Of a stretch of 64,000 bases of DNA, positions 1 through 64,000 are shown in pieces (position 1 is the first letter of the stretch; every line of letters starts with the position of its first letter). The notes beneath the pieces are model-generated. The model worked only from the letters and a program-made list of their open reading frames with translations, had not been told where the DNA came from and ran no database searches. Made by a program: the position numbers and the translations under genes. The DNA is taken from NCBI GenBank assembly GCA_947501445.1, contig CANMVS010000006.1, forward strand, positions 62,001 to 126,000. The letters run 5' to 3'. This DNA is from an uncultured Rhizobiaceae group bacterium (GTDB taxonomy: Bacteria; Pseudomonadota; Alphaproteobacteria; Rhizobiales; Rhizobiaceae).

Positions 1-579
1 GGCGAATATGCCGATGATATTCACAATAGCGGCAAACATCTGCTGGGTGTCATTAACGATATCCTGGACATGTCCAAGATTGAAGCTGGCCGGTTGCAAC
101 TTACCTATGAGTCCGTAGACATTGCTCCGCTGATCGAAGAGACATTGCGTTTGATTGCCATTCAGGCAGAAAACAAATCCATTGTGCTGGAGTCGAAAAT
201 CTCAGCTGGCCTCACCCTTCATGTCGATCGTCGCGCCATGAAACAGGTTTTATTGAACCTGCTTTCCAACGCCCTGAAATTTACCGAAAACAATGGCCGT
301 ATTTCGGTTCGTGCACGCAAATACTCTGGTGCTGTCACTTTGACTATTGAAGACACGGGAATTGGCATCCCGCCAGCCGCGTTGAAAACCATCGGTCAGC
401 CCTTTGAACAGGTGCAGAACCAGTTTTCCAAAAGCAAGGGCGGATCGGGGCTTGGCCTGGCCATTTCGCGTGCCCTTGTGTCTCTACATGGTGGTGCAAT
501 GAAGATCAGATCCCGAAGCGATGTCGGGACGATCGTATCGCTGCGCCTGCCCATCCGGCGATCGGGTGACAACAGTTAA
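1..579 (+). CDS. pleC: PleC-like sensor histidine kinase, C-terminal part (5' truncated by window edge)
   Basis: The reading frame is open from base 1, so the start and the phospho-accepting histidine lie outside the window. What remains is the end of the dimerisation helix (ILDMSKIEAGR) and a complete HATPase domain with an N box (NLLSNALKFT), a G1 box (EDTGIGIP) and a G2 box (GSGLGLAIS). Kinases with this helix and ATPase sequence belong to the PleC/DivJ/PdhS group that controls DivK phosphorylation and polarity in alphaproteobacteria. From memory, PleC sits beside glnE in rhizobia, which fits the convergent glnE here. The PleC name is an inference from that synteny and sequence resemblance; another PdhS-type kinase is possible. 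Confidence 0.75.
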   Translation, partial: GEYADDIHNSGKHLLGVINDILDMSKIEAGRLQLTYESVDIAPLIEETLRLIAIQAENKSIVLESKISAGLTLHVDRRAMKQVLLNLLSNALKFTENNGRISVRARKYSGAVTLTIEDTGIGIPPAALKTIGQPFEQVQNQFSKSKGGSGLGLAISRALVSLHGGAMKIRSRSDVGTIVSLRLPIRRSGDNS

Positions 580-650
580 AGGTCCGTCTTGGCCACTTGA
601 GTTTTGACGGAACCACATGAATGCCCTGCGGCAAACTCGGGCAATGCCCA

Positions 651-684
651 ACCCCCGGTTCAGCAATGTTCCGGGGGTCTTTTA
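651..684 (+). terminator. Intrinsic terminator of the PleC-like kinase gene
   Basis: An 8-bp perfect stem, ACCCCCGG at 651-658 and CCGGGGGT at 671-678, encloses a 12-nt loop and is followed by CTTTTATT. It lies 70 bp after the kinase stop and before the convergent glnE. Confidence 0.75.
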
Positions 685-797
685 TTCCAAGGGCCTTTTG
701 TGTGAATCACAAAGACGTTTGGTGCCTGCGCACATTCGGCTTTTCGGATCAGGATCGAATGAACAACCTGGCCGGAACGTGCGTCAAGAGCCGCTGC

Positions 798-3761
798 TTA
801 ATGCGATAATCTCACATTTTGAATAGTTCGCGCAAATATGCCGTGGACAGCACCTGTAACAAAGACCAGATGGGCCTCCAGCCTTGCCATGTCCGGAAAA
901 TCAATCCCGTTGAGCATCAGTTCCTGAAAAGCTATTGGTGAGGTGTCCGGATCAAATTTCTCGTCCAGACAAAGCCGTACAAATTGTGAAATATTCGTCA
1001 GTAATGACAGCGTCTCAATCAGGGTTATGGCGTTTTGTTCGCCAATCATGCGGGGCGCCAGCTCCTGGATTACTTCCTTTGTTCCCGTATGGGTTTTGAC
1101 ATCCGTCAGTCCGAAAGCGGAAGCCTGCAGACGCAGAAACTGTGCAATGAATTCGATATCGATGATGCCGCCATCAATGAGTTTCAAGTCCCAGATATTG
1201 GCTGGTGGCTTTTCATCGGCTATCCGCTGGCGCATGGCAGCGACTTCTTTTGCTGTCGCGAACACGTCTCGCTTCCGGTTCAATACATCGGCAAAAACCG
1301 CCTCAGCTTCGCATTTAAGACCGCCGTCACCGGCAATAAACCGCGCGCGGGATAACGCCATATGCTCCCATACCCAGGCTTCTTCTTCCTGATATTTCCG
1401 AAACGCCCGCACATTGGTGGCAACCGGACCTTTATTGCCGGATGGCCTCAACCGTAAATCCACCTCATACAGAACCCCTTCGCCCGTTGGTGCAGACAGG
1501 GCGGCAATCAACCGCTGGGTCAACCGTGTGTAATAACGAACCGGATCAAGTGGTTTTGCGCCATCGGATTCCTCACATCCATCATCGTAGGCATAGAGCA
1601 AAATCACATCGACATCGGAAGAAGCCGTCAATTCAAGACTGCCAAGTTTGCCAAGACCAATGATCGCGACCCGTCCGCCGGATATGCGTCCGTGCATCCG
1701 TTCAAGCTCTATCTGCGCTGCATCCAAAACAGACCGCAGGGTCAGGTCAGCAAGGTGGGAAAATGCGCGTGCAGCACGCTCGCCATCAATAGCACCGGTC
1801 AACAAACGGACCCCGACAAGAAACTTCTGCTCAGAAGCAAATATGCGCAGCCGATCCAGTATTTCCTCATAATTTGATGTGCCATCAAGGAATGCTTCCA
1901 ATCGTTCGGAAAGATAGTCTCTTGTGGGAAGGTCGGCCAGAAGTGTCGGGTCCAGCATGCCATCAAACACATGCGGATTACGGGCAATGATTTCAGCCAG
2001 CTTTGGCGCTGATGCCATAATACGCACGAGCAATGACAGCAGTTCAGAATTACTGCCCAATAGGGAGAACAACTGCATTCCTGCAGGCAGGCCCGCAAGG
2101 AAGGCATCAAAATTCAAAAGTGTTTCGTCAGCCCTCCTGGTATCGGCAAATGCCTGCAACAACTGCGGCATCAATTCCGTCAGCAATTTTCGGGACTTGG
2201 ATGTTTGTGTCGCCTTGTAACGTCCATAGTGCCAGGTGCGGATAATGCGGGACATATCCGATGGGCGTGCAAAACCCATCTTCTGCAGCGATGCAATGGT
2301 GTCCGGGTCGTCCTGTTCTCCGGTAAACACCAGATTTCCCGTGGCTGAGGTTAAGCCTGCCTCATTTTCAAACAAGCGCGCATAGCGTTTTTCAACCAGC
2401 CGCAAAGTGGCAATCAATTTGTCTGCAAATTCCTGCGCATTATCAAAACCCATCATCAGTGCGATACAGCGAAATTCTGCTTCATCGCTCGGCAAAATAT
2501 GACTTTGTTCGTCATTGCGCATTTGAATGCGGTGCTCCACATCCCGCAAAAACCAATAGGCTTTCTGTAACGAATGTTCTGTGTTTTCACCAATCCAGCG
2601 CGCCTGACACAGCGCAGTAAGGGTCTCTTCCGTCTGTTTCGTACGGATTTGTGGCATGCGCCCACCAGCGATCAACTGTTGCGTCTGAACAAAAAATTCG
2701 ATTTCGCGAATACCGCCCCGACCCAGTTTCACATTGTGTCCATAGGCAGAAATTTCACCGAAACCCTTATGGGCATGAATTTGCCGTTTGATCGAGTGAA
2801 TGTCGGCGATTGCGACATAATCGAGGTATTTTCTGAATATGAATGGCGTTAGATCACGACAAAAATTCGCGCCCATCTTTAAATCGCCAGCGATCGGGCT
2901 GGCCTTTATGTAAGCAGCTCTTTCCCAATTTTGCCCCCTGCCCTCATAGTAGTGCATGGCTGCATCATAGGGGATCGAAAGTGGCATGGATCCGGGGTCA
3001 GGACGAATACGCAGATCGGTTCTGAAAACATAACCATCCATCGTGCGTTCCTGCATGATACGGATCAGCCGTTTGACCATACGTGCATTGACATCAGTCG
3101 CCTCATCCGGGTCAACGACAACGGCAAGGGTGGGATCGTGTATGGCCACAAGATCAATGTCAGATGAATAGTTCAATTCACCTGACCCAAGTTTTCCCAT
3201 GCCAATGATGGCAAGTCCGCATCCACTGTTCGGCGTGGATAAGTCCCGAAGCACGATCTTGCCAGCCTTATGGGCTGCCAACAAAAGATGGTCGATGGCG
3301 GAAGAAACAGCAGCCGAGGCAAATTGGCTCAGCCACTGGGTAACCAGGCGCGATTCCAGAACCCGCCCGAGGTCATATAATGCCAAAGAAAAGGCGATGT
3401 CGCGCTTTAGTTGGCGCAACCGCCGCATCAGATCAGCCTCTGCCGGAAATTCAACCCAGGCATTTCGTGCATCGCGAACGAATTCTTCAAGCAGCTCTTC
3501 CGGCTGCATTTGCAGGGTTTTCGCCACGCTTGCAGGATTTCTGATCGCAATTTCGCGAAGATACGGCGCCAGTGTCATCGTGTTAATCAGAAGCGCGCGC
3601 GCCGCACTGTCATTGCCAAGAAACGTCTTCAAAAACGAGTTTTCAATTGACGCATCACGCAATTCATCAAGAGCTGATTGTTCTGCTTCAGGCGATTGAG
3701 GCCTGATCATCGGGCCTTTTTGTTCAACGCGTTGAATGAAACCGGATTGCGCTTTGTTCAA
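798..3761 (-). CDS. glnE: Bifunctional glutamine synthetase adenylyltransferase/deadenylase GlnE
   Basis: GlnE (ATase) attaches AMP to, and removes it from, a tyrosine of glutamine synthetase, setting nitrogen assimilation according to PII status and glutamine. The 987-residue protein has the expected tandem arrangement of two nucleotidyltransferase domains: GMGKLGSGELNYSSDIDL at residues 187-204 (deadenylating half) and GLGKLGSLELTASSDVDV in the second half (adenylating half), each with the G-S-x-D-x-D metal-binding pattern and followed by its helical GlnD/PII-uridylyltransferase-like domain. Length matches rhizobial GlnE. An internal methionine at residue 18 could be the true start. It is convergent with the PleC-like gene and downstream of the HK/RR pair on the same strand. 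Confidence 0.97.
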   Translation of the reverse strand: MNKAQSGFIQRVEQKGPMIRPQSPEAEQSALDELRDASIENSFLKTFLGNDSAARALLINTMTLAPYLREIAIRNPASVAKTLQMQPEELLEEFVRDARNAWVEFPAEADLMRRLRQLKRDIAFSLALYDLGRVLESRLVTQWLSQFASAAVSSAIDHLLLAAHKAGKIVLRDLSTPNSGCGLAIIGMGKLGSGELNYSSDIDLVAIHDPTLAVVVDPDEATDVNARMVKRLIRIMQERTMDGYVFRTDLRIRPDPGSMPLSIPYDAAMHYYEGRGQNWERAAYIKASPIAGDLKMGANFCRDLTPFIFRKYLDYVAIADIHSIKRQIHAHKGFGEISAYGHNVKLGRGGIREIEFFVQTQQLIAGGRMPQIRTKQTEETLTALCQARWIGENTEHSLQKAYWFLRDVEHRIQMRNDEQSHILPSDEAEFRCIALMMGFDNAQEFADKLIATLRLVEKRYARLFENEAGLTSATGNLVFTGEQDDPDTIASLQKMGFARPSDMSRIIRTWHYGRYKATQTSKSRKLLTELMPQLLQAFADTRRADETLLNFDAFLAGLPAGMQLFSLLGSNSELLSLLVRIMASAPKLAEIIARNPHVFDGMLDPTLLADLPTRDYLSERLEAFLDGTSNYEEILDRLRIFASEQKFLVGVRLLTGAIDGERAARAFSHLADLTLRSVLDAAQIELERMHGRISGGRVAIIGLGKLGSLELTASSDVDVILLYAYDDGCEESDGAKPLDPVRYYTRLTQRLIAALSAPTGEGVLYEVDLRLRPSGNKGPVATNVRAFRKYQEEEAWVWEHMALSRARFIAGDGGLKCEAEAVFADVLNRKRDVFATAKEVAAMRQRIADEKPPANIWDLKLIDGGIIDIEFIAQFLRLQASAFGLTDVKTHTGTKEVIQELAPRMIGEQNAITLIETLSLLTNISQFVRLCLDEKFDPDTSPIAFQELMLNGIDFPDMARLEAHLVFVTGAVHGIFARTIQNVRLSH

Positions 3762-3773
3762 GTCTAATTCCCA

Positions 3774-5168
3774 TCAGCCAAATACCATTCTTGCACATAG
3801 ACCGGTTTGCTTGATTTCGTCGCTGCTTGCAAGCTCCAGCCGCCCGCCGTGCAGCCCCATGATGGCATCAACCAGGCTCAGGCCCAACCCTGTTCCCGGT
3901 TTTGAGCGGCTCTCATCCAGCCGTACAAATCTTTTGACAACATCATTGCGCCGATTTTCAGGAATACCAGGACCACTATCGCGTACAGACAATATTATAT
4001 TTCGCTTGTGCTGCTCCAGCGAAATCCTGATGGTTGAGCCACCATCGCCATCAGTGCTGTATTTTATTGCATTTTCAATCAGATTGCTTATCGCCTGACC
4101 GATCAGTTCGCGATTTCCGGACACCACGATCCCATCAGAGATGTCTGAAGTCATGGTCGCGCCAGCTTCTTCGGCAACCGGTTCGTAAAGTTCTTCGGTA
4201 TCACGCGCAATGGCGGACAGATCCACCGTATCCATTTGTGCGACGGCTGAACCAGCCTCAACCCGTGATATCATCAACAGAGCGTTGAATGTACGGATCA
4301 ACTGATCCGATTCTTCAATCATCTCCTCCATTGCCAATCGGTAGGACGCTGTATCTTCGCGGCCTGCAAGAGCTGCCTCCGCCTTGTTTCGCAAACGGGT
4401 CAGGGGTGTCTTCAAATCGTGGGCAATATTGTCAGAAACCTGCCGGAGCCCAACATTGAGTTTTTCAATGCGGACCAACATGGAATTGAGAGAACTGGAT
4501 AACCGATCGAACTCATCGCCGGTACCGCTTATCGGTAGTCTTTGGGCCAGGTCACCCGCCATAATTTTCTGGCTGGCCTGTGCAACGCGGTCAATCCGCA
4601 AAAGTGCGCCGCGGCCAATGACAAACCAGATAATCAAAGCGCCAACCAGCATGATCCCCAGCGCCAGCGCCAGCGAGCTTCTGATCATTGAGCGAAACTT
4701 CGTCGGTTCACCCAGGTCCCGCCCCACCAGCACTCGCATTCCATTGGAAAGGAAGATCACTTCTGCCAGTGCGCGGTGGCCGGGTGTACCCTCGGGCTGA
4801 TAGAACCGGCGATAGGTGAAGGGACGCGCGGTCCAACCCTTGGCGTCAAGAATTCCAGCTTGCAGGCTCTCGACGTTGCCCGCCAGAATTTTGCCGTTGG
4901 GTGCTGCAATCGTATAGAGGTTTGCACCAGGCTCGCGTGAGCGACGATCAATGTGGTTGATAAGCAGTGTGACACCGCCACGCCGGTAAAAATTGGCCAG
5001 GACCTGGATTTCATCCTGAACAACCCGCTTGGTCTGGCCGGTCAGCAAACTGGATGTAAGGTCTGTCACGTAGAACACGAGCACGACCGCGCAGATCGCA
5101 AACAGGCCGAGATACAGAGCTGACAGCCGCACCGCAGTGGTGCGCAATAATATTCGAAATCGGCCCAC
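3774..5168 (-). CDS. HAMP-domain sensor histidine kinase
   Basis: A 464-residue membrane kinase with transmembrane helices at about residues 15-37 and 163-186 flanking a periplasmic sensor of about 125 residues, then HAMP (183-235), the dimerisation domain with H250 in NIAHDLKTPLTR, and a HATPase domain (NLIENAIKYS, DSGPGIP, GTGLGLSLV). It lies 13 bp behind the response regulator gene, so the two form an operon and almost surely a cognate pair. The pair sits between degP and glnE as in other rhizobia, which suggests envelope sensing, but the stimulus cannot be read from sequence. Confidence 0.92.
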   Translation of the reverse strand: MGRFRILLRTTAVRLSALYLGLFAICAVVLVFYVTDLTSSLLTGQTKRVVQDEIQVLANFYRRGGVTLLINHIDRRSREPGANLYTIAAPNGKILAGNVESLQAGILDAKGWTARPFTYRRFYQPEGTPGHRALAEVIFLSNGMRVLVGRDLGEPTKFRSMIRSSLALALGIMLVGALIIWFVIGRGALLRIDRVAQASQKIMAGDLAQRLPISGTGDEFDRLSSSLNSMLVRIEKLNVGLRQVSDNIAHDLKTPLTRLRNKAEAALAGREDTASYRLAMEEMIEESDQLIRTFNALLMISRVEAGSAVAQMDTVDLSAIARDTEELYEPVAEEAGATMTSDISDGIVVSGNRELIGQAISNLIENAIKYSTDGDGGSTIRISLEQHKRNIILSVRDSGPGIPENRRNDVVKRFVRLDESRSKPGTGLGLSLVDAIMGLHGGRLELASSDEIKQTGLCARMVFG

Positions 5169-5181
5169 GCCCCCGCCCAGT

Positions 5182-5859
5182 CTAGTTTTCAGCTTTGAGA
5201 ATGTAGCCCGCGCCCCTCACGGTGCGCAGGAGCGCCTGATCAAAGCCCTTTTCGATTTTGGAACGCAGCCTGGAGATATGAACATCGATAACATTGGTTT
5301 GTGGATCGAAGTGATAGTCCCAGACATTCTCGAGCAGCATCGTGCGTGTTACAACCTGACCAGCATGTTTCATCATATATTCCAGCAACCGGAATTCACG
5401 CGGCTGCAAGGTGATGCGTTGCCCTGCCCGGTGAACCTCGTGAGCCAGGCGGTCAAGTTCAAGATCGGCAATGCGGTAAACGGTATCATTGTCACGCATG
5501 CCCTTGCGTCTTCCCAGCACTTCCACACGGGCCAGCAGCTCTGAAAAGGAATAGGGTTTTGGAAGGTAGTCATCGCCACCGGCGCGCAAACCGGTAACAC
5601 GATCATCCACCTGACCGAGCGCCGAAAGGATGAGCACCGGCGTTTCAATCGACTTTTCACGCAAAGCGCTGACGATAGAAAGTCCGTCCCGTTTGGGCAA
5701 CATTCTGTCAATTACCATGACGTCATAGGTATTTTCAGTTGCCAGATAAAAGCCCAGGTCCCCATCACTCGCGTGATCGGTCACTATGCCCGCTTCGTTG
5801 AACGCTTTGACCAGATAAGCTGCCGCGTCAAGATCATCTTCTATAACCAGAATCTTCAT
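5182..5859 (-). CDS. OmpR-family response regulator
   Basis: Receiver domain with the acidic pair in VIEDD, phospho-acceptor D51 (MVIDRMLP) and the conserved lysine in YLPKPYS, followed by a winged-helix trans-activation domain ending TVRGAGYIL. I chose the ATG at 5859, which gives the family's usual MKILVIEDD start. An in-frame ATG at 5901 adds 14 residues and has a better-looking AGGTGA ribosome site, so it cannot be excluded. The partner is the HAMP kinase 13 bp downstream. The double-hairpin repeat of 5935-6042 lies just upstream, between this gene and degP. Confidence 0.93.
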   Translation of the reverse strand: MKILVIEDDLDAAAYLVKAFNEAGIVTDHASDGDLGFYLATENTYDVMVIDRMLPKRDGLSIVSALREKSIETPVLILSALGQVDDRVTGLRAGGDDYLPKPYSFSELLARVEVLGRRKGMRDNDTVYRIADLELDRLAHEVHRAGQRITLQPREFRLLEYMMKHAGQVVTRTMLLENVWDYHFDPQTNVIDVHISRLRSKIEKGFDQALLRTVRGAGYILKAEN

Positions 5860-5934
5860 GGTTGATATACTAGGCAATTCTTCACTAGATGTACAAATCA
5901 TAAAATCACCTGGTCAGATCATTCTGGCAGAATG

Positions 5935-6042
5935 CCCAGACCGTTTCACGTTTTGTCATAAACGGGACACGGTGTCGGCGTTTGAATTTGTTGATGCATT
6001 CAGGTTTTACCGATTCCGTCAAAACCTGAATGCATCAACAAA
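5935..6042 (+). repeat. Intergenic double-hairpin repeat, copy 1
   Basis: First of three related elements (the others at 27081-27180 on the minus strand and 61183-61283 on the plus strand). It opens with CCCAGACCGTTTCACGTT, in which CCGTTT pairs with AAACGG (5941-5965), continues through GTGTCGGC, and ends in a large hairpin: the 22-nt arms 5987-6008 and 6021-6042 are perfect complements around a 12-nt loop. In this copy the big hairpin is longer than in the other two. It is downstream of degP. No known repeat family name is claimed. Confidence 0.85.
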
Positions 6043-6079
6043 AGAAGTGGGCAGCGAACCGATGGGTGATCCGCTGCCC
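6041..6079 (-). terminator. Likely terminator of degP
   Basis: GGGCAGCG (6049-6056) pairs perfectly with CGCTGCCC (6072-6079). Read on the minus strand the hairpin is followed by ACTTCTTTTG, a modest T-rich tail, and it lies about 54 bp after the degP stop. Confidence 0.6.
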
Positions 6080-6132
6080 GCAGAACCGGACGTTTGGTCG
6101 GGGGCGACATTATGACCTCCCGCCCGATCTGA

Positions 6133-7662
6133 TTAGCCTCGCGCTACTGGCAATGCGACGAAGCGATTATTGTTCTGGTTGTTCAATTGAAACAGGACTG
6201 CCTTTCGGCCGGTATCCGTCGCCGCATCCACTGCGCTGGCGACATCCTTGGCAGATTTTACATCCTCATTATTAACCGAGACGATAACATCACCTTCGCG
6301 AATTCCACGTTCGGCAGCCAAGCTCTCCGGCTGAACCTCTGTAATCATCAAGCCATTGCCATCTTCAGCCGGCTTGACTGTCAGGCCAAATTCCTTGAGC
6401 GTTTCACCTTTGTCGGGTACGACCGGTGCGCTCGGTGCTTCCGCCTTTTTGACATCTTTCAAGGCCTCGATCTTGACCGTAATTGACTGGCTGTCTCCTT
6501 CGCGCCAGACAGTGATGTCAACCTTTTGACCCGGGTCTACCCTGGCAATTTTCCTGGCCAGATCACGTGGATCCTTCACCAGATCGCCATCAACTGCGGT
6601 AACAACGTCACCTGATTCCATGCCGGCTTTCTGGGCTGGCGAGTCATCCTGAGGCTCGGTAACCAGGGCACCTTTTGCTTCAGCAAGACCAAGAGATTCG
6701 GCGATATCTGCCGTCACCGGCTGTATCTGTACGCCAAGCCATCCTCTTTCAATAGTACCGTCGTCCATCAAATCGGATACGACATCGTCGGCCAGCGAAG
6801 CCGGTATGGCGAATGCTATCCCTACGTTGCCGCCGGATGGCGAGAAGATAGCTGTGTTAACACCGATAACCTCACCTTCAAGATTGAATGTCGGACCACC
6901 TGAATTGCCTCGATTTACCGCCGCATCGACCTGAATAAAGTCATCATATGGCCCGGATCCAATATCGCGGCCACGGGCAGAAACGATACCGGCTGTCACG
7001 GTTCCACCCAATCCAAATGGGTTGCCGACTGCAACCACCCAGTCACCAATGCGGGTTTTGTCGTCTTCATCAAAATCGACATAGGTAAACTTCTGGTCGG
7101 CATCGACTTTGAGAACGGCAAGGTCTGTACGCGGGTCCTTACCGATCAGTCTGGCATCAAGTTCGGTACCATCATGCAGGATGACAGAAAATTCGGTTCC
7201 CTGATCCACTACATGGTTGTTGGTCACCAAAAATCCGTCACCGGTGATAAAAAACCCGGAACCCTGTGACACGGGACGCGCCCGTAGAAAATTGTTTTCC
7301 TCATTGTTGCGCTCACTGCGCTGATCGGGCTGGCCAAAAGATTTACCCTGTCCGAAATCCTTGAAGAAACGGCGCATGGGATGATCTTCAGGCAGATTTT
7401 CCATTCCTGGCATGCCGCCGAAACCATTTGAAGAAACAGGCCGCACATCTGATTTTACCCGAACAGAAACAACTGCCGGTGTTACTGCTTCAACAACATC
7501 GGCAAATCCCGGTGCCTCAGGTGCCTGAACGCGAACAGCATCAGCATAGGCTGACTGAACGCGGGCCGGAACACCGCTTGCCATCATGACGGCTGCTAAT
7601 CCCAGTACAGCTGTTGTCGTCAAGAAACCTTTGCGGGCAATACGGTAATTCTTGTTTGGCAT
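6133..7662 (-). CDS. degP: Periplasmic Do-type serine protease/chaperone DegP
   Basis: DegP degrades or refolds misfolded envelope proteins. The 509-residue protein has a signal peptide (hydrophobic residues 11-30, probable cleavage after AYA at 40), a trypsin-like domain with the triad H150 (TNNHVV), D180 (DPRTDLAV) and S254 (RGNSGGP), and two PDZ domains (roughly 285-375 and 410-500). GAGG lies 8 nt upstream of the ATG. Neighbours are the usual rhizobial ones: an HK/RR pair downstream and ccm genes upstream. Because that two-component pair is adjacent, stress control of degP by it is a reasonable inference. Confidence 0.96.
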   Translation of the reverse strand: MPNKNYRIARKGFLTTTAVLGLAAVMMASGVPARVQSAYADAVRVQAPEAPGFADVVEAVTPAVVSVRVKSDVRPVSSNGFGGMPGMENLPEDHPMRRFFKDFGQGKSFGQPDQRSERNNEENNFLRARPVSQGSGFFITGDGFLVTNNHVVDQGTEFSVILHDGTELDARLIGKDPRTDLAVLKVDADQKFTYVDFDEDDKTRIGDWVVAVGNPFGLGGTVTAGIVSARGRDIGSGPYDDFIQVDAAVNRGNSGGPTFNLEGEVIGVNTAIFSPSGGNVGIAFAIPASLADDVVSDLMDDGTIERGWLGVQIQPVTADIAESLGLAEAKGALVTEPQDDSPAQKAGMESGDVVTAVDGDLVKDPRDLARKIARVDPGQKVDITVWREGDSQSITVKIEALKDVKKAEAPSAPVVPDKGETLKEFGLTVKPAEDGNGLMITEVQPESLAAERGIREGDVIVSVNNEDVKSAKDVASAVDAATDTGRKAVLFQLNNQNNNRFVALPVARG

Positions 7663-8112
7663 GAACCTGTCCTCTAATTTGTGTCAAACCTCGTATTGAA
7701 CAAATAGGGATTGGAACATTACCGCTGCCTATCCATTGGATGAATTTTTGGTAATGTTGGAATTTATCTAATCAGATCAGATAATTACCTTTCCAAATTG
7801 TAATAAACCAGAGCTATTGTTGAATAGCTGCATCCCTTTATCAGCGTATGCCACTGGCAAATGAACACCATCCTGCAGCTCGAAAGGGGGAATCATCCAT
7901 TGCGATCCGCATCAAGTTCCTGCATCCAAACATGCCTGCACCACAAAGGTGACGAGGAGGCTGAGATTAGAAGATTTTGAGTGAGGCAGCAGATACCCGC
8001 CAGCGCGTTTGCACACGAAAGGCACATGGGCGCGGCTCAGGACCGATGCAAACGGAACACGGGTGTTATGCCAGGGCGTATGCACGCGCTGGCATATTCA
8101 GATATGAATAAC
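7663..8112. other. 450-bp gap between degP and the hydrolase-OsmC gene
   Basis: No convincing gene. The degP-proximal 150 bp are AT-rich and should hold the degP promoter; they include an interrupted palindrome at 7715-7758. Near the other end, TATGCCAG (8067-8074) and CTGGCATA (8089-8096) form a hairpin 17 bp after the hydrolase-OsmC stop, a possible terminator without a T tract. Plus-strand ORFs here are antisense shadows of the OsmC region. Confidence 0.5.
7715..7758. promoter_or_regulatory. Interrupted palindrome in the degP promoter region
   Basis: AACATTACC (7715-7723) is the exact inverse of GGTAATGTT (7750-7758), separated by 26 nt, 50-100 bp upstream of the degP start. Candidate regulator site or mRNA leader structure; function not shown by sequence. 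Confidence 0.4.
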
Positions 8113-9360
8113 TCAGCGCGTGGCTTCATCGCTTCTATTGACCCGGGTCACAACCTTGGATGTCGATTCCAATGTGCGATGAACCGGGCATTTGTCGGCA
8201 ATCTCTTCAATCTTGTCCCGCAATACCTCAGGGATGTCGCCCTGAATTGTAATTGCTCTTTCAAACTGATCGATCTTGCCGCCCCGCATAACCTCGTCCT
8301 CGGTGCATTCTGCGCAATCGGCTGCGTGAATTTTGGCGTGGGATACATCCACGGTAATACGGCCAAGATCGACCTTCTTGAAATTGGCGTACATGCGCAA
8401 TGTCATCGATGTACAGGCACCCAGGGCAGCTGACAGGTAGTCGTAGGGAGATGGACCGGAATCCAACCCGCCAACACTGACAGGTTCATCAGCAAACAAT
8501 CGGTGCTTTCCCGCATGGACGGTGTTTTGGAATTTGCCCTCACCGGTTTCCGAAACACGCACGGCCTCGACATCACTTTCTCCCTGCGGCGCATCCTCAT
8601 CAATGTAGCGGGATGCCCAGCCGGCGATCATAAGCGCTGCAAAAGATGCATCCTGTGACCGGCTGACAAGGTGATCCGCATTATCGAGCGAAACGAAACT
8701 CTTGGGGTGGCGTGCAGCGGTAAAAATTGCCGCTGCATTCTCTATGCCGACGGTCTGGTCGATGGGCGAGTGCAATACCAGCAGCGCCTTCTTCATACCC
8801 GCAATACGCTCTGCCAGCACATTCTCGCGGACGTCGTCCAAAAACTGCTTTTGTATTGTGAACGGACGCCCGGCGAGTTGGACCTTGGCCTCTCCATCAC
8901 GCTCTATCTCTTCAATCTTCGACCCGAAATTGTGAACAACATGGGCAACATCTGCCGGTGCACCAATTGTTGCCACGGCCTTTACCTCCGGCACATCACC
9001 GGCCACCGCCAATACTGCAGCGCCGCCCAGGGAATGACCAATCAGAATGGATGGTGCCTCGAAATTGTCACGCAGATAGCTCACGGCGGATTGCAGGTCG
9101 GCAACATTTGACGAAAAGTTTGTTGATGCAAATTCACCTTCACTGGAGCCCAACCCGGTAAAATCAAACCGCAGGACAGCAATACCAGCGCGTGAAAGTT
9201 CTGATGCAATCCGCTTTGCTGCCAGAATGTCTTTTGTGCAGGTGAAGCAATGGGCAAACAGTGCATAGGCCCGCACGTGGCCAGCAGGAACATCCAGTCT
9301 TGCTGCCAGGGTTGCACCCGAATGGCCATTGAATTCCGCTTTGATGGAAGTTGCAGTCAT
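8113..9360 (-). CDS. Alpha/beta hydrolase - OsmC fusion protein
   Basis: The first 250 or so residues are an alpha/beta hydrolase with nucleophile elbow GHSLGG and an N-terminal oxyanion region (AHCFTCTKD). The last 150 or so residues are an OsmC/Ohr-type domain with the two cysteines expected for thiol peroxidase chemistry, in ALGACTSMTLR and DKCPVHRTLE. The two-domain architecture is a known bacterial fusion whose physiological substrate is unclear; OsmC proteins reduce organic hydroperoxides, so removal of oxidised acyl compounds is an inference. Monocistronic on the minus strand between degP and ccmH. Confidence 0.9.
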   Translation of the reverse strand: MTATSIKAEFNGHSGATLAARLDVPAGHVRAYALFAHCFTCTKDILAAKRIASELSRAGIAVLRFDFTGLGSSEGEFASTNFSSNVADLQSAVSYLRDNFEAPSILIGHSLGGAAVLAVAGDVPEVKAVATIGAPADVAHVVHNFGSKIEEIERDGEAKVQLAGRPFTIQKQFLDDVRENVLAERIAGMKKALLVLHSPIDQTVGIENAAAIFTAARHPKSFVSLDNADHLVSRSQDASFAALMIAGWASRYIDEDAPQGESDVEAVRVSETGEGKFQNTVHAGKHRLFADEPVSVGGLDSGPSPYDYLSAALGACTSMTLRMYANFKKVDLGRITVDVSHAKIHAADCAECTEDEVMRGGKIDQFERAITIQGDIPEVLRDKIEEIADKCPVHRTLESTSKVVTRVNRSDEATR

Positions 9361-9505
9361 AAGCCCACTCCTGATTTCGGGTTTTGCAATTTGTTCTTCT
9401 TCGTAAAATCACAAACACCAAGATATGTTTCGGCATCAATGGCGCATGGTCTCCACCCGGCGGTGCCGCTGGAATTTCATGCGCTAGAAATTGAACCCAA
9501 AGCTA

Positions 9506-9988
9506 TCAGCTATTGTCATCACGGGAACTTAAAACTTTCTCGAGGTCGGCTTGTTCGCGCTCTGAAAGAAGTGCCGTCGTATTGGCAAATCTTCGCCTGC
9601 GCGCACCCAGCAACAGATAAGTCAGCCCGATGATGAGAAAAAGAGCAGGCATCGACCACAACAGAACGGTCTGCATGGAAAGGCGCGGCTTCAACAAAAC
9701 GAATTCGCCATAACGCGACACAATATAGCCGACGACCTGGCTATCGGAATCACCAGCGACCAGGCGCTGGCGTACAAGCACCCGCAGGTCCTTTGCCAAT
9801 TCCGCATCGGAATCGTCGATAGACTGATTCTGACAAACAAGACAGCGCAGTCCCGAAGAGATATCGCGTGCCCGTTCTTCAAGAACCGGGTCGTTCAATA
9901 TCTCATCCGGTGTCACAGCCTGTGCGGGCTGAATGAAAGACAACGCCACCACGCAGATGGCAAACAATGATTGTCTGAGCACACTCAC
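9506..9988 (-). CDS. ccmH: Cytochrome c maturation protein CcmH (CycL)
   Basis: A 160-residue membrane-anchored thiol oxidoreductase that acts on apocytochrome c CXXCH cysteines before haem ligation. It has a signal peptide (about 1-24), the LRCLVCQNQSI motif with redox cysteines C49 and C52, and a transmembrane helix at about 107-127. Its start overlaps the ccmF stop by 4 bp, so it is translationally coupled as the last gene of ccmI-ccmE-ccmF-ccmH. The motif CLVCQNQ is diagnostic. Confidence 0.96.
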   Translation of the reverse strand: MSVLRQSLFAICVVALSFIQPAQAVTPDEILNDPVLEERARDISSGLRCLVCQNQSIDDSDAELAKDLRVLVRQRLVAGDSDSQVVGYIVSRYGEFVLLKPRLSMQTVLLWSMPALFLIIGLTYLLLGARRRRFANTTALLSEREQADLEKVLSSRDDNS

Positions 9989-11970
9989 GTCGTTGGCTCG
10001 GCAATCGCGGCACCCGCCTTGCGCCGTGCAGGCGCCCCGATGCGCAATCGGCGGTCAAAAAGTGAAACAACGCCGCCAACTGACATGATGATCGCCCCGA
10101 ACCAGATAAATGTGACCCATGGCTTCCACCAGACACGCACAACCGTGCCGCCACCAGGCGTTTCATCCCCCAGCGCAACATAGAGCTGGTTTGGGCCGGT
10201 TGTCATAATTCCAGCCTCCGTCGTTGGCATGCGCCTTGCTGTATAAACACGCTTGGCGGAAACTATTTCAGCAATGTTTTCCCCATCACGCGACACCGAA
10301 AACGCCCCTTGCAATTCGCTGTAATTGGGTCCGGAATTTGGTTTCAACCCTTTGAACTCTAGCGTGAACGGGCCCGATTGAATTTTTCCACCCGGCGCCA
10401 CATTGGCAACCAGCTCGGTGGAAAAAGCGGTAACTGCAACAATGCCGACAACCGAAATACCAAGTCCGAAATGGGCCAGTGCGCCACCAAATGCCGACCT
10501 GGGAAGCCCGATCAACCGCCGCCACATGACCGACGGACTGGCATTGCCTATACCCGCACGCAACGCAATGTCAGTCAGGCTACCCATGATGAGCCATACA
10601 CCAATGCCAATGCCGATGCCCGCAAGAACCGGGGCCCCTGTGGCAAAATAGGTCACAGCCAGAGCGACAAGCAATGACACCCCGGCAGCCAGATAAAGCC
10701 TTTGGGTAACCGCCCATATATCACCGCGCTTCCAGGCCAGAAGCGGGCCGAAAGGAACCGCCAGCAACAGGGGGATCATTACCGGGCCGAACGTCAGATT
10801 GAAAAATGGCGGACCAACGGAAATCTTTGCACCGGTAACAGCTTCAAGCACCAGCGGATATAGCGTGCCGATCAGGACCGTCGCCATTGCGGTTGTCAGA
10901 AACAGATTATTAAGGACCAAAGCGCCCTCTTTGGAGACCGGTGCAAACAAGCCGCCTGGCGACAGGGTCTGTGCACGCAGCGCAAACAATGTAAATGCAC
11001 CACCGATGAATACGATCAGAATGCATAGAATGAAAATGCCGCGCAGCGGATCAGTTGCGAAGGCATGCACCGATGTCAGAACGCCTGAGCGCACCAGAAA
11101 TGTGCCCAGCAATGACAGGGAAAATGTCATTATAGCCAGCAGGATTGTCCAAATTTTCAGTGCTTCGCGTTTTTCCATTACCAATGCGGAATGCAGCAGT
11201 GCCGTACCCGCAAGCCAGGGCATAAAGGATGCGTTTTCCACCGGATCCCAAAACCACCAGCCGCCCCAGCCCAACTCGTAGTAGGCCCAGTAGGACCCCA
11301 TCGCTATTCCAGCGGTCAGGGTTGTCCATGCGGCCAGTGTCCACGGGCGCACCCAGCGTGCCCAGGCCGCATCAATGCGCCCGTCAATCAGGGCGGCAAC
11401 TGCGAAGGAAAAACAAATCGAGAAACCAACATAGCCAAGGTACAGAAGTGGCGGATGGATCGCCAGACCGATATCCTGCAGGATCGGGTTGAGATCACGC
11501 CCTTCCAGTGGCGCCGGGTTCAGTCGGTTGAAGGGGTTTGAGGTGAGCAATACGAAGAACAGAAAAGCGGATGTGATCCAGGCCTGCACCGCCAGGACAT
11601 TGGCTTTCAAAGAGGCCGGGAGATTGCTGCCAAACATAGCCACCAGCGCGCTGAAGAACACCAGAATAAGGATCCACAACAGCATCGAGCCTTCGTGATT
11701 ACCCCAAACACCGGAGAATTTGTAGATGAGTGGTTTGAGTGAATGGGAATTTTCCCAGACATTTTGAACCGAAAAATCAGAGGTTACATATGAAACGGTC
11801 AAGGCGATGAATGCCAGGAGGATAAGCAAAAAGGATGTAATCGCGGCGGGGGCGGCAACAGCCATGAGTCCATTGTCACGTATCCTTGCACCGGCCAATG
11901 GCAGGACAGACTGAATCAACGACGTTGCCAGCGCCATGATGAGTGCATAATGACCCAGTTCAACAATCAT
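9985..11970 (-). CDS. ccmF: Haem lyase subunit CcmF (CycK)
   Basis: Polytopic inner-membrane protein of 661 residues that transfers haem from holo-CcmE to apocytochrome c together with CcmH/CcmI. The tryptophan-rich haem-handling motif is present ([19 protein letters not shown]), and conserved membrane histidines are seen around it ([22 protein letters not shown]). Start and stop overlap ccmE and ccmH by 4 bp each. Length and order match rhizobial cycK. Confidence 0.97.
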
Positions 11971-12416
11971 TGTGTTGCCTCGCTCCCCTGCCAGACACCT
12001 TTTTCTTTCAAAGTGTCTGCAACTTCCTTGGGCATATAGTTCTCATCATGTTTGGCCAGAACTGTATCGGCAACAAAGACCGTATTGCCCGGCACAAAGG
12101 AACCTTCCACGATGACACCCTGCCCCTCACGAAAAAGATCGGGCAGAATGCCTGCATAGGCAATCGCCACAGTGTGATCGGTATCCGTTACTGCAAATTC
12201 GACCTGGGTACCCTGTCCGCGTGACACGGAGTTTTCCGCGACAAGACCACCAAGACGTATCCGGGTACCCGGGACAACCTGTTTTTCAACGACATCGCTT
12301 GGAGAATGAAAATAGACGATCTGATCCTGCAGCGCGAAGAGGACAAGAAGAACCGCTACGCCAATAACGCTCATTCCACCGCCGATTATTGTCAGTCTTT
12401 TTTGCTTGCGCGTCAT
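11967..12416 (-). CDS. ccmE: Haem chaperone CcmE (CycJ)
   Basis: Small periplasmic haem chaperone (149 residues) anchored by one N-terminal helix (about 9-29) with an OB-fold domain. The covalent haem-binding histidine is H123 in the conserved [10 protein letters not shown] motif. It receives haem from the CcmABCD system, which is not in this window, and hands it to CcmF. It overlaps ccmI and ccmF by 4 bp. Confidence 0.97.
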
Positions 12417-13573
12417 TGTTCCAATTCCTTGGGCTCTAGACCAAATTGGGTCGCGGCATCCATTAAAGCCTGTCTTGCCTCATTCGCGCCATCAAACTTT
12501 TCGAGAGCGCGCGCGAGCGCGTCACTCGCTTCCTGCGGCTTACCCAATATCATGTATGATCGTACAAGGCGCAGCCAACCGGGAAGATTGTCCGGATCCG
12601 CACGCAGTTTTGCATCCAATCCGGCGACCATGCCGCTGATCATCTCCATACGCTCTTCACCGGACATCTCGGCGGCAGCTTCAACCGCTGCAGCATCGGG
12701 GCCTGCCATGGCTGACTGATCCGCCATGTCTTCACCGCCGCCCAAACGCACCAGATGTTCACGAACCAAAGGCATCCACGGCGCATCCGCTGGTGAGTTG
12801 GAAGCCAGTTCGGCAAATCCCGAACGCGCGTCATCAGTCCGGCCTTCCTGCGCCAGACCCAGGGCAAGAAAATAGGCGGAAAGCGGGTTATCCGGTTCAA
12901 GCGATTGTGCCGCGACAAATGTTTCCTGGACCTCAGCGGTGACGATGCCGCCACTTTGTGCAAATAGTGCCTGTCCCAACCCGGTATGGCGCGCAACAGA
13001 GGGTCCCAGCAGGCGCAGCGCATTGCGATAGGCCGTTTCAGATTCCTGCATGCGATTAAGGCCCAGATAGATTGGAGCCAGAACGTCCCAGCCGCGACCA
13101 TCCTGCGGGTTGGTGGCCAGATGTTTTTCGGCTTGCGCAACCAGCACTCTTATGTCGCCACCACCATTTGTCGGCGCGGCTGGCACAACGCGTGCCGCCA
13201 GCGGTTGGGATGGCATACCGGGGTTGCCAATTGTCAGATATCCAACAACCGCAACCAGTGGCAATATCAAAATGACCACCCACTGCCCAATTCGCCCCAG
13301 ACCACCGGACGAATAGACCGAGCGATTTTCCCCACGTGAAGCCTTCAGCAGACGGCGCGCAACCTCAGCGCGGGCATATTCCGCCTGATCAGCTGAAAGG
13401 CTGCCACCGGCAACATCACGCTCAATCTCGCGCAGCTGGTCGTGATAGACCTCCACGTCATAGGCATCCGTATCGTCTACTTGTGTGGTTGTCTGTCTGT
13501 GCCGCGCCAACGGGATGAGCAGGCTTATTGTTACGGCCACAGTCATGACAGCAGCCAGGACCCAAAACATCAT
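12413..13573 (-). CDS. ccmI: Cytochrome c maturation protein CcmI (CycH)
   Basis: 386 residues: two N-terminal membrane helices (about 3-20 and 93-113) flanking a cytoplasmic coiled segment with the typical [15 protein letters not shown] sequence, then a periplasmic TPR domain (for example [21 protein letters not shown]) that holds apocytochrome c for haem attachment. First gene of the ccmIEFH operon, in the cycHJKL order of rhizobia. The promoter must lie in the 93 bp before it or further upstream at the lipoprotein gene. Confidence 0.94.
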
Positions 13574-13666
13574 GATTTTCTAACTACTGACCTTTGCATT
13601 TCTGCCAGGGCCAGCAACCATTGCCGCCCTTTTCAAACTACAATGTGTCTATGTTAAATGTCAGAA

Positions 13667-14089
13667 CTAGACAAGCGGCGTCCAATCACCGTTATCGCCG
13701 CGACAGGCAGTGCCTCGGGTTGTTTTTGTCTCGCCATTCACATCCACTTTGTGGATATATTGTCTGCAATTCTGGGACCCCACCTCATAGGGTTGTGCTG
13801 CATAGACTTCACCGGAAACCCCGTTTCCGCTGCCTTTCCATGCGACGATCTGTCCGCTCGGTGCGACTTCAAGCGCACGGTACTCAGCCTCAAGAGCCTT
13901 GTTTCGGTCTGCCTGACTGAGCGATGCCGAAACAGCCGGATCAATGATGCCGCCATTGAGGGCATCAATAACGGTTCCGTTTGCGCTATTTTGCGGAACG
14001 AAGGAATTCAAAATATTGGTCTGCGTGTTATTACCCGCGCACCCGGACAAAACCAGCAGGCTCACGGCCAAAATAGCACCGGTTTTCAT
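13667..14089 (-). CDS. Surface-antigen-like lipoprotein (RT0821/Lpp0805 type)
   Basis: A short secreted protein with a lipoprotein signal (lipobox LSGC followed by AGN). The C-terminal 60 residues, with WKGSGNGVSGEVYAAQPY and CRQYIHKVDVNG, resemble the C-terminal domain of rickettsial-type 17-kDa surface antigens. The ATG at 14089 is preferred: GGGCGAG lies just upstream; a GTG four codons earlier is possible. It lies 93 bp upstream of ccmI on the same strand. Exact function unknown. Confidence 0.75.
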   Translation of the reverse strand: MKTGAILAVSLLVLSGCAGNNTQTNILNSFVPQNSANGTVIDALNGGIIDPAVSASLSQADRNKALEAEYRALEVAPSGQIVAWKGSGNGVSGEVYAAQPYEVGSQNCRQYIHKVDVNGETKTTRGTACRGDNGDWTPLV

Positions 14090-14263
14090 AATCTCGCCCA
14101 CTCCATCAATTCTACGTTACACAAATGATTTCGTCGTATTGTCCCAACCGAACGCAAATTACGCTTACGTCGAATCTACAAAATCACAATTCTACAACCC
14201 ATCAGGGTAAGGATAAGACATTAATGTGGCAGCTGTTTGATCCTCATCATGAGGCTCAAATGA

Positions 14264-15679
14264 TTAACGAACTGCAACCGGCAGAATAACCTTTGCACAA
14301 AGACCACCAAGTGTGCTGCGTTCCAATACGACAGAGCCCTGATATTCTTCGGCGATCTCCTTGATTATTGACAGACCAAGCCCGGTACCCGGTTTGCTTT
14401 CATCCATCCTGCGACCCCGCTTGAGCGCCTCGGCCAATTGATCATCCGGCATGCCCGGACCATTGTCTTCGACGCAAATGGACAACATCGGCTTTATCCC
14501 GGCATCTGCGGATCCATCGTTGGGCTTGTCAATGGTTATGGGAGCCACGACGACCCTGACTTTATCGCTGGTCCACTTGCTGGCATTTTCCAGCATGTTG
14601 CCGAGAATCTCCTCAACATCATGCTGTTCCATGGCAAGTTCCGGCGGATCAGGAGGCAGCACCAGTTCAAACCCGGTTTCAGGTTGCAATCGTTCCATGA
14701 CACGAAGCAGCCTTTGCAAGGTTTTTTGGGTGTCCGTGCGCACCAGAACCGAATTTTGCTGGGCGGCAATACGCGCCCGATCGAGATAGTGCTGGACCTG
14801 ATTTTGCATGGCGGTGGCCTGTTCATTGACCAGACGAGCCTGTTCGGGATCCATAGCGCGCGCTTCATTCAGCAATACGGCAATAGGTGTTTTCAAGGAG
14901 TGTGCAAGATTGCCAACCTGCATACGGGCGCGTTCAATGATGCGTCGGTTATTGTCAATCAGGGCATTCACCTCATCTGTCAAAGGCGCAATTTCTCGTG
15001 GGAAACCACCGGAAAGAGATTCGGTTTTACCGGCCCTGATCTCCTCCAATGAGCGACGAATGCGATCAAGCGGTCGCAGCCCAAACAAAATGGCAATGGC
15101 ATTAACCAGCAGGCTGCCCAAACCGAACAGAGACAGAAACAGGATGAGCTGGCGCGAGAATATCGAGACATCAGCATCGACATCGCCCTGATTTCCGGTA
15201 ACCCGGAAACGGGCAACCTCACCATTGTCACCAAGGAGCACTTCAGTTTCGGCGACTACAACGTCGCGGCCACTGCTGTCTGTCGATTGATAAATTCGCT
15301 CATAGCGGTTGTTGAAGGGTGCCTTCGCCACGCTCACGACTGCGACCTGCTGTTGCCCAAGCGAAACAGAGGCCAACTTGTCCGGTGGTCCATTGTCGAC
15401 AACATCGACAATCCAGTACCAGCCCGAACCGGGTTGTGAAAACCGCAGATCACCCAATTGTGGTGTACCGCTGAGCTGACCATTGCTTTTCAGTGAAATG
15501 GAATTGATGACATTGTAGAGTTGGGCGCGCAGCAATTCCTGAAAACCGCGTTCCGCACCATTTCTGTACAACGTCAGGATCAGAACACCGGTGACGAACA
15601 GGGCGATGACCGCCCAAAGGGTTGCAATCGTCAATACGCGGGTGGCGAGGGAGCGCGGCTGCCTGACGCTAACTGCCAT
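14264..15679 (-). CDS. feuQ: Sensor histidine kinase FeuQ
   Basis: Membrane kinase with helices at about 14-36 and 177-200, a periplasmic sensor of about 140 residues, HAMP, and the dimerisation histidine H260 in GNLAHSLKTPIAVL, then HATPase motifs (NMLENASKWT, DNGPGMP, GTGLGLSII). The ATG at 15679 overlaps the feuP stop by 11 bp and gives the FeuQ-like N-terminus MAVSVRQPRS; a start 15 codons earlier is less likely. In Sinorhizobium FeuPQ is required for osmoadaptation and ndvA (cyclic glucan export) expression and is restrained by periplasmic FeuN. All three genes are present here in order. Confidence 0.88.
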   Translation of the reverse strand: MAVSVRQPRSLATRVLTIATLWAVIALFVTGVLILTLYRNGAERGFQELLRAQLYNVINSISLKSNGQLSGTPQLGDLRFSQPGSGWYWIVDVVDNGPPDKLASVSLGQQQVAVVSVAKAPFNNRYERIYQSTDSSGRDVVVAETEVLLGDNGEVARFRVTGNQGDVDADVSIFSRQLILFLSLFGLGSLLVNAIAILFGLRPLDRIRRSLEEIRAGKTESLSGGFPREIAPLTDEVNALIDNNRRIIERARMQVGNLAHSLKTPIAVLLNEARAMDPEQARLVNEQATAMQNQVQHYLDRARIAAQQNSVLVRTDTQKTLQRLLRVMERLQPETGFELVLPPDPPELAMEQHDVEEILGNMLENASKWTSDKVRVVVAPITIDKPNDGSADAGIKPMLSICVEDNGPGMPDDQLAEALKRGRRMDESKPGTGLGLSIIKEIAEEYQGSVVLERSTLGGLCAKVILPVAVR

Positions 15680-16340
15680 CGCCTGGCGCCTGAATTCGAT
15701 ATCCAAGTCCGCGAATGGTCTCAATCATGTCCACGCCGAGCTTTCTGCGCAGGCGGCCAACGAAAACCTCAATGGTGTTGGAATCGCGATCAAAATCCTG
15801 ATCATACATGTGCTCGACCAACTCTGTGCGCGAAACGACCTTGTCCATATGGTGCAACAGATACGAAAGGAGCCGGAATTCATGGGAGGTCAATTTGAGC
15901 GCAACACCGTTTACGGTTGCCTTTGCACCGCGTGTATCGAGCCGCAAAGGGCCGCAGGAAATTTCCGATGAGGCATGTCCGGCCGCCCGACGGATCAGCG
16001 CCCGGACACGGGCAAGCACCTCTTCAACATGAAAGGGTTTGGCGACATAATCATCAGCGCCCGCATCTATTCCGGCAACCTTGTCGCTCCAACGATCCCG
16101 TGCCGTCAAAATGAGGACGGGCATGACCCGATCAGCGCTGCGCCATTCCTCAAGGACACTGATGCCATCCTTCTGCGGCAGGCCGATATCAAGAATGACC
16201 GCGTCGTAGGGTTCCGTATCGCCCAAAAAATGGCCCTCGTCACCATCAAACGCCCGGTCAACCACGTAGCCGGCTTCTTCAAGTGCCTCAGACAATTGTC
16301 TGTTCAGGTCCTTATCATCTTCAACAACAAGTATTCGCAT
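15669..16340 (-). CDS. feuP: Response regulator FeuP
   Basis: OmpR/PhoP-type regulator of 223 residues: acidic pocket in VVEDD, phospho-acceptor D51 (VILDIGLP), conserved lysine in YVAKPFH, and a winged-helix C-terminus (LTSHEFRLLSYL, DSNTIEVFVGRLRRK, TIRGLGYRI). These segments match rhizobial FeuP closely from memory. The ATG at 16340 gives the standard MRILVVEDD start with GAG upstream; upstream in-frame codons are not needed. Forms an operon with feuN upstream and feuQ downstream. Confidence 0.9.
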   Translation of the reverse strand: MRILVVEDDKDLNRQLSEALEEAGYVVDRAFDGDEGHFLGDTEPYDAVILDIGLPQKDGISVLEEWRSADRVMPVLILTARDRWSDKVAGIDAGADDYVAKPFHVEEVLARVRALIRRAAGHASSEISCGPLRLDTRGAKATVNGVALKLTSHEFRLLSYLLHHMDKVVSRTELVEHMYDQDFDRDSNTIEVFVGRLRRKLGVDMIETIRGLGYRIQAPGDGS

Positions 16341-16382
16341 TGTCTCGTGCCCCATCGACTGCTGAATCAATTATTACCGGGT

Positions 16383-16640
16383 TCAGGGCCGGGCGTTGAC
16401 TGTCATCTTGCGTCGCCGCTTGCCGCTGGAGTCATTGGCCAGCACCGTGATCTTGCATACTTGTTGCCCACCGCTGCCGGCAACGGAAACAGACAAAAGC
16501 TCGCCATTCGTTTGCGCCAGGACCCGTTTTACAGCGGCAGAACAGTCAGCTTTTGCCTGTGCCTGTGCAGAACCGGTTACCGCGAAGGCAAATGGCAGTG
16601 CCAGCATCATGATCGCCATTCTTCTACTTAATCTGATCAT
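16383..16640 (-). CDS. feuN: Small periplasmic FeuN-like modulator
   Basis: An 85-residue protein with a clear signal peptide (MIRLSRR, hydrophobic core, cleavage near AQA at 26-28) and a mature part of about 57 residues containing C33 and C62, possibly a disulfide, and an R/K-rich tail (SGKRRRKM). It begins 42 bp upstream of feuP. FeuN in Sinorhizobium is a periplasmic protein of about this size, encoded just upstream of feuP, that holds FeuQ in check. Assignment rests on size, export signal and position. GAGG lies 7 nt before the ATG. Confidence 0.78.
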   Translation of the reverse strand: MIRLSRRMAIMMLALPFAFAVTGSAQAQAKADCSAAVKRVLAQTNGELLSVSVAGSGGQQVCKITVLANDSSGKRRRKMTVNARP

Positions 16641-16841
16641 TCCAAACCTCTACCCGGCCCCAACAGGGCCATCCTACAGCGACTGATCACAGGTTCAACA
16701 TATAGGCTGCCTGCCTTGTCTGCACAACGCAAACAGTCAATCGACAATCATCGTTGCTTCTGTCTACAGGAGCAAGGCTGAACTAAAAATGAACAGACTT
16801 CAAAGACGATCCGATCAATACCACACCGCAGCGAAGATAAA

Positions 16842-17300
16842 CTATCCATCAACGGTCTCAAATGGCCAGTCAACGAGGTGTTTTTCGAAATCTTCCGGCT
16901 CCAGCCCGGCTTCCGGAACGGTTCGGCCACGCACGGAAACACCCGCCTGATGCACAGTCTGCAAATCACCCGATACCAGAGGATGCCACCAGTACAGGTC
17001 CTTTCCTTCCGCAACCAGTCGATAGCCACAGGTTGGAGGCAACCATGTCAGTGCGCGTACGGTTTGCGGTGTCAGTCCGATGCACTCGGGAACTTCTGCC
17101 TGCCGATTTTGGTAATCGCTGCATCGGCAGCTATCTGCGTCCAACAGCTTGCAGGCAACATTTGTCCAGGCAATCTCGCCCGTATCCCAGTCCTCCAACT
17201 TGTTCAGACAGCACCGTCCGCAACCGTCGCAAAGAGACTCCCACTGCTCGCTGTTCATGTCTTCCAGCGCAACGGTTTTCCAGAACGATTTGGCGGTCAT
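16842..17300 (-). CDS. YcgN family cysteine-cluster protein (UPF0260)
   Basis: A 152-residue cytoplasmic protein with the cysteine pattern of the Fe/Zn-binding YkgJ/YcgN family: CDGCGRCC near the N-terminus, then C (NVACKLL), CRCSDY, PECIGL and PPTCGYR. The metal and role are unknown. The ATG at 17300 is chosen because GGAG lies 5 nt upstream; an earlier GTG has no such site. Divergent from the PBP1A gene across 180 bp. Confidence 0.88.
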
Positions 17301-17480
17301 ATAGTCTCCGACACCTGATTGTTTTGACACGTGGGTGTTAACTCACTTTTTAGTGCAGCCCTTGTCCTTTGGACCAAAATCGGCAAAACATTATTGGAGA
17401 TAAGGTCTAAACCGGGGCAGAAACCTGCCCTGGCGTTTTGGACCCGGGGAACTTGGTAGTCAATAGACTGGGAATATCGC

Positions 17481-19652
17481 GTGCAAGACCCGTTTAGTCA
17501 GGAGAACAGACCGCGTAGACGGCGCAAGCTGCTGCTGCGAATTGATTCCTGGATTGATTCAACAATGTGGTCGGCAAGTTCTGGTCTCGGAGAGCGGTGG
17601 GAAGAGGCCAATATATTCTTCCGGCGGTTCAGGGTTCGCGGTTTCAAAAAAGCGGTCTTTGAGATTCTGGGTGAAACCATGACGCTGGGAACAGCCGGTG
17701 CGGTATTGCTGCTGGCACTCGCTATTCCGGCTTTTGACGAGACCTACGGCGACTGGAAAGAGCAGGATGATTTTGCGGTAACCTTTCTGGATCGCTATGG
17801 CAATGAGGTCGGCCACCGCGGCATCATTCACGAGGACGCTGTGCCCATGGATGAACTCCCCGATCACATGATCAAATCGGTTCTGGCAACTGAAGACCGC
17901 CGCTTCTTTGATCATTTTGGTATTGATCTGTTCGGCCTGACCCGTGCCATGACTGAAAATGTGCGGGCCAATTCCGTGGTTCAGGGTGGCTCAACGATTA
18001 CACAGCAATTGGCCAAAAACCTCTTTTTGACGAATGAGCGCACAATTGAGCGCAAGATAAAAGAGGCCTTTTTGGCTCTGTGGCTGGAAGCCAATCTGTC
18101 AAAAAACGAAATTCTGCGCCTTTATCTTGATCGGGCCTATATGGGTGGCGGAACATTTGGTATCGCTGCTGCATCTCAATTTTACTTTGGCAAGGATGTG
18201 ACCGATGTGACTTTGGCGGAATCAGCCATGCTGGCTGGCCTGTTCAAGGCACCGGCGCGTTATGCACCCCACATCAATCTGCCTGCAGCACGGGCCAGAG
18301 CCAGCGAAGTTCTGACTAATCTTGTTCAGGGTCAATTGATGACCGAAGGTCAGGTCATTGGTGCAAGGCGCAATCCAGCCAATGTTGTTGACCGCGGTGA
18401 TATCGAAACGCCAGACTACTTTCTGGATTGGGCTTTCGAGCAGGTCAAAGAAATTGCCGGTCGACAAGCCCAGCATTCCCTGATTGTTCGTACAACAATA
18501 GACACCGGTCTGCAGGCCGCTGCCGAGGAGGCACTGGAATCAGGGCTTCGGCAGTATGGCAAACGCTATAAAGTCAAGCAGGGTGCAATCGTACTGATCG
18601 AAAACGGCGGTGCTGTCCGTGCCATGGTGGGTGGCCGGGATTATGGTGACAGTCAGTTCAATCGGGCAACCAAGGCGCTCAGGCAACCCGGGTCCTCCTT
18701 CAAGCCCTATGTTTATGCAACGGCTATGGAGAACGGCTTCACACCGGAAACCATGGTGCGCGATGCACCGATAAGCTGGCGTGGATGGTCGCCGCGAAAC
18801 TACGGACGTGGCTATTCCGGCAGAATGGATATGACACGGGCTTTGGTAAAATCCGTCAATACCATACCGGTTCGGCTGGCGCGTGATCATCTGGGGACGG
18901 AATCAATTGCGGATACGGCAAAGCGCATGGGCGTGGAAACCCCTATTCGCACAGACAAGACAATGGCTCTGGGAACTTCAGAAGTGACTGCGCTCGATCA
19001 AGCCACGGCTTACGCGGTTTTTCCGGCCGGTGGCCTGTCTTCAAATCGCCACGGTATAACGCAGATTATGAATTATGCTGGCGACATTTTATACGACCAT
19101 CACCGTGATGCTCCCGAGCGCGAACGGGTACTCTCCGAACAGGCAATCGTGTCAATGAACACCATATTGACGCAAATTCCAGAGTGGGGAACCGGCCGCA
19201 GAGCAAAGCTGGAAGGCATAAAAACCGGCGGCAAAACCGGCACAACCCAGGCCTATCGCGACGGCTGGTTTGTCGGCTTTACAGGCAATTTCACGGCGGC
19301 TGTGTGGTTTGGCAATGACGACTATACCTCGTCAGCGCGCATGACGGGTGGATCCCTGCCCGCCATGACATTCAAACAACTGATGACATTTGCACATCAG
19401 GGTGTTGAACTGCGATCAATTCCCGGCCTCGAGCTGCCTGAAGAGGAACAAACTGCCGGCGACACACTTGTTGCCTCATCTGAACTTGTCGATGACACCG
19501 GTGCACCCATTATTCGGCCACGGGTGCTGTCCAAAGACGCTACGACCCTGCTTCGATCGCTGGCGCAACGCTTCTCCAGTGCACCCAGCATTCAATCCGG
19601 CAAGCTGAAATCCGCCCAGCTTGCGCCGGCAGTTGCTGACAAAAGCTATTGA
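17481..19652 (+). CDS. Penicillin-binding protein 1A, bifunctional transglycosylase/transpeptidase
   Basis: 723 residues with a cytoplasmic arginine-rich start, one membrane helix (about 68-90), a GT51 glycosyltransferase domain (catalytic Glu in ATEDRRFFDHFGID; QGGSTITQQLAKN; RKIKEAFLALWLE) and a class A transpeptidase domain with S405-x-x-K408 in PGSSFKPYVY, the SVN motif in VKSVNTIP and KTGTT in GGKTGTTQ. It polymerises and cross-links peptidoglycan in the periplasm. The start is GTG with GGGAAT upstream. A second PBP1 elsewhere in the genome is likely. No ORF oddities. Confidence 0.95.
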   Translation: MQDPFSQENRPRRRRKLLLRIDSWIDSTMWSASSGLGERWEEANIFFRRFRVRGFKKAVFEILGETMTLGTAGAVLLLALAIPAFDETYGDWKEQDDFAVTFLDRYGNEVGHRGIIHEDAVPMDELPDHMIKSVLATEDRRFFDHFGIDLFGLTRAMTENVRANSVVQGGSTITQQLAKNLFLTNERTIERKIKEAFLALWLEANLSKNEILRLYLDRAYMGGGTFGIAAASQFYFGKDVTDVTLAESAMLAGLFKAPARYAPHINLPAARARASEVLTNLVQGQLMTEGQVIGARRNPANVVDRGDIETPDYFLDWAFEQVKEIAGRQAQHSLIVRTTIDTGLQAAAEEALESGLRQYGKRYKVKQGAIVLIENGGAVRAMVGGRDYGDSQFNRATKALRQPGSSFKPYVYATAMENGFTPETMVRDAPISWRGWSPRNYGRGYSGRMDMTRALVKSVNTIPVRLARDHLGTESIADTAKRMGVETPIRTDKTMALGTSEVTALDQATAYAVFPAGGLSSNRHGITQIMNYAGDILYDHHRDAPERERVLSEQAIVSMNTILTQIPEWGTGRRAKLEGIKTGGKTGTTQAYRDGWFVGFTGNFTAAVWFGNDDYTSSARMTGGSLPAMTFKQLMTFAHQGVELRSIPGLELPEEEQTAGDTLVASSELVDDTGAPIIRPRVLSKDATTLLRSLAQRFSSAPSIQSGKLKSAQLAPAVADKSY

Positions 19653-19744
19653 ATAGATCAGCCACCCCTTTTCCCGGTTGGATAATGTGGCAGGCTGCTG
19701 CTATGTGTGGCGCAACTGTTTATAATATCCAGGGTTAAGGTCTT

Positions 19745-20335
19745 TTGTTTCGCATTCCCATCCTGATCGCAATCGCATTGCTCATTGCTTTTGGTGGCGC
19801 GACCGCCAGCGCCATCTATGCGCTCAAGGCGACGGTTGGATTTGGTTCAATTCGCCTTGGAGCGTGGACCGCCTGGCCTGACGCTCAAAAAGATTATGCT
19901 GACCCCTATGCAAAGGCGCATCGGGCACGGGCAGGCAAACTGCTTTTGGGCGATGCGGAGGGGTTGGTCTTTGTAGCAAAGGTTGACAGTCAGGGGGACA
20001 CACTTGTGACCCGCTGTGAATATACGATAACCGGAATAACACCGCCTGCCCGTTTCTGGACATTGCACACAACGCGCGATGACGATCAAATCATGGCAGT
20101 TGATGCAAATTTTCCAGCGGCTTATCACTCACATAACATATTGAAAGGCCCCGGCGGCGCCTTCACCATTTCGACCGGGCATCTGGCAAAACCCGGCAAT
20201 TGGCTGACGACACCCTTCGCAGAACAGCGATTTCAACTCGTACTCACATTATTTGACTCACCAACGGCTGGCAGCTCCAGATTAATCCAGTTGCAAATGC
20301 CTGATATCATTCGCGGGAAATGCCGCGATGGGTAA
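19745..20335 (+). CDS. DUF1214 domain protein
   Basis: 196 residues with an N-terminal membrane helix or uncleaved signal (about 4-27) and a DUF1214 domain (YTITGITPPARFWTLHTT; WLTTPFAEQRFQLVLTLFD). The start appears to be TTG with AAGG five bases upstream. It overlaps the following DUF1254 gene by 8 bp. The two domains are often found as one long protein (DUF1254-DUF1214); here they are separate coupled genes in reversed order. Biochemical role unknown; probably an envelope protein. Confidence 0.85.
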   Translation: MFRIPILIAIALLIAFGGATASAIYALKATVGFGSIRLGAWTAWPDAQKDYADPYAKAHRARAGKLLLGDAEGLVFVAKVDSQGDTLVTRCEYTITGITPPARFWTLHTTRDDDQIMAVDANFPAAYHSHNILKGPGGAFTISTGHLAKPGNWLTTPFAEQRFQLVLTLFDSPTAGSSRLIQLQMPDIIRGKCRDG

Positions 20336-20873
20336 ACTGTTATTTGTCGTATTGGCAGGCATCGCTGGAGCCGCCCTGCTCCATATCATCATAATATTGT
20401 CGATTCCCAGCTATGCGGATCGTGATGTATGGACCAGGATAAATGCGCTTGGGCCGGCAGATTTTTTTCATATTCTGCCACCCGATAAAGTCGATGGGCT
20501 GACAACAGCCAACCCTTTCTTGAGATCGGCAGTTTGTCGATTTGATATTTCTGATGAAGCCGCGCGTATCAGCGCATCCGGGCTGACACATTATTGGTCA
20601 CTGTCAATTTTTGATCCGGCAGCCAATGAGATTTACAGCATGAATGACCGAACAGCGACGGACAAAAAACTGGATATTGCCGTTGTTACGCCATTGCAGA
20701 TGATAGAATTTAGAAAAAACCTGCCTGAATCGCTCGCGGATACCGTGCTGATTGAATTCCCCAAATCAACAGGCTACGTGGTCCTGCGAACCGTCGCTCC
20801 CGATGCCAGCTGGAATACAATCGTCAGAGCGTTTCTCAACAACGCCCAATGCAGTGGTGTCAGCAGTTACTGA
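20328..20873 (+). CDS. DUF1254 domain protein
   Basis: 181 residues, membrane helix at about 5-26 and a DUF1254-type domain (RDVWTRINALGPADFFHILP; YWSLSIFDPAANEIYSMNDR). Translationally coupled to the DUF1214 gene by an 8-bp overlap, so the two products probably act together at the inner membrane. The stop overlaps the 3' end of the convergent small gene by 7 bp. Function unknown. Confidence 0.82.
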   Translation: MGKLLFVVLAGIAGAALLHIIIILSIPSYADRDVWTRINALGPADFFHILPPDKVDGLTTANPFLRSAVCRFDISDEAARISASGLTHYWSLSIFDPAANEIYSMNDRTATDKKLDIAVVTPLQMIEFRKNLPESLADTVLIEFPKSTGYVVLRTVAPDASWNTIVRAFLNNAQCSGVSSY

Positions 20874-21046
20874 ACCAGTTTTCGGTTTGCCAGGCGATTG
20901 GAACGAGGCTTTTTCACCACAGGCACCCGCTCATAGCGCACCCCTGTAAACAACAGCACACTGGCGCTGTCGTGATCGGATTTGCCACGTTCAGTCTTTC
21001 GTCGCCGGGTTTGGCGTAATTGATCCAATTGAATGATAATACCCAT
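20867..21046 (-). CDS. Small conserved basic protein of unknown function
   Basis: 59 residues from the ATG at 21046: MGIIIQLDQLRQTRRRKTER, an Arg/Lys-rich segment, then ASVLLFTGVRYERVPV and another basic tail. The pattern VLLFTGVRYER is one I associate with a short conserved rhizobial protein; no function is known. It lies on the strand opposite the DUF1254 gene with a 7-bp tail-to-tail overlap and is divergent from the DUF2336 gene. Small size limits confidence, but the non-random hydrophobic/basic layout supports a real gene. Confidence 0.6.
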   Translation of the reverse strand: MGIIIQLDQLRQTRRRKTERGKSDHDSASVLLFTGVRYERVPVVKKPRSNRLANRKLVQ

Positions 21047-21295
21047 AGTCATTACCGCTCATCTTTTTCGCAGAGATATCAACAGTAGCGGGCAAACTCT
21101 GCGTTCAAAAAACCATCATGTCGCACTTACGCGTAACAACAATGCGCAGCTCATGGCGCCCGGGTCGGAGACTGGCAAGTCGGCCAGCGTCCCAAAGTGA
21201 ACGTTTTCGATACAAACAGCTGATAGTTAATAGTTCGCTAACGGTTTCGTTCTAGTTTGAGCTATCACTGTGTTTTGCGTATTGGTTGGTGTATC

Positions 21296-22330
21296 TTGGA
21301 TCGTTTTCGCGACCTTGAAAGAGCCGGAGAAACCGGACGGAAGGACGCTGCACTGCTGGCGGCTATCGCTGGTTTTGAAACGCTGTCCCATCCGACATCC
21401 TTTGATCTCCGACAGTTCTGCGACCTGTTTACGGGGTTGTTTGCGCTGGCACGCGAGGACACACGGCGCACGGCCTCAGCGGCCCTTTCACGATTGGACA
21501 ACCTGCCGGACGAAGTCGCTGAAACAATTGCGGATCAGCCCATTCGTATTTCCGCGCCTTTTCTCGCCTTTAGTCCCTGCCTGACGGATTTGATACTTCT
21601 CAAGGTGATTGCCCATCACGGCATCTCGCACGCAAGAGCCGTTTCGAGACGTGTGGCCCTGTCACCTGTTGTCGTTGATTTACTGGCGCAGATGGGAGAT
21701 GCAGTGGTAACGCGCTCTTTGCGTATTCGCTATCCGGATGCTGTGGTTGGCGATGCGGCGACCAAAAACCCGACCGAAGAAACGCAAATTCACGATGACC
21801 AGGCGCTGCGTGAGCAAATTCGGGCAATGGCGCTCAGACGCAAGAATACGCTGGTCAAACCTGCTCCCCATTCAACAGCGTCAGATATTCAGGCGTCATC
21901 AAACCTTGTGGAAAGTGCAACATCGTTTGAGCCCAATGCATTTGCCGAGCTGCTGGCCACGGCCCTGTCAGCGGATCAGATGCTGGCCGAAAGAATCATG
22001 CTGGATGTGTCGGGCTGTCAATTGACAATGGCCCTGCAGGCGCTTGAGCTTCAGGACAAGGATATTCTGAATATATTGATGGGTATATTTCCCCAATTGC
22101 GAAAAATGTCGGGTGGACTGTCGCATGCGCAACTGTTGGTCAATGCCTGTGACCGGAAGCAGAGCAAACAGCGTGTAGAGGCGTGGGTGCGGGCCAATAA
22201 TCGGGTTGCCAAAAAACCTGAGCTTGCCCCCTATTCAGTTGAGACTGCGGATCGCATAGACCGCCGAGCGCCGAACCGTGTTGTGGAGCAACAATACAAT
22301 TCACCCGGCGCAGATATCAAGAAGGCATGA
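21296..22330 (+). CDS. DUF2336 domain protein
   Basis: An alphaproteobacterial helical protein. The first 200 or so residues match DUF2336 style (LERAGETGRKDALLAAI-like opening, LARLDNLPDEVAE-like segment, FSPCLTDLILLKVIAHHGISHARAVSRR), followed by a variable region and a C-terminal helical part with repeats resembling the first half. I prefer the TTG at 21296 (product starting LDRFRDLERAG); an in-frame codon at 21257 adds 13 atypical residues. Cytoplasmic, role unknown. The last 14 bp overlap the convergent DUF1491 gene. Confidence 0.82.
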   Translation: MDRFRDLERAGETGRKDAALLAAIAGFETLSHPTSFDLRQFCDLFTGLFALAREDTRRTASAALSRLDNLPDEVAETIADQPIRISAPFLAFSPCLTDLILLKVIAHHGISHARAVSRRVALSPVVVDLLAQMGDAVVTRSLRIRYPDAVVGDAATKNPTEETQIHDDQALREQIRAMALRRKNTLVKPAPHSTASDIQASSNLVESATSFEPNAFAELLATALSADQMLAERIMLDVSGCQLTMALQALELQDKDILNILMGIFPQLRKMSGGLSHAQLLVNACDRKQSKQRVEAWVRANNRVAKKPELAPYSVETADRIDRRAPNRVVEQQYNSPGADIKKA

Positions 22331-22658
22331 CCGGCACATAATCTTCAGGGCGGTCCGTTTCCAATTCAACAATCCAGCAATCGGTATCGAACTTTCGTTC
22401 CCGTTCCAGCACTGATTCAACATCTTCACGCACGACGTTCTGAAGACGTATTTCAAATGTTCGCTCATTCGGTTTGGTGGTGTCAAACAGACTTTGAGGT
22501 GCTGGCCCCAGAAGCGTCTCCAGGCCATTCCTGCCGCGTATGCGAATGAATATTGCACCGGCTTCCGCTGATCCCTGATTTTCAACTACCGCAAATTCGC
22601 CTGCGCCAAATACCCGCCGGATCAGTGCCTTGACCCAAAAATCACTCGTCAAACGCAT
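22317..22658 (-). CDS. DUF1491 family protein
   Basis: A 113-residue soluble protein conserved in alphaproteobacteria, with the opening RLTSDFWVKALIRRVF and the centre GAIFIRIRGRNG, typical of DUF1491. No catalytic residues can be assigned. It is tail-to-tail with DUF2336 (14-bp overlap) and follows the peptidoglycan-binding protein gene on the same strand with a 63-bp gap. Confidence 0.88.
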   Translation of the reverse strand: MRLTSDFWVKALIRRVFGAGEFAVVENQGSAEAGAIFIRIRGRNGLETLLGPAPQSLFDTTKPNERTFEIRLQNVVREDVESVLERERKFDTDCWIVELETDRPEDYVPVMPS

Positions 22659-22721
22659 GGAATTCCCGTGTCGGCTTTAGCGGTTTCGTCTCGAGACAAG
22701 GGCGAAGGCACGCGAAAAAGC

Positions 22722-23549
22722 TCAAAGAGCACCGATTTCGCGCAGTTTTTGCAGGACAAGCGAATCGGGTTGTCCGGTGATCGGCAACCGATAATGTTTT
22801 TGAAAATCCGCAATTGCAGTGCTTGTCTGCTCGCCGATCACACCATCCACCTTCACTTCGCTATAGGCAATGTTGCTCAGGCCCTTTTGAACAGAGATTA
22901 TCAGGTCTGCAACCGGATCTGTCGCAGATTCCTTGACTGAGGCGACCTGTTGTACAGGCTGGCGTTCAGGTTGAATGGCCGCAACTGTGTTTGCTGGTCG
23001 TGCACTTGGTATTGCGACAGACTTGTGCTCGGAAATCAGCATGTGCACCAGCAATGTATCAGATGGCTCTCCGGTGGGAGCCAAACCTGCCTTTTGCTGA
23101 TAGGTGCGTAGCGAAAGCGCCGTCTGTGGTCCAAGTACGCCGTCGATTGGGCCAGTATAAAACCCCTTTTCGCGTAGCCCCTGCTGAAGCTGCAGTACGG
23201 TGCGATTTATCGCCTCCAGCGGATTCTTACGCGGAATACTGGCCGTGCTCTGCGGATCGCTATGCTCTATTTTAAACGTTGTCACGCGGCTTTCAGGTAA
23301 AGGAATTTCCTTTGACGCCACCGACGTTTCATCAACCTGGGCAGCACGCGTATTGTAAAGTGGCGCAGGGTGTTTACCCGGCTGGTACATCAATGCATTG
23401 ATCGATACGAACCCGAACGCAACGACAAATGCAGCCGTACCACCAGCAATCGATGGATGTTGTGAAATGGAATTCCCGATACTGCCGACAAGTGCGGAGA
23501 TCGTTGGAAAGCGTTTCGAAAGCGAGTCAGGCTGTTTTCGCCTGGTCAT
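22722..23549 (-). CDS. Peptidoglycan-binding protein with two PG_binding_1 domains
   Basis: A 275-residue membrane-anchored protein: helix at about 36-56 after a basic N-terminus, a linker, then two peptidoglycan-binding modules, LQQGLREKGFYTGPIDGVLG with LSLRTYQQKAGL, and VQKGLSNIAYSEVKVDGVIG with IADFQKHYRLPITG. The start at 23549 is fixed by AGGAGA six bases before the ATG; earlier codons lack a site. The ATG lies inside the 3' end of the upstream kinase gene (23-bp overlap), implying coupled expression with a cell-cycle-type kinase. Confidence 0.9.
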   Translation of the reverse strand: MTRRKQPDSLSKRFPTISALVGSIGNSISQHPSIAGGTAAFVVAFGFVSINALMYQPGKHPAPLYNTRAAQVDETSVASKEIPLPESRVTTFKIEHSDPQSTASIPRKNPLEAINRTVLQLQQGLREKGFYTGPIDGVLGPQTALSLRTYQQKAGLAPTGEPSDTLLVHMLISEHKSVAIPSARPANTVAAIQPERQPVQQVASVKESATDPVADLIISVQKGLSNIAYSEVKVDGVIGEQTSTAIADFQKHYRLPITGQPDSLVLQKLREIGAL

Positions 23550-25383
23550 AACTGCTCTCCTTTCCCGATTGCGTTGCATGTTTAAGACGTGGTGGAAACT
23601 CTATCGCGCTGTGTAACTGTGTGTCCATGCCCTTTACCGCAGGTTCCGGGCCATCGATCGGCAGCTTCACAGTTACAGTGGTACCCGATCCAGGTTTACT
23701 TTCTATTGAGAAAACACCTGAATGCAAAGCAACCAGACCCTTTACCAGGCTCAAACCAAGGCCGGAACCTTCGAACTGGCGTGCCAGCCGGTTTTCAACC
23801 TGAACAAACGGCGCGCCTATCCTGTCAATATCATCTGCCTCAATTCCAATACCTGTGTCTGATACCGAAATGCACATCATGTCGCCCGAGCGTATAGTAT
23901 CGACTGTCACAACGCCCTCATCCTCAGTGAACTTGATTGCATTGGCGAGCAGGTTGATCAAAATCTGGTGGACCGCGCGTCGGCAGGCGACCATCTGGGT
24001 ATCGCCCTTTGCAACACGCGCAGTCAGTGTAAGGTTCTTGTCCTTCGCCTGCGGCGCAAGCATGGCTTCACAGCCGTCTACCGCGTCTCTTACATCAAAG
24101 GTTTCAGGGTTGAGCTCATATCTGCCCGCCTCAATCTTACTCAGGTCCAGCATTGAATTGATAACATCCAACAGATGCCGGCCCGACTGGTGGATCAGTC
24201 CGACATATTCGCGTTGCTTGTCATCAAGAGGCTTGCCCAGATACTCGCCTGACAGGAGATCTGAAAATCCGAGAATGGCGTTCAGCGGTGTGCGCAATTC
24301 ATGACTGACTGCGGCCAGAAAACGGGTTTTGGTCTCATTGGCTGATTCGGCTTCGTCCACCTTGAGCGCATAGGCCTGCTGCAGCGCCACTTCGCTCGAT
24401 ATGTCTCGTGATTGGGCAACAAATCCGCTAAATTCACCATCAACCCGCTGGGCTGTCAGATGCATCGTCAGGTGCAGGAGCTGATCATCCATGTGCATGG
24501 GTGCCTTTCGGCGCATGCGTACCTTGAGGTCCTGACTGTCAACACCCGTGCGCATCCGGTCAATGGCCTGCAAAAAGATGAGCCGGTCGGAAATGTGCAT
24601 GTTCTCAATCAGGCCACGCTCTTTCACGCTGCCAATCGCACCGATCAATTGTCTGGCGCCTGCACCATGGGCGGCAAGACAATGCCCGCGCTCGTTGTGC
24701 ACTGAAACCAGCCCCGGCAAACAATCAAACAAGTGTTCGTATTGGCCCAAATCAAGCTTGGGGGCTGTCTTCTCGTCTGGCGATGATGCGATTGCGGTGG
24801 CTCCGGTTATGAAACCATAAAGTCCCAACAGGGCCAGAACCGACATGGTGGCTATTGTTACGCCTTGCGACGTCAGGGACATATTTGCCGGTTGAATGGT
24901 TCCAACAGCAAATACCCCCAGCACAATGATGGCCATAAGGGATGATCCGGCGACCAATGATCGTCTGTTACGGCCTATGCGGAATGCTTCGAATGGCAGC
25001 AGCAATGCCAGCGCCAAAAATGGCGAGGTGATTCCACCGGTAAACAAGCAGGTAACTGTCAGCCCCGTTGCGGCCAGTACACAGGCAAACATCTCTACGA
25101 CGGCTCGGCGTCCCGACTGCATCAACACACCCGCCAACGCCAGAGTTCCGGCTGAAAGCGTCAATAAAAGAACGGTAATCGGATGAAGTCCCGCGTGGAC
25201 GAACAGCGTTAACGGAAGAACCGATGCGAGAAACATGCCTGCCAACAGCAATGTTGCGAGCAAACGCGCCTGACGCTGCCGCTCTGAGACATCACAGACA
25301 TCCCTATGAACCCAGTTGCCGACCAGTTGATCGGGGTTGGGAACAAACTCGGTTGATAGATAACGCGTCACCCTGAAAGCCAC
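23527..25383 (-). CDS. DivJ/PleC-type polytopic PAS sensor histidine kinase
   Basis: 618 residues: about six membrane helices in residues 40-200, a PAS-like region (about 225-350), the dimerisation domain with the histidine in AAVSHELRTPLNAILGFSD, and a HATPase domain (NLLANAIKFT, DTGIGIEADD, GSGLGLSLVKGL). The helix after the His box (HLLDVINSMLDLSKIEAGRYEL) is typical of DivJ/PleC/PdhS kinases that act on DivK. The membrane-rich N-terminus resembles DivJ, but I cannot prove that name. It shares a transcript with the overlapping peptidoglycan-binding gene. Confidence 0.85.
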   Translation of the reverse strand: MAFRVTRYLSTEFVPNPDQLVGNWVHRDVCDVSERQRQARLLATLLLAGMFLASVLPLTLFVHAGLHPITVLLLTLSAGTLALAGVLMQSGRRAVVEMFACVLAATGLTVTCLFTGGITSPFLALALLLPFEAFRIGRNRRSLVAGSSLMAIIVLGVFAVGTIQPANMSLTSQGVTIATMSVLALLGLYGFITGATAIASSPDEKTAPKLDLGQYEHLFDCLPGLVSVHNERGHCLAAHGAGARQLIGAIGSVKERGLIENMHISDRLIFLQAIDRMRTGVDSQDLKVRMRRKAPMHMDDQLLHLTMHLTAQRVDGEFSGFVAQSRDISSEVALQQAYALKVDEAESANETKTRFLAAVSHELRTPLNAILGFSDLLSGEYLGKPLDDKQREYVGLIHQSGRHLLDVINSMLDLSKIEAGRYELNPETFDVRDAVDGCEAMLAPQAKDKNLTLTARVAKGDTQMVACRRAVHQILINLLANAIKFTEDEGVVTVDTIRSGDMMCISVSDTGIGIEADDIDRIGAPFVQVENRLARQFEGSGLGLSLVKGLVALHSGVFSIESKPGSGTTVTVKLPIDGPEPAVKGMDTQLHSAIEFPPRLKHATQSGKESSYDQAKTA

Positions 25384-25528
25384 TATTTACTCAATACACT
25401 TGTTGTTCTGGCTCATGAACTTTCTCAGAGCCAACTTAAGGAATGGATAAGGCAGGCAGGCGAATAGGGCCATTTGAAGAATTTGTCGGTCGGCAGGCCC
25501 GTTCGACCGGTAAGTTTTGGAAACATGG

Positions 25529-25543
25529 TTAACGCCGTCTTAT
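25529..25543. promoter_or_regulatory. Possible CtrA box
   Basis: TTAA-CGCCGTC-TTAT matches the CtrA consensus TTAA-N7-TTAA except for the last base, and the flanking ATGGTTAA is the inverse of TTAACCAT. It lies about 150 bp upstream of the DivJ/PleC-type kinase and a similar distance before the DUF5330 gene. Confidence 0.35.
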
Positions 25544-25672
25544 GCCTGGCCCGACGTGCAGCGGAAAGGATATATTCATCAATTTTGGCTCAGATGAGCG
25601 CATAGGCGACAAGTTGGCGATCCTGGGTTCGCGCGGTTGTTGCTGATAATTTTCCGTTTGGGACGCGTAGCT

Positions 25673-25972
25673 TTGATCCGTTTTCTATTAAAGACAGCAT
25701 TCTGGTTCACTGTCGTTGTGTTGTTTCTTCCGCAAGACGACGACAGAACGATGCCGTCAAACCCAAAACCGGGCAAGAATTTCGTGTCGACAGACACCGC
25801 CATGGAAGCACATAAGCTGTTTATGCAGTTGCAGGCCCTGTGCACCAAAAGTCCGGACATCTGCAAAGCCAGCGCATCCGGCCTTGCTGCGCTCCAGGAT
25901 GGCAGCCGGGAAAGCATGGATGCGATCGTAAGGTTTCTTTCAAAAAATGGCAGCGACGCAAAAGATAACTGA
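25673..25972 (+). CDS. DUF5330 domain protein
   Basis: About 99 residues from TTG at 25673: one membrane helix (IRFLLKTAFWFTVVVLFLP) and a short helical domain with two cysteines (ALCTKSPDICKASASGLAAL). This is the layout of DUF5330, a small membrane-anchored family of Hyphomicrobiales. Extension to the TTG at 25637 is possible but adds residues not typical of the family. Function unknown. Divergent from the kinase gene. Confidence 0.75.
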   Translation: MIRFLLKTAFWFTVVVLFLPQDDDRTMPSNPKPGKNFVSTDTAMEAHKLFMQLQALCTKSPDICKASASGLAALQDGSRESMDAIVRFLSKNGSDAKDN

Positions 25973-26127
25973 ATAATTTTTGCGTGCTTTGTCGCCACGA
26001 TGGCACTATATCCGCATTGACAACTTACGCTGACATGACAGTCGCGTAAAAAATGAAACCGATGCAGTGCGGTGCACGACAATCGTGTCGCGAAACAATT
26101 GCTCGGCAATATGGATATCTTGATACA

Positions 26128-26565
26128 ATGGCATCGCTGCAGCAGATCGTTGACGATTTTGAGTTTCTGGATGATTGGGAAGACCGCTACCGATATGTCA
26201 TAGAGCTCGGGCGTACCCTTGAACCAATGCCGGATGAAGACAAAACCGATCTCAACAAGGTCCAGGGCTGTGTCAGCCAGGTCTGGTTGACAAACACCGT
26301 CGACAGATCAGATCCGAGCGAACCCGTGATGCATTTTATCGGTGATTCTGACGCGCATATTGTACGGGGGCTGGTTGCGATCATGCTTGCGGCCTGTTCG
26401 GGAAACACCGCGTCTAACATCGTTGCGTTTAACGAGAATGCGCTTTTTACCCGTCTAGGGCTCATCGAGCACCTGACACCTCAAAGGGCAAATGGACTAC
26501 GCTCCATGGTGGCACGCATCAAAAGTCAATCTGCGGACGTTCTGAAAAACACACAACCCTCCTGA
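26128..26565 (+). CDS. sufE: Cysteine desulfuration protein SufE
   Basis: SufE accepts persulfide sulfur from the desulfurase SufS and passes it to SufB for Fe-S cluster assembly. From the ATG at 26128 the product has 145 residues, the family's usual length; the in-frame extension to 26053 encodes an atypical Cys-rich leader and is rejected. The sulfur-accepting cysteine is C48 in KVQGCVSQVWL. The other suf genes are not in the window. Confidence 0.93.
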   Translation: MASLQQIVDDFEFLDDWEDRYRYVIELGRTLEPMPDEDKTDLNKVQGCVSQVWLTNTVDRSDPSEPVMHFIGDSDAHIVRGLVAIMLAACSGNTASNIVAFNENALFTRLGLIEHLTPQRANGLRSMVARIKSQSADVLKNTQPS

Positions 26566-26627
26566 ATAGACCGTGCCTGCGGTTCTGGTCAGCCGATCAA
26601 TCGGACCTTGATGTCAGGGATTGATTT

Positions 26628-26651
26628 TTAATTAACGACGGTGTTAATTAA
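26628..26651. promoter_or_regulatory. Paired TTAATTAA palindromes before the DUF1761 gene
   Basis: Two identical 8-bp palindromes TTAATTAA at 26628-26635 and 26644-26651 are separated by 8 bp, 43 bp before the DUF1761 start. Spacing is N8 between the inner TTAA units, one off the CtrA N7 spacing. Could be an operator or simply the AT-rich promoter core. Confidence 0.3.
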
Positions 26652-26693
26652 TGTCGATTGATGGTGCAACCGAGGATTGGGGACAGAATTATC

Positions 26694-27080
26694 ATGGGCG
26701 AACTCGTAAATGGCGTAAACTGGATTGCAGTTGTTGTCGGTGCTGTTGGCGCCTTTCTTGTCGGATGGTTGTGGTATTCACCCATTCTTTTCGGCCCCAA
26801 ATGGGCAAAGGGTGTGGGCGTGGAAATGGGCACGGCCAGCGAAATGCCGGTAGGGGCCATGGTCAGCCAGATTGTCGGCCTGTTTATGGTAAGCTGGCTT
26901 GTCGGTGTAACAGCAGCATCAGATGCTCTGGCGACAATCATTCTGGCAGCCGTTGCATTTGCCCTTTTGGGATATTCAGGCGGTATGTTCCGTAAGAACA
27001 GCGCCTACGCCCGCTCGGCCGATTTTGGGTATCTGATCGTTGCTGTTGTGGTGATGATTATCTGTCAGGGAATTTTCTAG
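26694..27080 (+). CDS. DUF1761 family membrane protein
   Basis: 128 residues with four predicted membrane helices (NWIAVVVGAVGAFLVGWLWYS; MVSQIVGLFMVSWLVGV; ATIILAAVAFALLGYSGG; YLIVAVVVMIICQGIF). The LWYSPILFGPKW motif after helix 1 is typical of DUF1761. ATG at 26694 is preferred over 26658 because GGGGACAG precedes it. The stop codon abuts the end of the second copy of the intergenic repeat. Role unknown. Confidence 0.85.
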   Translation: MGELVNGVNWIAVVVGAVGAFLVGWLWYSPILFGPKWAKGVGVEMGTASEMPVGAMVSQIVGLFMVSWLVGVTAASDALATIILAAVAFALLGYSGGMFRKNSAYARSADFGYLIVAVVVMIICQGIF

Positions 27081-27180
27081 GCAATTCAGGTTTTGACAGA
27101 ACCGGCAAAACCTGTAAATGCGTCAACAAAATCAAAGGCCGACACCTTTGGTCCGTTTCTGACAGAACGTGAAACGGACT
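27081..27180 (-). repeat. Intergenic double-hairpin repeat, copy 2
   Basis: On the minus strand this reads TCCGTTTCACGTTCTGTCAG...GTGTCGGCCTTTGATTTTG...CAGGTTTTG...CAAAACCTGAATTGC. The first hairpin is TCCGTTTC/GAAACGGA, the second CAGGTTTT/AAAACCTG. It starts at the base after the DUF1761 stop codon (27078-27080). It matches copy 3 and copy 1 over most of its length with compensating and scattered substitutions. Confidence 0.85.
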
Positions 27181-27251
27181 GAACGGTCAGCAAGATCATT
27201 TGAAGCCAACCGGGCAGGCCCAAGAATGACCTGACACTTAAGCATTGAGCA

Positions 27252-27290
27252 AACAAAAAAGGCGCTGAAATCAATCAACGCCTTTTTGTA
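27252..27290. terminator. Bidirectional terminator between DUF1761 and mucR
   Basis: AAAAAGGCG (27256-27264) pairs with CGCCTTTTT (27279-27287) around a 14-nt loop, giving T-runs on both strands. It lies between convergent genes and can stop transcription from both sides. Confidence 0.8.
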
Positions 27291-27352
27291 GTCATATCCG
27301 GATCAATTCAATACCAATAGAAGGTATCGTCACGTCCCGGACGGATAGGGAT

Positions 27353-27775
27353 CTATACGCTGCTTTTGCGCTTTTGACCCAAACCCATTTCCTTGGCCAG
27401 ACGAGAACGGGCTTCCGCATAGGCCGGAGCGACCATTGGATAGTCAGCTGCCAGGCCCCATTTCTCGCGGTATTCTTCCGGTGTCAAACCATGATAAGTC
27501 ATCAGGTGCCGTTTCAGCGACTTGAATTTCATACCGTCTTCAAGACAGATGATATATTCATGCTGAACGGATTTCCGAATTGGAACAGCAGGTTTTGGTT
27601 TTTCAGCAGGAGCGCCATCGGCACCTGTTGTCGAACCCAATGCTGAATGCACATTCGCGATCAGCCCTGGCAGATCACTTGTCTGTACAACGTTGTTGCT
27701 AACATAGGCTGCAACAACCTCAGCCGTTAATTCCGCTAGTAGCCCATTTTTTGTATTTTCTGTTACTTCGTTCAT
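27353..27775 (-). CDS. mucR: MucR/Ros family zinc-finger transcriptional regulator
   Basis: 140 residues. The C-terminal half carries the prokaryotic zinc finger and flanking basic region, [20 protein letters not shown], then [15 protein letters not shown], ending [14 protein letters not shown], as in MucR/Ros. The N-terminal part mediates multimerisation in the family. MucR is a nucleoid-like silencer that binds AT-rich, T-A-step-rich promoters and regulates exopolysaccharide, motility, autotransporters and its own gene in rhizobia and brucellae. The 250 bp upstream are AT-rich, consistent with autorepression. Genomes of this order may carry more than one copy. Confidence 0.94.
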
Positions 27776-28032
27776 TTTCGCGCCTCAAATAGTTTTAGTT
27801 GTTCATACGTCCAAAACCCATCAATTTCGGTTGTGCATGTTGTGAACTTCCCTCATGGAAGCCCTTCTGTTGCGTCACCCAAATGGGGGATACCACTAAT
27901 TCATTACATTTAAAACTAAAAATTTTAGTAATTTTGAAAAAAAAGGGGTATTGCCCACAAACACATGGGTTATTTTCTCTTAATATCAAGTCTATTTCAG
28001 CACAAAACCGGCCCCAACGAAAATGCTCAGTA
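27776..28032. other. AT-rich mucR upstream region with mrpG terminator
   Basis: No gene. The part nearest mucR should contain its promoter and is AT-rich, including CTAAAAATTTTAG at 27916-27928. On the minus strand a CCCA/TGGG hairpin followed by GCAATACCCC and eight Ts (27937-27944) forms a plausible terminator for the mrp operon. Confidence 0.5.
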
Positions 28033-28389
28033 TTATTGATCAGCTGTATTCGCAGCCTCTGGAGCTTTCGGCATTTCGTCAACAACTGAGATGTCGCTAA
28101 GCCGATAACCCATTGCATAGGAAGCCTTGGCAAGAAGATGCGAAGAAATGGGTGCGGTTAATAGAAAAAACGCCACACCCGCTAGCGCTCTGGTCAATGT
28201 ACCGGTGTCGCCCGCTTCTATTCCAAGGGCTATCAATACCACCCCAGACCCCAGAGTACCGGCTTTTGAGGCCGCATGCATGCGCGTATAGACATCCGGA
28301 AGGCGGATCAGCCCAAGAGCTGCCACAAGAGTAAAGGCGGATCCGATAACCATCATTGCAGCAACCAGAATGGTAATAAAACTATCCAT
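28033..28389 (-). CDS. mrpG: Na+/H+ antiporter subunit MrpG
   Basis: From the ATG at 28389 ([13 protein letters not shown]) the protein has 118 residues and three membrane helices with the MnhG/PhaG signature [19 protein letters not shown]. The longer open frame to 28524 runs through mrpF and is discarded. It overlaps the mrpF stop by 8 bp and is the last gene of the mrpABCDEFG operon. MrpG is an accessory subunit needed for assembly of the multi-subunit Na+/H+ antiporter. Confidence 0.93.
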
Positions 28390-28720
28390 CACTATTCTCC
28401 TGCAATGTATATTCTTCCGGGTGTCCCTCGCGTTCGCGCACGTGACCGCGCGCCATGATAAATCGGGCAAAAGCGACCGTTGCCAGAAAGCCGACAAGCC
28501 CAAGGGCAATGGCGATATCAACATATAGTGTAAACCCGGTTTTTATGCCGATAATGGCAATAAAACCGATTGCAGTCGCTACAAGCATATCCAGCGCAAG
28601 GATTCGATCCGGCAATGTTGGGCCGCGAATGACCCGAAATATTGTCAATGCAAAGGACAGACACAACAACGCCAGGGAAATGACGGCCGCTGTATCCAGT
28701 ATGTTCTGAGAATCAATCAT
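28382..28720 (-). CDS. mrpF: Na+/H+ antiporter subunit MrpF
   Basis: 112 residues with three membrane helices and the MrpF signature [19 protein letters not shown] after the first helix. Overlaps mrpE by 4 bp and mrpG by 8 bp. Small accessory subunit required for the assembled Mrp complex; family members also appear in bile-salt and potassium efflux systems. Confidence 0.93.
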
Positions 28721-29190
28721 CGGAATGCCTCCAGTATCTTGCGCTCAAAGCCCTGGGCGATATCCCTTCGTGTTGCATCAGGATCGGAACAGTCAATTGC
28801 GTGTATGTACAAATACTGATGATCGTCCGACACATCGACAGATAGCGTGCCGGGTGTCAGCGTAATCAGATTGGCCAGCAAGGTGATTTCAAAATCCCGG
28901 TCCACCTTCAAACGGTAAGCGAAGATGCCAGGCTTAAGGTTCATCTTTGGGGACAGAACGGTAATAGCCACCCGCACAGCGGACATCAAAAGCTCGTATA
29001 GAAAGAGCAACAACAGGCTGGCGACGCGACGCGCCCGCGAAAAATAGCCGACAGAGCCCACCTGTTCGCGAATGACAGAAAGCGCAAATATTCCCAGAAC
29101 AAAGCCAAATGCAATGTTCAGAAAACTGAATTGCCCTGTGACAGCCGCCCAAATGAGCGCCAGCAGCACATTGATCAGAAGCAGATTCAT
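28717..29190 (-). CDS. mrpE: Na+/H+ antiporter subunit MrpE
   Basis: 157 residues: two N-terminal membrane helices ([30 protein letters not shown]) and a soluble C-terminal domain with the family motif [18 protein letters not shown]. MrpE is the non-antiporter subunit with a cytoplasmic domain. Overlaps mrpD by 4 bp on one side and mrpF by 4 bp on the other. Confidence 0.93.
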
Positions 29191-30752
29191 TTCACCTCTC
29201 CCTGTGGAAAGACCGACCTGATATAATCAAGCGGGTTAAGCAATTGCTCCGAACCGGTCTGGGTCAGCTCAAGAATGCGTTGTGGAAACAGCCCCACAAG
29301 CACAACCAGCCCGGTCAGCAGGATCAGCGGCAGATAGTCCCGCATCGGGCTCAGAGATACGGGCTCAGCGGGCGTGTCGGAGGCATCCGGTCGCCAATAG
29401 GCATGCAGCCAAACCCTGCCAACGGCAATGGTTGTCAGGAAACCGGTTAACAGTATAGCGCCAGCAAGCCACCAGGCACCGACATCCAGTGATGCTTTGA
29501 CCAATATGACCTTTGGCCAGAAACCTGAAAAAGGCGGCAAGCCGGAGACCGCAAAAAACAGGATCAATGAAATAGCCGCCAGCAGCAGGTGTGATTGATA
29601 CAAACCGCGAGGCTGTGCAATGGAAAATCCGCCACTTGCACGTGCCGCCATCCCGGAGGCCAGATAAAGCGCTGTCATCACAATCATCGAATGCACGGCA
29701 TAAAACATTGTGCCCGAAACCCCGCCCGGGCTTGCCAGAGCAATACCTGCGAACATAACGCCGATACCCGAGATCACCAAAAAACCCAGCAGACGACGGA
29801 AATCCGTCTGTGCCAGCGCGCCCATTGCCCCCAGCAGCATTGTAGCCGCTGCCACGACAGCAATCACGATCGCCAGCGTATCTCTTTCCGCCGGAAACAA
29901 CAAAAGCGTGATACGCATCAGCGCGTAGACACCCACCTTGGTCAAAAGCCCGGCAAACAGCGCCGACACCACCACACGCGGTGTGTGGTATGAAGCCGGC
30001 AGCCAGAAGTTGGCCGGGAAGGCCGCCGCCTTCATTCCGAAAGCCAGAACGTAAAGGCTTACCACGGTCATCATTGGCGCCTTGTCGGTCAAATTGGGCG
30101 CTTTACGGGCAATATCCGCCATATTGAGCGTACCCATGATGCCGTAGAGATAGCCGGTCGCGATCAAAAACAGTGTCGTGGCAACAAGATTGAGGAACGC
30201 GTATTTGGTCGCCCCATCAATTTGCCCCCGTTCCGAACCCAGTATCAACAGACCGAAGGATGAGATGAGCAGCACTTCAAACCAGACATAAAGATTGAAT
30301 ATATCGCCCGTTAGAAATGCGCCGCTGACACCTGCCATCATCAAAAACAAAAAGGGATAAAACCCGTAGCGCCGACCTGTGTCATTCACATCACCGGCAC
30401 CATAAATACCGCCAGCCAAGGCGGCTATCCCCGCCGTCAGGGTCAACAGGGCACCCAATATATCTACGGTAAAGGAAATTCCAAATGGTGGCAGCCAGCG
30501 CCCCATTGTCATTGTAACTGGTCCATTGGCCATGACATGCAACAGCAGTGCAGCGTCCACGATCACAAGGGCAACCAGGCCTGGAATAGCCACAATCGGT
30601 TGAGCACGGGTCTCCTTGCGTATCATCAACAGCACAGCACCAACGACCATGCACAGCAAAAGAGGAGCAATGACGAGCCAATCCGCCAGCGGCGGTGCTT
30701 CGGTAATCATTGCTACAGAAAGATCAATATTTGTCTTGTCGGACGATGCCAT
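29187..30752 (-). CDS. mrpD: Na+/H+ antiporter subunit MrpD
   Basis: 521 residues, about 14 membrane helices, a homologue of the NuoM/NuoN proton-channel subunits of complex I. The conserved glutamate region (FNLYVWFEVLLISSFGLLIL) and the lysine-bearing helix (LYVLAFGMKAAAFPANFWLP) are visible. Together with MrpA it forms the ion-translocating part of the antiporter. An internal methionine at residue 15 could be the start. The gene follows mrpC after 18 bp. Confidence 0.94.
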   Translation of the reverse strand: MASSDKTNIDLSVAMITEAPPLADWLVIAPLLLCMVVGAVLLMIRKETRAQPIVAIPGLVALVIVDAALLLHVMANGPVTMTMGRWLPPFGISFTVDILGALLTLTAGIAALAGGIYGAGDVNDTGRRYGFYPFLFLMMAGVSGAFLTGDIFNLYVWFEVLLISSFGLLILGSERGQIDGATKYAFLNLVATTLFLIATGYLYGIMGTLNMADIARKAPNLTDKAPMMTVVSLYVLAFGMKAAAFPANFWLPASYHTPRVVVSALFAGLLTKVGVYALMRITLLLFPAERDTLAIVIAVVAAATMLLGAMGALAQTDFRRLLGFLVISGIGVMFAGIALASPGGVSGTMFYAVHSMIVMTALYLASGMAARASGGFSIAQPRGLYQSHLLLAAISLILFFAVSGLPPFSGFWPKVILVKASLDVGAWWLAGAILLTGFLTTIAVGRVWLHAYWRPDASDTPAEPVSLSPMRDYLPLILLTGLVVLVGLFPQRILELTQTGSEQLLNPLDYIRSVFPQGEVK

Positions 30753-30770
30753 CGTGTGTGTGTCTTCCGT

Positions 30771-31151
30771 TCAATAACCAAGTGGCGGCAGTTGCTGATT
30801 TTCGGGTTCAGCAAACCGCATCTCTTCAATGTCATCCGTCTCGAGTTCCTGATAGGCGCGATAGGCCAGAACCAGCAGAAATGCAAAGAACGAAAACGAA
30901 ATCACAATGGCAGTCAGAATCAACGCCTGAGGCAGCGGATTGGCCGTGACCATTTGCCTGGCTGCAGCCGCATTTCCTGAAAGAATTGGCGGAATTTCCT
31001 GGGTGAGCCGACCTGAGGTGAAGATCAACAGGTTAACCGCATTCCCCAATATCGTGACACCAAGCAATATGCGAATGATGTGCCGCGACAAGAACAGATA
31101 GATGGCAATGGCGAAAAAGATGCCAACCAGCAATGTCATAAGAGCTTCCAT
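30771..31151 (-). CDS. mrpC: Na+/H+ antiporter subunit MrpC
   Basis: 126 residues, three membrane helices, NuoK-like (LLGVTILGNAVNLLIFTSGR; DPLPQALILTAIVISF-type segment NPLPQALILTAIVISFSF). MrpC is the NuoK homologue and lines the proton path next to MrpD. Its ATG overlaps the mrpB stop by one base. Confidence 0.94.
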   Translation of the reverse strand: MEALMTLLVGIFFAIAIYLFLSRHIIRILLGVTILGNAVNLLIFTSGRLTQEIPPILSGNAAAARQMVTANPLPQALILTAIVISFSFFAFLLVLAYRAYQELETDDIEEMRFAEPENQQLPPLGY

Positions 31152-31570
31152 TAGTCACTCGACCTTTCTTCCAGCGCCAGCAACATGGAGGTGATTGACC
31201 CCACAACGACGAAATAGACCCCAATATCGAAAACCAGCACTGTTGACAGAGCCACCGTGTCTCCGAACAGGGGGACATCAACCCACAGTCCCGTCATGAA
31301 CGGAACACCTGCAAATATCGACAGCAGGCCAGCTGCCGATGACATCAACAATCCAAGACCTGCAAGGGTCATCGGATGGAAATAAAGCGCACGGCGCACC
31401 GGTGAGACACCGCAGGCGATGCCGTAAATGGCAAAGGCGGATGCGGCAATGAGCCCGCCGATAAAGCCGCCACCTGGTTCGTTATGGCCACGAAGCAGCA
31501 CAAATACCGAAAACAGGATCATCAGACTGCTTAGAAACGGAGCGACTGTACGAAAGATCAATGTGCGCAT
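31151..31570 (-). CDS. mrpB: Na+/H+ antiporter subunit MrpB
   Basis: 139 residues, four membrane helices, with the MnhB signature [21 protein letters not shown]. It is a separate gene here, whereas the rhizobial Pha system commonly has PhaA and PhaB fused, so this operon is of the seven-gene type. It starts 5 bp after mrpA. Confidence 0.94.
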
Positions 31571-31575
31571 GGCAG

Positions 31576-33939
31576 CTACCCCTCCCCATCTGTGGGATCG
31601 TTGGCGGCAATTTTTTCCGCCGGGCGCGCCCGTATTCGTATCAATGACAGTATTGCCAGACCGGCAACCATGACGACGGCGATTTCACCCCAGGTATCCG
31701 TGCCGCGGAAATCGACCAGAATCACATTGACGATATTGGCACCATGGGCAATTGAAAGCGAAAAGCGGGTGAAGAAGTCCGACAACGTCGGATCGAAAGG
31801 CACCTGCACTGTTTTGAGCAGCAACAGCATAAAGGCAGTCGCAGCCGCAACCGAGATGAAGATATCGATGATCTTCTCATGAAGCGGGCGATGATCAGTT
31901 GGTGTCAGCTTCAAACGCGTCATCACCAGTGCCAAAATGACCACCGAAAGGGTTTCCACCATGAACTGTGTGAACGAAAGGTCCGGTGCACCAAAAAGCA
32001 TGAAGATCAGCGCAACGGCAAACCCCTGGATACCCAGCGACACAATGGCAGTCAGTCGGTCTTTGGCCAAAACCACCGAGAACAGGCCGATGGCCGCAAT
32101 AATCATGATTGCCAAATCATAGCGCACGATGCTTTCAGGCATTTTGGGCAGGTTTGGCAGTTCATCAAACATCACCATGGGCACCAATATGGTCAATGCC
32201 ACCAAAATGAAGATTATTTTCATATAGGTCTCAAGGCTGCCCGAATGAATGATGCGGGTCACTCTGAAGGAAAGACGGACAATACCGCGAATAAACTGGT
32301 CAAAGCCCTGATCAGGCCCCCATCCAATGGTTTCAAGCAGACGGAACATTGTTGATCTGAGGCGATCAACCTGACGGTAGGCAAAAATCCCGAATACCAC
32401 TGTGATCGCTGACAATAACAATGGCATGCCAATGTGCGGAATCAGCGATATATGCGCCTCAACGGGAGTACCGGCGACCGCAGATGACATCGGACTTGTT
32501 ATCAGATGGTGCGTGAGGGATGAAAAGAGCGCCGTGCCAAGACTTGCAAGAGCCAATACAACCGGACCCAGCCATAAAAGAACCGGACCTTCATGGGCAT
32601 GGGACAGCGCCTGTTTCCTTGGCCCCAGAAAGGGTTTCAGTGCGACGACAAAGCCGATGACAAACATCAGGCCATTGCCAACAATGGCGACCAGTGTCAG
32701 CAGCAGTGGCCACGCGCCCGGCTCCCACAATGCAGCGTAGATTTCCTCTTTGGCAAGAAAACCGAAAAACGGCGGCAAACCGGCCATGGAGATAGCCGAG
32801 GCAATGGCCGCAGCAAATGTAATCGGCATCGCCGCCATCAAACCGCCGAGCCGGCGCACATCGCGGGTTCCAGCGCCATGGTCAACCAGTCCGGCCACCA
32901 TGAACAATGCCCCCTTGAACATTGAATGGGCAACCAGATAAAGAACCGCCGCCTCAATCGCTTTTTCACTGCCAAAGCCGGTCAACATGACCAAAAGGCC
33001 AAGCGATGACACCGTTGTATAGGCCAGCATCAGCTTGAGGTCTGTCTGGCGTATCGCCAGCAGGGTTCCCACGATCAGCGTTGTCCCGCCGAACAGGGGC
33101 AATACCGTCTGCCACACGACCGTATCGCCCAATACCGGATTGAGGCGCATCAGCAGATAGACCCCTGCCTTGACCATCGTGGCAGAGTGCAGATAGGCCG
33201 AAACCGGCGTAGGCGCTTCCATGGCATTTGGCAGCCAGAAATGCAGCGGAAATTGAGCCGACTTGGTAAAGGCACCACCAAGAACAAGAATGAAAATGGC
33301 AAGATAATACGGACTGTCCGACAAGCCGCTGCCCGAACGCAGCAACAATGACATTTCTGATATGCCTGTCACGTTCCAGATCAGCAACAGACCTGCAAGA
33401 AGGAACAGGCCGCCGCCGCCGGTTACCACCAGGGCCTGCAGCGCTGCACGCCGGGAGGCCTCACGCTTGTTGTCGAACCCGATCAACAGGAAAGACGTGA
33501 TGGATGTGAGTTCCCAAAATACAAAGAACATCAGGAAACTGTCCGATGTGACCAGGCCAAGCATGGAACCCATGAACATCAGTATGAATGAGAAAAAACG
33601 TCCTAGCTGGGCATGCCCCTTGAGATAGCCACCCGAATAAAGAACGATCAACGCGCCTATACCCGTAATCAGCAAGGCAAAAGTCAGCGATAGCCCATCA
33701 ATATACCAGGAAAAATTGACGTTGAAGGCCGGGATCCACCGATAGCCGCCTGTTACAACCTCCCCTTCAGAAATCTGCGTCGCAAAGCCGCAAAAATGCG
33801 CAAACATCAGTACTGGAACAAGTGCCAGAATCCAGGCTGCATTGTGCTTGAACAGCCGCGTCAGCACTGGCGCGAATAACGCCGCGAAAAACGGTAACAG
33901 CAGGACCATGAATGTCGTGCTGGGCATTGTGGACTGCAT
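31576..33939 (-). CDS. mrpA: Na+/H+ antiporter subunit MrpA
   Basis: 787 residues from the ATG at 33939, where CGGGAG sits five bases upstream. NuoL-like antiporter core with about 16 helices ([21 protein letters not shown], with the conserved glutamate; [35 protein letters not shown], with conserved Lys and His; given here only as position landmarks near residues 130 and 210-245), followed by the MrpA C-terminal extension of about 250 residues ([30 protein letters not shown]). First gene of the operon; exports Na+ in exchange for H+ for salt and alkali tolerance. The extra 13 codons upstream in frame are rejected. Confidence 0.94.
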
Positions 33940-34235
33940 GCTGTCTCCCGGGAAGATTTTCTGCGCAAGATATTGCAACGAATTTAGTGATCTACGGCAT
34001 TTACGGCAAGGTCACAGACAACGATATACAGCCGATTTGGTCCAACACGGTTGTTTTACCACTATTTGACCTGTTGAATGTTGCAGGCTGGCATCGTCAA
34101 CGCTACATCTGGAGCAACGAAAGTACTTTATTACAACGCGATCCCGCACAAAGCTGATCAACACTGGCCGACACACGGATCGTGTCTCGGCCATTTTGGC
34201 TTGCGGAATTGGAACCGAACTCAGGAGGGTTTGCC
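33940..34235. other. Divergent promoter region between mrpA and msrB
   Basis: 296 bp without a supported gene. It must contain the mrp promoter on the minus strand and the msrB promoter on the plus strand. A hairpin followed by four Ts (34165-34197) sits just before msrB. No other structure recognised. Confidence 0.5.
34165..34197 (+). promoter_or_regulatory. Leader hairpin upstream of msrB
   Basis: TGGCCGA and CAC (34165-34174) pair with GTG and TCGGCCA (34182-34193) with a short bulge; TTTT follows. The hairpin ends about 25 nt before the AGGAGGG ribosome site of msrB. It could be an attenuator or the terminator of an unrecognised short transcript. Confidence 0.4.
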
Positions 34236-34655
34236 ATGACTGATCTGAAAAATACCAACCGCCATAAAAGCGATGCGCAGTGGCGCGAACAATTGACCCC
34301 TGAGCAGTACAAAGTAACCCGCAAAGGCGGAACGGAAAGGGCATTCACCGGCCCCGATTGGGATACCAAGGACGCCGGACTTTATCACTGTGTATGCTGT
34401 GATAAACCGCTATTTGATGCAGCGACCAAATTTGACTCGGGAACCGGCTGGCCAAGCTATTTCAAACCGGTCGATCCGGATGCGGTGACAGAACACAAGG
34501 ATCGCTCCTTGTTCATGACCCGCACGGAAATCAAATGTGCTGATTGTGATGCGCATCTTGGCCATGTTTTCAACGATGGTCCTCAGCCCACTGGTTTACG
34601 TTACTGCATGAATGGGACGGCGCTCACATTCGTACGGGATGAAGACGACAATTGA
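34236..34655 (+). CDS. msrB: Peptide-methionine (R)-S-oxide reductase MsrB
   Basis: Reduces methionine-R-sulfoxide in proteins. 139 residues from the ATG at 34236, fixed by AGGAGGG seven bases upstream; the in-frame extension to 34182 is rejected. Zinc ligands are C52/C55 (HCVCC) and C101/C104 (CADC); the catalytic cysteine is C124 in LRYCMN. Motifs [10 protein letters not shown] and [10 protein letters not shown] are diagnostic. Monocistronic, convergent with hyuB. Confidence 0.96.
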
Positions 34656-34661
34656 TACGAA

Positions 34662-34693
34662 TGATACCGGCACGCCATCGCGGGCCGGTATCA
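34662..34693. terminator. Stem-loop between msrB and hyuB
   Basis: TGATACCGGC (34662-34671) pairs perfectly with GCCGGTATCA (34684-34693), 12-nt loop. Placed between convergent gene ends, so a shared terminator is likely although no T tract follows. Confidence 0.55.
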
Positions 34694-34724
34694 CATTCCG
34701 CGCGCCGCCGATGGGCCGCAATCA

Positions 34725-36476
34725 TTATTCAGACACAGGACGCTGTTCACGCCGAAGCTCTTGTGTCGCCTGCTGATCGATGGCTCCATCAATAATGACC
34801 ACACCGAACAGCGAACGCGCCTGGGCGTTCGAATAGCGTGAAAGCTCAACATCCGTCAGCACCAATTGCGGATCGCGTGAAAATGCATCTCCATATCCGC
34901 CGCCGCCAGGCGTTTTGACATGCACCCGGTCACCGGCCAGCATTGAGATATCCTGTTCCTTGGACAGATGCAGCGGTGTATGCGGTACGCCGTTTCGCCA
35001 GACCGTAACTTCATTGCAGGCCCCGTCAGCGCCGCCCAGCGCACCTTGCGGGCCGTACCGCCCGTGATCCATGACAAAACTTGCCCGGGCATCACCGCGT
35101 CGCAGTTCCAGTTCATATTCAAGACCGAAGCCGCCACGGTGCGCACCGGCACCACCCGACCCTTCACGCAGCGCGTAGCGGTGATAGAGAACCGGAAATA
35201 TCTGTTCCATGATTTCGACGGGCGGCGCCTTTGAGATGCCAATAGTTGAACATCCATTGGACAGGCCATCATGGTCCGCATTGCCGCCATATCCGCCACC
35301 CGAGAGCTGATACATCACAAAGTCCCTGCCCCGCTCGGGATCATGACCTCCGAGGGCAAAATTGCCGCTGGTTCCGGCAGGTGCTGCGGTGATTCGCTCC
35401 GGCAGTGCCACGACCAGGGCTGCAAAAACGGCCTCTGCAATGCGCTGTGAGACTTCGGCAGCGCAACCGGAAACCGGACGCGGATATTGAGCGTCGAGAA
35501 ATGTACCGCTTGGGCGAAGAACCTTAAGTGGTTCAAAGGCACCAGCACTGATGGGTACTTCCGGAAAAATATGCCTCATGGCCAGATAGACAGAGCTCAA
35601 GGTTGTTGCCAGAACCGAATTCATTGGCCCCATGCACGGTGGGCTTGATCCGTTGAAATCAAAGGTCAACTGGTCTTTTGCCTTGGTGATTTTCAGGCGT
35701 ATGGCCAAAGGTTCATCAACAACACCGTCACTGTCGACCCAGGCGGTTGATTCATAGACCCCGTCAGCGATTGTTCCTATGCAGGCACTCATCTGAGTGC
35801 GCGCCCGCTTGCGCAATTCGGCAATTGCTTCGCGCACCGCCGCGTCGCCATAGCGGTCAAGCAAAGCATCAAGGCGCTGCTCGCCAATGGCAAGCGCCGA
35901 AGCCTGAGCCTTTACGTCGCCGATGCGTTGATCCGCAACACGGATGTTGGAGCAAATGATGGAATAGATTTCGCGGTCAAGCTGGCCCCGCTTGAACAGT
36001 TTTACCGGCGGCAACCGCAAGCCCTCCTGCTCAACCGCCGTGGCGGATGCAGAAAAACCACCGGGCACCGCACCACCCGTATCAGGCCAATGACCGGTAT
36101 TTGACAGCCAGCAGAAAATTTCACCCTTGCGGTAGTATGGTCGGGCAAAACGCACATCCATCAGGTGCGTTCCGCCCAGATAGGGATCATTGACGATATA
36201 GATATCGTCAGGTTCGGGCTCCAGAACCGAACCATCCGCTATCATTTCTATCAATGTGCGGGTTGAATATTGCATGGTTCCCACAAAGACCGGCAGACCG
36301 CCTGCCCCTTGCGCTATCAACGAACCGTCCTCGGCTGAATAAATGCCATCAGATCTGTCGTTGGCCTCGGCTATGACAGGCGAAAACGCGCTGCGCGAGA
36401 AGCTCAGGTCCATCTCGTCGCACACCTGTTGCAGACCAGCCTGGATGACGCTCAGTGTTATTGGATCGAGTTTCAT
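34725..36476 (-). CDS. hyuB: Hydantoinase B/oxoprolinase family protein (HyuB)
   Basis: 583 residues of the HyuB family (DPITLSVIQAGLQQVCDEMD; NDPYLGGTHLMDVRFARP; TGHWPDTGGAVPGG; GGGGYGDAFSRDP near the C-terminus). HyuB pairs with HyuA in ATP-dependent opening of cyclic amides such as 5-oxoproline or N-methylhydantoin, and in related carboxylases. It overlaps hyuA by 4 bp, so the subunits are co-translated. The true substrate is not visible from sequence; the shared operator at the hyuA promoter ties it to the nicotinate-type cluster, where a ring-opening amide hydrolase would be needed. Confidence 0.92.
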   Translation of the reverse strand: MKLDPITLSVIQAGLQQVCDEMDLSFSRSAFSPVIAEANDRSDGIYSAEDGSLIAQGAGGLPVFVGTMQYSTRTLIEMIADGSVLEPEPDDIYIVNDPYLGGTHLMDVRFARPYYRKGEIFCWLSNTGHWPDTGGAVPGGFSASATAVEQEGLRLPPVKLFKRGQLDREIYSIICSNIRVADQRIGDVKAQASALAIGEQRLDALLDRYGDAAVREAIAELRKRARTQMSACIGTIADGVYESTAWVDSDGVVDEPLAIRLKITKAKDQLTFDFNGSSPPCMGPMNSVLATTLSSVYLAMRHIFPEVPISAGAFEPLKVLRPSGTFLDAQYPRPVSGCAAEVSQRIAEAVFAALVVALPERITAAPAGTSGNFALGGHDPERGRDFVMYQLSGGGYGGNADHDGLSNGCSTIGISKAPPVEIMEQIFPVLYHRYALREGSGGAGAHRGGFGLEYELELRRGDARASFVMDHGRYGPQGALGGADGACNEVTVWRNGVPHTPLHLSKEQDISMLAGDRVHVKTPGGGGYGDAFSRDPQLVLTDVELSRYSNAQARSLFGVVIIDGAIDQQATQELRREQRPVSE

Positions 36477-38533
36477 AGCGGTTGCCCCACGGTGATCATG
36501 ATGTTGCCATTTGCATCACCCTCGGCCCGGTCACCCGGCTCAATCAGCACAGTTGTGTCCATCTGTTGAACGATCGCCGGCCCATTCATCGTGAACCGGG
36601 TTGGCAGATGGTCACGCCAATAGACCCTGGTATCGTGAAACCCGTCGTCAAAGCGTACCTTGCGCTGTGCAATCTGCGCCAAGTCCAGCGAGGCCTTGCG
36701 CCCGGACGGGTCAATCAACCCGGATAGATCAATCTCATCGCGCACGCCGATTATCGAACTGTTGAGATTGACCAGATTGGCTCGAATTTCACTGAGTTCG
36801 ACCCGAAATCGATTGAAATAGGCTTCTTCAAACAGGGTCCGCAGCGTTTTGCGATCAGGCTTTGGCGTCTCGATCGGCACCCTGATCTGATGGCTTTGCC
36901 CGGCAAATTGCATGTCCACGCTAAAGATGTGTCGCACTTCGTTGACCGAAATGTTCTGCTTTGCGAGCAGTGCTTCGCCCTCCACGACATGGCTTGCGAA
37001 AATGGCATGAACATCATTCATGTCCACACTGTCGAGGGCCGTGTTGACGGTATTGGTGAAATCGTGTCGCAAGTCTGCAACCAGACACCCAAGCGCATTG
37101 GTGATGCCCGGGCGTGATGGCACAAGGACCCGGGGTACGCCCAACTCGCGAGCAAGCGCAGACGCATGCAAAGGCCCTGCCCCGCCGAAGGCAAAGAGGC
37201 AAAAATCGCGCGGGTCAGCACCAAGGGATATGGAAACCATGCGAATGGCACCGGCCATTTTGGTATTGGCCATGCGAATAACCGCAGCCGCAGCAGCAAT
37301 AGCATCCAGCCCCAGCGGATCACCCAATTCACGTTGAAAGATCGCCTCAATCTCTTCGAAAGACACACCACCTTCGACGGATTTCAGTTTTGTCGGATCA
37401 AGCCGGCCAAGCAGCAGATTGGCATCCGAAATCGTCGGCATTTTACCGCCCCGTCCGTAGCAGATCGGCCCGGGCAAAGCCCCGGCACTATGCGGGCCAA
37501 CCTCCAGAAGACCGGCGACATTGACCCTGGCGATCGATCCGCCACCAGCCCCGACTGTGCGCACATCAACCATGGGCACATGAATAGGCATGGCATATTC
37601 GATTTCAATCTCGCTTGATACGGATGGTTCTGCATCGCGAATGAGCGCAACATCTGTCGATGTGCCGCCCATATCATAGGTAATCAGGTTTGCGATGCCG
37701 GCTTTTCGCCCGGTATAGGCTGCAGCCATGGTGCCGGAAGCCGGTCCCGACATGACTGTTTTGGCAGCTTCACGCGCGACAAGACGCGAGGAAACCATGC
37801 CGCCATTGCCATTCATGACCAGAAGCTCGCCACTATAGCCGCCATTGGACAATTCATCGACCAACCGCTTGATGTAGCGTTCGAGCAATGGTTGAACCGA
37901 AGCATTGACGGCGGCGGTGACACCCCGTTCGAATTCCCTGCTTTCCGATAGCAGCGAATGCCCCATCGTTATGTAATCATTGGGCCACACATCGGCGACA
38001 ATCTGCGCCGCCCGCAACTCATGGTCGGGGTTGGCATAGGCATGCAGGAAGTGAATCACAACGGATTCACAGCCCTGATCAATAAGTGCCCTGGCCGCTG
38101 TCAGAACCGCATCTTCGTCCAATACCGTGACGACATTACCCGAGGCATCCATGCGCTCTGGTACTTCCATGCGCAAATTACGTGCAATGATTGGCTCAAA
38201 TTGACCCTTCATGCCATAGGCCTGCGGTCGTGTGCGGCGTCCAAGCTCCAGAACATCGCGAAAGCCATGGGTGGTGATCAGACCCGTCTTGCTCAACTTG
38301 CGTTCAAGTACAGCATTGGTCGTCGTCGTGGTTCCGTGGATAATCAGATTGACATCAACAAGACCAACACCGGCTTCCTCAAGGGCGGCGAGCACACCGT
38401 AGGCCTGATTGTCGGTGGTACTTGGTACCTTTGCCAAACGGACTTCGCCCGTTCTCACGTCCAGACGAACAAGGTCCGTAAAGGTGCCGCCAACATCGAC
38501 TCCGACAATCTGGCTGGGAATTTCATGCGGCAT
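36473..38533 (-). CDS. hyuA: Hydantoinase A/oxoprolinase family protein (HyuA)
   Basis: 686 residues from the ATG at 38533. N-terminal Hydant_A_N region with the ATP-binding GVDVGGTFTDLVRLD, then the hydantoinase A domain (YDMGGTSTDVALIRD; VGAGGGSIARV; CLFAFGGAGPLHASALAREL), the ASKHA fold of the family. Couples ATP hydrolysis to cyclic amide hydrolysis with HyuB. A TTG six codons upstream is an alternative start. The operator-like palindrome at 38554-38573 lies only 20 bp before the ATG. The pair may be cotranscribed with the upstream copper-chaperone-like gene. Confidence 0.92.
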   Translation of the reverse strand: MPHEIPSQIVGVDVGGTFTDLVRLDVRTGEVRLAKVPSTTDNQAYGVLAALEEAGVGLVDVNLIIHGTTTTTNAVLERKLSKTGLITTHGFRDVLELGRRTRPQAYGMKGQFEPIIARNLRMEVPERMDASGNVVTVLDEDAVLTAARALIDQGCESVVIHFLHAYANPDHELRAAQIVADVWPNDYITMGHSLLSESREFERGVTAAVNASVQPLLERYIKRLVDELSNGGYSGELLVMNGNGGMVSSRLVAREAAKTVMSGPASGTMAAAYTGRKAGIANLITYDMGGTSTDVALIRDAEPSVSSEIEIEYAMPIHVPMVDVRTVGAGGGSIARVNVAGLLEVGPHSAGALPGPICYGRGGKMPTISDANLLLGRLDPTKLKSVEGGVSFEEIEAIFQRELGDPLGLDAIAAAAAVIRMANTKMAGAIRMVSISLGADPRDFCLFAFGGAGPLHASALARELGVPRVLVPSRPGITNALGCLVADLRHDFTNTVNTALDSVDMNDVHAIFASHVVEGEALLAKQNISVNEVRHIFSVDMQFAGQSHQIRVPIETPKPDRKTLRTLFEEAYFNRFRVELSEIRANLVNLNSSIIGVRDEIDLSGLIDPSGRKASLDLAQIAQRKVRFDDGFHDTRVYWRDHLPTRFTMNGPAIVQQMDTTVLIEPGDRAEGDANGNIMITVGQPL

Positions 38534-38553
38534 GATTGGATCCAATTGCAATA

Positions 38554-38573
38554 TTCATTCGTATACAAATGAA
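38554..38573. promoter_or_regulatory. GTATAC-centred operator at the hyuA promoter
   Basis: TTCATTCGTATACAAATGAA is a 20-bp palindrome with a single mismatched pair, extended by A/T on both sides, located 21 bp before the hyuA ATG. It matches the sites at 40939, 50016 and 57467. Confidence 0.7.
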
Positions 38574-38591
38574 TTATTTTCCGCTGAAAAG

Positions 38592-39383
38592 TCAATCCAC
38601 CTTGATCACGGCTGAAGCCGTTACCGGCTTGTCATCCACCACATAGGCGCGATGGTCGTTGGTGTTCAATGTGACGCGAACAATATGTTCGCCCGGTGGC
38701 AAGGTACCAATCGTCGCAACGGGATCATAGAGGCGGCCAATTTTTAGTCCGCCCACATACAGATGCGCGTGTCCGGTACCGGGAACATGGGGTCCATCAA
38801 CCAGCGCTTTATCGAAAACAAACTGTTGGGTATTAACAATAATTTTCCAGCCCGCCGCGCCCTTGATCGGCTCAACATCAAGTGAAATTTGCGGGATCGG
38901 CTCTCCCTCGCCAACTGTGCAGATATCACCCATGCCATACAGGCCGGCATGCCGGGAATGGTCGGCGAGCTTTTTGGGGGTCAACAGCGCTTTGGCATTT
39001 ACAACACCCGCCTGATCAAAGTGAAGCTGCACCGGCAACAATCGGCCATCAGCTATTTCACCCTTGATACCGGATAAAATAATATGCGCACCATCACTTG
39101 CCAGTGATGACTTGCCGGTTGCGGGAAGCGGGATTCCCATGGCGGATTCCGGACTATAAAGGGTTGCATTGTCGGCAACCTGCGATGAAACGGAGAGCAA
39201 CCTGTCAGCCCTGCCGCGATTTTCAATTGTCAGGAACACGCGAACCGTGCCACTTTCATTTTCCGCACGCGCTGCCTGAGCATTTGAAATCAGCACGTCA
39301 TACGACCTGTTTTCACCTGACCACAGCCACCACGATCCGGCACCGATGACCAATACAGCAAGAACCAGCAGCAAACGTTTCAA
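38592..39383 (-). CDS. PCuAC-like copper chaperone domain protein with degenerate metal site
   Basis: 263 residues: signal anchor (about 3-20), then a domain resembling periplasmic PCuAC copper chaperones (VRVFLTIENRGRADRLLSVSS; DGAHIILSGIKGEI), then a second beta-rich domain of about 110 residues with several histidines (HAGLYGMG; GPHVPGTGHAHLYVGG). In canonical PCuAC the metal ligands follow H/M-x10-M-x21-H-x-M; here the final H-x-M is HII and the first position appears to be N. Copper binding by the first domain is therefore doubtful; the histidine-rich second domain may bind instead. TTG start with GAGGTG upstream. Divergent from the 482-residue membrane protein. Confidence 0.7.
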   Translation of the reverse strand: MKRLLLVLAVLVIGAGSWWLWSGENRSYDVLISNAQAARAENESGTVRVFLTIENRGRADRLLSVSSQVADNATLYSPESAMGIPLPATGKSSLASDGAHIILSGIKGEIADGRLLPVQLHFDQAGVVNAKALLTPKKLADHSRHAGLYGMGDICTVGEGEPIPQISLDVEPIKGAAGWKIIVNTQQFVFDKALVDGPHVPGTGHAHLYVGGLKIGRLYDPVATIGTLPPGEHIVRVTLNTNDHRAYVVDDKPVTASAVIKVD

Positions 39384-39448
39384 AGAGCACCTCGCGAAAA
39401 CCCAACCCTGCAGGCCTTTTTCAATTTCAGTGTGATATTTGACCGACT

Positions 39449-40897
39449 ATGCATAAACCGCCCTACACCAGCAAGCCTGCCGGCATCCGACCGGGTAATC
39501 CCATTTTGCAACCGGTATTGTTTTTCTGCCTGTGCGTCGGTGCATATTTTGGTGGCGAGGCTTTTGCACATACATCCGAGCAGGTTTTTGTCCTGTTGCT
39601 ACCAACCAGGCTCTACACACTTTCCGGTGTTGCCGCAGTGGCACTGACCGTCGTGGTGATGGGGCTTCTACCGGCGCAATCCATATTGTCCGGGTTTCGC
39701 AGTGTTGGGTTGCCAGGTTTCAAATCACGAAGCCTGCCGACGATAACCAGCCTGCTAAGCCTGTTGCTGCTTGGTTTTGTGGTCTTCGTCGGACTTTATG
39801 GTCCCAGAGACCCTTTCTCCAACAGTCTGACACTGACCATCTGGACCCTTTGGTGGATCGGGTTTTTGACCATACAGGCACTTTTTGGCGATCTGTGGCG
39901 GCTGATCAACCCATGGACGGGGCTGTATCGCCTCCTGATAGGACAGCAACACCGAAATGGTCTGTTCAGCCTGCCGCAAATTTTGGGCCTGTGGCCGGGT
40001 ATTGTTGCATTCTGCCTGTTTGCCGCTTTCATGCTGGCCGACATTGCCCCGGATGACCCGGCACGACTTGCGCGTCTCACGATGGCTTACTGGGTCTATA
40101 CATTTGTTGGCATGATCCTATTTGGCGGCAAAACCTGGTTGGCGCGCGGTGAGTGTTTTACGATTCTCCTGCGATATTTTTCAATGGTATCCGCGTTCAA
40201 AAAAACCGGTAAGTCGGTGCGCGCGGGCATGCCAGGATGGCAGTTGGTTCATCCTTCAAAGCACACAGTGACGGGCGGCATCTTTGTGCTGATCATTCTT
40301 GCCGTTGGCAGCTTTGACGGACTGAATGAAACATTCTGGTGGCTGGCCCATCTTGGCATCAACCCGTTGGAATTTCCCGGCCGTTCCGCTGTGGTTTTTC
40401 CAACAATAGTGGGTCTGATTGGCGCCATCATTATCGTTACAGCGCTGTTTGCGACAACAATTGCACTTGGAAATTCATTCGCCGGTAATCGGGTATCACT
40501 GGGTGAAGCCTTTGGACGTTTTTCCCTTTCCGTCCTGCCGATTACAGTGGGCTATCACATTGCCCATTACCTCACGACCATACTGGTCAATTGGCAATAT
40601 GCACTTGCGGCTGCGACGGATCCCTGGGCAACCGGCGCCGACCATCTCGGCCTGGACACATTCTATGTCACCACCGGTTTCTTCAGCAATTATGACACGG
40701 TCAGGATTATCTGGCTCATTCAGGCAGGCGCGGTTGTTGCCGGGCATATACTGGCAATCTGCGTTTCCCATGCTATCGCCATTGACCTCTATAAAGACAC
40801 CCGGAAGGCAGCATTCAGCCAAATTCCACCTGCCCTGTTCATGGTTGCCTATACGCTCTTTGGTCTGTGGCTTCTTGCTGCGCCGAGAGGTGCGTGA
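39449..40897 (+). CDS. Polytopic membrane protein of unknown function
   Basis: 482 residues with about 12 predicted helices. Landmarks: signal-like start ending AFAHTSEQVFVLLLPTRLY, WRLINPWTGLYRLL, AYWVYTFVGMILFGGKTWL, GYHIAHYLTTILVNWQYAL and FYVTTGFFSNYDTVRIIWL. Similar proteins are, as I recall, labelled fenitrothion hydrolase in databases after a pesticide-degrading Burkholderia protein; that name says little about native role. A conserved histidine pair (GYHIAHYL) in a membrane helix could bind a metal, and the neighbour is copper-chaperone-like, so a metal-related role is an inference. Only 65 bp separate the divergent starts. Confidence 0.7.
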   Translation: MHKPPYTSKPAGIRPGNPILQPVLFFCLCVGAYFGGEAFAHTSEQVFVLLLPTRLYTLSGVAAVALTVVVMGLLPAQSILSGFRSVGLPGFKSRSLPTITSLLSLLLLGFVVFVGLYGPRDPFSNSLTLTIWTLWWIGFLTIQALFGDLWRLINPWTGLYRLLIGQQHRNGLFSLPQILGLWPGIVAFCLFAAFMLADIAPDDPARLARLTMAYWVYTFVGMILFGGKTWLARGECFTILLRYFSMVSAFKKTGKSVRAGMPGWQLVHPSKHTVTGGIFVLIILAVGSFDGLNETFWWLAHLGINPLEFPGRSAVVFPTIVGLIGAIIIVTALFATTIALGNSFAGNRVSLGEAFGRFSLSVLPITVGYHIAHYLTTILVNWQYALAAATDPWATGADHLGLDTFYVTTGFFSNYDTVRIIWLIQAGAVVAGHILAICVSHAIAIDLYKDTRKAAFSQIPPALFMVAYTLFGLWLLAAPRGA

Positions 40898-40938
40898 AGA
40901 TCATTGATGGAATAGGGCGAATAAAATCCTCTGGACAA

Positions 40939-40958
40939 ATTGTTTGTATGCGAACAAA
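40939..40958. promoter_or_regulatory. GTATRC-centred operator before the ABC transporter operon
   Basis: ATTGTTTGTATGCGAACAAA is an imperfect version of the shared palindrome (GTATGC core, TTGTTT/GAACAA arms), 52 bp before the binding-protein ATG. Confidence 0.6.
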
Positions 40959-41010
40959 CTGACTGTAACGCCACAGGAAAAAGCGGCCCAATTTAAAAAG
41001 GGGAATTGAA

Positions 41011-42315
41011 ATGGCAGACAAAGGGAAAAAACCGGGACTGGAAACAAGACGTAGCGTGATTACCAAGCTGGCGATTGGGGCAGGAACACTTGCCGGTGCC
41101 AGCGCCATGCCTGGATTTATGCGCTATAGTCAGGCACAAACTTCCGAACCGATCAAAATTGGCTTTCAGGTTCACCGCACAGGCATCGGCGCCGCCTATG
41201 GTCGCTGGTACGACAGGACAACAGCTGCTGCCGTGGCACGCATCAATGACATGGGCGGCATCGGTGGTCGTCCGGTTGAAATCATCATGGAAGATGACGG
41301 TACGGATCCGAAGCGCGGCGCGGAGGTTCTGGAAAAATTTGCCCGCCAGCACAAATGTGACGTGGCCTATGGAACGTTGTTCAGTCACGTTGTCATCGGG
41401 TCCGCTCCGACGGCAGGCGAGCTCAAACTACCCTATTTTGTCGTGTCCGAAGGTCACCATGTAGCCAGTGGCGGGCTCAATCGCTATACGCTGCAGCCCG
41501 GCATCACCGATGTGAAGAGCCAGGTCATTTCGATGGCACCATTCGTGGCAAACAACCTCGGCAAAAAGGTCACAATGATCTACCCGGACTTCGCCTTTGG
41601 CCATGATCACCGTGATTTCTTCTCAGCTGCCATCGAAAAACAGGGTGGCCAGGTCATCGAGAAAATTGCCATCCCGCCCAGCGAAACCTCATTCACCAAA
41701 TATTTCCCCAAAATCCCTCGGGACACCGAAGTGCTCTATCATGTGATGGTGGGCCCGGCGGTTTTGACCTTCGTCAAGGAAATGGGTGAGTTTTTTGGCT
41801 CAAACGGACCACAGATATTTGGTTTCATTGACAGCCTGGAAGCAGTGAACATCAACAGTCCCGGCCTGGAATTTCTGGAAGGCAGCTATTTCTGGGAAGG
41901 CAATCCACGCTACGCCCAGAAGGATCAGACCAGTTTTGACAAAGCCTATCGCCAGGCCGTTGGCGTCGACGATACGGGTGCATCCCTGTCTGACCCGGGT
42001 GATGTATCAACCTATGCACACATGTTTGGGTGTTGGGAAACGCTCAACATTATCAAACAGGGCATGGAAGCCTGCAGCTACCGCGACACACGTGACCGGG
42101 CCGCGCTGATAGAGGCTGTGGAGTTGATAACCGATATCCCGGCTTCGGATGATCATCCGCAGGGCGCAAAAATCTTTAACGGCAAGACCCATCAGGTTTT
42201 CGGACATCAGTATATTTCGAAGGTCGAGAACAAGCGACTGGATGTTGTGCATACAACCTCCATAGAAGACGGATTTTATCCGGACGAAACAGACTACACG
42301 AAGCAACCCTTGTAA
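41011..42315 (+). CDS. ABC transporter substrate-binding protein (branched-chain amino acid/urea type)
   Basis: 434 residues, probable Tat signal (LETRRSVITKLAIGAGTLAG, cleavage near AQA at 43-45), then a type I periplasmic-binding fold (IKIGFQVHRTGIGAAYGRW; GIGGRPVEIIMEDDGTDPKRG). First gene of a complete HAAT-type uptake operon. AGGGG stands eight bases before the ATG. The ligand cannot be named from sequence; because the promoter carries the same palindrome as the nicotinate hydroxylase operon, uptake of nicotinate, nicotinamide or a related ring compound is the working inference. Confidence 0.9.
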   Translation: MADKGKKPGLETRRSVITKLAIGAGTLAGASAMPGFMRYSQAQTSEPIKIGFQVHRTGIGAAYGRWYDRTTAAAVARINDMGGIGGRPVEIIMEDDGTDPKRGAEVLEKFARQHKCDVAYGTLFSHVVIGSAPTAGELKLPYFVVSEGHHVASGGLNRYTLQPGITDVKSQVISMAPFVANNLGKKVTMIYPDFAFGHDHRDFFSAAIEKQGGQVIEKIAIPPSETSFTKYFPKIPRDTEVLYHVMVGPAVLTFVKEMGEFFGSNGPQIFGFIDSLEAVNINSPGLEFLEGSYFWEGNPRYAQKDQTSFDKAYRQAVGVDDTGASLSDPGDVSTYAHMFGCWETLNIIKQGMEACSYRDTRDRAALIEAVELITDIPASDDHPQGAKIFNGKTHQVFGHQYISKVENKRLDVVHTTSIEDGFYPDETDYTKQPL

Positions 42316-42323
42316 TTTTGGCA

Positions 42324-42349
42324 ACCCGGGCCGCTCAGGCGGCTTGGGT
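42324..42349 (+). terminator. Intercistronic hairpin between binding protein and livH
   Basis: ACCC-GCCGC pairs with GCGGC-GGGT (42324-42349) around a TCAG loop; a T5 run follows at about 42360. This kind of partial terminator lowers permease relative to binding-protein expression. Confidence 0.55.
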
Positions 42350-42371
42350 ACTGGTGCGTTTTTGCTGATAA

Positions 42372-43298
42372 ATGGAATTTGGACCTTACCTCCTTCTCGC
42401 CAGCCTTGAAGGCGCGCTTATGGCAGCGGTACTGTCACTGACAGCCGTTGGTCTGAGTGTCGTCTTTGGCGTTATGCGCGTCGTCAATGTTGCCCACGGT
42501 GAATTCTTCATGCTGGGCGCCGTGATTGCCTGGTGGATTGCGTCACTGGCAGTCGGGCACCCTGCAATCGGCTTCATACTGGCCATTTTCATTGCACCAG
42601 TCGTCGTCGGGCTGATCGCCTCCCTTTGCGACCTGACCATATTAAAACGCGTTGACTACGACCCTGAACGCACCATTGTTGCCACCATTGGCCTGCTTTA
42701 CATCATTCAACAGGTCACCCTGATGACCTTCGGGCCGGACGCACGGCCCGTACAGCCGCCATTCAACCAGCGTCTCTCACTGCCATGGTTTGAATATGGT
42801 GAAAACGGCTTTCAGATGATCTGGCCCTGGGGGTTGGGAACAACCTCCTACAAATTATTTGTCATTGCCGCGGCAATCGCCATTTTGCTCGGCGTGTGGG
42901 CGATGATGTCACGGACCAAGATCGGTCTGTACATGCGCGCGACCCAACTGGACAAACAAACCGCTCAGGCATTCGGCATCAATGTCGAGCGGGTCTATAT
43001 GCTGGTCTTTGGGTTTGGTGCGGCACTGGCAGCGCTTGGAGCCGTACTGGTGGTCCCCATTCAGCAGGCCCATTATCTGATGGGCGGTGATCCGCTGTTA
43101 TTGTCTTTTATTGTGGTCATCATAGGTGGTCTGGGCAGTCTTGCGGGGACGGTCGTTGCGGCCGTATTGATCGGCATGAGTGATGGCATCATTTCAATGT
43201 TCTTTTCACCGACCCTGGCCAAGATCATTTCCACATTGCTGGTGGCTTTTGTACTGATATTCCGCCCGCAGGGCCTGTTCGGCAAGCGTGCCTCATGA
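42372..43298 (+). CDS. livH: Branched-chain-type ABC transporter permease (LivH)
   Basis: 308 residues, about eight helices, with LivH landmarks GLSVVFGVMRVVNVAHGEFFMLGA near the N-terminus (positions 26-49) and GGLGSLAGTVVAAVLIGMSDG near the end. Forms the membrane channel with LivM. Stop and livM start overlap as ATGA. Confidence 0.92.
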   Translation: MEFGPYLLLASLEGALMAAVLSLTAVGLSVVFGVMRVVNVAHGEFFMLGAVIAWWIASLAVGHPAIGFILAIFIAPVVVGLIASLCDLTILKRVDYDPERTIVATIGLLYIIQQVTLMTFGPDARPVQPPFNQRLSLPWFEYGENGFQMIWPWGLGTTSYKLFVIAAAIAILLGVWAMMSRTKIGLYMRATQLDKQTAQAFGINVERVYMLVFGFGAALAALGAVLVVPIQQAHYLMGGDPLLLSFIVVIIGGLGSLAGTVVAAVLIGMSDGIISMFFSPTLAKIISTLLVAFVLIFRPQGLFGKRAS

Positions 43299-44239
43299 CC
43301 GGTCGCAGCAAGTCAGTTCTATTGCATGTTGCATTGCTGGCGCTTTTGCTGCTGGCTCACTTTATTGTATCGCCGTTTCATCAGGGCAACCTGTCACGCA
43401 TTATGGTTCTGGCTGTCTATGCCATGGGCTATAATGTGCTGTTTGGCTATACCGGCCTTTTGAGCCTGGGTCATGCATTGTTTTTTGCGGCAGGCATGTA
43501 TGGCATGGGGCTTGGTATGAAGTTGCTTGGCCTGCCGCCTGCTGCCGCCATCGGGCTTGGTATCGTCTGTGCAGCTTCGCTGTCTGCTGTCGTCGGTGCC
43601 CTTGCCCTGCGCACATCCGGGGTTGCCTTCATGATTGTCACACTGATGCTCGCCCAGGCCGGGTTTTTGACAATTCTTTATTTTGGCACCTATACGCGTG
43701 GTGACGAGGGATTCGTTCTGCAACAGGCAAGCCGCACGATTGCCGGGTTTGACCTCACCGACCCGGCCATACGTTATGGTGCGGCCTTTGCCCTGCTTGC
43801 CCTGTGTGTTCTCGCCATGCTCAGGCTGGTCAATTCATCCTTTGGCCGCGTCCTCATTGCCATTCGCGAAAATGAAGAACGGGCACGCATGCTGGGCTAT
43901 GATGTGTTTCGGCACAAATTATTCGCGGTGATCATATCCGGCACGATTTCAGGTCTGTCAGGGGCTGTTTACGGGTTGCTGTTTGGCTATGTTGGCGCGA
44001 CATTTGCAGCCGTGCAATATTCCATTTTACCACTGTTATGGGTGTTACTCGGCGGCGCAGGTACCATTATCGGGCCATTTGTCGGCACATTGTTCATGTT
44101 CTATCTGATTGATTTTTCCAGTGAAATTACCAGCGCCTATATGGTCATTGCCGGAGTGGTGCTGGTCTTGTTGACGCTATTTGCGCCCCAGGGTCTGGTC
44201 GGCGAAATACGGCGCAGGTATCTGCCATGGCTCCCATGA
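43295..44239 (+). CDS. livM: Branched-chain-type ABC transporter permease (LivM)
   Basis: 314 residues with the LivM landmarks YTGLLSLGHALFFAAGMYG and RVLIAIRENEERARMLGYD, the latter being the coupling-helix region that contacts the ATPases, and LGGAGTIIGPFVGT. Overlaps livH by 4 bp and livG by 13 bp. Confidence 0.92.
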   Translation: MTGRSKSVLLHVALLALLLLAHFIVSPFHQGNLSRIMVLAVYAMGYNVLFGYTGLLSLGHALFFAAGMYGMGLGMKLLGLPPAAAIGLGIVCAASLSAVVGALALRTSGVAFMIVTLMLAQAGFLTILYFGTYTRGDEGFVLQQASRTIAGFDLTDPAIRYGAAFALLALCVLAMLRLVNSSFGRVLIAIRENEERARMLGYDVFRHKLFAVIISGTISGLSGAVYGLLFGYVGATFAAVQYSILPLLWVLLGGAGTIIGPFVGTLFMFYLIDFSSEITSAYMVIAGVVLVLLTLFAPQGLVGEIRRRYLPWLP

Positions 44240-44955
44240 ATTTGCTTGAAACAGATGGCCTGTCAAAGTCCTTCGGCGGATTGCGTGCTGTTGAAAACGT
44301 CAGTTTTGCTTTGCCGCAAGGGCAGATACGGGCCCTTATTGGTCCCAATGGTGCGGGCAAAAGCACATTTGTCGGGCTCCTATGCGGTCGTCTTCAGGCG
44401 ACCACGGGCACCGTTCGTTTTCTGGGAAAAGATGTAAGCGGGCTACCCGCCCACAAGCGCATTTCACAGGGCATGGCCTATACATTTCAGATCACGTCGG
44501 TCTTTGGCCGCCTCAGTCTGTTTGAAAATGTCGCGTTGGCTGCAAGGCGGCGACTGGGTGATGCCCATGAGGCTGTTGAGCAGGAAGTTATTGACGCATT
44601 GCAGCGGGTCGGGCTTGCAGAGCGCAATGACCAGATCGCGCAGGACCTGAGTTACGGCCACCAAAGGCTCCTTGAGATCGCCATGGGCATCGCCCAACGA
44701 CCCAAACTGCTGATTCTGGATGAACCAACCCAGGGACTTGCGGATAAGGAAATCGATCAGTTCAATGATCTGGTACGGGCGCTCAGTGCCGATACGACCA
44801 TATTGCTGATTGAGCACAATATGAATGTTGTAATGGAAACTGCCGACTATATCACAGTGCTTGACTTTGGTGAGGTGCTTGCAGAGGGCGTGCCACAGGA
44901 AATCAGGATGAACAAAGCTGTTCAGGCCGCTTATCTGGGAACAGCCGATGCTTGA
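44227..44955 (+). CDS. livG: Branched-chain-type ABC transporter ATP-binding protein (LivG)
   Basis: 242 residues. Walker A GPNGAGKST, Q-loop region TFQITSVFGRLSLFENVAL, signature LSYGHQRLLEIAMGIA, Walker B LLILDEPTQGL, H-loop LLIEHNMN. AGGT lies upstream of the ATG at 44227; an ATG three codons later is an alternative. Overlaps livF by 8 bp. Confidence 0.93.
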   Translation: MAPMNLLETDGLSKSFGGLRAVENVSFALPQGQIRALIGPNGAGKSTFVGLLCGRLQATTGTVRFLGKDVSGLPAHKRISQGMAYTFQITSVFGRLSLFENVALAARRRLGDAHEAVEQEVIDALQRVGLAERNDQIAQDLSYGHQRLLEIAMGIAQRPKLLILDEPTQGLADKEIDQFNDLVRALSADTTILLIEHNMNVVMETADYITVLDFGEVLAEGVPQEIRMNKAVQAAYLGTADA

Positions 44956-45643
44956 GTTGAACCAGATCAATTCCGGTTACGGCGCGGCGCAGGTCCTGCG
45001 CGACGTCTCACTGGACGTAAAGGCCGGAGAAATTCTGTGTCTGCTTGGCCGAAATGGCGCTGGCAAGACAACAACGATGAAGACAATCATGGGCCTTCTG
45101 CCGCTATCGGCTGGGTCTATTGTGCTCGATGGTGAAGACGTCAGCAGGCTCCCGGCCCATGAAGTCCCCAAACGCGGCATTGGTTATATTCCGCAGGGAC
45201 GACGCCTGTTTTCTGAAATGACGGTGGCGGAAAACATCGAAATCGGACTGCTTACCCGTGGTGCATCCCCGGCCGTGCGGGAACGCGTTCTTGCGCTTTT
45301 TCCAAGGCTGCGCGAAAGGCTTGATCAACGGGCCGAGACCCTGTCAGGTGGTGAGCAACAGATGCTGGCAACAGCACGGGCGCTTTGTATTGAACCCCGG
45401 GTGCTTTTGCTTGATGAACCGACAGAGGGACTTCAGCCCTCGATGATCGAACTGATACGCAATGTGGTGGTTCGTTTGAAAGAAGAAGGTGTGGCCATAT
45501 TGCTGGTTGAACAGCGCATCGATGCCGTGCTGAAGATTGCCGACCGGGTGGCCTTTTTGGAAAATGGCCGCATACGCGCCGTTGTGGATGCAGTAACTCT
45601 GGCTGATGATCACACATTGATGGAGCGATATGTCGGCGTTTGA
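44948..45643 (+). CDS. livF: Branched-chain-type ABC transporter ATP-binding protein (LivF)
   Basis: 231 residues. Walker A GRNGAGKTTTMKTI, signature LSGGEQQMLATARAL, Walker B VLLLDEPTEGL, H-loop LLVEQRID. The RGIGYIPQGRRLFSEMTVAENI segment is typical of LivF. Last gene of the transporter operon, convergent with the autotransporter gene 70 bp away. Confidence 0.93.
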   Translation: MLELNQINSGYGAAQVLRDVSLDVKAGEILCLLGRNGAGKTTTMKTIMGLLPLSAGSIVLDGEDVSRLPAHEVPKRGIGYIPQGRRLFSEMTVAENIEIGLLTRGASPAVRERVLALFPRLRERLDQRAETLSGGEQQMLATARALCIEPRVLLLDEPTEGLQPSMIELIRNVVVRLKEEGVAILLVEQRIDAVLKIADRVAFLENGRIRAVVDAVTLADDHTLMERYVGV

Positions 45644-45713
45644 AGCGAGCCAGATTTCAAAGCGTTGATACGGTTGCAGCCCGATGTCACTGCAATTTTC
45701 GGGAACCGCCCGC

Positions 45714-48386
45714 CTAAAACGCCGCCAGGAGCCGCGCGTCAAAACCATTGGCCATGGCACCATTGGCAAATTGCCCCTGATAGGAGGCGCTGAACCGGAC
45801 ATTGTCATTGGCAGCGAACCCGATGCCAGCTTCAACCACCGCGGCATCTTCGGCAATGGGGGCACCAGTGATTGAAAAGGGTGCGCTGCCAGCAACGGTG
45901 AATGTTGAGCCCGGATCGATATCACCGAAGGCATGACGCCAGCCTGCCATGGCGCTCAGGTGCACCTGCTTGCCGACCTTTGCCGCACCGCGCAGGCCGA
46001 GGGTGGTAAAGGTTGTGGCTGTTGTGGATGACTGGGCGACAAGGGCGGCAGTGCCACCGGTTTCTGTAAAGGAATCCATCTTCACATTGATATGGGAAAC
46101 ACCGGCAAAGGGTTCGATCGACATGATATCCGTATGAGCCTTGTATCCGGCTTCTGCGAAGAGTTGATAGGATTGGGCATCATAATCACCAACCAGTATC
46201 TCGCTCACCGGATTGGAGACTGTGCGGGTGCTGTCAATCATGTGCCAACTGTAAAGCGCCCCGGCGCTGATGTTGGCATTGCCGTGCTCAGTACCGCCAT
46301 AAAGACCAATGGTATAACTGTCTGCATTCGCACTGGAGGCAAGAGCGTCAAGGCGGGTATCGGTTCGGGCGTAGCCGCCCAGCACACCAAGACGGGCATG
46401 ATCGCCCAATTGCCGGTCAAATCCTGCCACAACACCGCCCATATTATTGGTAAGTTCTGCCGTATTGGCTGTGGCATCTGTTGTCATCCAGTTGCCATAG
46501 CCGGTCATCCAGAACCCATTGGCCGGGTCATTCGTACTGCCATAGGCAGCGACAGAAGTTCCTCCAATGGCATCGGCAAAGCTGGCCTGCATGCGCTGAT
46601 TAACGGCTTGCACTGTCTTTTGGCCATTCTCCAGCAGTGCGCCCTGCAGGGCGGCATGGCTTTGCCCGGACAATTGATCAAAGGCATCGCGGGCTGACTC
46701 TACTGAACCGATCAGTGCCACAGCATCATAAAGCGGATTGCCAGCGACAAGGCCATCCAGCCCACCTGCAACCGCTTTCTGGTTGGGTGTTTGGGCCACA
46801 TCTGTAAAGTCTGTGGTCTGATCAACCGAAACAAAGACATAATCCGTGCCACCATCCATCTCATAGGACAGTGTTGGCGTTAGAAAGATGGAACCGAGAT
46901 CAGCAGTGACGCCATCAAATTCGGTTGAAAGCATGGTATCTGTGGTCAGGATAACCACGTCGCCCTTGCCTGCGATACCTACAACATTGCCAGTCAACAT
47001 CACTGTGCCATCAAGGGTTGTCGTACCCCCAACTGCTAATCCTTGCGGATCGGTCGTGCCATCCATTTCAACCAGATAGTAACTGCCATCATCAAAGGTC
47101 ACATCTCCGGTTGCTGTTCCCGCACCGCTCAGCGTGCCACCGCCCATCACATTCACAATTCCGCCCAGCATATTGTCAATCGCCAGCGTACCACCGTGAA
47201 TGGTGGTCGTCTGGGCAAAACCACTGCTGTCACCGGCGAGGCGTGTGAAACCGGCGTGATTACCAATAGCGGATGTGCCGGTGCTGCTGATTATTCTGGG
47301 AGCAAATACATAGGTTCCGGTTTCGTCGGTGTGATTGAAAGTGAGCGTGCCGGTTCCTTTTCCGAAATGCACCAGGTCGGCGCTAACGGTACCGGGCGCA
47401 GCAGCAGTTTCACCCAAAGCAGTACCGATGTTTATTGTGCCTGTTCCAGAGCCCTGTATGACACCGGATGTAATTTGAACAAAAGCTGTTGTGCTGACAT
47501 GGCCGCCATCCACTATCGTTAGCGTACCAGTGCCGCTAGACCCGATATGCAAGTCTTCGGACATGCCCCAGTTGGAGCCCATACCACGAACCGTGACTGT
47601 GCCCTCACCACCGGACCTGGAGCCAATACTGCCAAATGTGTTACTGACCATCCCGCCATTGGCTATCGTCAGCGCGGCAGTACCTGAGTTTCCAATTGTC
47701 AGGTGCTCACTATTGACCCAGCTCGAACCCGAGCCACCGACTGTGACTGTACCTTTGCTGCCGGGTAGAGAGCCGATGGTGCCAGTTGTATTGCTGACTA
47801 TTCCACCATTCTCGACGGTCAACGTGCCAATGGCCTCTGAGCCACCGACAGTAAGAGCGGCGGTATTGACCCAACTGGAGCCGGAACCACTTACGGTAAC
47901 CGTGCCTTCAGAATTGGAACCCGAGCCAATAACGCTACTGGAATTGCTGACCATTCCGCCATTTTGGATGGTCAGTGCACCAGTACCGACAGAGCCAACA
48001 ATAAGACGGCTGGCATTATTCAGAGTAGACCTCTGGCCACTAACAGTGATTGTCCCTTCTGAGTTACTCCCATAGCCAACAAAACCAAAGTTGATATTGG
48101 CCACCCCACCATTCTGGATGGTCAATGCACCGGTGTCATTGTTGCCAACGGTCAATAAACCGAGGTCAGGAGTCTGGTTGCCGTCGACAATGACTTGATT
48201 GGGAGTGTCGATGACAACATCATCACCGGTTATTGGCAAAACACCACCCACCCAATTGCCTGTTTCGAACCAGTCGGTAGAGTTGTTACCCTCCCAATCA
48301 GCAGCAACGGCACACGTCGCTGCAGAAAGAATGAATGGAATAGCCAATAAATGCGACGATGTTATTCCAGTTCTCAAATTCGGCAC
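45714..48386 (-). CDS. Autotransporter (type Va) with tandem-repeat passenger
   Basis: 890 residues from the GTG at 48386, chosen because GGGGGGAGG lies six bases upstream and the product then opens with a proper signal peptide (PNLRTGITSSHLL, cleavage near AVA-ADW). An ATG at 48434 would bury that signal. The passenger has five related units of about 50 residues (GTGALTIQNGGMVSN, EGTVTVSGSGSSWVN), then a beta-helix stalk with TIHGGTLAI and GTLSGAGTATGDV autochaperone-like repeats. A C-terminal beta-barrel of about 270 residues ends FDARLLAAF, a classical terminal aromatic. Surface adhesion is the usual role, inferred only. The promoter is very AT-rich. Confidence 0.92.
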   Translation of the reverse strand: MPNLRTGITSSHLLAIPFILSAATCAVAADWEGNNSTDWFETGNWVGGVLPITGDDVVIDTPNQVIVDGNQTPDLGLLTVGNNDTGALTIQNGGVANINFGFVGYGSNSEGTITVSGQRSTLNNASRLIVGSVGTGALTIQNGGMVSNSSSVIGSGSNSEGTVTVSGSGSSWVNTAALTVGGSEAIGTLTVENGGIVSNTTGTIGSLPGSKGTVTVGGSGSSWVNSEHLTIGNSGTAALTIANGGMVSNTFGSIGSRSGGEGTVTVRGMGSNWGMSEDLHIGSSGTGTLTIVDGGHVSTTAFVQITSGVIQGSGTGTINIGTALGETAAAPGTVSADLVHFGKGTGTLTFNHTDETGTYVFAPRIISSTGTSAIGNHAGFTRLAGDSSGFAQTTTIHGGTLAIDNMLGGIVNVMGGGTLSGAGTATGDVTFDDGSYYLVEMDGTTDPQGLAVGGTTTLDGTVMLTGNVVGIAGKGDVVILTTDTMLSTEFDGVTADLGSIFLTPTLSYEMDGGTDYVFVSVDQTTDFTDVAQTPNQKAVAGGLDGLVAGNPLYDAVALIGSVESARDAFDQLSGQSHAALQGALLENGQKTVQAVNQRMQASFADAIGGTSVAAYGSTNDPANGFWMTGYGNWMTTDATANTAELTNNMGGVVAGFDRQLGDHARLGVLGGYARTDTRLDALASSANADSYTIGLYGGTEHGNANISAGALYSWHMIDSTRTVSNPVSEILVGDYDAQSYQLFAEAGYKAHTDIMSIEPFAGVSHINVKMDSFTETGGTAALVAQSSTTATTFTTLGLRGAAKVGKQVHLSAMAGWRHAFGDIDPGSTFTVAGSAPFSITGAPIAEDAAVVEAGIGFAANDNVRFSASYQGQFANGAMANGFDARLLAAF
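47450..48170 (-). repeat. Tandem repeats encoding the autotransporter passenger
   Basis: Five in-frame units of about 150 bp encode the T-G-x-L-T-I-x-N-G-G-x-V-S-N and G-T-V-T-V-x-G-x-G-S-x-W motifs. The middle three are most alike; the first and last are diverged. Such DNA can change copy number by recombination. Confidence 0.75.
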
Positions 48387-48660
48387 CACCGACCTCCCCC
48401 CAATATAGATTATAGAATTAAAATGGATATTCATTTATATATAAAAATATTACTTAATATATAAATCATCTTATTCTACACAGTGCAATAATTTTTGCAA
48501 TTTATTATATATAAAAACGTATTTTTCAACAATATATCGCAAATATGATCTATTTTACAAATTGATAGGTGAAAATATCAAGTATTAATTAGTAAATTGC
48601 ACCAATTAGCGTGTAGAAAAACGTCACAATAACCCAATGGTTCTGTGAGAAATCAAACTG
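48387..48660. promoter_or_regulatory. AT-rich promoter region of the autotransporter gene
   Basis: The stretch 48415-48600 is dominated by A and T with runs such as TTATATATAAAAATATTA and a repeated TGCAATAATTTTTGCAAT. Its composition contrasts sharply with all neighbouring genes. It is the kind of DNA that MucR-type silencers bind in this bacterial order. Confidence 0.6.
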
Positions 48661-48682
48661 ATCCAGCCTACCGCTCTTTTAA

Positions 48683-48766
48683 AACACGACCAGAAGCCGG
48701 GTCGCAAAACCATTAGTCATGGCACCATTGGCATATTGCCGTGATAGAACGCGCTGAAACGCGCAA
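48683..48766 (-). pseudogene. Remnant of a second autotransporter C-terminus
   Basis: Read on the minus strand, 27 codons ending in TAA translate as FQRVLSRQYANGAM and TNGFATRLLVVF, clearly related to the intact autotransporter's end (FSASYQGQFANGAM, ANGFDARLLAAF). The nucleotide match extends over about 80 bp. Upstream of it the frame has no autotransporter similarity, so this is a truncated paralogue or recombination scar. The 80 bp beyond it (48767-48848) show nothing recognisable. Confidence 0.75.
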
Positions 48767-48848
48767 TGCTGTGCAAGACGATGTCGATGGGGTGCAGTCG
48801 GCTGAAATGGAAACCATCTCAGGAAAGCCATCGAAGAGGTGGTGATCC

Positions 48849-49478
48849 TCAGATTTTCTCACTTGTCGTGAATTTGGCGCCGCGTGCCTTCATGGCAGCC
48901 ATTGCTATATCCAGCGACCCGTCAAGATCAATGGCCCGGCAGGCATCAGTTATCAGCACCGCGTCAAAGCCGAGGTCCAATGCGTCCATTATCGAGTAAT
49001 AGACACAAAAATCAGTTGCCAATCCGGCAACATAGATGCTTCTGACATCCCGCTCTTTCAGATAACCTGCCAGACCGGTGCGGGTTTTTCGGTCATTTTC
49101 GAAAAAGGCGGAATAGCTGTCGATTGACGGGCGAAAGCCCTTTCTGACGATCAGATCCACATCGTGGGTCTTCAGCTGGTCGTGAAATTGCGCCCCGTGA
49201 TCACCCTGAACGCAATGCCTTGGCCACAGCACCTGATCACCATAGTGCATTTTCCTGACGCTGAAGGGTTCCGCCGCTTCGTGATTATCGGCAAAGGATG
49301 AATGATGATGCGGGTGCCAGTCCTGGGTCAGGATGCGCACGTGAAACAAAGACTGCAGCCGATTTACGATGGGAATGATGGCATCACCGTCATCAACGGC
49401 GAGCGCACCCGCAGGACAGAAATCATTCTGGATATCAATCATCAACAGGGCAGTATCTTCACCAATCATTCCTGACAT
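48849..49478 (-). CDS. pncA: Nicotinamidase PncA
   Basis: 209-residue cysteine hydrolase that converts nicotinamide to nicotinate. Catalytic triad D15 (MIDIQNDF), K113 (VRKGF) and C158 (ATDFCVY); metal ligands D53 and H55 (QDWHPHHHSSF) and H88 (LWPRHCVQG). The WPxHC motif separates nicotinamidases from other isochorismatase-like hydrolases. It follows the NicR-like regulator after 18 bp and is thus cotranscribed with it. Its position next to the hydroxylase operon suggests it feeds nicotinamide into catabolism as well as NAD salvage. Confidence 0.93.
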   Translation of the reverse strand: MSGMIGEDTALLMIDIQNDFCPAGALAVDDGDAIIPIVNRLQSLFHVRILTQDWHPHHHSSFADNHEAAEPFSVRKMHYGDQVLWPRHCVQGDHGAQFHDQLKTHDVDLIVRKGFRPSIDSYSAFFENDRKTRTGLAGYLKERDVRSIYVAGLATDFCVYYSIMDALDLGFDAVLITDACRAIDLDGSLDIAMAAMKARGAKFTTSEKI

Positions 49479-49496
49479 TCCCGATATTCGTTTTTT

Positions 49497-49943
49497 TCAG
49501 ACAAGTTTCCCCAGCATTTTGACAAATATCTGCTGCTCGGTCGCATCCAGCGGCGCCAGGGTCTCACGGGTAATATTATGCGCGGCCTGCTCAAAGTTCA
49601 GGTACGTTTCCCGGCCTTCCTTTGTCGGCTGCACAAACAGGCGTCTTTGGTCGTTTGGATCGCGCGTGGTAGCCACCAGGTCACGTTTGCGCAGACGATC
49701 AATCACCCCTTTGATTGTCGCGGCATCCATTGCTGTCTTGCGGCCCAGTTCATTTTGCGAGACCTGCCCGAGCTCACACAGTTTTGCCAGAGCGGCAAAT
49801 TGTGTCGGGGTGAAATCGGGAATATTGTCGGCAAATATGCCAAGATGCCGCTGCGTCGCCTTTCGCAGGACAAACCCGACCTGCTCATCCAGCTGATAGT
49901 TCAACTGATTTCCCGGCTTATTTTTCGATATGGATGATGACAT
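49497..49943 (-). CDS. MarR-family regulator resembling NicR/BpsR
   Basis: 148 residues from the ATG at 49943 (MSSSISKNKP). Winged-helix MarR core with TPTQFAALAKLCELG, QNELGRKTAMDAATIKGVID, RLRKRDLVATTRDPNDQRRL. This recognition region closely resembles, from memory, NicR of Pseudomonas putida and BpsR of Bordetella, repressors of nicotinate degradation that respond to 6-hydroxynicotinate. An upstream TTG at 49961 is not needed. It is divergent from the hydroxylase operon and is the only transcription factor in this cluster, so it is the prime candidate to read the shared GTATAC palindrome. Confidence 0.85.
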   Translation of the reverse strand: MSSSISKNKPGNQLNYQLDEQVGFVLRKATQRHLGIFADNIPDFTPTQFAALAKLCELGQVSQNELGRKTAMDAATIKGVIDRLRKRDLVATTRDPNDQRRLFVQPTKEGRETYLNFEQAAHNITRETLAPLDATEQQIFVKMLGKLV

Positions 49944-49959
49944 GCAAACCCGGCATTTC

Positions 49960-49984
49960 AATTCGAGGAACTGTTGTTCGAATT
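49960..49984. promoter_or_regulatory. Palindrome before the NicR-like gene
   Basis: AATTCGAGGAAC (49960-49971) and GTTGTTCGAATT (49973-49984) form an imperfect inverted repeat, 10 of 12 pairs, 17 bp before the regulator's ATG and between two divergent genes. It is unrelated to the GTATAC motif. Candidate autoregulatory operator or overlapping promoter element. Confidence 0.5.
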
Positions 49985-50015
49985 ATATTGACACCATCCA
50001 GTCACGATTGCAAAA

Positions 50016-50035
50016 TCTATTTGTATACTAACGAG
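50016..50035. promoter_or_regulatory. GTATAC-centred operator before the hydroxylase operon
   Basis: TCTATTTGTATACTAACGAG keeps the GTATAC core and one good arm (ATTT) but has a weak second arm. It lies 35 bp before the FAD-subunit start, between that gene and the NicR-like regulator. Confidence 0.6.
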
Positions 50036-50069
50036 TTTTCAGCAAAAATCCGACCGGGAGCAACGGGAT

Positions 50070-50933
50070 TTGGACTATTATCGGCCAGAAGGTCTGAATG
50101 ATGCACTCAACTGGCTGGATCGCCATCAGCAGGTTCAGCCACTGATTGCTGCTGGTTGCACTGATCTGTTGGCGTTGACCCGGAACACCGGCCTGACAGG
50201 GTCAACGCTGGATATTACGGCGATATCTGCACTCAGCGGCATTGAAGAACGCACTGACTGCTGGCGTATTGGTGCAACAACCACATGGTCTGAAATCATT
50301 CGCCATGGCCTGCCCGCAGCTTTTGACGGTTTGAAGCTTGCGGCACGTGAAGTTGGATCAATACAGATACAAAACACCGCAACCCTTGCCGGCAATCTGT
50401 GTAATGCATCCCCTGCCGCAGATGGCGTTCCATGCCTGCTTGCTCTGGATGCCATTGTGGAACTGAGCAGCGCACATAGCCAACGCAGCCTGCCCCTGTC
50501 CGAGTTCATTTTGGGCGCGCGCGATACAGCACTGATGCCGGGTGAAATCGTTACCGCGATTTCCGTACCGAAGGCAGCTGCAACCGGGCATTCTGTTTTT
50601 CTCAAGCTGGGTGCGCGAAAATATCTGATCATATCCATCGCCATGGTCGCTGCCGGGATCACGGTTGAATCAGGCATAATCAGCCGTGCCTCCATTGCCG
50701 TTGGTGCCTGCAGCGCAGTGGCACAGCGGCTCGGCAACATTGAACGGATGCTGCTCGGAAAACCACCTGACCTTGGGCTTTTGCATGAAATAACAGACGA
50801 TCTGGTGGCGCTGTCCTTGTCACCGATTGACGATGTCAGAGCTGATACCACCTACCGCTACAAATCTGCGGGTGAACTGGTGCGCCGGGCAGTCGGTCAG
50901 CTGATGCCTGATCAATCGGAGTGCGTTGCATGA
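50070..50933 (+). CDS. FAD-binding subunit of a molybdenum hydroxylase (CoxM/NdhF type)
   Basis: 287 residues of the CO-dehydrogenase-M-type FAD fold. Landmarks: AAGCTDLLAL in place of the usual AGGTDLL, and IQNTATLAGNLCNASPAAD for the second FAD loop; C-terminal CO_deh_flav_C domain (RASIAVGACSAVAQRL). It passes electrons from the 2Fe-2S centres to an external acceptor. Start is TTG with GGGAG upstream. The stop overlaps the next start as ATGA, so the partner subunit is the fused protein downstream. Confidence 0.9.
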   Translation: MDYYRPEGLNDALNWLDRHQQVQPLIAAGCTDLLALTRNTGLTGSTLDITAISALSGIEERTDCWRIGATTTWSEIIRHGLPAAFDGLKLAAREVGSIQIQNTATLAGNLCNASPAADGVPCLLALDAIVELSSAHSQRSLPLSEFILGARDTALMPGEIVTAISVPKAAATGHSVFLKLGARKYLIISIAMVAAGITVESGIISRASIAVGACSAVAQRLGNIERMLLGKPPDLGLLHEITDDLVALSLSPIDDVRADTTYRYKSAGELVRRAVGQLMPDQSECVA

Positions 50934-53695
50934 ACGTTCAAAGTATGCAGATGACAATGCAGGTCAATGGCGAAACGGTTCAACTGCATGCAACGCCCGC
51001 CATGCGCCTCAGCCAGCTATTGCGCAATGAGCTTGGCTTGCGCGGCACAAAAAGCGGCTGCGATGCCGGTGATTGCGGGGCCTGCACAGTGCTTCTGGAT
51101 GGCGCACCCATTTGCGCCTGTCTGACACCGGCAATACAGGCCACGGGCAGAAAAATAACAACGATTGAGACCAGGTCGGAACCGGAACTTGTGCGACTGC
51201 AATCATCATTTCTGCGCCATGGTGCAGCACAATGCGGCATTTGCACTCCTGGCATGTTGATGGCGGCGATGGCGCTTTTGAAAGACAAGCCAACACCCGA
51301 ACGCCAGGAGGTTGAAGATGCCCTTGGTGGGGTCCTGTGCCGTTGCACCGGTTACAGCAAGATCATCGATGCCGTGTGCAACGCACACCAGGATACCCAG
51401 CCGGCAGCCTCGCCTGCCGCTGGCCAGGCCGTTGGACACCGGGTTGAACGTCTGGATGGAGTGGCAAAGGTGGCGGGTACGGAATTATTCGGTGCCGACA
51501 GCTGGCCGGATGGTGCCCTGTTGGTACGGGTAATTCGCGCGCCGCACGACAGGGCACGGTTTGAATTTGGTGATCTGGAAGCCTGGAGAAACAAACACCC
51601 AGGCGTGGCTGTGGTGCTGACAGCGGATGATATTCCGGGAGATAATCGCTTTGGCGTTATCCCGACATTTGCAGAGCAACCGGCCCTTGCCTCGGGAGAG
51701 AGCCGCTTTACTGGCGAGGCTGTAGCGCTCATCGCCGGGGAAGAGCAACAGATTGCAGACATGGATCTTTCCGATTTTCCTGTCGTCTGGGAACCTTTGG
51801 ACGCGTTGAGCGACCCATTGGATGCACTTGAAGCAGATGCGTTTGACGTGCATGCCGACCGCAAGGGCAATATCCTCATTCAGGGCAAAGTGGTGTGCGG
51901 TGATGTAGAAGCCGCCTTGGGTGACGCCAGCCATATTGTCGAAGCGCAAATGCAAACGGGCTATGTGGAACATGCCTATATTGAGCCAGAGGCAGGATGT
52001 GCCTGGCTTGACGGTGATACATTGGTCATCAGGGCCTGCACGCAGGCGCCGCATATGGACCGCGACGACACGGCCAGAATTCTTGACATGCCGCCGGAGA
52101 AAATTCGCATCATACCGGCTGCCGCAGGCGGCGGCTTCGGATCGAAACTCGACGTATCTCTCCAGCCACTTGTCGGGCTTGTCACGCTGAAAACCGGGCG
52201 TCCCGCACGCATGGTCTATAGCCGCCATGAATCCATGCTATCAACCACCAAGCGCCATCCCTCATTGATGAAGGCGGCCCTGGGTGCAGACGCGCTGGGC
52301 AAAGTCGTTGCCATGCGCTTTCATGGAGAATTCAACACGGGAGCCTATGCCAGCTGGGGGCCAACCGTAGCTGTTCGCGTTCCAGTCCATGCTTCCGGCC
52401 CCTATGCGGTGGCGAATTACGCTGCAACGGCCAATGCAGTCCACACCAATGGACCCGTCAGTGGCGCATTTCGCGGTTTCGGAGTGCCCCAGGCAGCCTT
52501 GCTGCAGGAAACGCTCTATGAGGATCTGGCCTATAAAAGCGGTATTGACCGACTGGACCTGCGTCGCATCAACGCAATGAAGGATGGCGATACTTCTGTT
52601 TGCGGACAACATATGCAAGGGGTTGGGATAGCTGAATGTCTCGATGCCCTGGTGCCACACTGGCATGAGGCACTTGAAGACTGCGCACGGTTCAACGCCG
52701 GTTCGCAGGTTCTCAAACGTGGCGTCGGCATTGCCTCCTGCTGGTATGGTTGCGGCAACACGGGCCTGTCCAATCCGTCCACCATTCGCCTTGGCATTAC
52801 CGCTGACGGGCACCTGATGCTGCATCAGGGTGCAACCGACATTGGCCAGGGATCCAATACTGTTATTGCGCAGATATGCGCAGATTCGCTCGGCCTGCCG
52901 CTGAGTGAATTTGAACTCATTGGACCCGACACGGCCTTGACCCCGGACTGCGGCAAAACATCAGCTTCCCGGCAAACCTTTGTTACCGGAAAGGCGGCAC
53001 AAAAGGCCGGACTGGCCCTGCGCGAAAAGATCCTGCGGCAAAGCAACATGGGCAGCGAGGCTGTCCTTGCACTCGATGCACACAATAATTGCGTTACGGT
53101 GACCGATGGCAAGGAGGTGGCAACACTGTCGCTTGCTGCCTTGCCCGTGGACACGAACGGCTATGTTCTGTCAGCGGAAGAGACCTACGACCCGCCGACG
53201 ACGGCGCTGGATGAGAATGGTCAGGGTGTTCCTTATGCGGTTTACGGCTATGGCGCACAGATCGCCATTGTCGAAGTGGACACGGCGCTGGGGCGCGTTT
53301 ACGTCAAACAGATCATTGCCGCCCATGACCTTGGTCGGGTGATCAATCCATTGCTGGCAGAAGGCCAGGTTGAGGGCGGCATAGCGCAGGGGCTCGGCAT
53401 GGCGCTGATGGAAGAATATATTCCGGGCCGCACCGCCAATCTGCACGATTATCTCATTCCCACCATGGGTGACATGCCTTCGATAAAGACAATATTTGTC
53501 GAAAAAACCGATCCCGAGGGACCGGTTGGCGCCAAGGGGTTGGGAGAACATGTTCTCATTCCCACGGCACCAGCTATATTAAATGCCATTCGCCATGCCT
53601 GTGGCGCGCGCATAACCCGCCTGCCCGCTTTGCCTCATCGGGTACTGGCTGCGATTTCTGCACACAGGCAAGACATGCAGGAGGCCTCGCAATGA
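50930..53695 (+). CDS. Fused 2Fe-2S and molybdopterin subunit of a xanthine-dehydrogenase-family hydroxylase (probable nicotinate dehydrogenase)
   Basis: 921 residues. Residues 1-160 are a small subunit: plant-type 2Fe-2S ligands C44, C49, C52, C64 and a second cluster in QCGICTPGM and LCRCTGY. From about 175 the molybdopterin domains follow, with AYIEPEAG, GGGFGSKLD, GAFRGFGVPQ and the base-providing glutamate in GAKGLGEHVL. Hydroxylates an aromatic N-heterocycle at the carbon next to nitrogen using water. Co-location with nicotinamidase, a NicR-like regulator and 6-hydroxynicotinate reductase points to nicotinate to 6-hydroxynicotinate. Start at 50930 (ATGA overlap, GGAG upstream). Confidence 0.88.
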   Translation: MNVQSMQMTMQVNGETVQLHATPAMRLSQLLRNELGLRGTKSGCDAGDCGACTVLLDGAPICACLTPAIQATGRKITTIETRSEPELVRLQSSFLRHGAAQCGICTPGMLMAAMALLKDKPTPERQEVEDALGGVLCRCTGYSKIIDAVCNAHQDTQPAASPAAGQAVGHRVERLDGVAKVAGTELFGADSWPDGALLVRVIRAPHDRARFEFGDLEAWRNKHPGVAVVLTADDIPGDNRFGVIPTFAEQPALASGESRFTGEAVALIAGEEQQIADMDLSDFPVVWEPLDALSDPLDALEADAFDVHADRKGNILIQGKVVCGDVEAALGDASHIVEAQMQTGYVEHAYIEPEAGCAWLDGDTLVIRACTQAPHMDRDDTARILDMPPEKIRIIPAAAGGGFGSKLDVSLQPLVGLVTLKTGRPARMVYSRHESMLSTTKRHPSLMKAALGADALGKVVAMRFHGEFNTGAYASWGPTVAVRVPVHASGPYAVANYAATANAVHTNGPVSGAFRGFGVPQAALLQETLYEDLAYKSGIDRLDLRRINAMKDGDTSVCGQHMQGVGIAECLDALVPHWHEALEDCARFNAGSQVLKRGVGIASCWYGCGNTGLSNPSTIRLGITADGHLMLHQGATDIGQGSNTVIAQICADSLGLPLSEFELIGPDTALTPDCGKTSASRQTFVTGKAAQKAGLALREKILRQSNMGSEAVLALDAHNNCVTVTDGKEVATLSLAALPVDTNGYVLSAEETYDPPTTALDENGQGVPYAVYGYGAQIAIVEVDTALGRVYVKQIIAAHDLGRVINPLLAEGQVEGGIAQGLGMALMEEYIPGRTANLHDYLIPTMGDMPSIKTIFVEKTDPEGPVGAKGLGEHVLIPTAPAILNAIRHACGARITRLPALPHRVLAAISAHRQDMQEASQ

Positions 53696-55164
53696 GCGTA
53701 ACGGCCGATGCCAAAGGCGAAAAGCTGCGATGCGATGCCTGCCCGGTCATGTGCTATGTGGCGCCAGGTCGCACCGGCGCCTGTGACCGATATGCCAATG
53801 ACGGTGAGCGCATTATTCGCTGTGATCCCCTCACCATATTCGACAACAGAATTGCCAGCGGTGGCCCGATAAAACCATTTGTCAAATCGCAATGGGACGG
53901 CAGTCTGATTGATGACGGCGACATGCAGGTCACCGCTGTGGGGTCCGGCACCACCTATCCGGACTATAAGCCTGCGCCTTTCATTGTCAGCCGTGCCGTT
54001 GACGGCGTTGATTTCATCACCGTTGTTTCCGAGGCGATATTTTCCTATTGCGGGGTTAAAATCAAAATCGACACAGACAGACACCTTGGTCGCGAAGGCG
54101 CCATCGTGCGGTGCGAAGGCGAAGCCGTTGGTCTGGTCATTACAAGCGAATATGGCTCGCAGATGCTGTCGCTGGGCGGGGTGGATCATCTGACCGGTGG
54201 CTCAAAATCGGAGGGCCGGATTACCTGCAAGGCATTGATGGATCTGTGCAACAAGTTGCCGGTTGAACTGGTGATTGATGGTGGCTCAAAAGTGGTTGTT
54301 CAGGCCGGCAAAGCACCGATTGTTGACGATAAAAAGGAACATAGAATGCGGGTCGGTTGCGGGTCTGCCACCATCGGCATGTTTGCCTCACAATGGCATG
54401 GTCTTGTCGACGAAGTTGTGGTCGTCGATGACCATATTACCGGCGTGGTTTCTGAACATCAGGCAGGCAAGGTTCTGGGGTGGCCCGACACCGGGATTAA
54501 AATACGCGGGCGGCGCTCCACACCCGGACGTTATTTTCAGGTTGCTGATCCCGGCCTTGGCTGGGGCGGCACAAACATCGAGGACCCACTGCTGATCCTT
54601 GGTCCCTGGAATGCCAAAAAGGGTGCCCGTCCCGGACTGACCTTGTTGATGGTTTCCACCACGGGCGAACAATACGCCTACTATATATTGGACGATGATC
54701 TGGTACCGCGCGCCCATCCCGTGCCGCAGTCCCTGCGACCAAGCGTGCAGCTCATCGCAGAAAACTGCGAGCCATCCCTATGTACGGTCCTGTTTGTCGG
54801 TGGCGCTGGCGGTTCTCTGCGCTCCGGTGTAACCAAAAACCCTGTCAGACTGACACAATCTGTGCAGTCTTTGACCACGTCCATTACCTGTGGCGGCGCG
54901 CCTGCCTATGTGTGGCCGGGTGGTGGTATCACCATCATGGTTGATGTCATGCGTACACCGGACAATTCATTCGGGTATGTGCCCACACCGGCAATCGTCG
55001 CACCGATCGAATTTACCGTGACACAGGAAGAATACCAAACCCTGGGCGGGCATGTTGCGGCGGCCCGGCCTTTGCATAATATTCTCATGGACGGCGGCGA
55101 ATATGGTGCTGATTTCCGCACCATTGCCAATCCTTCCACGTTAACCGCCCCGGAACAGGATTGA
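53692..55164 (+). CDS. hnr: 6-hydroxynicotinate reductase
   Basis: 490 residues, with an N-terminal Fe-S motif C14-x2-C17-x3-C21-x9-C31 (RCDACPVMCYVAPGRTGAC). It resembles the ferredoxin-dependent 6-hydroxynicotinate reductase of Eubacterium barkeri, which yields 6-oxo-1,4,5,6-tetrahydronicotinate. The same reduction was described for nicotinate catabolism in Azorhizobium, so the enzyme fits a rhizobial relative. Overlaps the hydroxylase gene by 4 bp and precedes UPF0280 by 1 bp. The name is by recognition of the family; activity is not proven here. Confidence 0.82.
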   Translation: MSVTADAKGEKLRCDACPVMCYVAPGRTGACDRYANDGERIIRCDPLTIFDNRIASGGPIKPFVKSQWDGSLIDDGDMQVTAVGSGTTYPDYKPAPFIVSRAVDGVDFITVVSEAIFSYCGVKIKIDTDRHLGREGAIVRCEGEAVGLVITSEYGSQMLSLGGVDHLTGGSKSEGRITCKALMDLCNKLPVELVIDGGSKVVVQAGKAPIVDDKKEHRMRVGCGSATIGMFASQWHGLVDEVVVVDDHITGVVSEHQAGKVLGWPDTGIKIRGRRSTPGRYFQVADPGLGWGGTNIEDPLLILGPWNAKKGARPGLTLLMVSTTGEQYAYYILDDDLVPRAHPVPQSLRPSVQLIAENCEPSLCTVLFVGGAGGSLRSGVTKNPVRLTQSVQSLTTSITCGGAPAYVWPGGGITIMVDVMRTPDNSFGYVPTPAIVAPIEFTVTQEEYQTLGGHVAAARPLHNILMDGGEYGADFRTIANPSTLTAPEQD

Positions 55165-55165
55165 T

Positions 55166-56017
55166 ATGCAAAGCGCTGCTGCCGCGATGCTGCCGGATGG
55201 CAAACGGCTGCATCTGCATCACGGACCAATTGATTTGATTGTCGAGGCCTTTGGTGCTGATCCAACGCATGCCTATCAGCGTGCACACGACCGGTTTTCC
55301 ACGGTTCTTGATGAACTCGTTGCTGAACTCGAAACCTTGAGAGAACCGGTTGATAGCAAGCAAGTATTTAGTGGCGCAATAGCGGGTCGAATGCAAATGA
55401 GTGCATCTCAATTCCTGCCGCAGTTCATCACCCCGATGGCATGTGTGGCAGGTGCCGTCGCCGATACCATACTGGCGGTGCTTGTCGATGGACAGTCATT
55501 CAGCAAAGCCTATGTCAACAATGGCGGCGATGTGGCTTTTTTTGTCAATGCGGGAGAACAGATCGAGGCAGCCGTTGCCGCAGAGTTTCCGGCAGGCATC
55601 ACCATCGGTGCGCATACACCCTATCGCGGCATTGCAACATCGGGCTGGCGCGGACGAAGCTATTCGCTTGGTATCGCAGACAGCGTCAGTGTCGTCGCAA
55701 AAAATGCGGCGATGGCAGATGCCGCCGCGACACTCATTGCCAATCATGTCGATTTGCCAAATCACCCGGGTATCACCCGAACGCCTGCTCAGGATCTGTC
55801 GCCCGACAGTGATCTGGGCGCGCGTCCGGTCACCACGGATGTCGGACCATTAACCGCCGATGAAACAGCACAAGCGCTCGACCGTGGCACAGAATATGCC
55901 CAGATGCTGGTTGAAACCGGCAAAATCGGCGCGGCAATTTTGACACTCAATCATCAATCGCGACAGACTGGCGATCAATTCAAAACCCTTGAACAACAAG
56001 CGAGACCTCATGCCTGA
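55166..56017 (+). CDS. UPF0280 family protein (ApbE superfamily)
   Basis: 283 residues of the UPF0280/COG2122 family, distantly related to the flavin transferase ApbE. Landmarks: RLHLHHGPIDLIVEAFG, TPMACVAGAVADTIL, KAYVNNGGDVAFF, GIATSGWRGRSYSLGIAD. The AGAVAD and NNGGDVA segments correspond to ApbE-like flavin- or metal-binding loops. It is tightly coupled to the reductase gene and overlaps the DUF1185 gene by 8 bp. A role in cofactor delivery to, or function alongside, the reductase is an inference. Confidence 0.88.
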   Translation: MQSAAAAMLPDGKRLHLHHGPIDLIVEAFGADPTHAYQRAHDRFSTVLDELVAELETLREPVDSKQVFSGAIAGRMQMSASQFLPQFITPMACVAGAVADTILAVLVDGQSFSKAYVNNGGDVAFFVNAGEQIEAAVAAEFPAGITIGAHTPYRGIATSGWRGRSYSLGIADSVSVVAKNAAMADAAATLIANHVDLPNHPGITRTPAQDLSPDSDLGARPVTTDVGPLTADETAQALDRGTEYAQMLVETGKIGAAILTLNHQSRQTGDQFKTLEQQARPHA

Positions 56018-56591
56018 ATTCAAGCTGCGAAAAACAATGATAATTCTGGAAGAAACACTGCACGACAACGGCCCCACTGCCCATAAGCCGCGTCAAAAGG
56101 CAGCCATAATGGCCCTGGTGAACAATCCCTTTGCCGGCGGCTATCATGGCGATCTGGAAAGTGCGATGGATGACCTGAAACCGCTCGGCATGCTGATGAC
56201 AGACAAATTGATTGCTGCAATGGGCGGCATCGACGGCATAGATGGCTTCGGCAAGGGTGCCATTGTCGGTGAGGCCGGAGAGTTGGAGCATGGTGCGCTC
56301 TGGCATGTTCCAGGCGGCTACGCCATGCGTGAGCGGTTGGGCGATTCAAAAGCCATCGTGCCATCATGCAAGAAATCAGGCGGTGTTGGCACCCGTCTGG
56401 ACATTCCGCTCGGCCACATCAACGCCGCTTATGTACGCAGCCATTTCGACGGCATTGAAGTTGGCCTGGCAGATGGCCCGCGCGCCGACGAAATTCTCTT
56501 CGTGCTGGCGATGAGCAAGGGCCCGCGTATTCACAATCGCATGGGCGGTCTTGCTGCGACGGATGTCAAAGGTGAAGACGGACTGCGTTAA
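56010..56591 (+). CDS. DUF1185 (amino acid synthesis) family protein
   Basis: 193 residues from ATG 56010 (MPEFKLRKTMIILEETLHD). DUF1185/AA_synth family: KAAIMALVNNPFAGGYHGDL, GKGAIVGEAGELEHGALWH, SCKKSGGVGTRLDIPLGH, DGPRADEILFVLAMSKGPR. The Pfam name rests on a weak historic assignment, so function is unknown. Last gene of the hydroxylase-reductase operon. The conserved glutamate/histidine pair (GELEHGA) and lysines would suit an enzyme acting on a ring-derived intermediate. Confidence 0.87.
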   Translation: MPEFKLRKTMIILEETLHDNGPTAHKPRQKAAIMALVNNPFAGGYHGDLESAMDDLKPLGMLMTDKLIAAMGGIDGIDGFGKGAIVGEAGELEHGALWHVPGGYAMRERLGDSKAIVPSCKKSGGVGTRLDIPLGHINAAYVRSHFDGIEVGLADGPRADEILFVLAMSKGPRIHNRMGGLAATDVKGEDGLR

Positions 56592-56597
56592 TCTACG

Positions 56598-57446
56598 TCA
56601 ATCGACGAAAGCACGCTCAACGACATAGGATGAGGGGCGGTTGTTCGCACCCTCGTCAAACCCGCGTGCATCCAGTATTTCCTTCAGGTCGGTCAACATT
56701 GCCTTTGATCCGCACAGCATGATCCTGTCCGATTGCGGATCAAAGCCGTCAATCCCCATGGCGGAGAAAAAGGACCCGTCTTCGATCAGTTGGGTGATGC
56801 GGCCTTTATTGGGACTGTCTTCCTGTGTTGTCGACGTAAAATGAAACAGCTTGCCCGTTGTGAGTTCACCGACAAGGGGGTCGTTTTGCGTGCGGTCCAT
56901 AAGATCAAAACCGTATTGCAGTTCTGCAGCGGTCCGGCATGTATGGGTCACAATAATGCTATCAAATTTCTCATAGGTCTCCGGGTCACGGATGATCGAG
57001 GCAAATGGTGCAATGCCGGTGCCGGTTGAAAGCAAAAACAGCCGCTTTCCTGGTGACAACGCATCAAGGACCAGCGTGCCGGTTGATTTTTTTCGCATCA
57101 ATACCGTGTCACCAGGTTGGATTTTCTGCAAATGCTCGGTCAGCGGACCACCTTCAACCTTGATCGAATAGAATTCAATTTCCTCATCCCATGCGGGACT
57201 TGCTATTGAATAGGCCCTGAACACCGGTTTGGTGCTTCCAGGAAGCCCGATCATGACAAACTCCCCGGACCTGAAACGGAAACTGCGTGGTCTGGTTATC
57301 CTGAAGCGAAACAGCCAATCGGTAAAATGCTCAACCGAGACAACCTTCTCGGCGAACACATTATCGGGCAGCGTATAGGCCTGTTGTTCCACTACCGCGT
57401 CAAGCGTGACGGTTTGCTGTGTCTGTGCAAAACCCTGATTTTCCAT
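56598..57446 (-). CDS. fpr: Ferredoxin-NADP+ reductase
   Basis: 282 residues. FAD-binding domain with RAYSIASPAWDEEIEFYSIKV (around residue 80) and NADP-binding domain with LLSTGTGIAPFASII and IVTHTCRT; ends with the aromatic-containing tail YVVERAFVD seen in bacterial class FNRs. About 25 residues precede the usual FNR start. It is convergent with the reductase operon by 6 bp but has its own promoter bearing the perfect GTATAC palindrome, so it probably supplies low-potential electrons to 6-hydroxynicotinate reductase. A housekeeping role is the alternative. Confidence 0.92.
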   Translation of the reverse strand: MENQGFAQTQQTVTLDAVVEQQAYTLPDNVFAEKVVSVEHFTDWLFRFRITRPRSFRFRSGEFVMIGLPGSTKPVFRAYSIASPAWDEEIEFYSIKVEGGPLTEHLQKIQPGDTVLMRKKSTGTLVLDALSPGKRLFLLSTGTGIAPFASIIRDPETYEKFDSIIVTHTCRTAAELQYGFDLMDRTQNDPLVGELTTGKLFHFTSTTQEDSPNKGRITQLIEDGSFFSAMGIDGFDPQSDRIMLCGSKAMLTDLKEILDARGFDEGANNRPSSYVVERAFVD

Positions 57447-57466
57447 CAGCCAATTCCTTCAGAATA

Positions 57467-57486
57467 TTTGTTTGTATACAAACAAA
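57467..57486. promoter_or_regulatory. Perfect GTATAC-centred operator before fpr
   Basis: TTTGTTTGTATACAAACAAA is a perfect 20-bp palindrome (22 bp with flanking A/T), 21 bp upstream of the fpr ATG. It is the best example of the motif also found at hyuA, the ABC operon and the hydroxylase operon. Confidence 0.75.
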
Positions 57487-57672
57487 TCCAGAGATAGGCA
57501 AATGGAGTGCATATTGCAAGGCTGACGGGTGAAAAATTGACTGATAAAGGCGTTTGATAGCTCTTTGTGTGGAATGCGGTCAGGGTCCGTTACAGATCTG
57601 ACCTGTGGTACGGCAACAATCCGGCGTTCATCTTTGCCATCAATGGTCGTTTTCAAGAGCAATATGAAACAC

Positions 57673-57688
57673 TGTGACCGAACTCACA
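57673..57688. promoter_or_regulatory. CRP/FNR-family-like site
   Basis: TGTGACCGAACTCACA fits TGTGA-N6-TCACA exactly and lies 71 bp before the ATG of the 614-residue membrane protein. Confidence 0.5.
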
Positions 57689-57758
57689 GTCCACGAACAG
57701 GATCGTTGCTATTGGAATTAGCGAGTTTGGGTAGTAATTTGTTATCGGGGGTACGCCT

Positions 57759-59603
57759 ATGGAAAAGAAACAGGATACAAAGACCGATACACAAAAGGCC
57801 ACACCGCAGGACGATGGCGTCAGCGCGGCGGAAATTCTCGAGCAGGCGAAAACGGCCTGGGAATCGGTCAAGCAAGGCAAAGCTGCTCAATTGTGCAATC
57901 AGTTGATCGTGCAATTTCCTGACGCACCGGAAGCCGATAAAGCACGCGCACTTTTGGCAGAAATGCATCCGGATGACGATACAGGCACCATAACGTCAAT
58001 TCTGATCGTCATCGCAGGTCTCGGCTTCTGGGGATTTATGATTTACGGCCTTGCCGCCCTGTTCAATGCCTGGGGAGCACGGGCCTATTGGAGCGAAAAC
58101 TGGATTTACCTGATCATCGGCTCTGTCGCCTATGGCATCTTTGTCTGGTTGGTGAGCCTTGCAGAAAAAAAACTGCCGGAGCTGGGTGAAAATACCAAGA
58201 ATACATTCTTCGTATTCGGTGCAATTCCGCTTATCCTCATAGCCCTTGGCAGCATCACTTTTATCAAGCCCTTTCAGCAGAAATTTGTGTTGGAAATTGT
58301 CTTCATCACTGTTGTCTGCGCGCTGCCGGCTGCCACCTACTATTTGTTTTTGAAATCACGCCGGTTGGGCATTCTCAACGAATTTATCGGCAATCTCAGC
58401 CACTTTTCCTTGTATGAGCAAAGACACATCTACAGCCCGGAACACAAAACAGATACCCCGCAAAAAGCGCTGCGAACCGAATCTGTCAACGAACGCCAGC
58501 TTCGTATCGAAGGTTATCTGCAACGTTTTGAAGCCATGTATGGCAACCTGCGATTTGACGACGGTCGAACGTTGCGAACCTTTACAATGTCACTCATCAG
58601 GGCCTCCGAAAAACAAAATGAAATTCCCGGTACTGGTACTGGAGACGGCGGAATATCCATGCCCAGTGCCACGGTCAGAATTGCCGATATTTTTCAGGCC
58701 AATCTTGTCATTCCGCTGGGTCTGGTCACCGTCCTGTGTGGTGTCGGCTGGATGCTGGCAATCCATCCGGTTTGGGATACCAACAATGCCGATTTCCGCC
58801 TGACGCTTGATTTGACGCCGGTTAATTTTGCATTCTTCGGCGCCTATTTTTTCGGCATACAACTGCTGTTCAGACGCTTTGCAACGCGGGACCTTGGCCC
58901 CAATGCATTCATGGCATTTGCGGTGCGTATTATATTGGCGGTTATCGCCGTTTGGGTGGCCGCTCTTTGCCTGCAAATTCTGGATTCGGTTGGGACCGCG
59001 AACGCTGACTATGCCGCTATTGCCAAGAACCTTTCCAAGACGACGGAAAATTATCAATGGCCGGCATTCCTGCTGGTGGTTGCCTTCGTCATCGGATTTT
59101 TTCCGCAGGTGCTGTGGCAGGTCATCAAATCCGTTTTTGCCATGACGAAATTCGTCTCCATCATTATTCCGGCAACAGACCAGAACCAGCCTCTGAGCCA
59201 ACTTGATGGTCTGACAATCTGGCATGCATCGCGGCTGGAAGAAGAGGATATTGAAAACGTCGGCAATATGGCCACCGTTGATGTCGTTGATATAATGCTG
59301 CGAACCCAGATTCCGGCGGAACGGCTGGTCGCATGGGTGGATCAGGCAATTCTCTACAGCGTATTGGGTTCAAAGCAGGGTGACTCCGGTGACACCGATT
59401 CAACCGTCACCACCTTGCGTAAACTTGGCATCCGTTCAGCGTCGCAATTCATGGCGAATTATCACGCCACGGGCAGTCCAAGGGACGCCTTGAATGCCGC
59501 CTTTGGTGGCGATGACAATAAAATCAACCCAATTCACACCATCGCATGCTCAATTCAAATGGAAGCAAATTTTGGATTGGTCAGAGCCTGGCGTGGTGTT
59601 TGA
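57759..59603 (+). CDS. Large multi-pass membrane protein of unknown function
   Basis: 614 residues; I do not recognise the family. Residues 1-70: acidic/polar start then a TPR-like helical pair (ILEQAKTAWESVKQGKAAQLC, split here by position 27-47, and PDAPEADKARALLAEM). Then four helices (about 76-100, 108-132, 150-170, 185-204), a soluble segment of about 110 residues (DDGRTLRTFTMSLIRASEK), four more helices (about 310-460) and a C-terminal soluble domain with a helix-hairpin-like segment (EEEDIENVGNMATVDVVDIM). GGGGGT lies upstream of the ATG. Monocistronic. Confidence 0.8.
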   Translation: MEKKQDTKTDTQKATPQDDGVSAAEILEQAKTAWESVKQGKAAQLCNQLIVQFPDAPEADKARALLAEMHPDDDTGTITSILIVIAGLGFWGFMIYGLAALFNAWGARAYWSENWIYLIIGSVAYGIFVWLVSLAEKKLPELGENTKNTFFVFGAIPLILIALGSITFIKPFQQKFVLEIVFITVVCALPAATYYLFLKSRRLGILNEFIGNLSHFSLYEQRHIYSPEHKTDTPQKALRTESVNERQLRIEGYLQRFEAMYGNLRFDDGRTLRTFTMSLIRASEKQNEIPGTGTGDGGISMPSATVRIADIFQANLVIPLGLVTVLCGVGWMLAIHPVWDTNNADFRLTLDLTPVNFAFFGAYFFGIQLLFRRFATRDLGPNAFMAFAVRIILAVIAVWVAALCLQILDSVGTANADYAAIAKNLSKTTENYQWPAFLLVVAFVIGFFPQVLWQVIKSVFAMTKFVSIIIPATDQNQPLSQLDGLTIWHASRLEEEDIENVGNMATVDVVDIMLRTQIPAERLVAWVDQAILYSVLGSKQGDSGDTDSTVTTLRKLGIRSASQFMANYHATGSPRDALNAAFGGDDNKINPIHTIACSIQMEANFGLVRAWRGV

Positions 59604-59883
59604 GCCTCTAACAGGCGCATAGTTGCAGGGATTTTGCCGCATGGCGCACCCTTCATATGCGTTGGGACGCAATCATCGGATTTTCGAAGCTCCGTATGAC
59701 CGAGCACCATTGGTCCACCCTGACACAACCGTCTGCACCCGCAGATAAAAAAACCTGGTTAATCCCGTATTCAGCTTGCTGTTCATTGTACCCGGATTGA
59801 TGATACCAAGCGTGTGAGGCAAGCTCACAGACAGGGTTTGTCACAGGGACCGATCCAATCTGCCGACACCGGAAGCACTGATC
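59604..59883. other. 280-bp gap before the DmdA-like gene
   Basis: No gene or clear hairpin with T tract; presumed promoter region of the DmdA-like gene. Minus-strand ORFs across this stretch run into the antisense of that gene. Confidence 0.4.
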
Positions 59884-61038
59884 ATGACCAACAAACAAAC
59901 GTTTTCCAAATTCAGCTTTGGAACTCAGGTCCGAAAATCGCCTTACTCCGATGCGGCGTTGCGTTGGGGTGCACAGGGATTTTCTGTCTATAACCACATG
60001 TACATTCCACGGGATTTCGGCGACCCGGTGCAAAATTTCTGGAACCTGGTAAATGACGCCATTCTTTGCGACGTGTCTGTGGAACGCCAGGTCGAGATCA
60101 CCGGTCCAGACGCGGCGCGGTTCACGCAGTTCCTGAGCTGCCGCGACCTGTCGAAATGCCAGGTTGGGCAATGCAAATATGTGCTGATCACCGATCAGGA
60201 CGGTGGGGTTATCAATGATCCGATATTGCTGAAACTGGCGGAGGATCACTTCTGGCTTTCGATCGCAGATAGCGATGTCCTGCTGTGGGCCAAAGGTCTG
60301 GCGGTCAATTCAGGTATGAATGTGCAGATTACGGAACCTGATGTGTCTCCCCTCCAGCTGCAGGGTCCCAAATCACGGGACATTTTGCGCGCGGCCTTTG
60401 GCGATGCACCAACTGAACTTAAATATTACCGGTTCATGGAATATGATTGGGACGGCGTGCCATTGATCATTTCACGGACCGGTTGGTCCAGCGAACTGGG
60501 TTACGAGATATTCCTGCGTGACGGGTCGGCGGGAGATCGGCTGTGGGAGCATCTCATGGCGGTTGGTGCACCGCTTGGCCTGAAACCGGGTCACACCTCC
60601 AGTATCCGCCGCATAGAAGCCGGGATGCTGTCCTATCATGCTGATATGACGCTGATGAATAATCCGTTCGAATTACAGATGGACCGTCTGGTCGATCTGC
60701 ACATTGAAGCGGATTTTGTGAGCAAGGCGGCACTGACAGCAATCAAAGCGAAGGGTGTTTCGCAGTATTTCGTCGGCCTGGAAATTGCCGGCAGACCCAT
60801 AGCGGGATCGAATGATGAACATTGGCCCATCAAATGGGATGGAAAAAAGGTTGGTTACGTCACATCAGCCATTCATTCACCCCGACTGGTGAAAAACATT
60901 GCGCTGGCAATGGTGGCCGTGGATTATTGTGAATTGGGCTGCGAACTTACAGTCAATATGGGTTCTGAAACACGTCCGTGTACAATTGTTCCGATCCCGT
61001 TTTATGACCCCAAAAAAGAGATCGCCGTCAAGGGTTGA
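59884..61038 (+). CDS. dmdA: DmdA-like dimethylsulfoniopropionate demethylase / GcvT-family methyltransferase
   Basis: 384 residues of the tetrahydrofolate-dependent GcvT family. Segments match my recollection of DmdA well: YNHMYIPRDF, CDVSVERQVEITG, GGVINDPILLKL, WLSIADSDVLLWAKGLA, QITEPDVSPLQLQGP, SSIRRIEAGMLSYHADMT, ENNPFE-like MNNPFELQMDRL. DmdA moves a methyl group from DMSP to THF, giving methylmercaptopropionate. GcvT itself lacks the SDVLLWAKGLA pattern. No other DMSP gene is adjacent, so the substrate remains an inference; other THF demethylases of the family are possible. Confidence 0.72.
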   Translation: MTNKQTFSKFSFGTQVRKSPYSDAALRWGAQGFSVYNHMYIPRDFGDPVQNFWNLVNDAILCDVSVERQVEITGPDAARFTQFLSCRDLSKCQVGQCKYVLITDQDGGVINDPILLKLAEDHFWLSIADSDVLLWAKGLAVNSGMNVQITEPDVSPLQLQGPKSRDILRAAFGDAPTELKYYRFMEYDWDGVPLIISRTGWSSELGYEIFLRDGSAGDRLWEHLMAVGAPLGLKPGHTSSIRRIEAGMLSYHADMTLMNNPFELQMDRLVDLHIEADFVSKAALTAIKAKGVSQYFVGLEIAGRPIAGSNDEHWPIKWDGKKVGYVTSAIHSPRLVKNIALAMVAVDYCELGCELTVNMGSETRPCTIVPIPFYDPKKEIAVKG

Positions 61039-61086
61039 ATGCGGCGCACTCATCCCGGAAAACAGGATTATATGATAAATCGAAGC

Positions 61087-61109
61087 TGGCCGCACCCGCG
61101 ACGCGGCCA
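61087..61109. terminator. GC-rich hairpin after the DmdA-like gene
   Basis: TGGCCGC (61087-61093) pairs with GCGGCCA (61103-61109) around nine bases, 50 bp after the stop. No T tract follows, so efficiency is uncertain. Confidence 0.45.
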
Positions 61110-61182
61110 CTTGCGCTGACTTCCCGGGAAATGGCCTTACCGGTTTCCCCACGGATATTCCGTTGGTTCGGCCCCCCTTCAT

Positions 61183-61283
61183 CCCAGACCGTTTCACGTT
61201 ATGTCAGATACGGGACAACGGTATCGGCCTTTGGTTTTGTGAATGCATTCACATTTTGCCGGTTCATTCAAAACCTGAATTGC
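61183..61283 (+). repeat. Intergenic double-hairpin repeat, copy 3
   Basis: Begins CCCAGACCGTTTCACGTT as copy 1 does, continues TATCGGCCTTTGGTTTTG and ends TTCAAAACCTGAATTGC, identical to the end of copy 2. It stops 1 bp before the stop codon of the SH3 gene (61285-61287). The second hairpin is weaker here (TTTTG/CAAAA). Confidence 0.85.
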
Positions 61284-61284
61284 A

Positions 61285-61647
61285 CTATTGCGGTTGAATG
61301 TAGCGACCATAGACCCAGCCGCTCTCCCAATTGCCTGCACCGGCGGGATCGTGCCAAACCTCACACCAGGTGTAGCGAATCTTTTCGGCCTGAGCCCATT
61401 TGGGTTGACCGGTAATGTCCTTGAGGTCAACGCCATTCATGCAGCGACCTGTCATCGAGAGCGGTGTACCATTGGGATATGCCGCGCGGATGGCGGATTT
61501 GGATGATGGCCAGGCCCGCACATTGAGCACATCGTTCCATTCAACATTGGTCACTTCCCATGCTGCAAATGTGCTTGCGGTGGTTGGCGCAGTGAACAAG
61601 GCCCCGGCAGTCAGAACAACCGCTGCCAATTTACGTGATAAAGTCAT
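61285..61647 (-). CDS. Secreted SH3-domain protein
   Basis: 120 residues with a signal peptide (LAAVVLTAGALFTAPTTAS) and one bacterial SH3 domain (NDVLNVRAWPSSKSAIRAAY; GWVYGRYIQPQ) containing two cysteines (RCMNGVD, WCEVWHD) that may form a disulfide. Such domains bind peptidoglycan or proteins at the cell envelope. Single gene, convergent with the DmdA-like gene, next to repeat copy 3. Confidence 0.88.
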   Translation of the reverse strand: MTLSRKLAAVVLTAGALFTAPTTASTFAAWEVTNVEWNDVLNVRAWPSSKSAIRAAYPNGTPLSMTGRCMNGVDLKDITGQPKWAQAEKIRYTWCEVWHDPAGAGNWESGWVYGRYIQPQ

Positions 61648-61812
61648 CGAATTTCCCCTTCAACGAATTCCTGTTCCTATCATGGCAATTGCTGCCTGAA
61701 CCAATTGTGACCTTACAATTCATCCACCATTCATGTGCAGCCTTGAACAGCCACCCCGCGCAGTCTATTTGCATGATACCAAATATCCTGCCCGCACACG
61801 AAAGGCATTTTC

Positions 61813-63909
61813 ATGTTCAAAAACCTGTCTCCTGCTCCGGTCGCCGAGAAACGTCCGGTATCGGATACGCGCCATGGCATTCAACGTATCGACGACTATG
61901 CCTGGTTGCGGGCCGACAACTGGCAGCAGGTATTTCAGGACCCTTCGGTGCTTGATCTGGAAATCCGCACCTATCTGGAGGCGGAAAACGCCTATCAGGA
62001 TGCTGCGATGGCCGATACAAAGGCGTTGCAGAAGACCCTCTTTGACGAGATGAAGGGGCGAATCAAGGAAGAAGACGCATCCATCCCCTCGCCTGACGGT
62101 CCCTACGCCTATGGCACGTCCTTTGTAACGGGCGGTGAACAACCGCGTTTTTTCCGCGTGCCGCGCAATGGTGGTGAGGAAGAACTGCTGCTGGATGGCG
62201 ACGCAGAAGCCAGTGGTTCGGGTTATTTTCGGATTTCTGCTGCCAACCATTCAGTCGATCATAAACAGTTGATCTGGGGATTTGACGACAAGGGATCGGA
62301 ATATTTCAATTTGCGGGTGCGCGATATCGCCAGCGGACAGGACCTTGCCGATACCATTGAAAATACCGGTGGCGGCGGTGCATGGTCACCCGATGGCAAA
62401 GGTTTCTTCTACTCGCTGCTGGATGAAAACCACCGTCCATCGAAGGTCTACTATCACGTGCTGGGCACAGATCAGAAGGATGACCGACTCATTTTTGAAG
62501 AAAATGACCCCGGCTTTTTCATGGGTGTCGGCGGCAGCAAATTGAATGATTTCATCTTCATCAACGTGCATGATCATGAAACGTCTGAATACAGCATCAT
62601 CCCGGCGAACGACCCGGATGCAACGCCAAGACTGGTTGCAGCCCGGCAGACCGGCGTGGAATATGACATGCACGAAGGTGGTGATGTCTTTTATATTCTG
62701 ACCAACGCGGATGGTGCCAAGGATTTCAAGATCGTCGAGGCACCCATTGAAAATCCAGGAATGGAAAACTGGCGGGAAGTCGTTCCTCACAAGGCCGGTC
62801 GACTGATCCTCAATCAGATGGTTTTCACCCGTTATCTCGTGTGGCTCGAACGGGACAACGGCCTCCCCAGAATCGTCATTCGGGAGCGTGAGAGCGGGCA
62901 GGAACATTCGATTGAATTTGACGAAGATGCCTATGCACTGGGTCTGCAGGGATCTATGGAATATGACACCGAAATGATCCGGTTTTCCTATTCGTCGATG
63001 ACGACACCGTCGCAACAGTATGATTACAACATGCGCACCCGCGAACGTGTATTGCTCAAAACCCAGGAAGTACCTTCCGGTCATGACGCTGATGATTATG
63101 TCACGCGCCGTATCATGGCCCCTTCCCATGATGGAACACCAGTGCCTGTGACGCTGCTGTATCGAAAAGATACCGCGCTGGATGGATCAGCGCCCTGCCT
63201 GCTCTATGGCTATGGTGCCTATGGCATGACCATTCCAGCCTCGTTCAATACCAATTGTCTGTCGCTGGTTGATCGTGGTTTCGTCTATGCAATTGCCCAT
63301 ATCCGCGGTGGCAAGGACAAGGGATTTGCCTGGTACGAAGACGGCAAGCGTGAAAACAAGACCAACACCTTCCTGGATTTTATTGGTGCCGCAGAATTTC
63401 TGGCGGCAGAAAAATTCACCTCTTATGATCGTATAGTAGCGCAGGGTGGCTCCGCCGGTGGCATGCTAATGGGCGCTGTTGCGAATATGGCCGCTGACCA
63501 TTTTGGCGCCATTATCGCCGCCGTCCCCTTTGTGGATGTGCTGAACACGATGCTGGATGATACGTTGCCTTTGACACCGCCGGAATGGCCGGAGTGGGGC
63601 AACCCGATTGAATCCAAGACAGACTATGCCGGTATTGCGGCCTATTCACCCTATGACAATGTCAGCGCACAGGATTATCCGCCTATTTTGGCAGTTGCCG
63701 GATTGACTGATCCGCGTGTTACCTATTGGGAGCCGGCAAAATGGGTTTCAAAACTGCGTGATGTCAAAACCGGAGATGCGCCGGTCCTGTTTAAAACCAA
63801 TATGGAAGCTGGCCATGCCGGGGCTTCGGGGCGTTTTCAAAGACTTGAAGAGGTTGCCTTTGAATATGCATTCGCCCTGAAAACAGTTGCACCGGATACG
63901 CTGGGGTAA
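61813..63909 (+). CDS. ptrB: Oligopeptidase B (prolyl oligopeptidase family S9A)
   Basis: 698 residues: N-terminal seven-bladed beta-propeller (about 70-410) and a C-terminal alpha/beta hydrolase domain. The nucleophile serine is in AQGGSAGGMLMG, the acid in VAGLTDPRVTYWEP and the histidine in EAGHAGASGRF. The YGAYGMTIPASFN and HIRGGKDKGFAWYEDGK segments are typical of PtrB, which cleaves short peptides after Lys/Arg in the cytoplasm. Start supported by AAAGG upstream. Confidence 0.94.
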   Translation: MFKNLSPAPVAEKRPVSDTRHGIQRIDDYAWLRADNWQQVFQDPSVLDLEIRTYLEAENAYQDAAMADTKALQKTLFDEMKGRIKEEDASIPSPDGPYAYGTSFVTGGEQPRFFRVPRNGGEEELLLDGDAEASGSGYFRISAANHSVDHKQLIWGFDDKGSEYFNLRVRDIASGQDLADTIENTGGGGAWSPDGKGFFYSLLDENHRPSKVYYHVLGTDQKDDRLIFEENDPGFFMGVGGSKLNDFIFINVHDHETSEYSIIPANDPDATPRLVAARQTGVEYDMHEGGDVFYILTNADGAKDFKIVEAPIENPGMENWREVVPHKAGRLILNQMVFTRYLVWLERDNGLPRIVIRERESGQEHSIEFDEDAYALGLQGSMEYDTEMIRFSYSSMTTPSQQYDYNMRTRERVLLKTQEVPSGHDADDYVTRRIMAPSHDGTPVPVTLLYRKDTALDGSAPCLLYGYGAYGMTIPASFNTNCLSLVDRGFVYAIAHIRGGKDKGFAWYEDGKRENKTNTFLDFIGAAEFLAAEKFTSYDRIVAQGGSAGGMLMGAVANMAADHFGAIIAAVPFVDVLNTMLDDTLPLTPPEWPEWGNPIESKTDYAGIAAYSPYDNVSAQDYPPILAVAGLTDPRVTYWEPAKWVSKLRDVKTGDAPVLFKTNMEAGHAGASGRFQRLEEVAFEYAFALKTVAPDTLG

Positions 63910-63933
63910 ACGCTACGTTCACAAGATTGGGGG

Positions 63934-63955
63934 TGGCCCATTTGAGTTTGGGCCA
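63934..63955. terminator. Hairpin after ptrB
   Basis: TGGCCCA (63934-63940) pairs with TGGGCCA (63949-63955) around eight bases, 25 bp after the stop; only ATTATAA follows, so a weak terminator. Confidence 0.5.
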
Positions 63956-64000
63956 TTATAACAAGACTTAAATAGTCAAGTTAAAATCAACCTGCTAAAA

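Follow-up and report, generated by a model that had tools for sequence, protein, structure and literature searches.

A candidate MarR operator shared by four units of a predicted reductive nicotinate pathway in a Rhizobiaceae bacterium, with HyuAB as a probable stand-in for enamidase

The window, a stretch of 64,000 nucleotides from an uncultured Rhizobiaceae bacterium, contains a set of genes that may be read as a pathway for nicotinate breakdown. On the forward strand, the FAD subunit of a molybdenum hydroxylase, a proposed nicotinate 6-hydroxylase (50070–50933; Pfam FAD_binding_5), is followed by a fused 2Fe-2S and molybdopterin subunit (50921–53695; Pfam Fer2, Fer2_2, and MoCoBD_1/2) and by a predicted 6-hydroxynicotinate reductase (HNR; 53692–55164). 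HNR has no Pfam or NCBIfam match and is named from the annotation of its plasmid orthologs, together with a conserved CxxCxxxC...C pattern. Among the 20 plasmid orthologs listed (26 matched), 13 are annotated as 6-hydroxynicotinate reductase and three as hypothetical protein, and four have no annotated gene. With regard to homology to the E. barkeri HNR, a value of 42% has been given for the SG-6C homolog (PMC3511419). Two further forward-strand genes encode a UPF0280 protein with the fold of the flavin transferase ApbE (55166–56017; NCBIfam PRK04334 and PDB matches) and an AA_synth protein (55989–56591; Pfam PF06684, DUF1185). On the reverse strand, fpr (56598–57446) encodes a ferredoxin-NADP reductase-like protein with Pfam FAD and NAD binding domains, which scored 131.6 bits against NCBIfam PRK10926, under its cut-off of 390.

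Divergent from the hydroxylase operon, a MarR-family regulator is encoded on the reverse strand (49497–49943; reading frame open to 49961), with a PncA-type nicotinamidase downstream on the same strand (48849–49478; NCBIfam PRK11609, 229 bits vs. a cut-off of 174). An ABC transporter operon on the forward strand comprises a binding protein proposed for the uptake of nicotinate or a relative (41011–42315; Pfam Peripla_BP_6), two permeases, and two ATPases (42372–45643; Pfam BPD_transp_2 and ABC_tran, twice each). The reverse-strand genes hyuA (36473–38533; reading frame open to 38551; Pfam Hydantoinase_A and Hydant_A_N) and hyuB (34725–36476; Pfam Hydantoinase_B, 518 bits) encode the ATP-binding subunit of a predicted ATP-dependent lactamase and its predicted metal-dependent hydrolytic subunit. 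A nicotinate-type regulon had been suggested in the first-pass annotation of this DNA, and the nicotinate reading of the cluster is supported by the nicotinamidase adjoining the MarR gene and by the annotation of the HNR orthologs.

Four candidate operators (given without strand) lie upstream of these units: at 38554–38573 before hyuAB, approximately 20 bp from the likely ATG at 38533; at 40939–40958 before the ABC transporter operon; at 50016–50035 between the MarR gene and the hydroxylase operon, where a promoter-like pair, TTGACA-17-CAAAAT, precedes the site and ends at 50016; and at 57467–57486 before fpr. Direct inspection of the window letters found all four 20-mers where the first-pass annotation had placed them, and only the one before fpr is fully palindromic. 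The description of all four as near-identical, GTATAC-centred palindromes needs amending, however. GTATAC is central in three sites (38561, 50023, and 57474), whereas the 40939 site has GTATGC, and self-complementarity is 18, 14, and 10 of 20 at the hyuA, ABC, and hydroxylase sites compared to 20 of 20 at fpr, so the wording was generous. Against the fpr 22-mer (22/22), these three sites match 17, 18, and 17 of 22 positions. The next-best place in the window matches 16/22 (at 48429, an AT-rich autotransporter start), followed by 14. By itself, the hexamer GTATAC occurs in the window about as often as chance predicts (3 times vs. 3.2 expected); the long form, with the consensus aTTYRTTtGTATACaAAYRAAt, is above chance.

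Both strands of the whole genome (6,823,613 bases) were scanned, allowing up to three mismatches, with a 22-mer in IUPAC code derived from the four sites. This pattern gave 10 + 11 matches on the two strands, compared to 5 + 2 for a reversed control. The 17 places matched are the four window sites and 13 weaker others, one with two mismatches and twelve with three; the best of these outsiders (C3:257528) is directly upstream of a 135-aa open reading frame. Matches at other promoters are few, as expected of the regulon first proposed. Since the pattern was built from the sites, the scan within the genome is partly circular, which the cross-genome tests are not. The 40939 site itself has three mismatches, so that the genome scan by itself does not set it apart from the twelve outsiders with as many, and its support comes from other genomes.

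Conservation was assessed computationally in a set of 80 loci around HNR orthologs. In loci with the MarR gene, the motif was found upstream of the hydroxylase FAD subunit gene (MoFAD) in 42/54, the ABC binding protein gene in 14/22, fpr in 10/13, and the nicotinamidase gene in 13/19, the last often in the same intergenic region as MoFAD; it also precedes hyuA in 26/30 genomes. Inside operons of these loci the motif is nearly absent (MoCo 0/54, HNR 3/61, ABCp1 0/24), and permuted-matrix controls averaged <0.6. The genomes are related, and these counts, like the co-occurrence counts below, are thus not independent trials. In the class-wide sample, only five of the first 20 HyuA loci, three of which belong to genomes without HNR, have a site of at least 16 before hyuA, the window's own included. 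Before enamidase genes, the site reaches 16 in only 9/31, and none of 16 was found upstream of the enamidase gene in two genomes close to that of the window (L157 and L158). Two poor palindromes among the four sites and the mismatches at 40939 would suit the view that the similarity reflects chance and AT-rich promoter DNA, but the conservation upstream of orthologous units, set against the permuted controls, leads us to reject a chance origin as extremely improbable. The motif is conserved where the first-pass annotation required it, and the identification of the four sites as operators of one shared regulon is well supported by these comparisons.

The protein encoded at 49497–49943 (Pfam MarR domain PF01047, 43.8 bits vs. 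a cut-off of 24.6) is the likely repressor and reader of these operators. The site is present in 53/62 genomes with the MarR gene vs. 0/17 without it; nine of the 62 have no site by the rule used. By a cut of 12 alone, four of the 17 loci without MarR (L063, L085, L089, and L106) would count as site-bearing. L063, the sole hit among the loci without MarR in the gene-by-gene upstream counts (MoFAD 1/12 and HyuA 1/3, in the same region), is AT-rich, and 7.5% of permuted matrices score at least as high there. Three loci (L055, L062, and L125) have the site and no MarR gene nearby; the gene lies elsewhere in each genome, and L055 has a true site upstream of fpr. A site of at least 12 precedes the MarR gene in only 7 of the 39 cases in which it lies over 700 bp away from the hydroxylase or in which the search yielded no hydroxylase. 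In most of these the MarR gene is downstream of other cluster genes on the same strand, so the comparison says little and was given no weight.

Another regulator might read the operators, with the MarR gene merely travelling with the cluster. The MarR protein had been called the only local transcription factor, which holds for the Pfam-scanned open reading frames of 34–64 kb (not every frame there), but not for the rest of the window, where a MucR-family gene (27353–27775) and a response regulator (5182–5901) occur. In addition, the recognition sequence of BpsR was still called unclear in 2019 (PMC6837509). The co-occurrence of site and MarR gene, and the MarR genes found elsewhere in the three genomes without a nearby copy, argue against a different reader, which we judge to be quite improbable. 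Reading of the operators by the local MarR protein, as originally suggested, is well supported by this co-occurrence.

BpsR of Bordetella is a MarR repressor that responds to 6-hydroxynicotinate (PMC6837509). The nearest solved structures to the window protein are 2nnn and BpsR 6pcp/6pco (E 7.9e-23 to 6pcp), and the likeness extends to the family, the nicotinate context, and three of the four 6HNA pocket positions. All 57 readable sequences retain the residues equivalent to Tyr15, Arg26, and His32, whereas position 23, His in BpsR, is Phe in the window and Phe in 43, Tyr in 14, and His in none of the 57. With His23 replaced throughout, the earlier label "NicR/BpsR-like" can be kept as BpsR-like, but not in the sense of an exact BpsR. 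The window protein also differs from BpsR (nicC/nicE) in being linked to the reductive, HNR pathway and in having a proposed recognition motif. In two relatives that have all four residues, Tyr-His-Arg-His (L233 and L235), no such motif appeared within approximately 1.5 kb of flank. NicR of Pseudomonas putida, compared here by description only, is likewise a MarR-type repressor of nicotinate genes according to an excerpt of PMC10269826, and it does not share the pocket residues of BpsR (PMC6837509). To name 6-hydroxynicotinate as the inducer is a conjecture drawn from analogy. The altered position 23 would be compatible with nicotinate or the reduced lactam as the true inducer, a lesser but serious possibility, against which stand the three pocket residues kept in all 57 sequences.

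The enamidase of Eubacterium barkeri (PDB 2vun), an amidohydrolase that works without ATP, acts on tetrahydro-6-oxonicotinate, the lactam proposed here as the substrate of HyuAB. No enamidase ortholog was matched in the genome of the window at E 1e-10; the query, whose only PDB match was 2vun ENAMIDASE (E 6e-104), gave hits in 18 further genomes at ≥59%. HyuAB has the features that define Hyu/Opl/Cap lactamases, a Hydantoinase A subunit paired with a Hydantoinase B subunit and carrying ATP motifs (DVGGTFTD and DMGGTSTD in HyuA) and metal motifs (GGTHLMDVRF and NTGHWPDTGG in HyuB, with H104, D107, and H129; positions counted by hand). It shares these with CapAB and OplAB, which, in the excerpts available, open caprolactam (PMC8453981) and the six-membered delta-valerolactam (PMC11033972), substrates other than the one proposed for HyuAB. 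It scores below the NCBIfam equivalog cut-offs for caprolactamase CapAB (486.9 and 310.9 bits vs. 1000).

A class-wide sample of 66 HNR genomes contains hyuA in 36, enamidase in 28, neither in two, and both in none. A first, partly selected set of 50 had given 31, 18, one, and none; the overlap of the sets is small, and the class-wide cut-offs were chosen after the results of the first set. Alternatively, HyuAB might do a different job, acting on some other amide or further along the pathway, and the exclusion would then mark two lineages, each with its own pathway version. The scores far below the caprolactamase cut-offs mean that the family does not give the substrate, and HyuA also occurs in 11/319 genomes without HNR, which implies another role for some of its members. 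Genomes with enamidase mostly carry a second AA_synth copy, so the switch changes more than one gene, and the two labels cluster on the HNR tree. On that tree, a quick one with SH-aLRT support only, about five label changes are nevertheless needed by parsimony, and three are forced by starred branches. Moreover, among the genomes close to that of the window, three lack HyuA, and the only two with enamidase both belong to these three (G222 and G230, the latter match containing one in-frame stop), and the genes occur together in neither set. We consider a different job for HyuAB unlikely. Given the exclusion, the repeated label changes, and the opening of lactams by related enzymes, HyuAB is most likely an ATP-dependent lactamase that opens tetrahydro-6-oxonicotinate in place of enamidase. 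No publication proposing this was found in the literature searched. The HNR cluster of SG-6C and Azorhizobium caulinodans has been described in PMC3511419, from whose main text "MarR" and "hydantoin" are absent; no operator is described in the section consulted.

The model of the UPF0280 protein has a mean pLDDT of 93.9, and its 37 PDB matches at E ≤0.001 are all DVU1097 or ApbE/Ftp/FmnB, with moderate TM-scores (0.37–0.71). A CGSAT sequence, considered as a possible flavinylation motif, is largely conserved in HNR; it differs from the ApbE target motif. A broader hypothesis, which we hold tentatively and at slightly less than even confidence, is that HyuAB, as an ATP-driven tetrahydro-6-oxonicotinate lactamase, and the ATP-free enamidase (accompanied by a second copy of AA_synth) have replaced one another several times in Alphaproteobacteria, with the same MarR operator in control in many of the genomes, and that UPF0280 acts in the cytosol as an ApbE-type flavin transferase, supplying HNR with its covalent flavin.

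We regard it as probable that one local MarR repressor governs four units of a reductive nicotinate pathway in which HyuAB replaces enamidase. We show by computation that the sites exist, are conserved, and accompany the MarR gene, and that hyuA and enamidase exclude each other; binding, inducer, and enzyme reactions are inferred. In this proposal, the MarR protein would bind the candidate operators and shut off the four units, and it probably represses its own gene, because a single operator lies between this gene and the hydroxylase. Nicotinate or a relative would be taken up by the ABC transporter, and nicotinamide would be converted to nicotinate by PncA. The molybdenum hydroxylase would then form 6-hydroxynicotinate, which HNR, with Fpr as the likely electron source, would reduce to tetrahydro-6-oxonicotinate. 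For ring opening, HyuA would activate the lactam with ATP and HyuB would hydrolyse it. An early intermediate, most likely 6-hydroxynicotinate, would fill the pocket of the MarR dimer and release the repressor.

These results propose a defined operator for a subgroup of BpsR-like regulators and may allow a regulon for the breakdown of vitamin B3 to be recognised in the DNA of many bacteria from soil and sea. They also name a specific candidate enzyme for ring opening in genomes that have HNR but no enamidase, and a proposed substrate for a group of unassigned "hydantoinase" genes. If two enzymes for a single reaction, one free of ATP and the other consuming it, have indeed been exchanged, this would be a clear-cut example of non-homologous gene replacement.

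By Pfam and NCBIfam, the cluster comprises hyuA and hyuB (Hydantoinase A and B), a branched-chain-type ABC transporter, a nicotinamidase, a MarR regulator (49497-49943), a molybdenum hydroxylase of two subunits, and an fpr-like reductase. The 490-aa product of 53692-55164 had no matches in either database and is named 6-hydroxynicotinate reductase (HNR) after the annotation of plasmid orthologs. These occur in 26 plasmid records; among the 20 listed, 13 are annotated 6-hydroxynicotinate reductase, three are hypothetical, and four lack annotation. Strain SG-6C and Azorhizobium caulinodans have been reported to carry a cluster with such a reductase gene (PMC3511419). MarR had been described as the only local transcription factor, which does not hold over the whole window, as a ROS/MucR-family regulator is also encoded at 27353-27775. 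A GcvT-fold protein at 59884-61038 is closest to dimethylsulfoniopropionate demethylase (363.5 bits versus a cut-off of 410).

The first-pass annotation had placed near-identical, GTATAC-centred palindromes before hyuA (38554), the ABC binding protein gene (40939), the hydroxylase operon (50016), and fpr (57467). All four 20-mers were found at these positions, with self-complementarity of 18, 14, 10 and 20 of 20, respectively; the GTATAC centre is present in three, but the site at 40939 has GTATGC. On its own, the hexamer is no more frequent in the window than chance predicts (three observed, 3.2 expected). A 22-mer pattern derived from the four sites was used to scan the whole 6.8 Mb genome on both strands with up to three mismatches, giving 21 matches over both strands versus seven for a reversed control. 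Besides the four sites, of which that at 40939 itself has three mismatches, stray matches were confined to 13 other places (one with two mismatches, twelve with three), and the long form of the site is rare. Because such a within-genome scan is partly circular, the test was moved to other genomes. At 50016, the site occupies the intergenic space of the divergently transcribed MarR and hydroxylase genes and immediately follows a promoter-like pair, which fits a repressor role; such pairs are about as frequent in this region as chance predicts (20 observed versus 16.4 expected). An AT-rich stretch at an autotransporter start (48429-48450) shares 16 of 22 positions with the fpr 22-mer, a resemblance that is probably base composition.

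A matrix built from the four sites was applied to upstream regions (-250 to +10) in 80 loci around HNR orthologs, the best 80 of 110 confirmed, all from named records. The motif proved to be kept before orthologous units: in loci of genomes with MarR, a score of at least 16 was reached before the hydroxylase FAD gene in 42/54, hyuA in 4/5, the transporter binding protein in 14/22, fpr in 10/13, nicotinamidase in 13/19, and MarR itself in 19/57, several of these genes having one intergenic region in common. Inside operons the counts were 0/54 for the second hydroxylase subunit gene (MoCo), 3/61 for HNR, 3/61 for UPF0280, 1/54 for AA_synth, and 0/24 and 0/20 for transporter genes; some HNR and UPF0280 matches seem to occur where that gene heads its unit. 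In loci without MarR, the cut-off was reached before the hydroxylase in 1/12 and hyuA in 1/3, both in locus L063, and before no other gene. Two hundred column-permuted control matrices gave means of at most 0.48 per row, with single controls up to 20 for the hydroxylase; some permutations correlate with the matrix they were made from, at up to 0.69.

Searching 50 whole genomes also located orthologs of hyuA, in several cases on a different contig from the cluster or a long way from it. Of 30 orthologs retrieved, 26 have a site scoring at least 16 in front (mean for controls 0.5, maximum 13), including L154 (18.2), which is AT-rich and doubtful. Those below the cut-off are L136 (0.8; a genome with no MarR match and a cluster without a site), L143 (11.5), L156 (10.5, SAR116), and L138 (printed 16.0). 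The consensus of 94 distinct sites, aTTYRTTtGTATACaAAYRAAt, is a description and not a test, as the sites were picked by score. In L101, L103, L109 and L112 the centre is changed to GTTTGACAGCAAAC (ACAG) with the GTTTG/CAAAC half-sites kept, which suggests loose reading of the operator centre.

The proposal that MarR is the likely reader gained support from co-occurrence. With a site defined as a score of at least 16 that at most 2% of permuted matrices reach, and MarR counted wherever it lies in the genome, a predicted site is present in 53/62 loci of genomes with MarR and 0/17 without (Fisher p 4e-11 over 79 scorable loci, L114 left out, a value inflated by relatedness). Of the nine exceptions, three score between 13.7 and 15.4 (L082, L099, L103) and five have nothing convincing (L077, L110, L122, L123, L126); in L096, a site scoring 23.1 stands before HNR, outside the genes scored here. 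SAR116 and acidobacterial genomes are among those that lack MarR; near misses in the group without MarR are L063 (18.2, AT-rich), L085 (15.0), L106 (15.0), and L089 (12.5).

The closest solved proteins to this MarR are 2nnn and BpsR. BpsR is reported to bind 6-hydroxynicotinate through Tyr15, His23, Arg26 and His32 (PMC6837509). The window's MarR has the equivalents of Tyr15, Arg26 and His32, whereas position 23 is Phe instead of His. Of 58 sequences, 57 are readable, the window's among them; all of these keep Tyr, Arg and His32, and position 23 holds Phe in 43 and Tyr in 14. The Phe/Tyr form mostly adjoins genes of this cluster (55 MarR loci, family and phylum samples). L233 and L235, two relatives that retain all four BpsR pocket residues, lack the motif within about 1.5 kb and may form a sister subgroup that uses a different operator. 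The mostly kept pocket, the changed position 23, and these two relatives suggest that MarR probably acts like BpsR but in a separate subgroup. By analogy, 6-hydroxynicotinate would be the likeliest inducer, but not the only candidate.

In Eubacterium barkeri, the reduced lactam ring is opened by enamidase. Of the 80 HNR loci, 28 encode an amidohydrolase and eight encode HyuA, with no locus encoding both; 44, many incomplete, have neither. The sole solved match of this amidohydrolase at E 1e-5 is 2vun ENAMIDASE (E 6e-104). Fifty whole genomes, made up of the complete set of 34 from which L047-L080 come plus 16 of the remaining 46, yielded HyuA (at least 58% identity; next best family members 44%) in 31, enamidase (at least 59%) in 18, both in none, and neither in one, a 1.2 Mb SAR116 assembly; a partial amidohydrolase (38%) in genome G212 was left uncounted. 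This set was selected, 15 of the 16 having enamidase in the locus beforehand, and the informative part is the 34: HyuA is present in 31, and two of the remaining three have enamidase (G222, 73%; G230, 59%, its match interrupted by a single in-frame stop). A further sample, class-wide and comprising 385 genomes, was drawn without such selection by ring opener, with cut-offs (E 1e-120, 1e-190, 1e-100) fixed after the 50-genome results. Its 66 HNR genomes comprise 36 with HyuA only (at most 20 kb from HNR in 21), 28 with enamidase only, none with both, and two with neither (assemblies 70% and 86% complete). Among 319 genomes without HNR, HyuA was found in 11 and enamidase in two; these 11 HyuA relatives (E 1e-190 or better) would reflect other substrates or incomplete assemblies. 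The samples overlap slightly (L100 and G588 HNR are identical, and the second sample contains the window's own genome). Enamidase had no match in the window's own genome.

A rapid tree built from 79 HNR proteins (44 HyuA, 35 enamidase; SH-aLRT support only) required five label changes, of which starred branches force three; shuffled labels required about 26. HyuA and HyuB retain ATP and metal motifs, and relatives are reported to open caprolactam (PMC8453981) and delta-valerolactam (PMC11033972) with ATP. Mutual exclusion, label changes, kept motifs, and lactam-opening relatives together make replacement of enamidase by HyuAB the most likely reading, with the reaction an inference. The predicted operator precedes hyuA with a score of at least 16 in five of the first 20 class-sample HyuA loci (window included, three from genomes without HNR), and enamidase in 9/31 (control mean 0.1). 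The operator thus does not stand before every ring opener, but it usually does so in the wider group to which the window belongs.

The HNR of E. barkeri contains a covalent flavin. Adjoining HNR, the UPF0280 protein (55166-56017) has an ApbE flavin-transferase fold: the PDB gave 37 matches at E 0.001 or better, each of them either DVU1097 or an ApbE-type flavin transferase, and the TM-scores were moderate. Fold and analogy make it a candidate for attaching such a flavin to HNR. A second AA_synth copy (about 46% identity) accompanies enamidase: it is in the locus of 16/18 enamidase genomes, 14 having two copies, and the 31 HyuA genomes have two copies in none, one in 23, and none in eight. At L157:4463-5035, this paralog adjoins an enamidase distant from the HNR locus.

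Among the titles and abstract starts listed, some lists being incomplete and most subscription journals lying outside their coverage, no link of hyuAB to nicotinate and no description of this operator were found, and the same scope of UPF0280/ApbE literature gave neither; both may be known elsewhere. MarR orthologs (E 1e-25) occur in 82/199 genomes of the window's family and are absent at that threshold from G085 and G164, the two other genomes of its genus. Given this patchy distribution, the cluster looks like an accessory trait within that genus.
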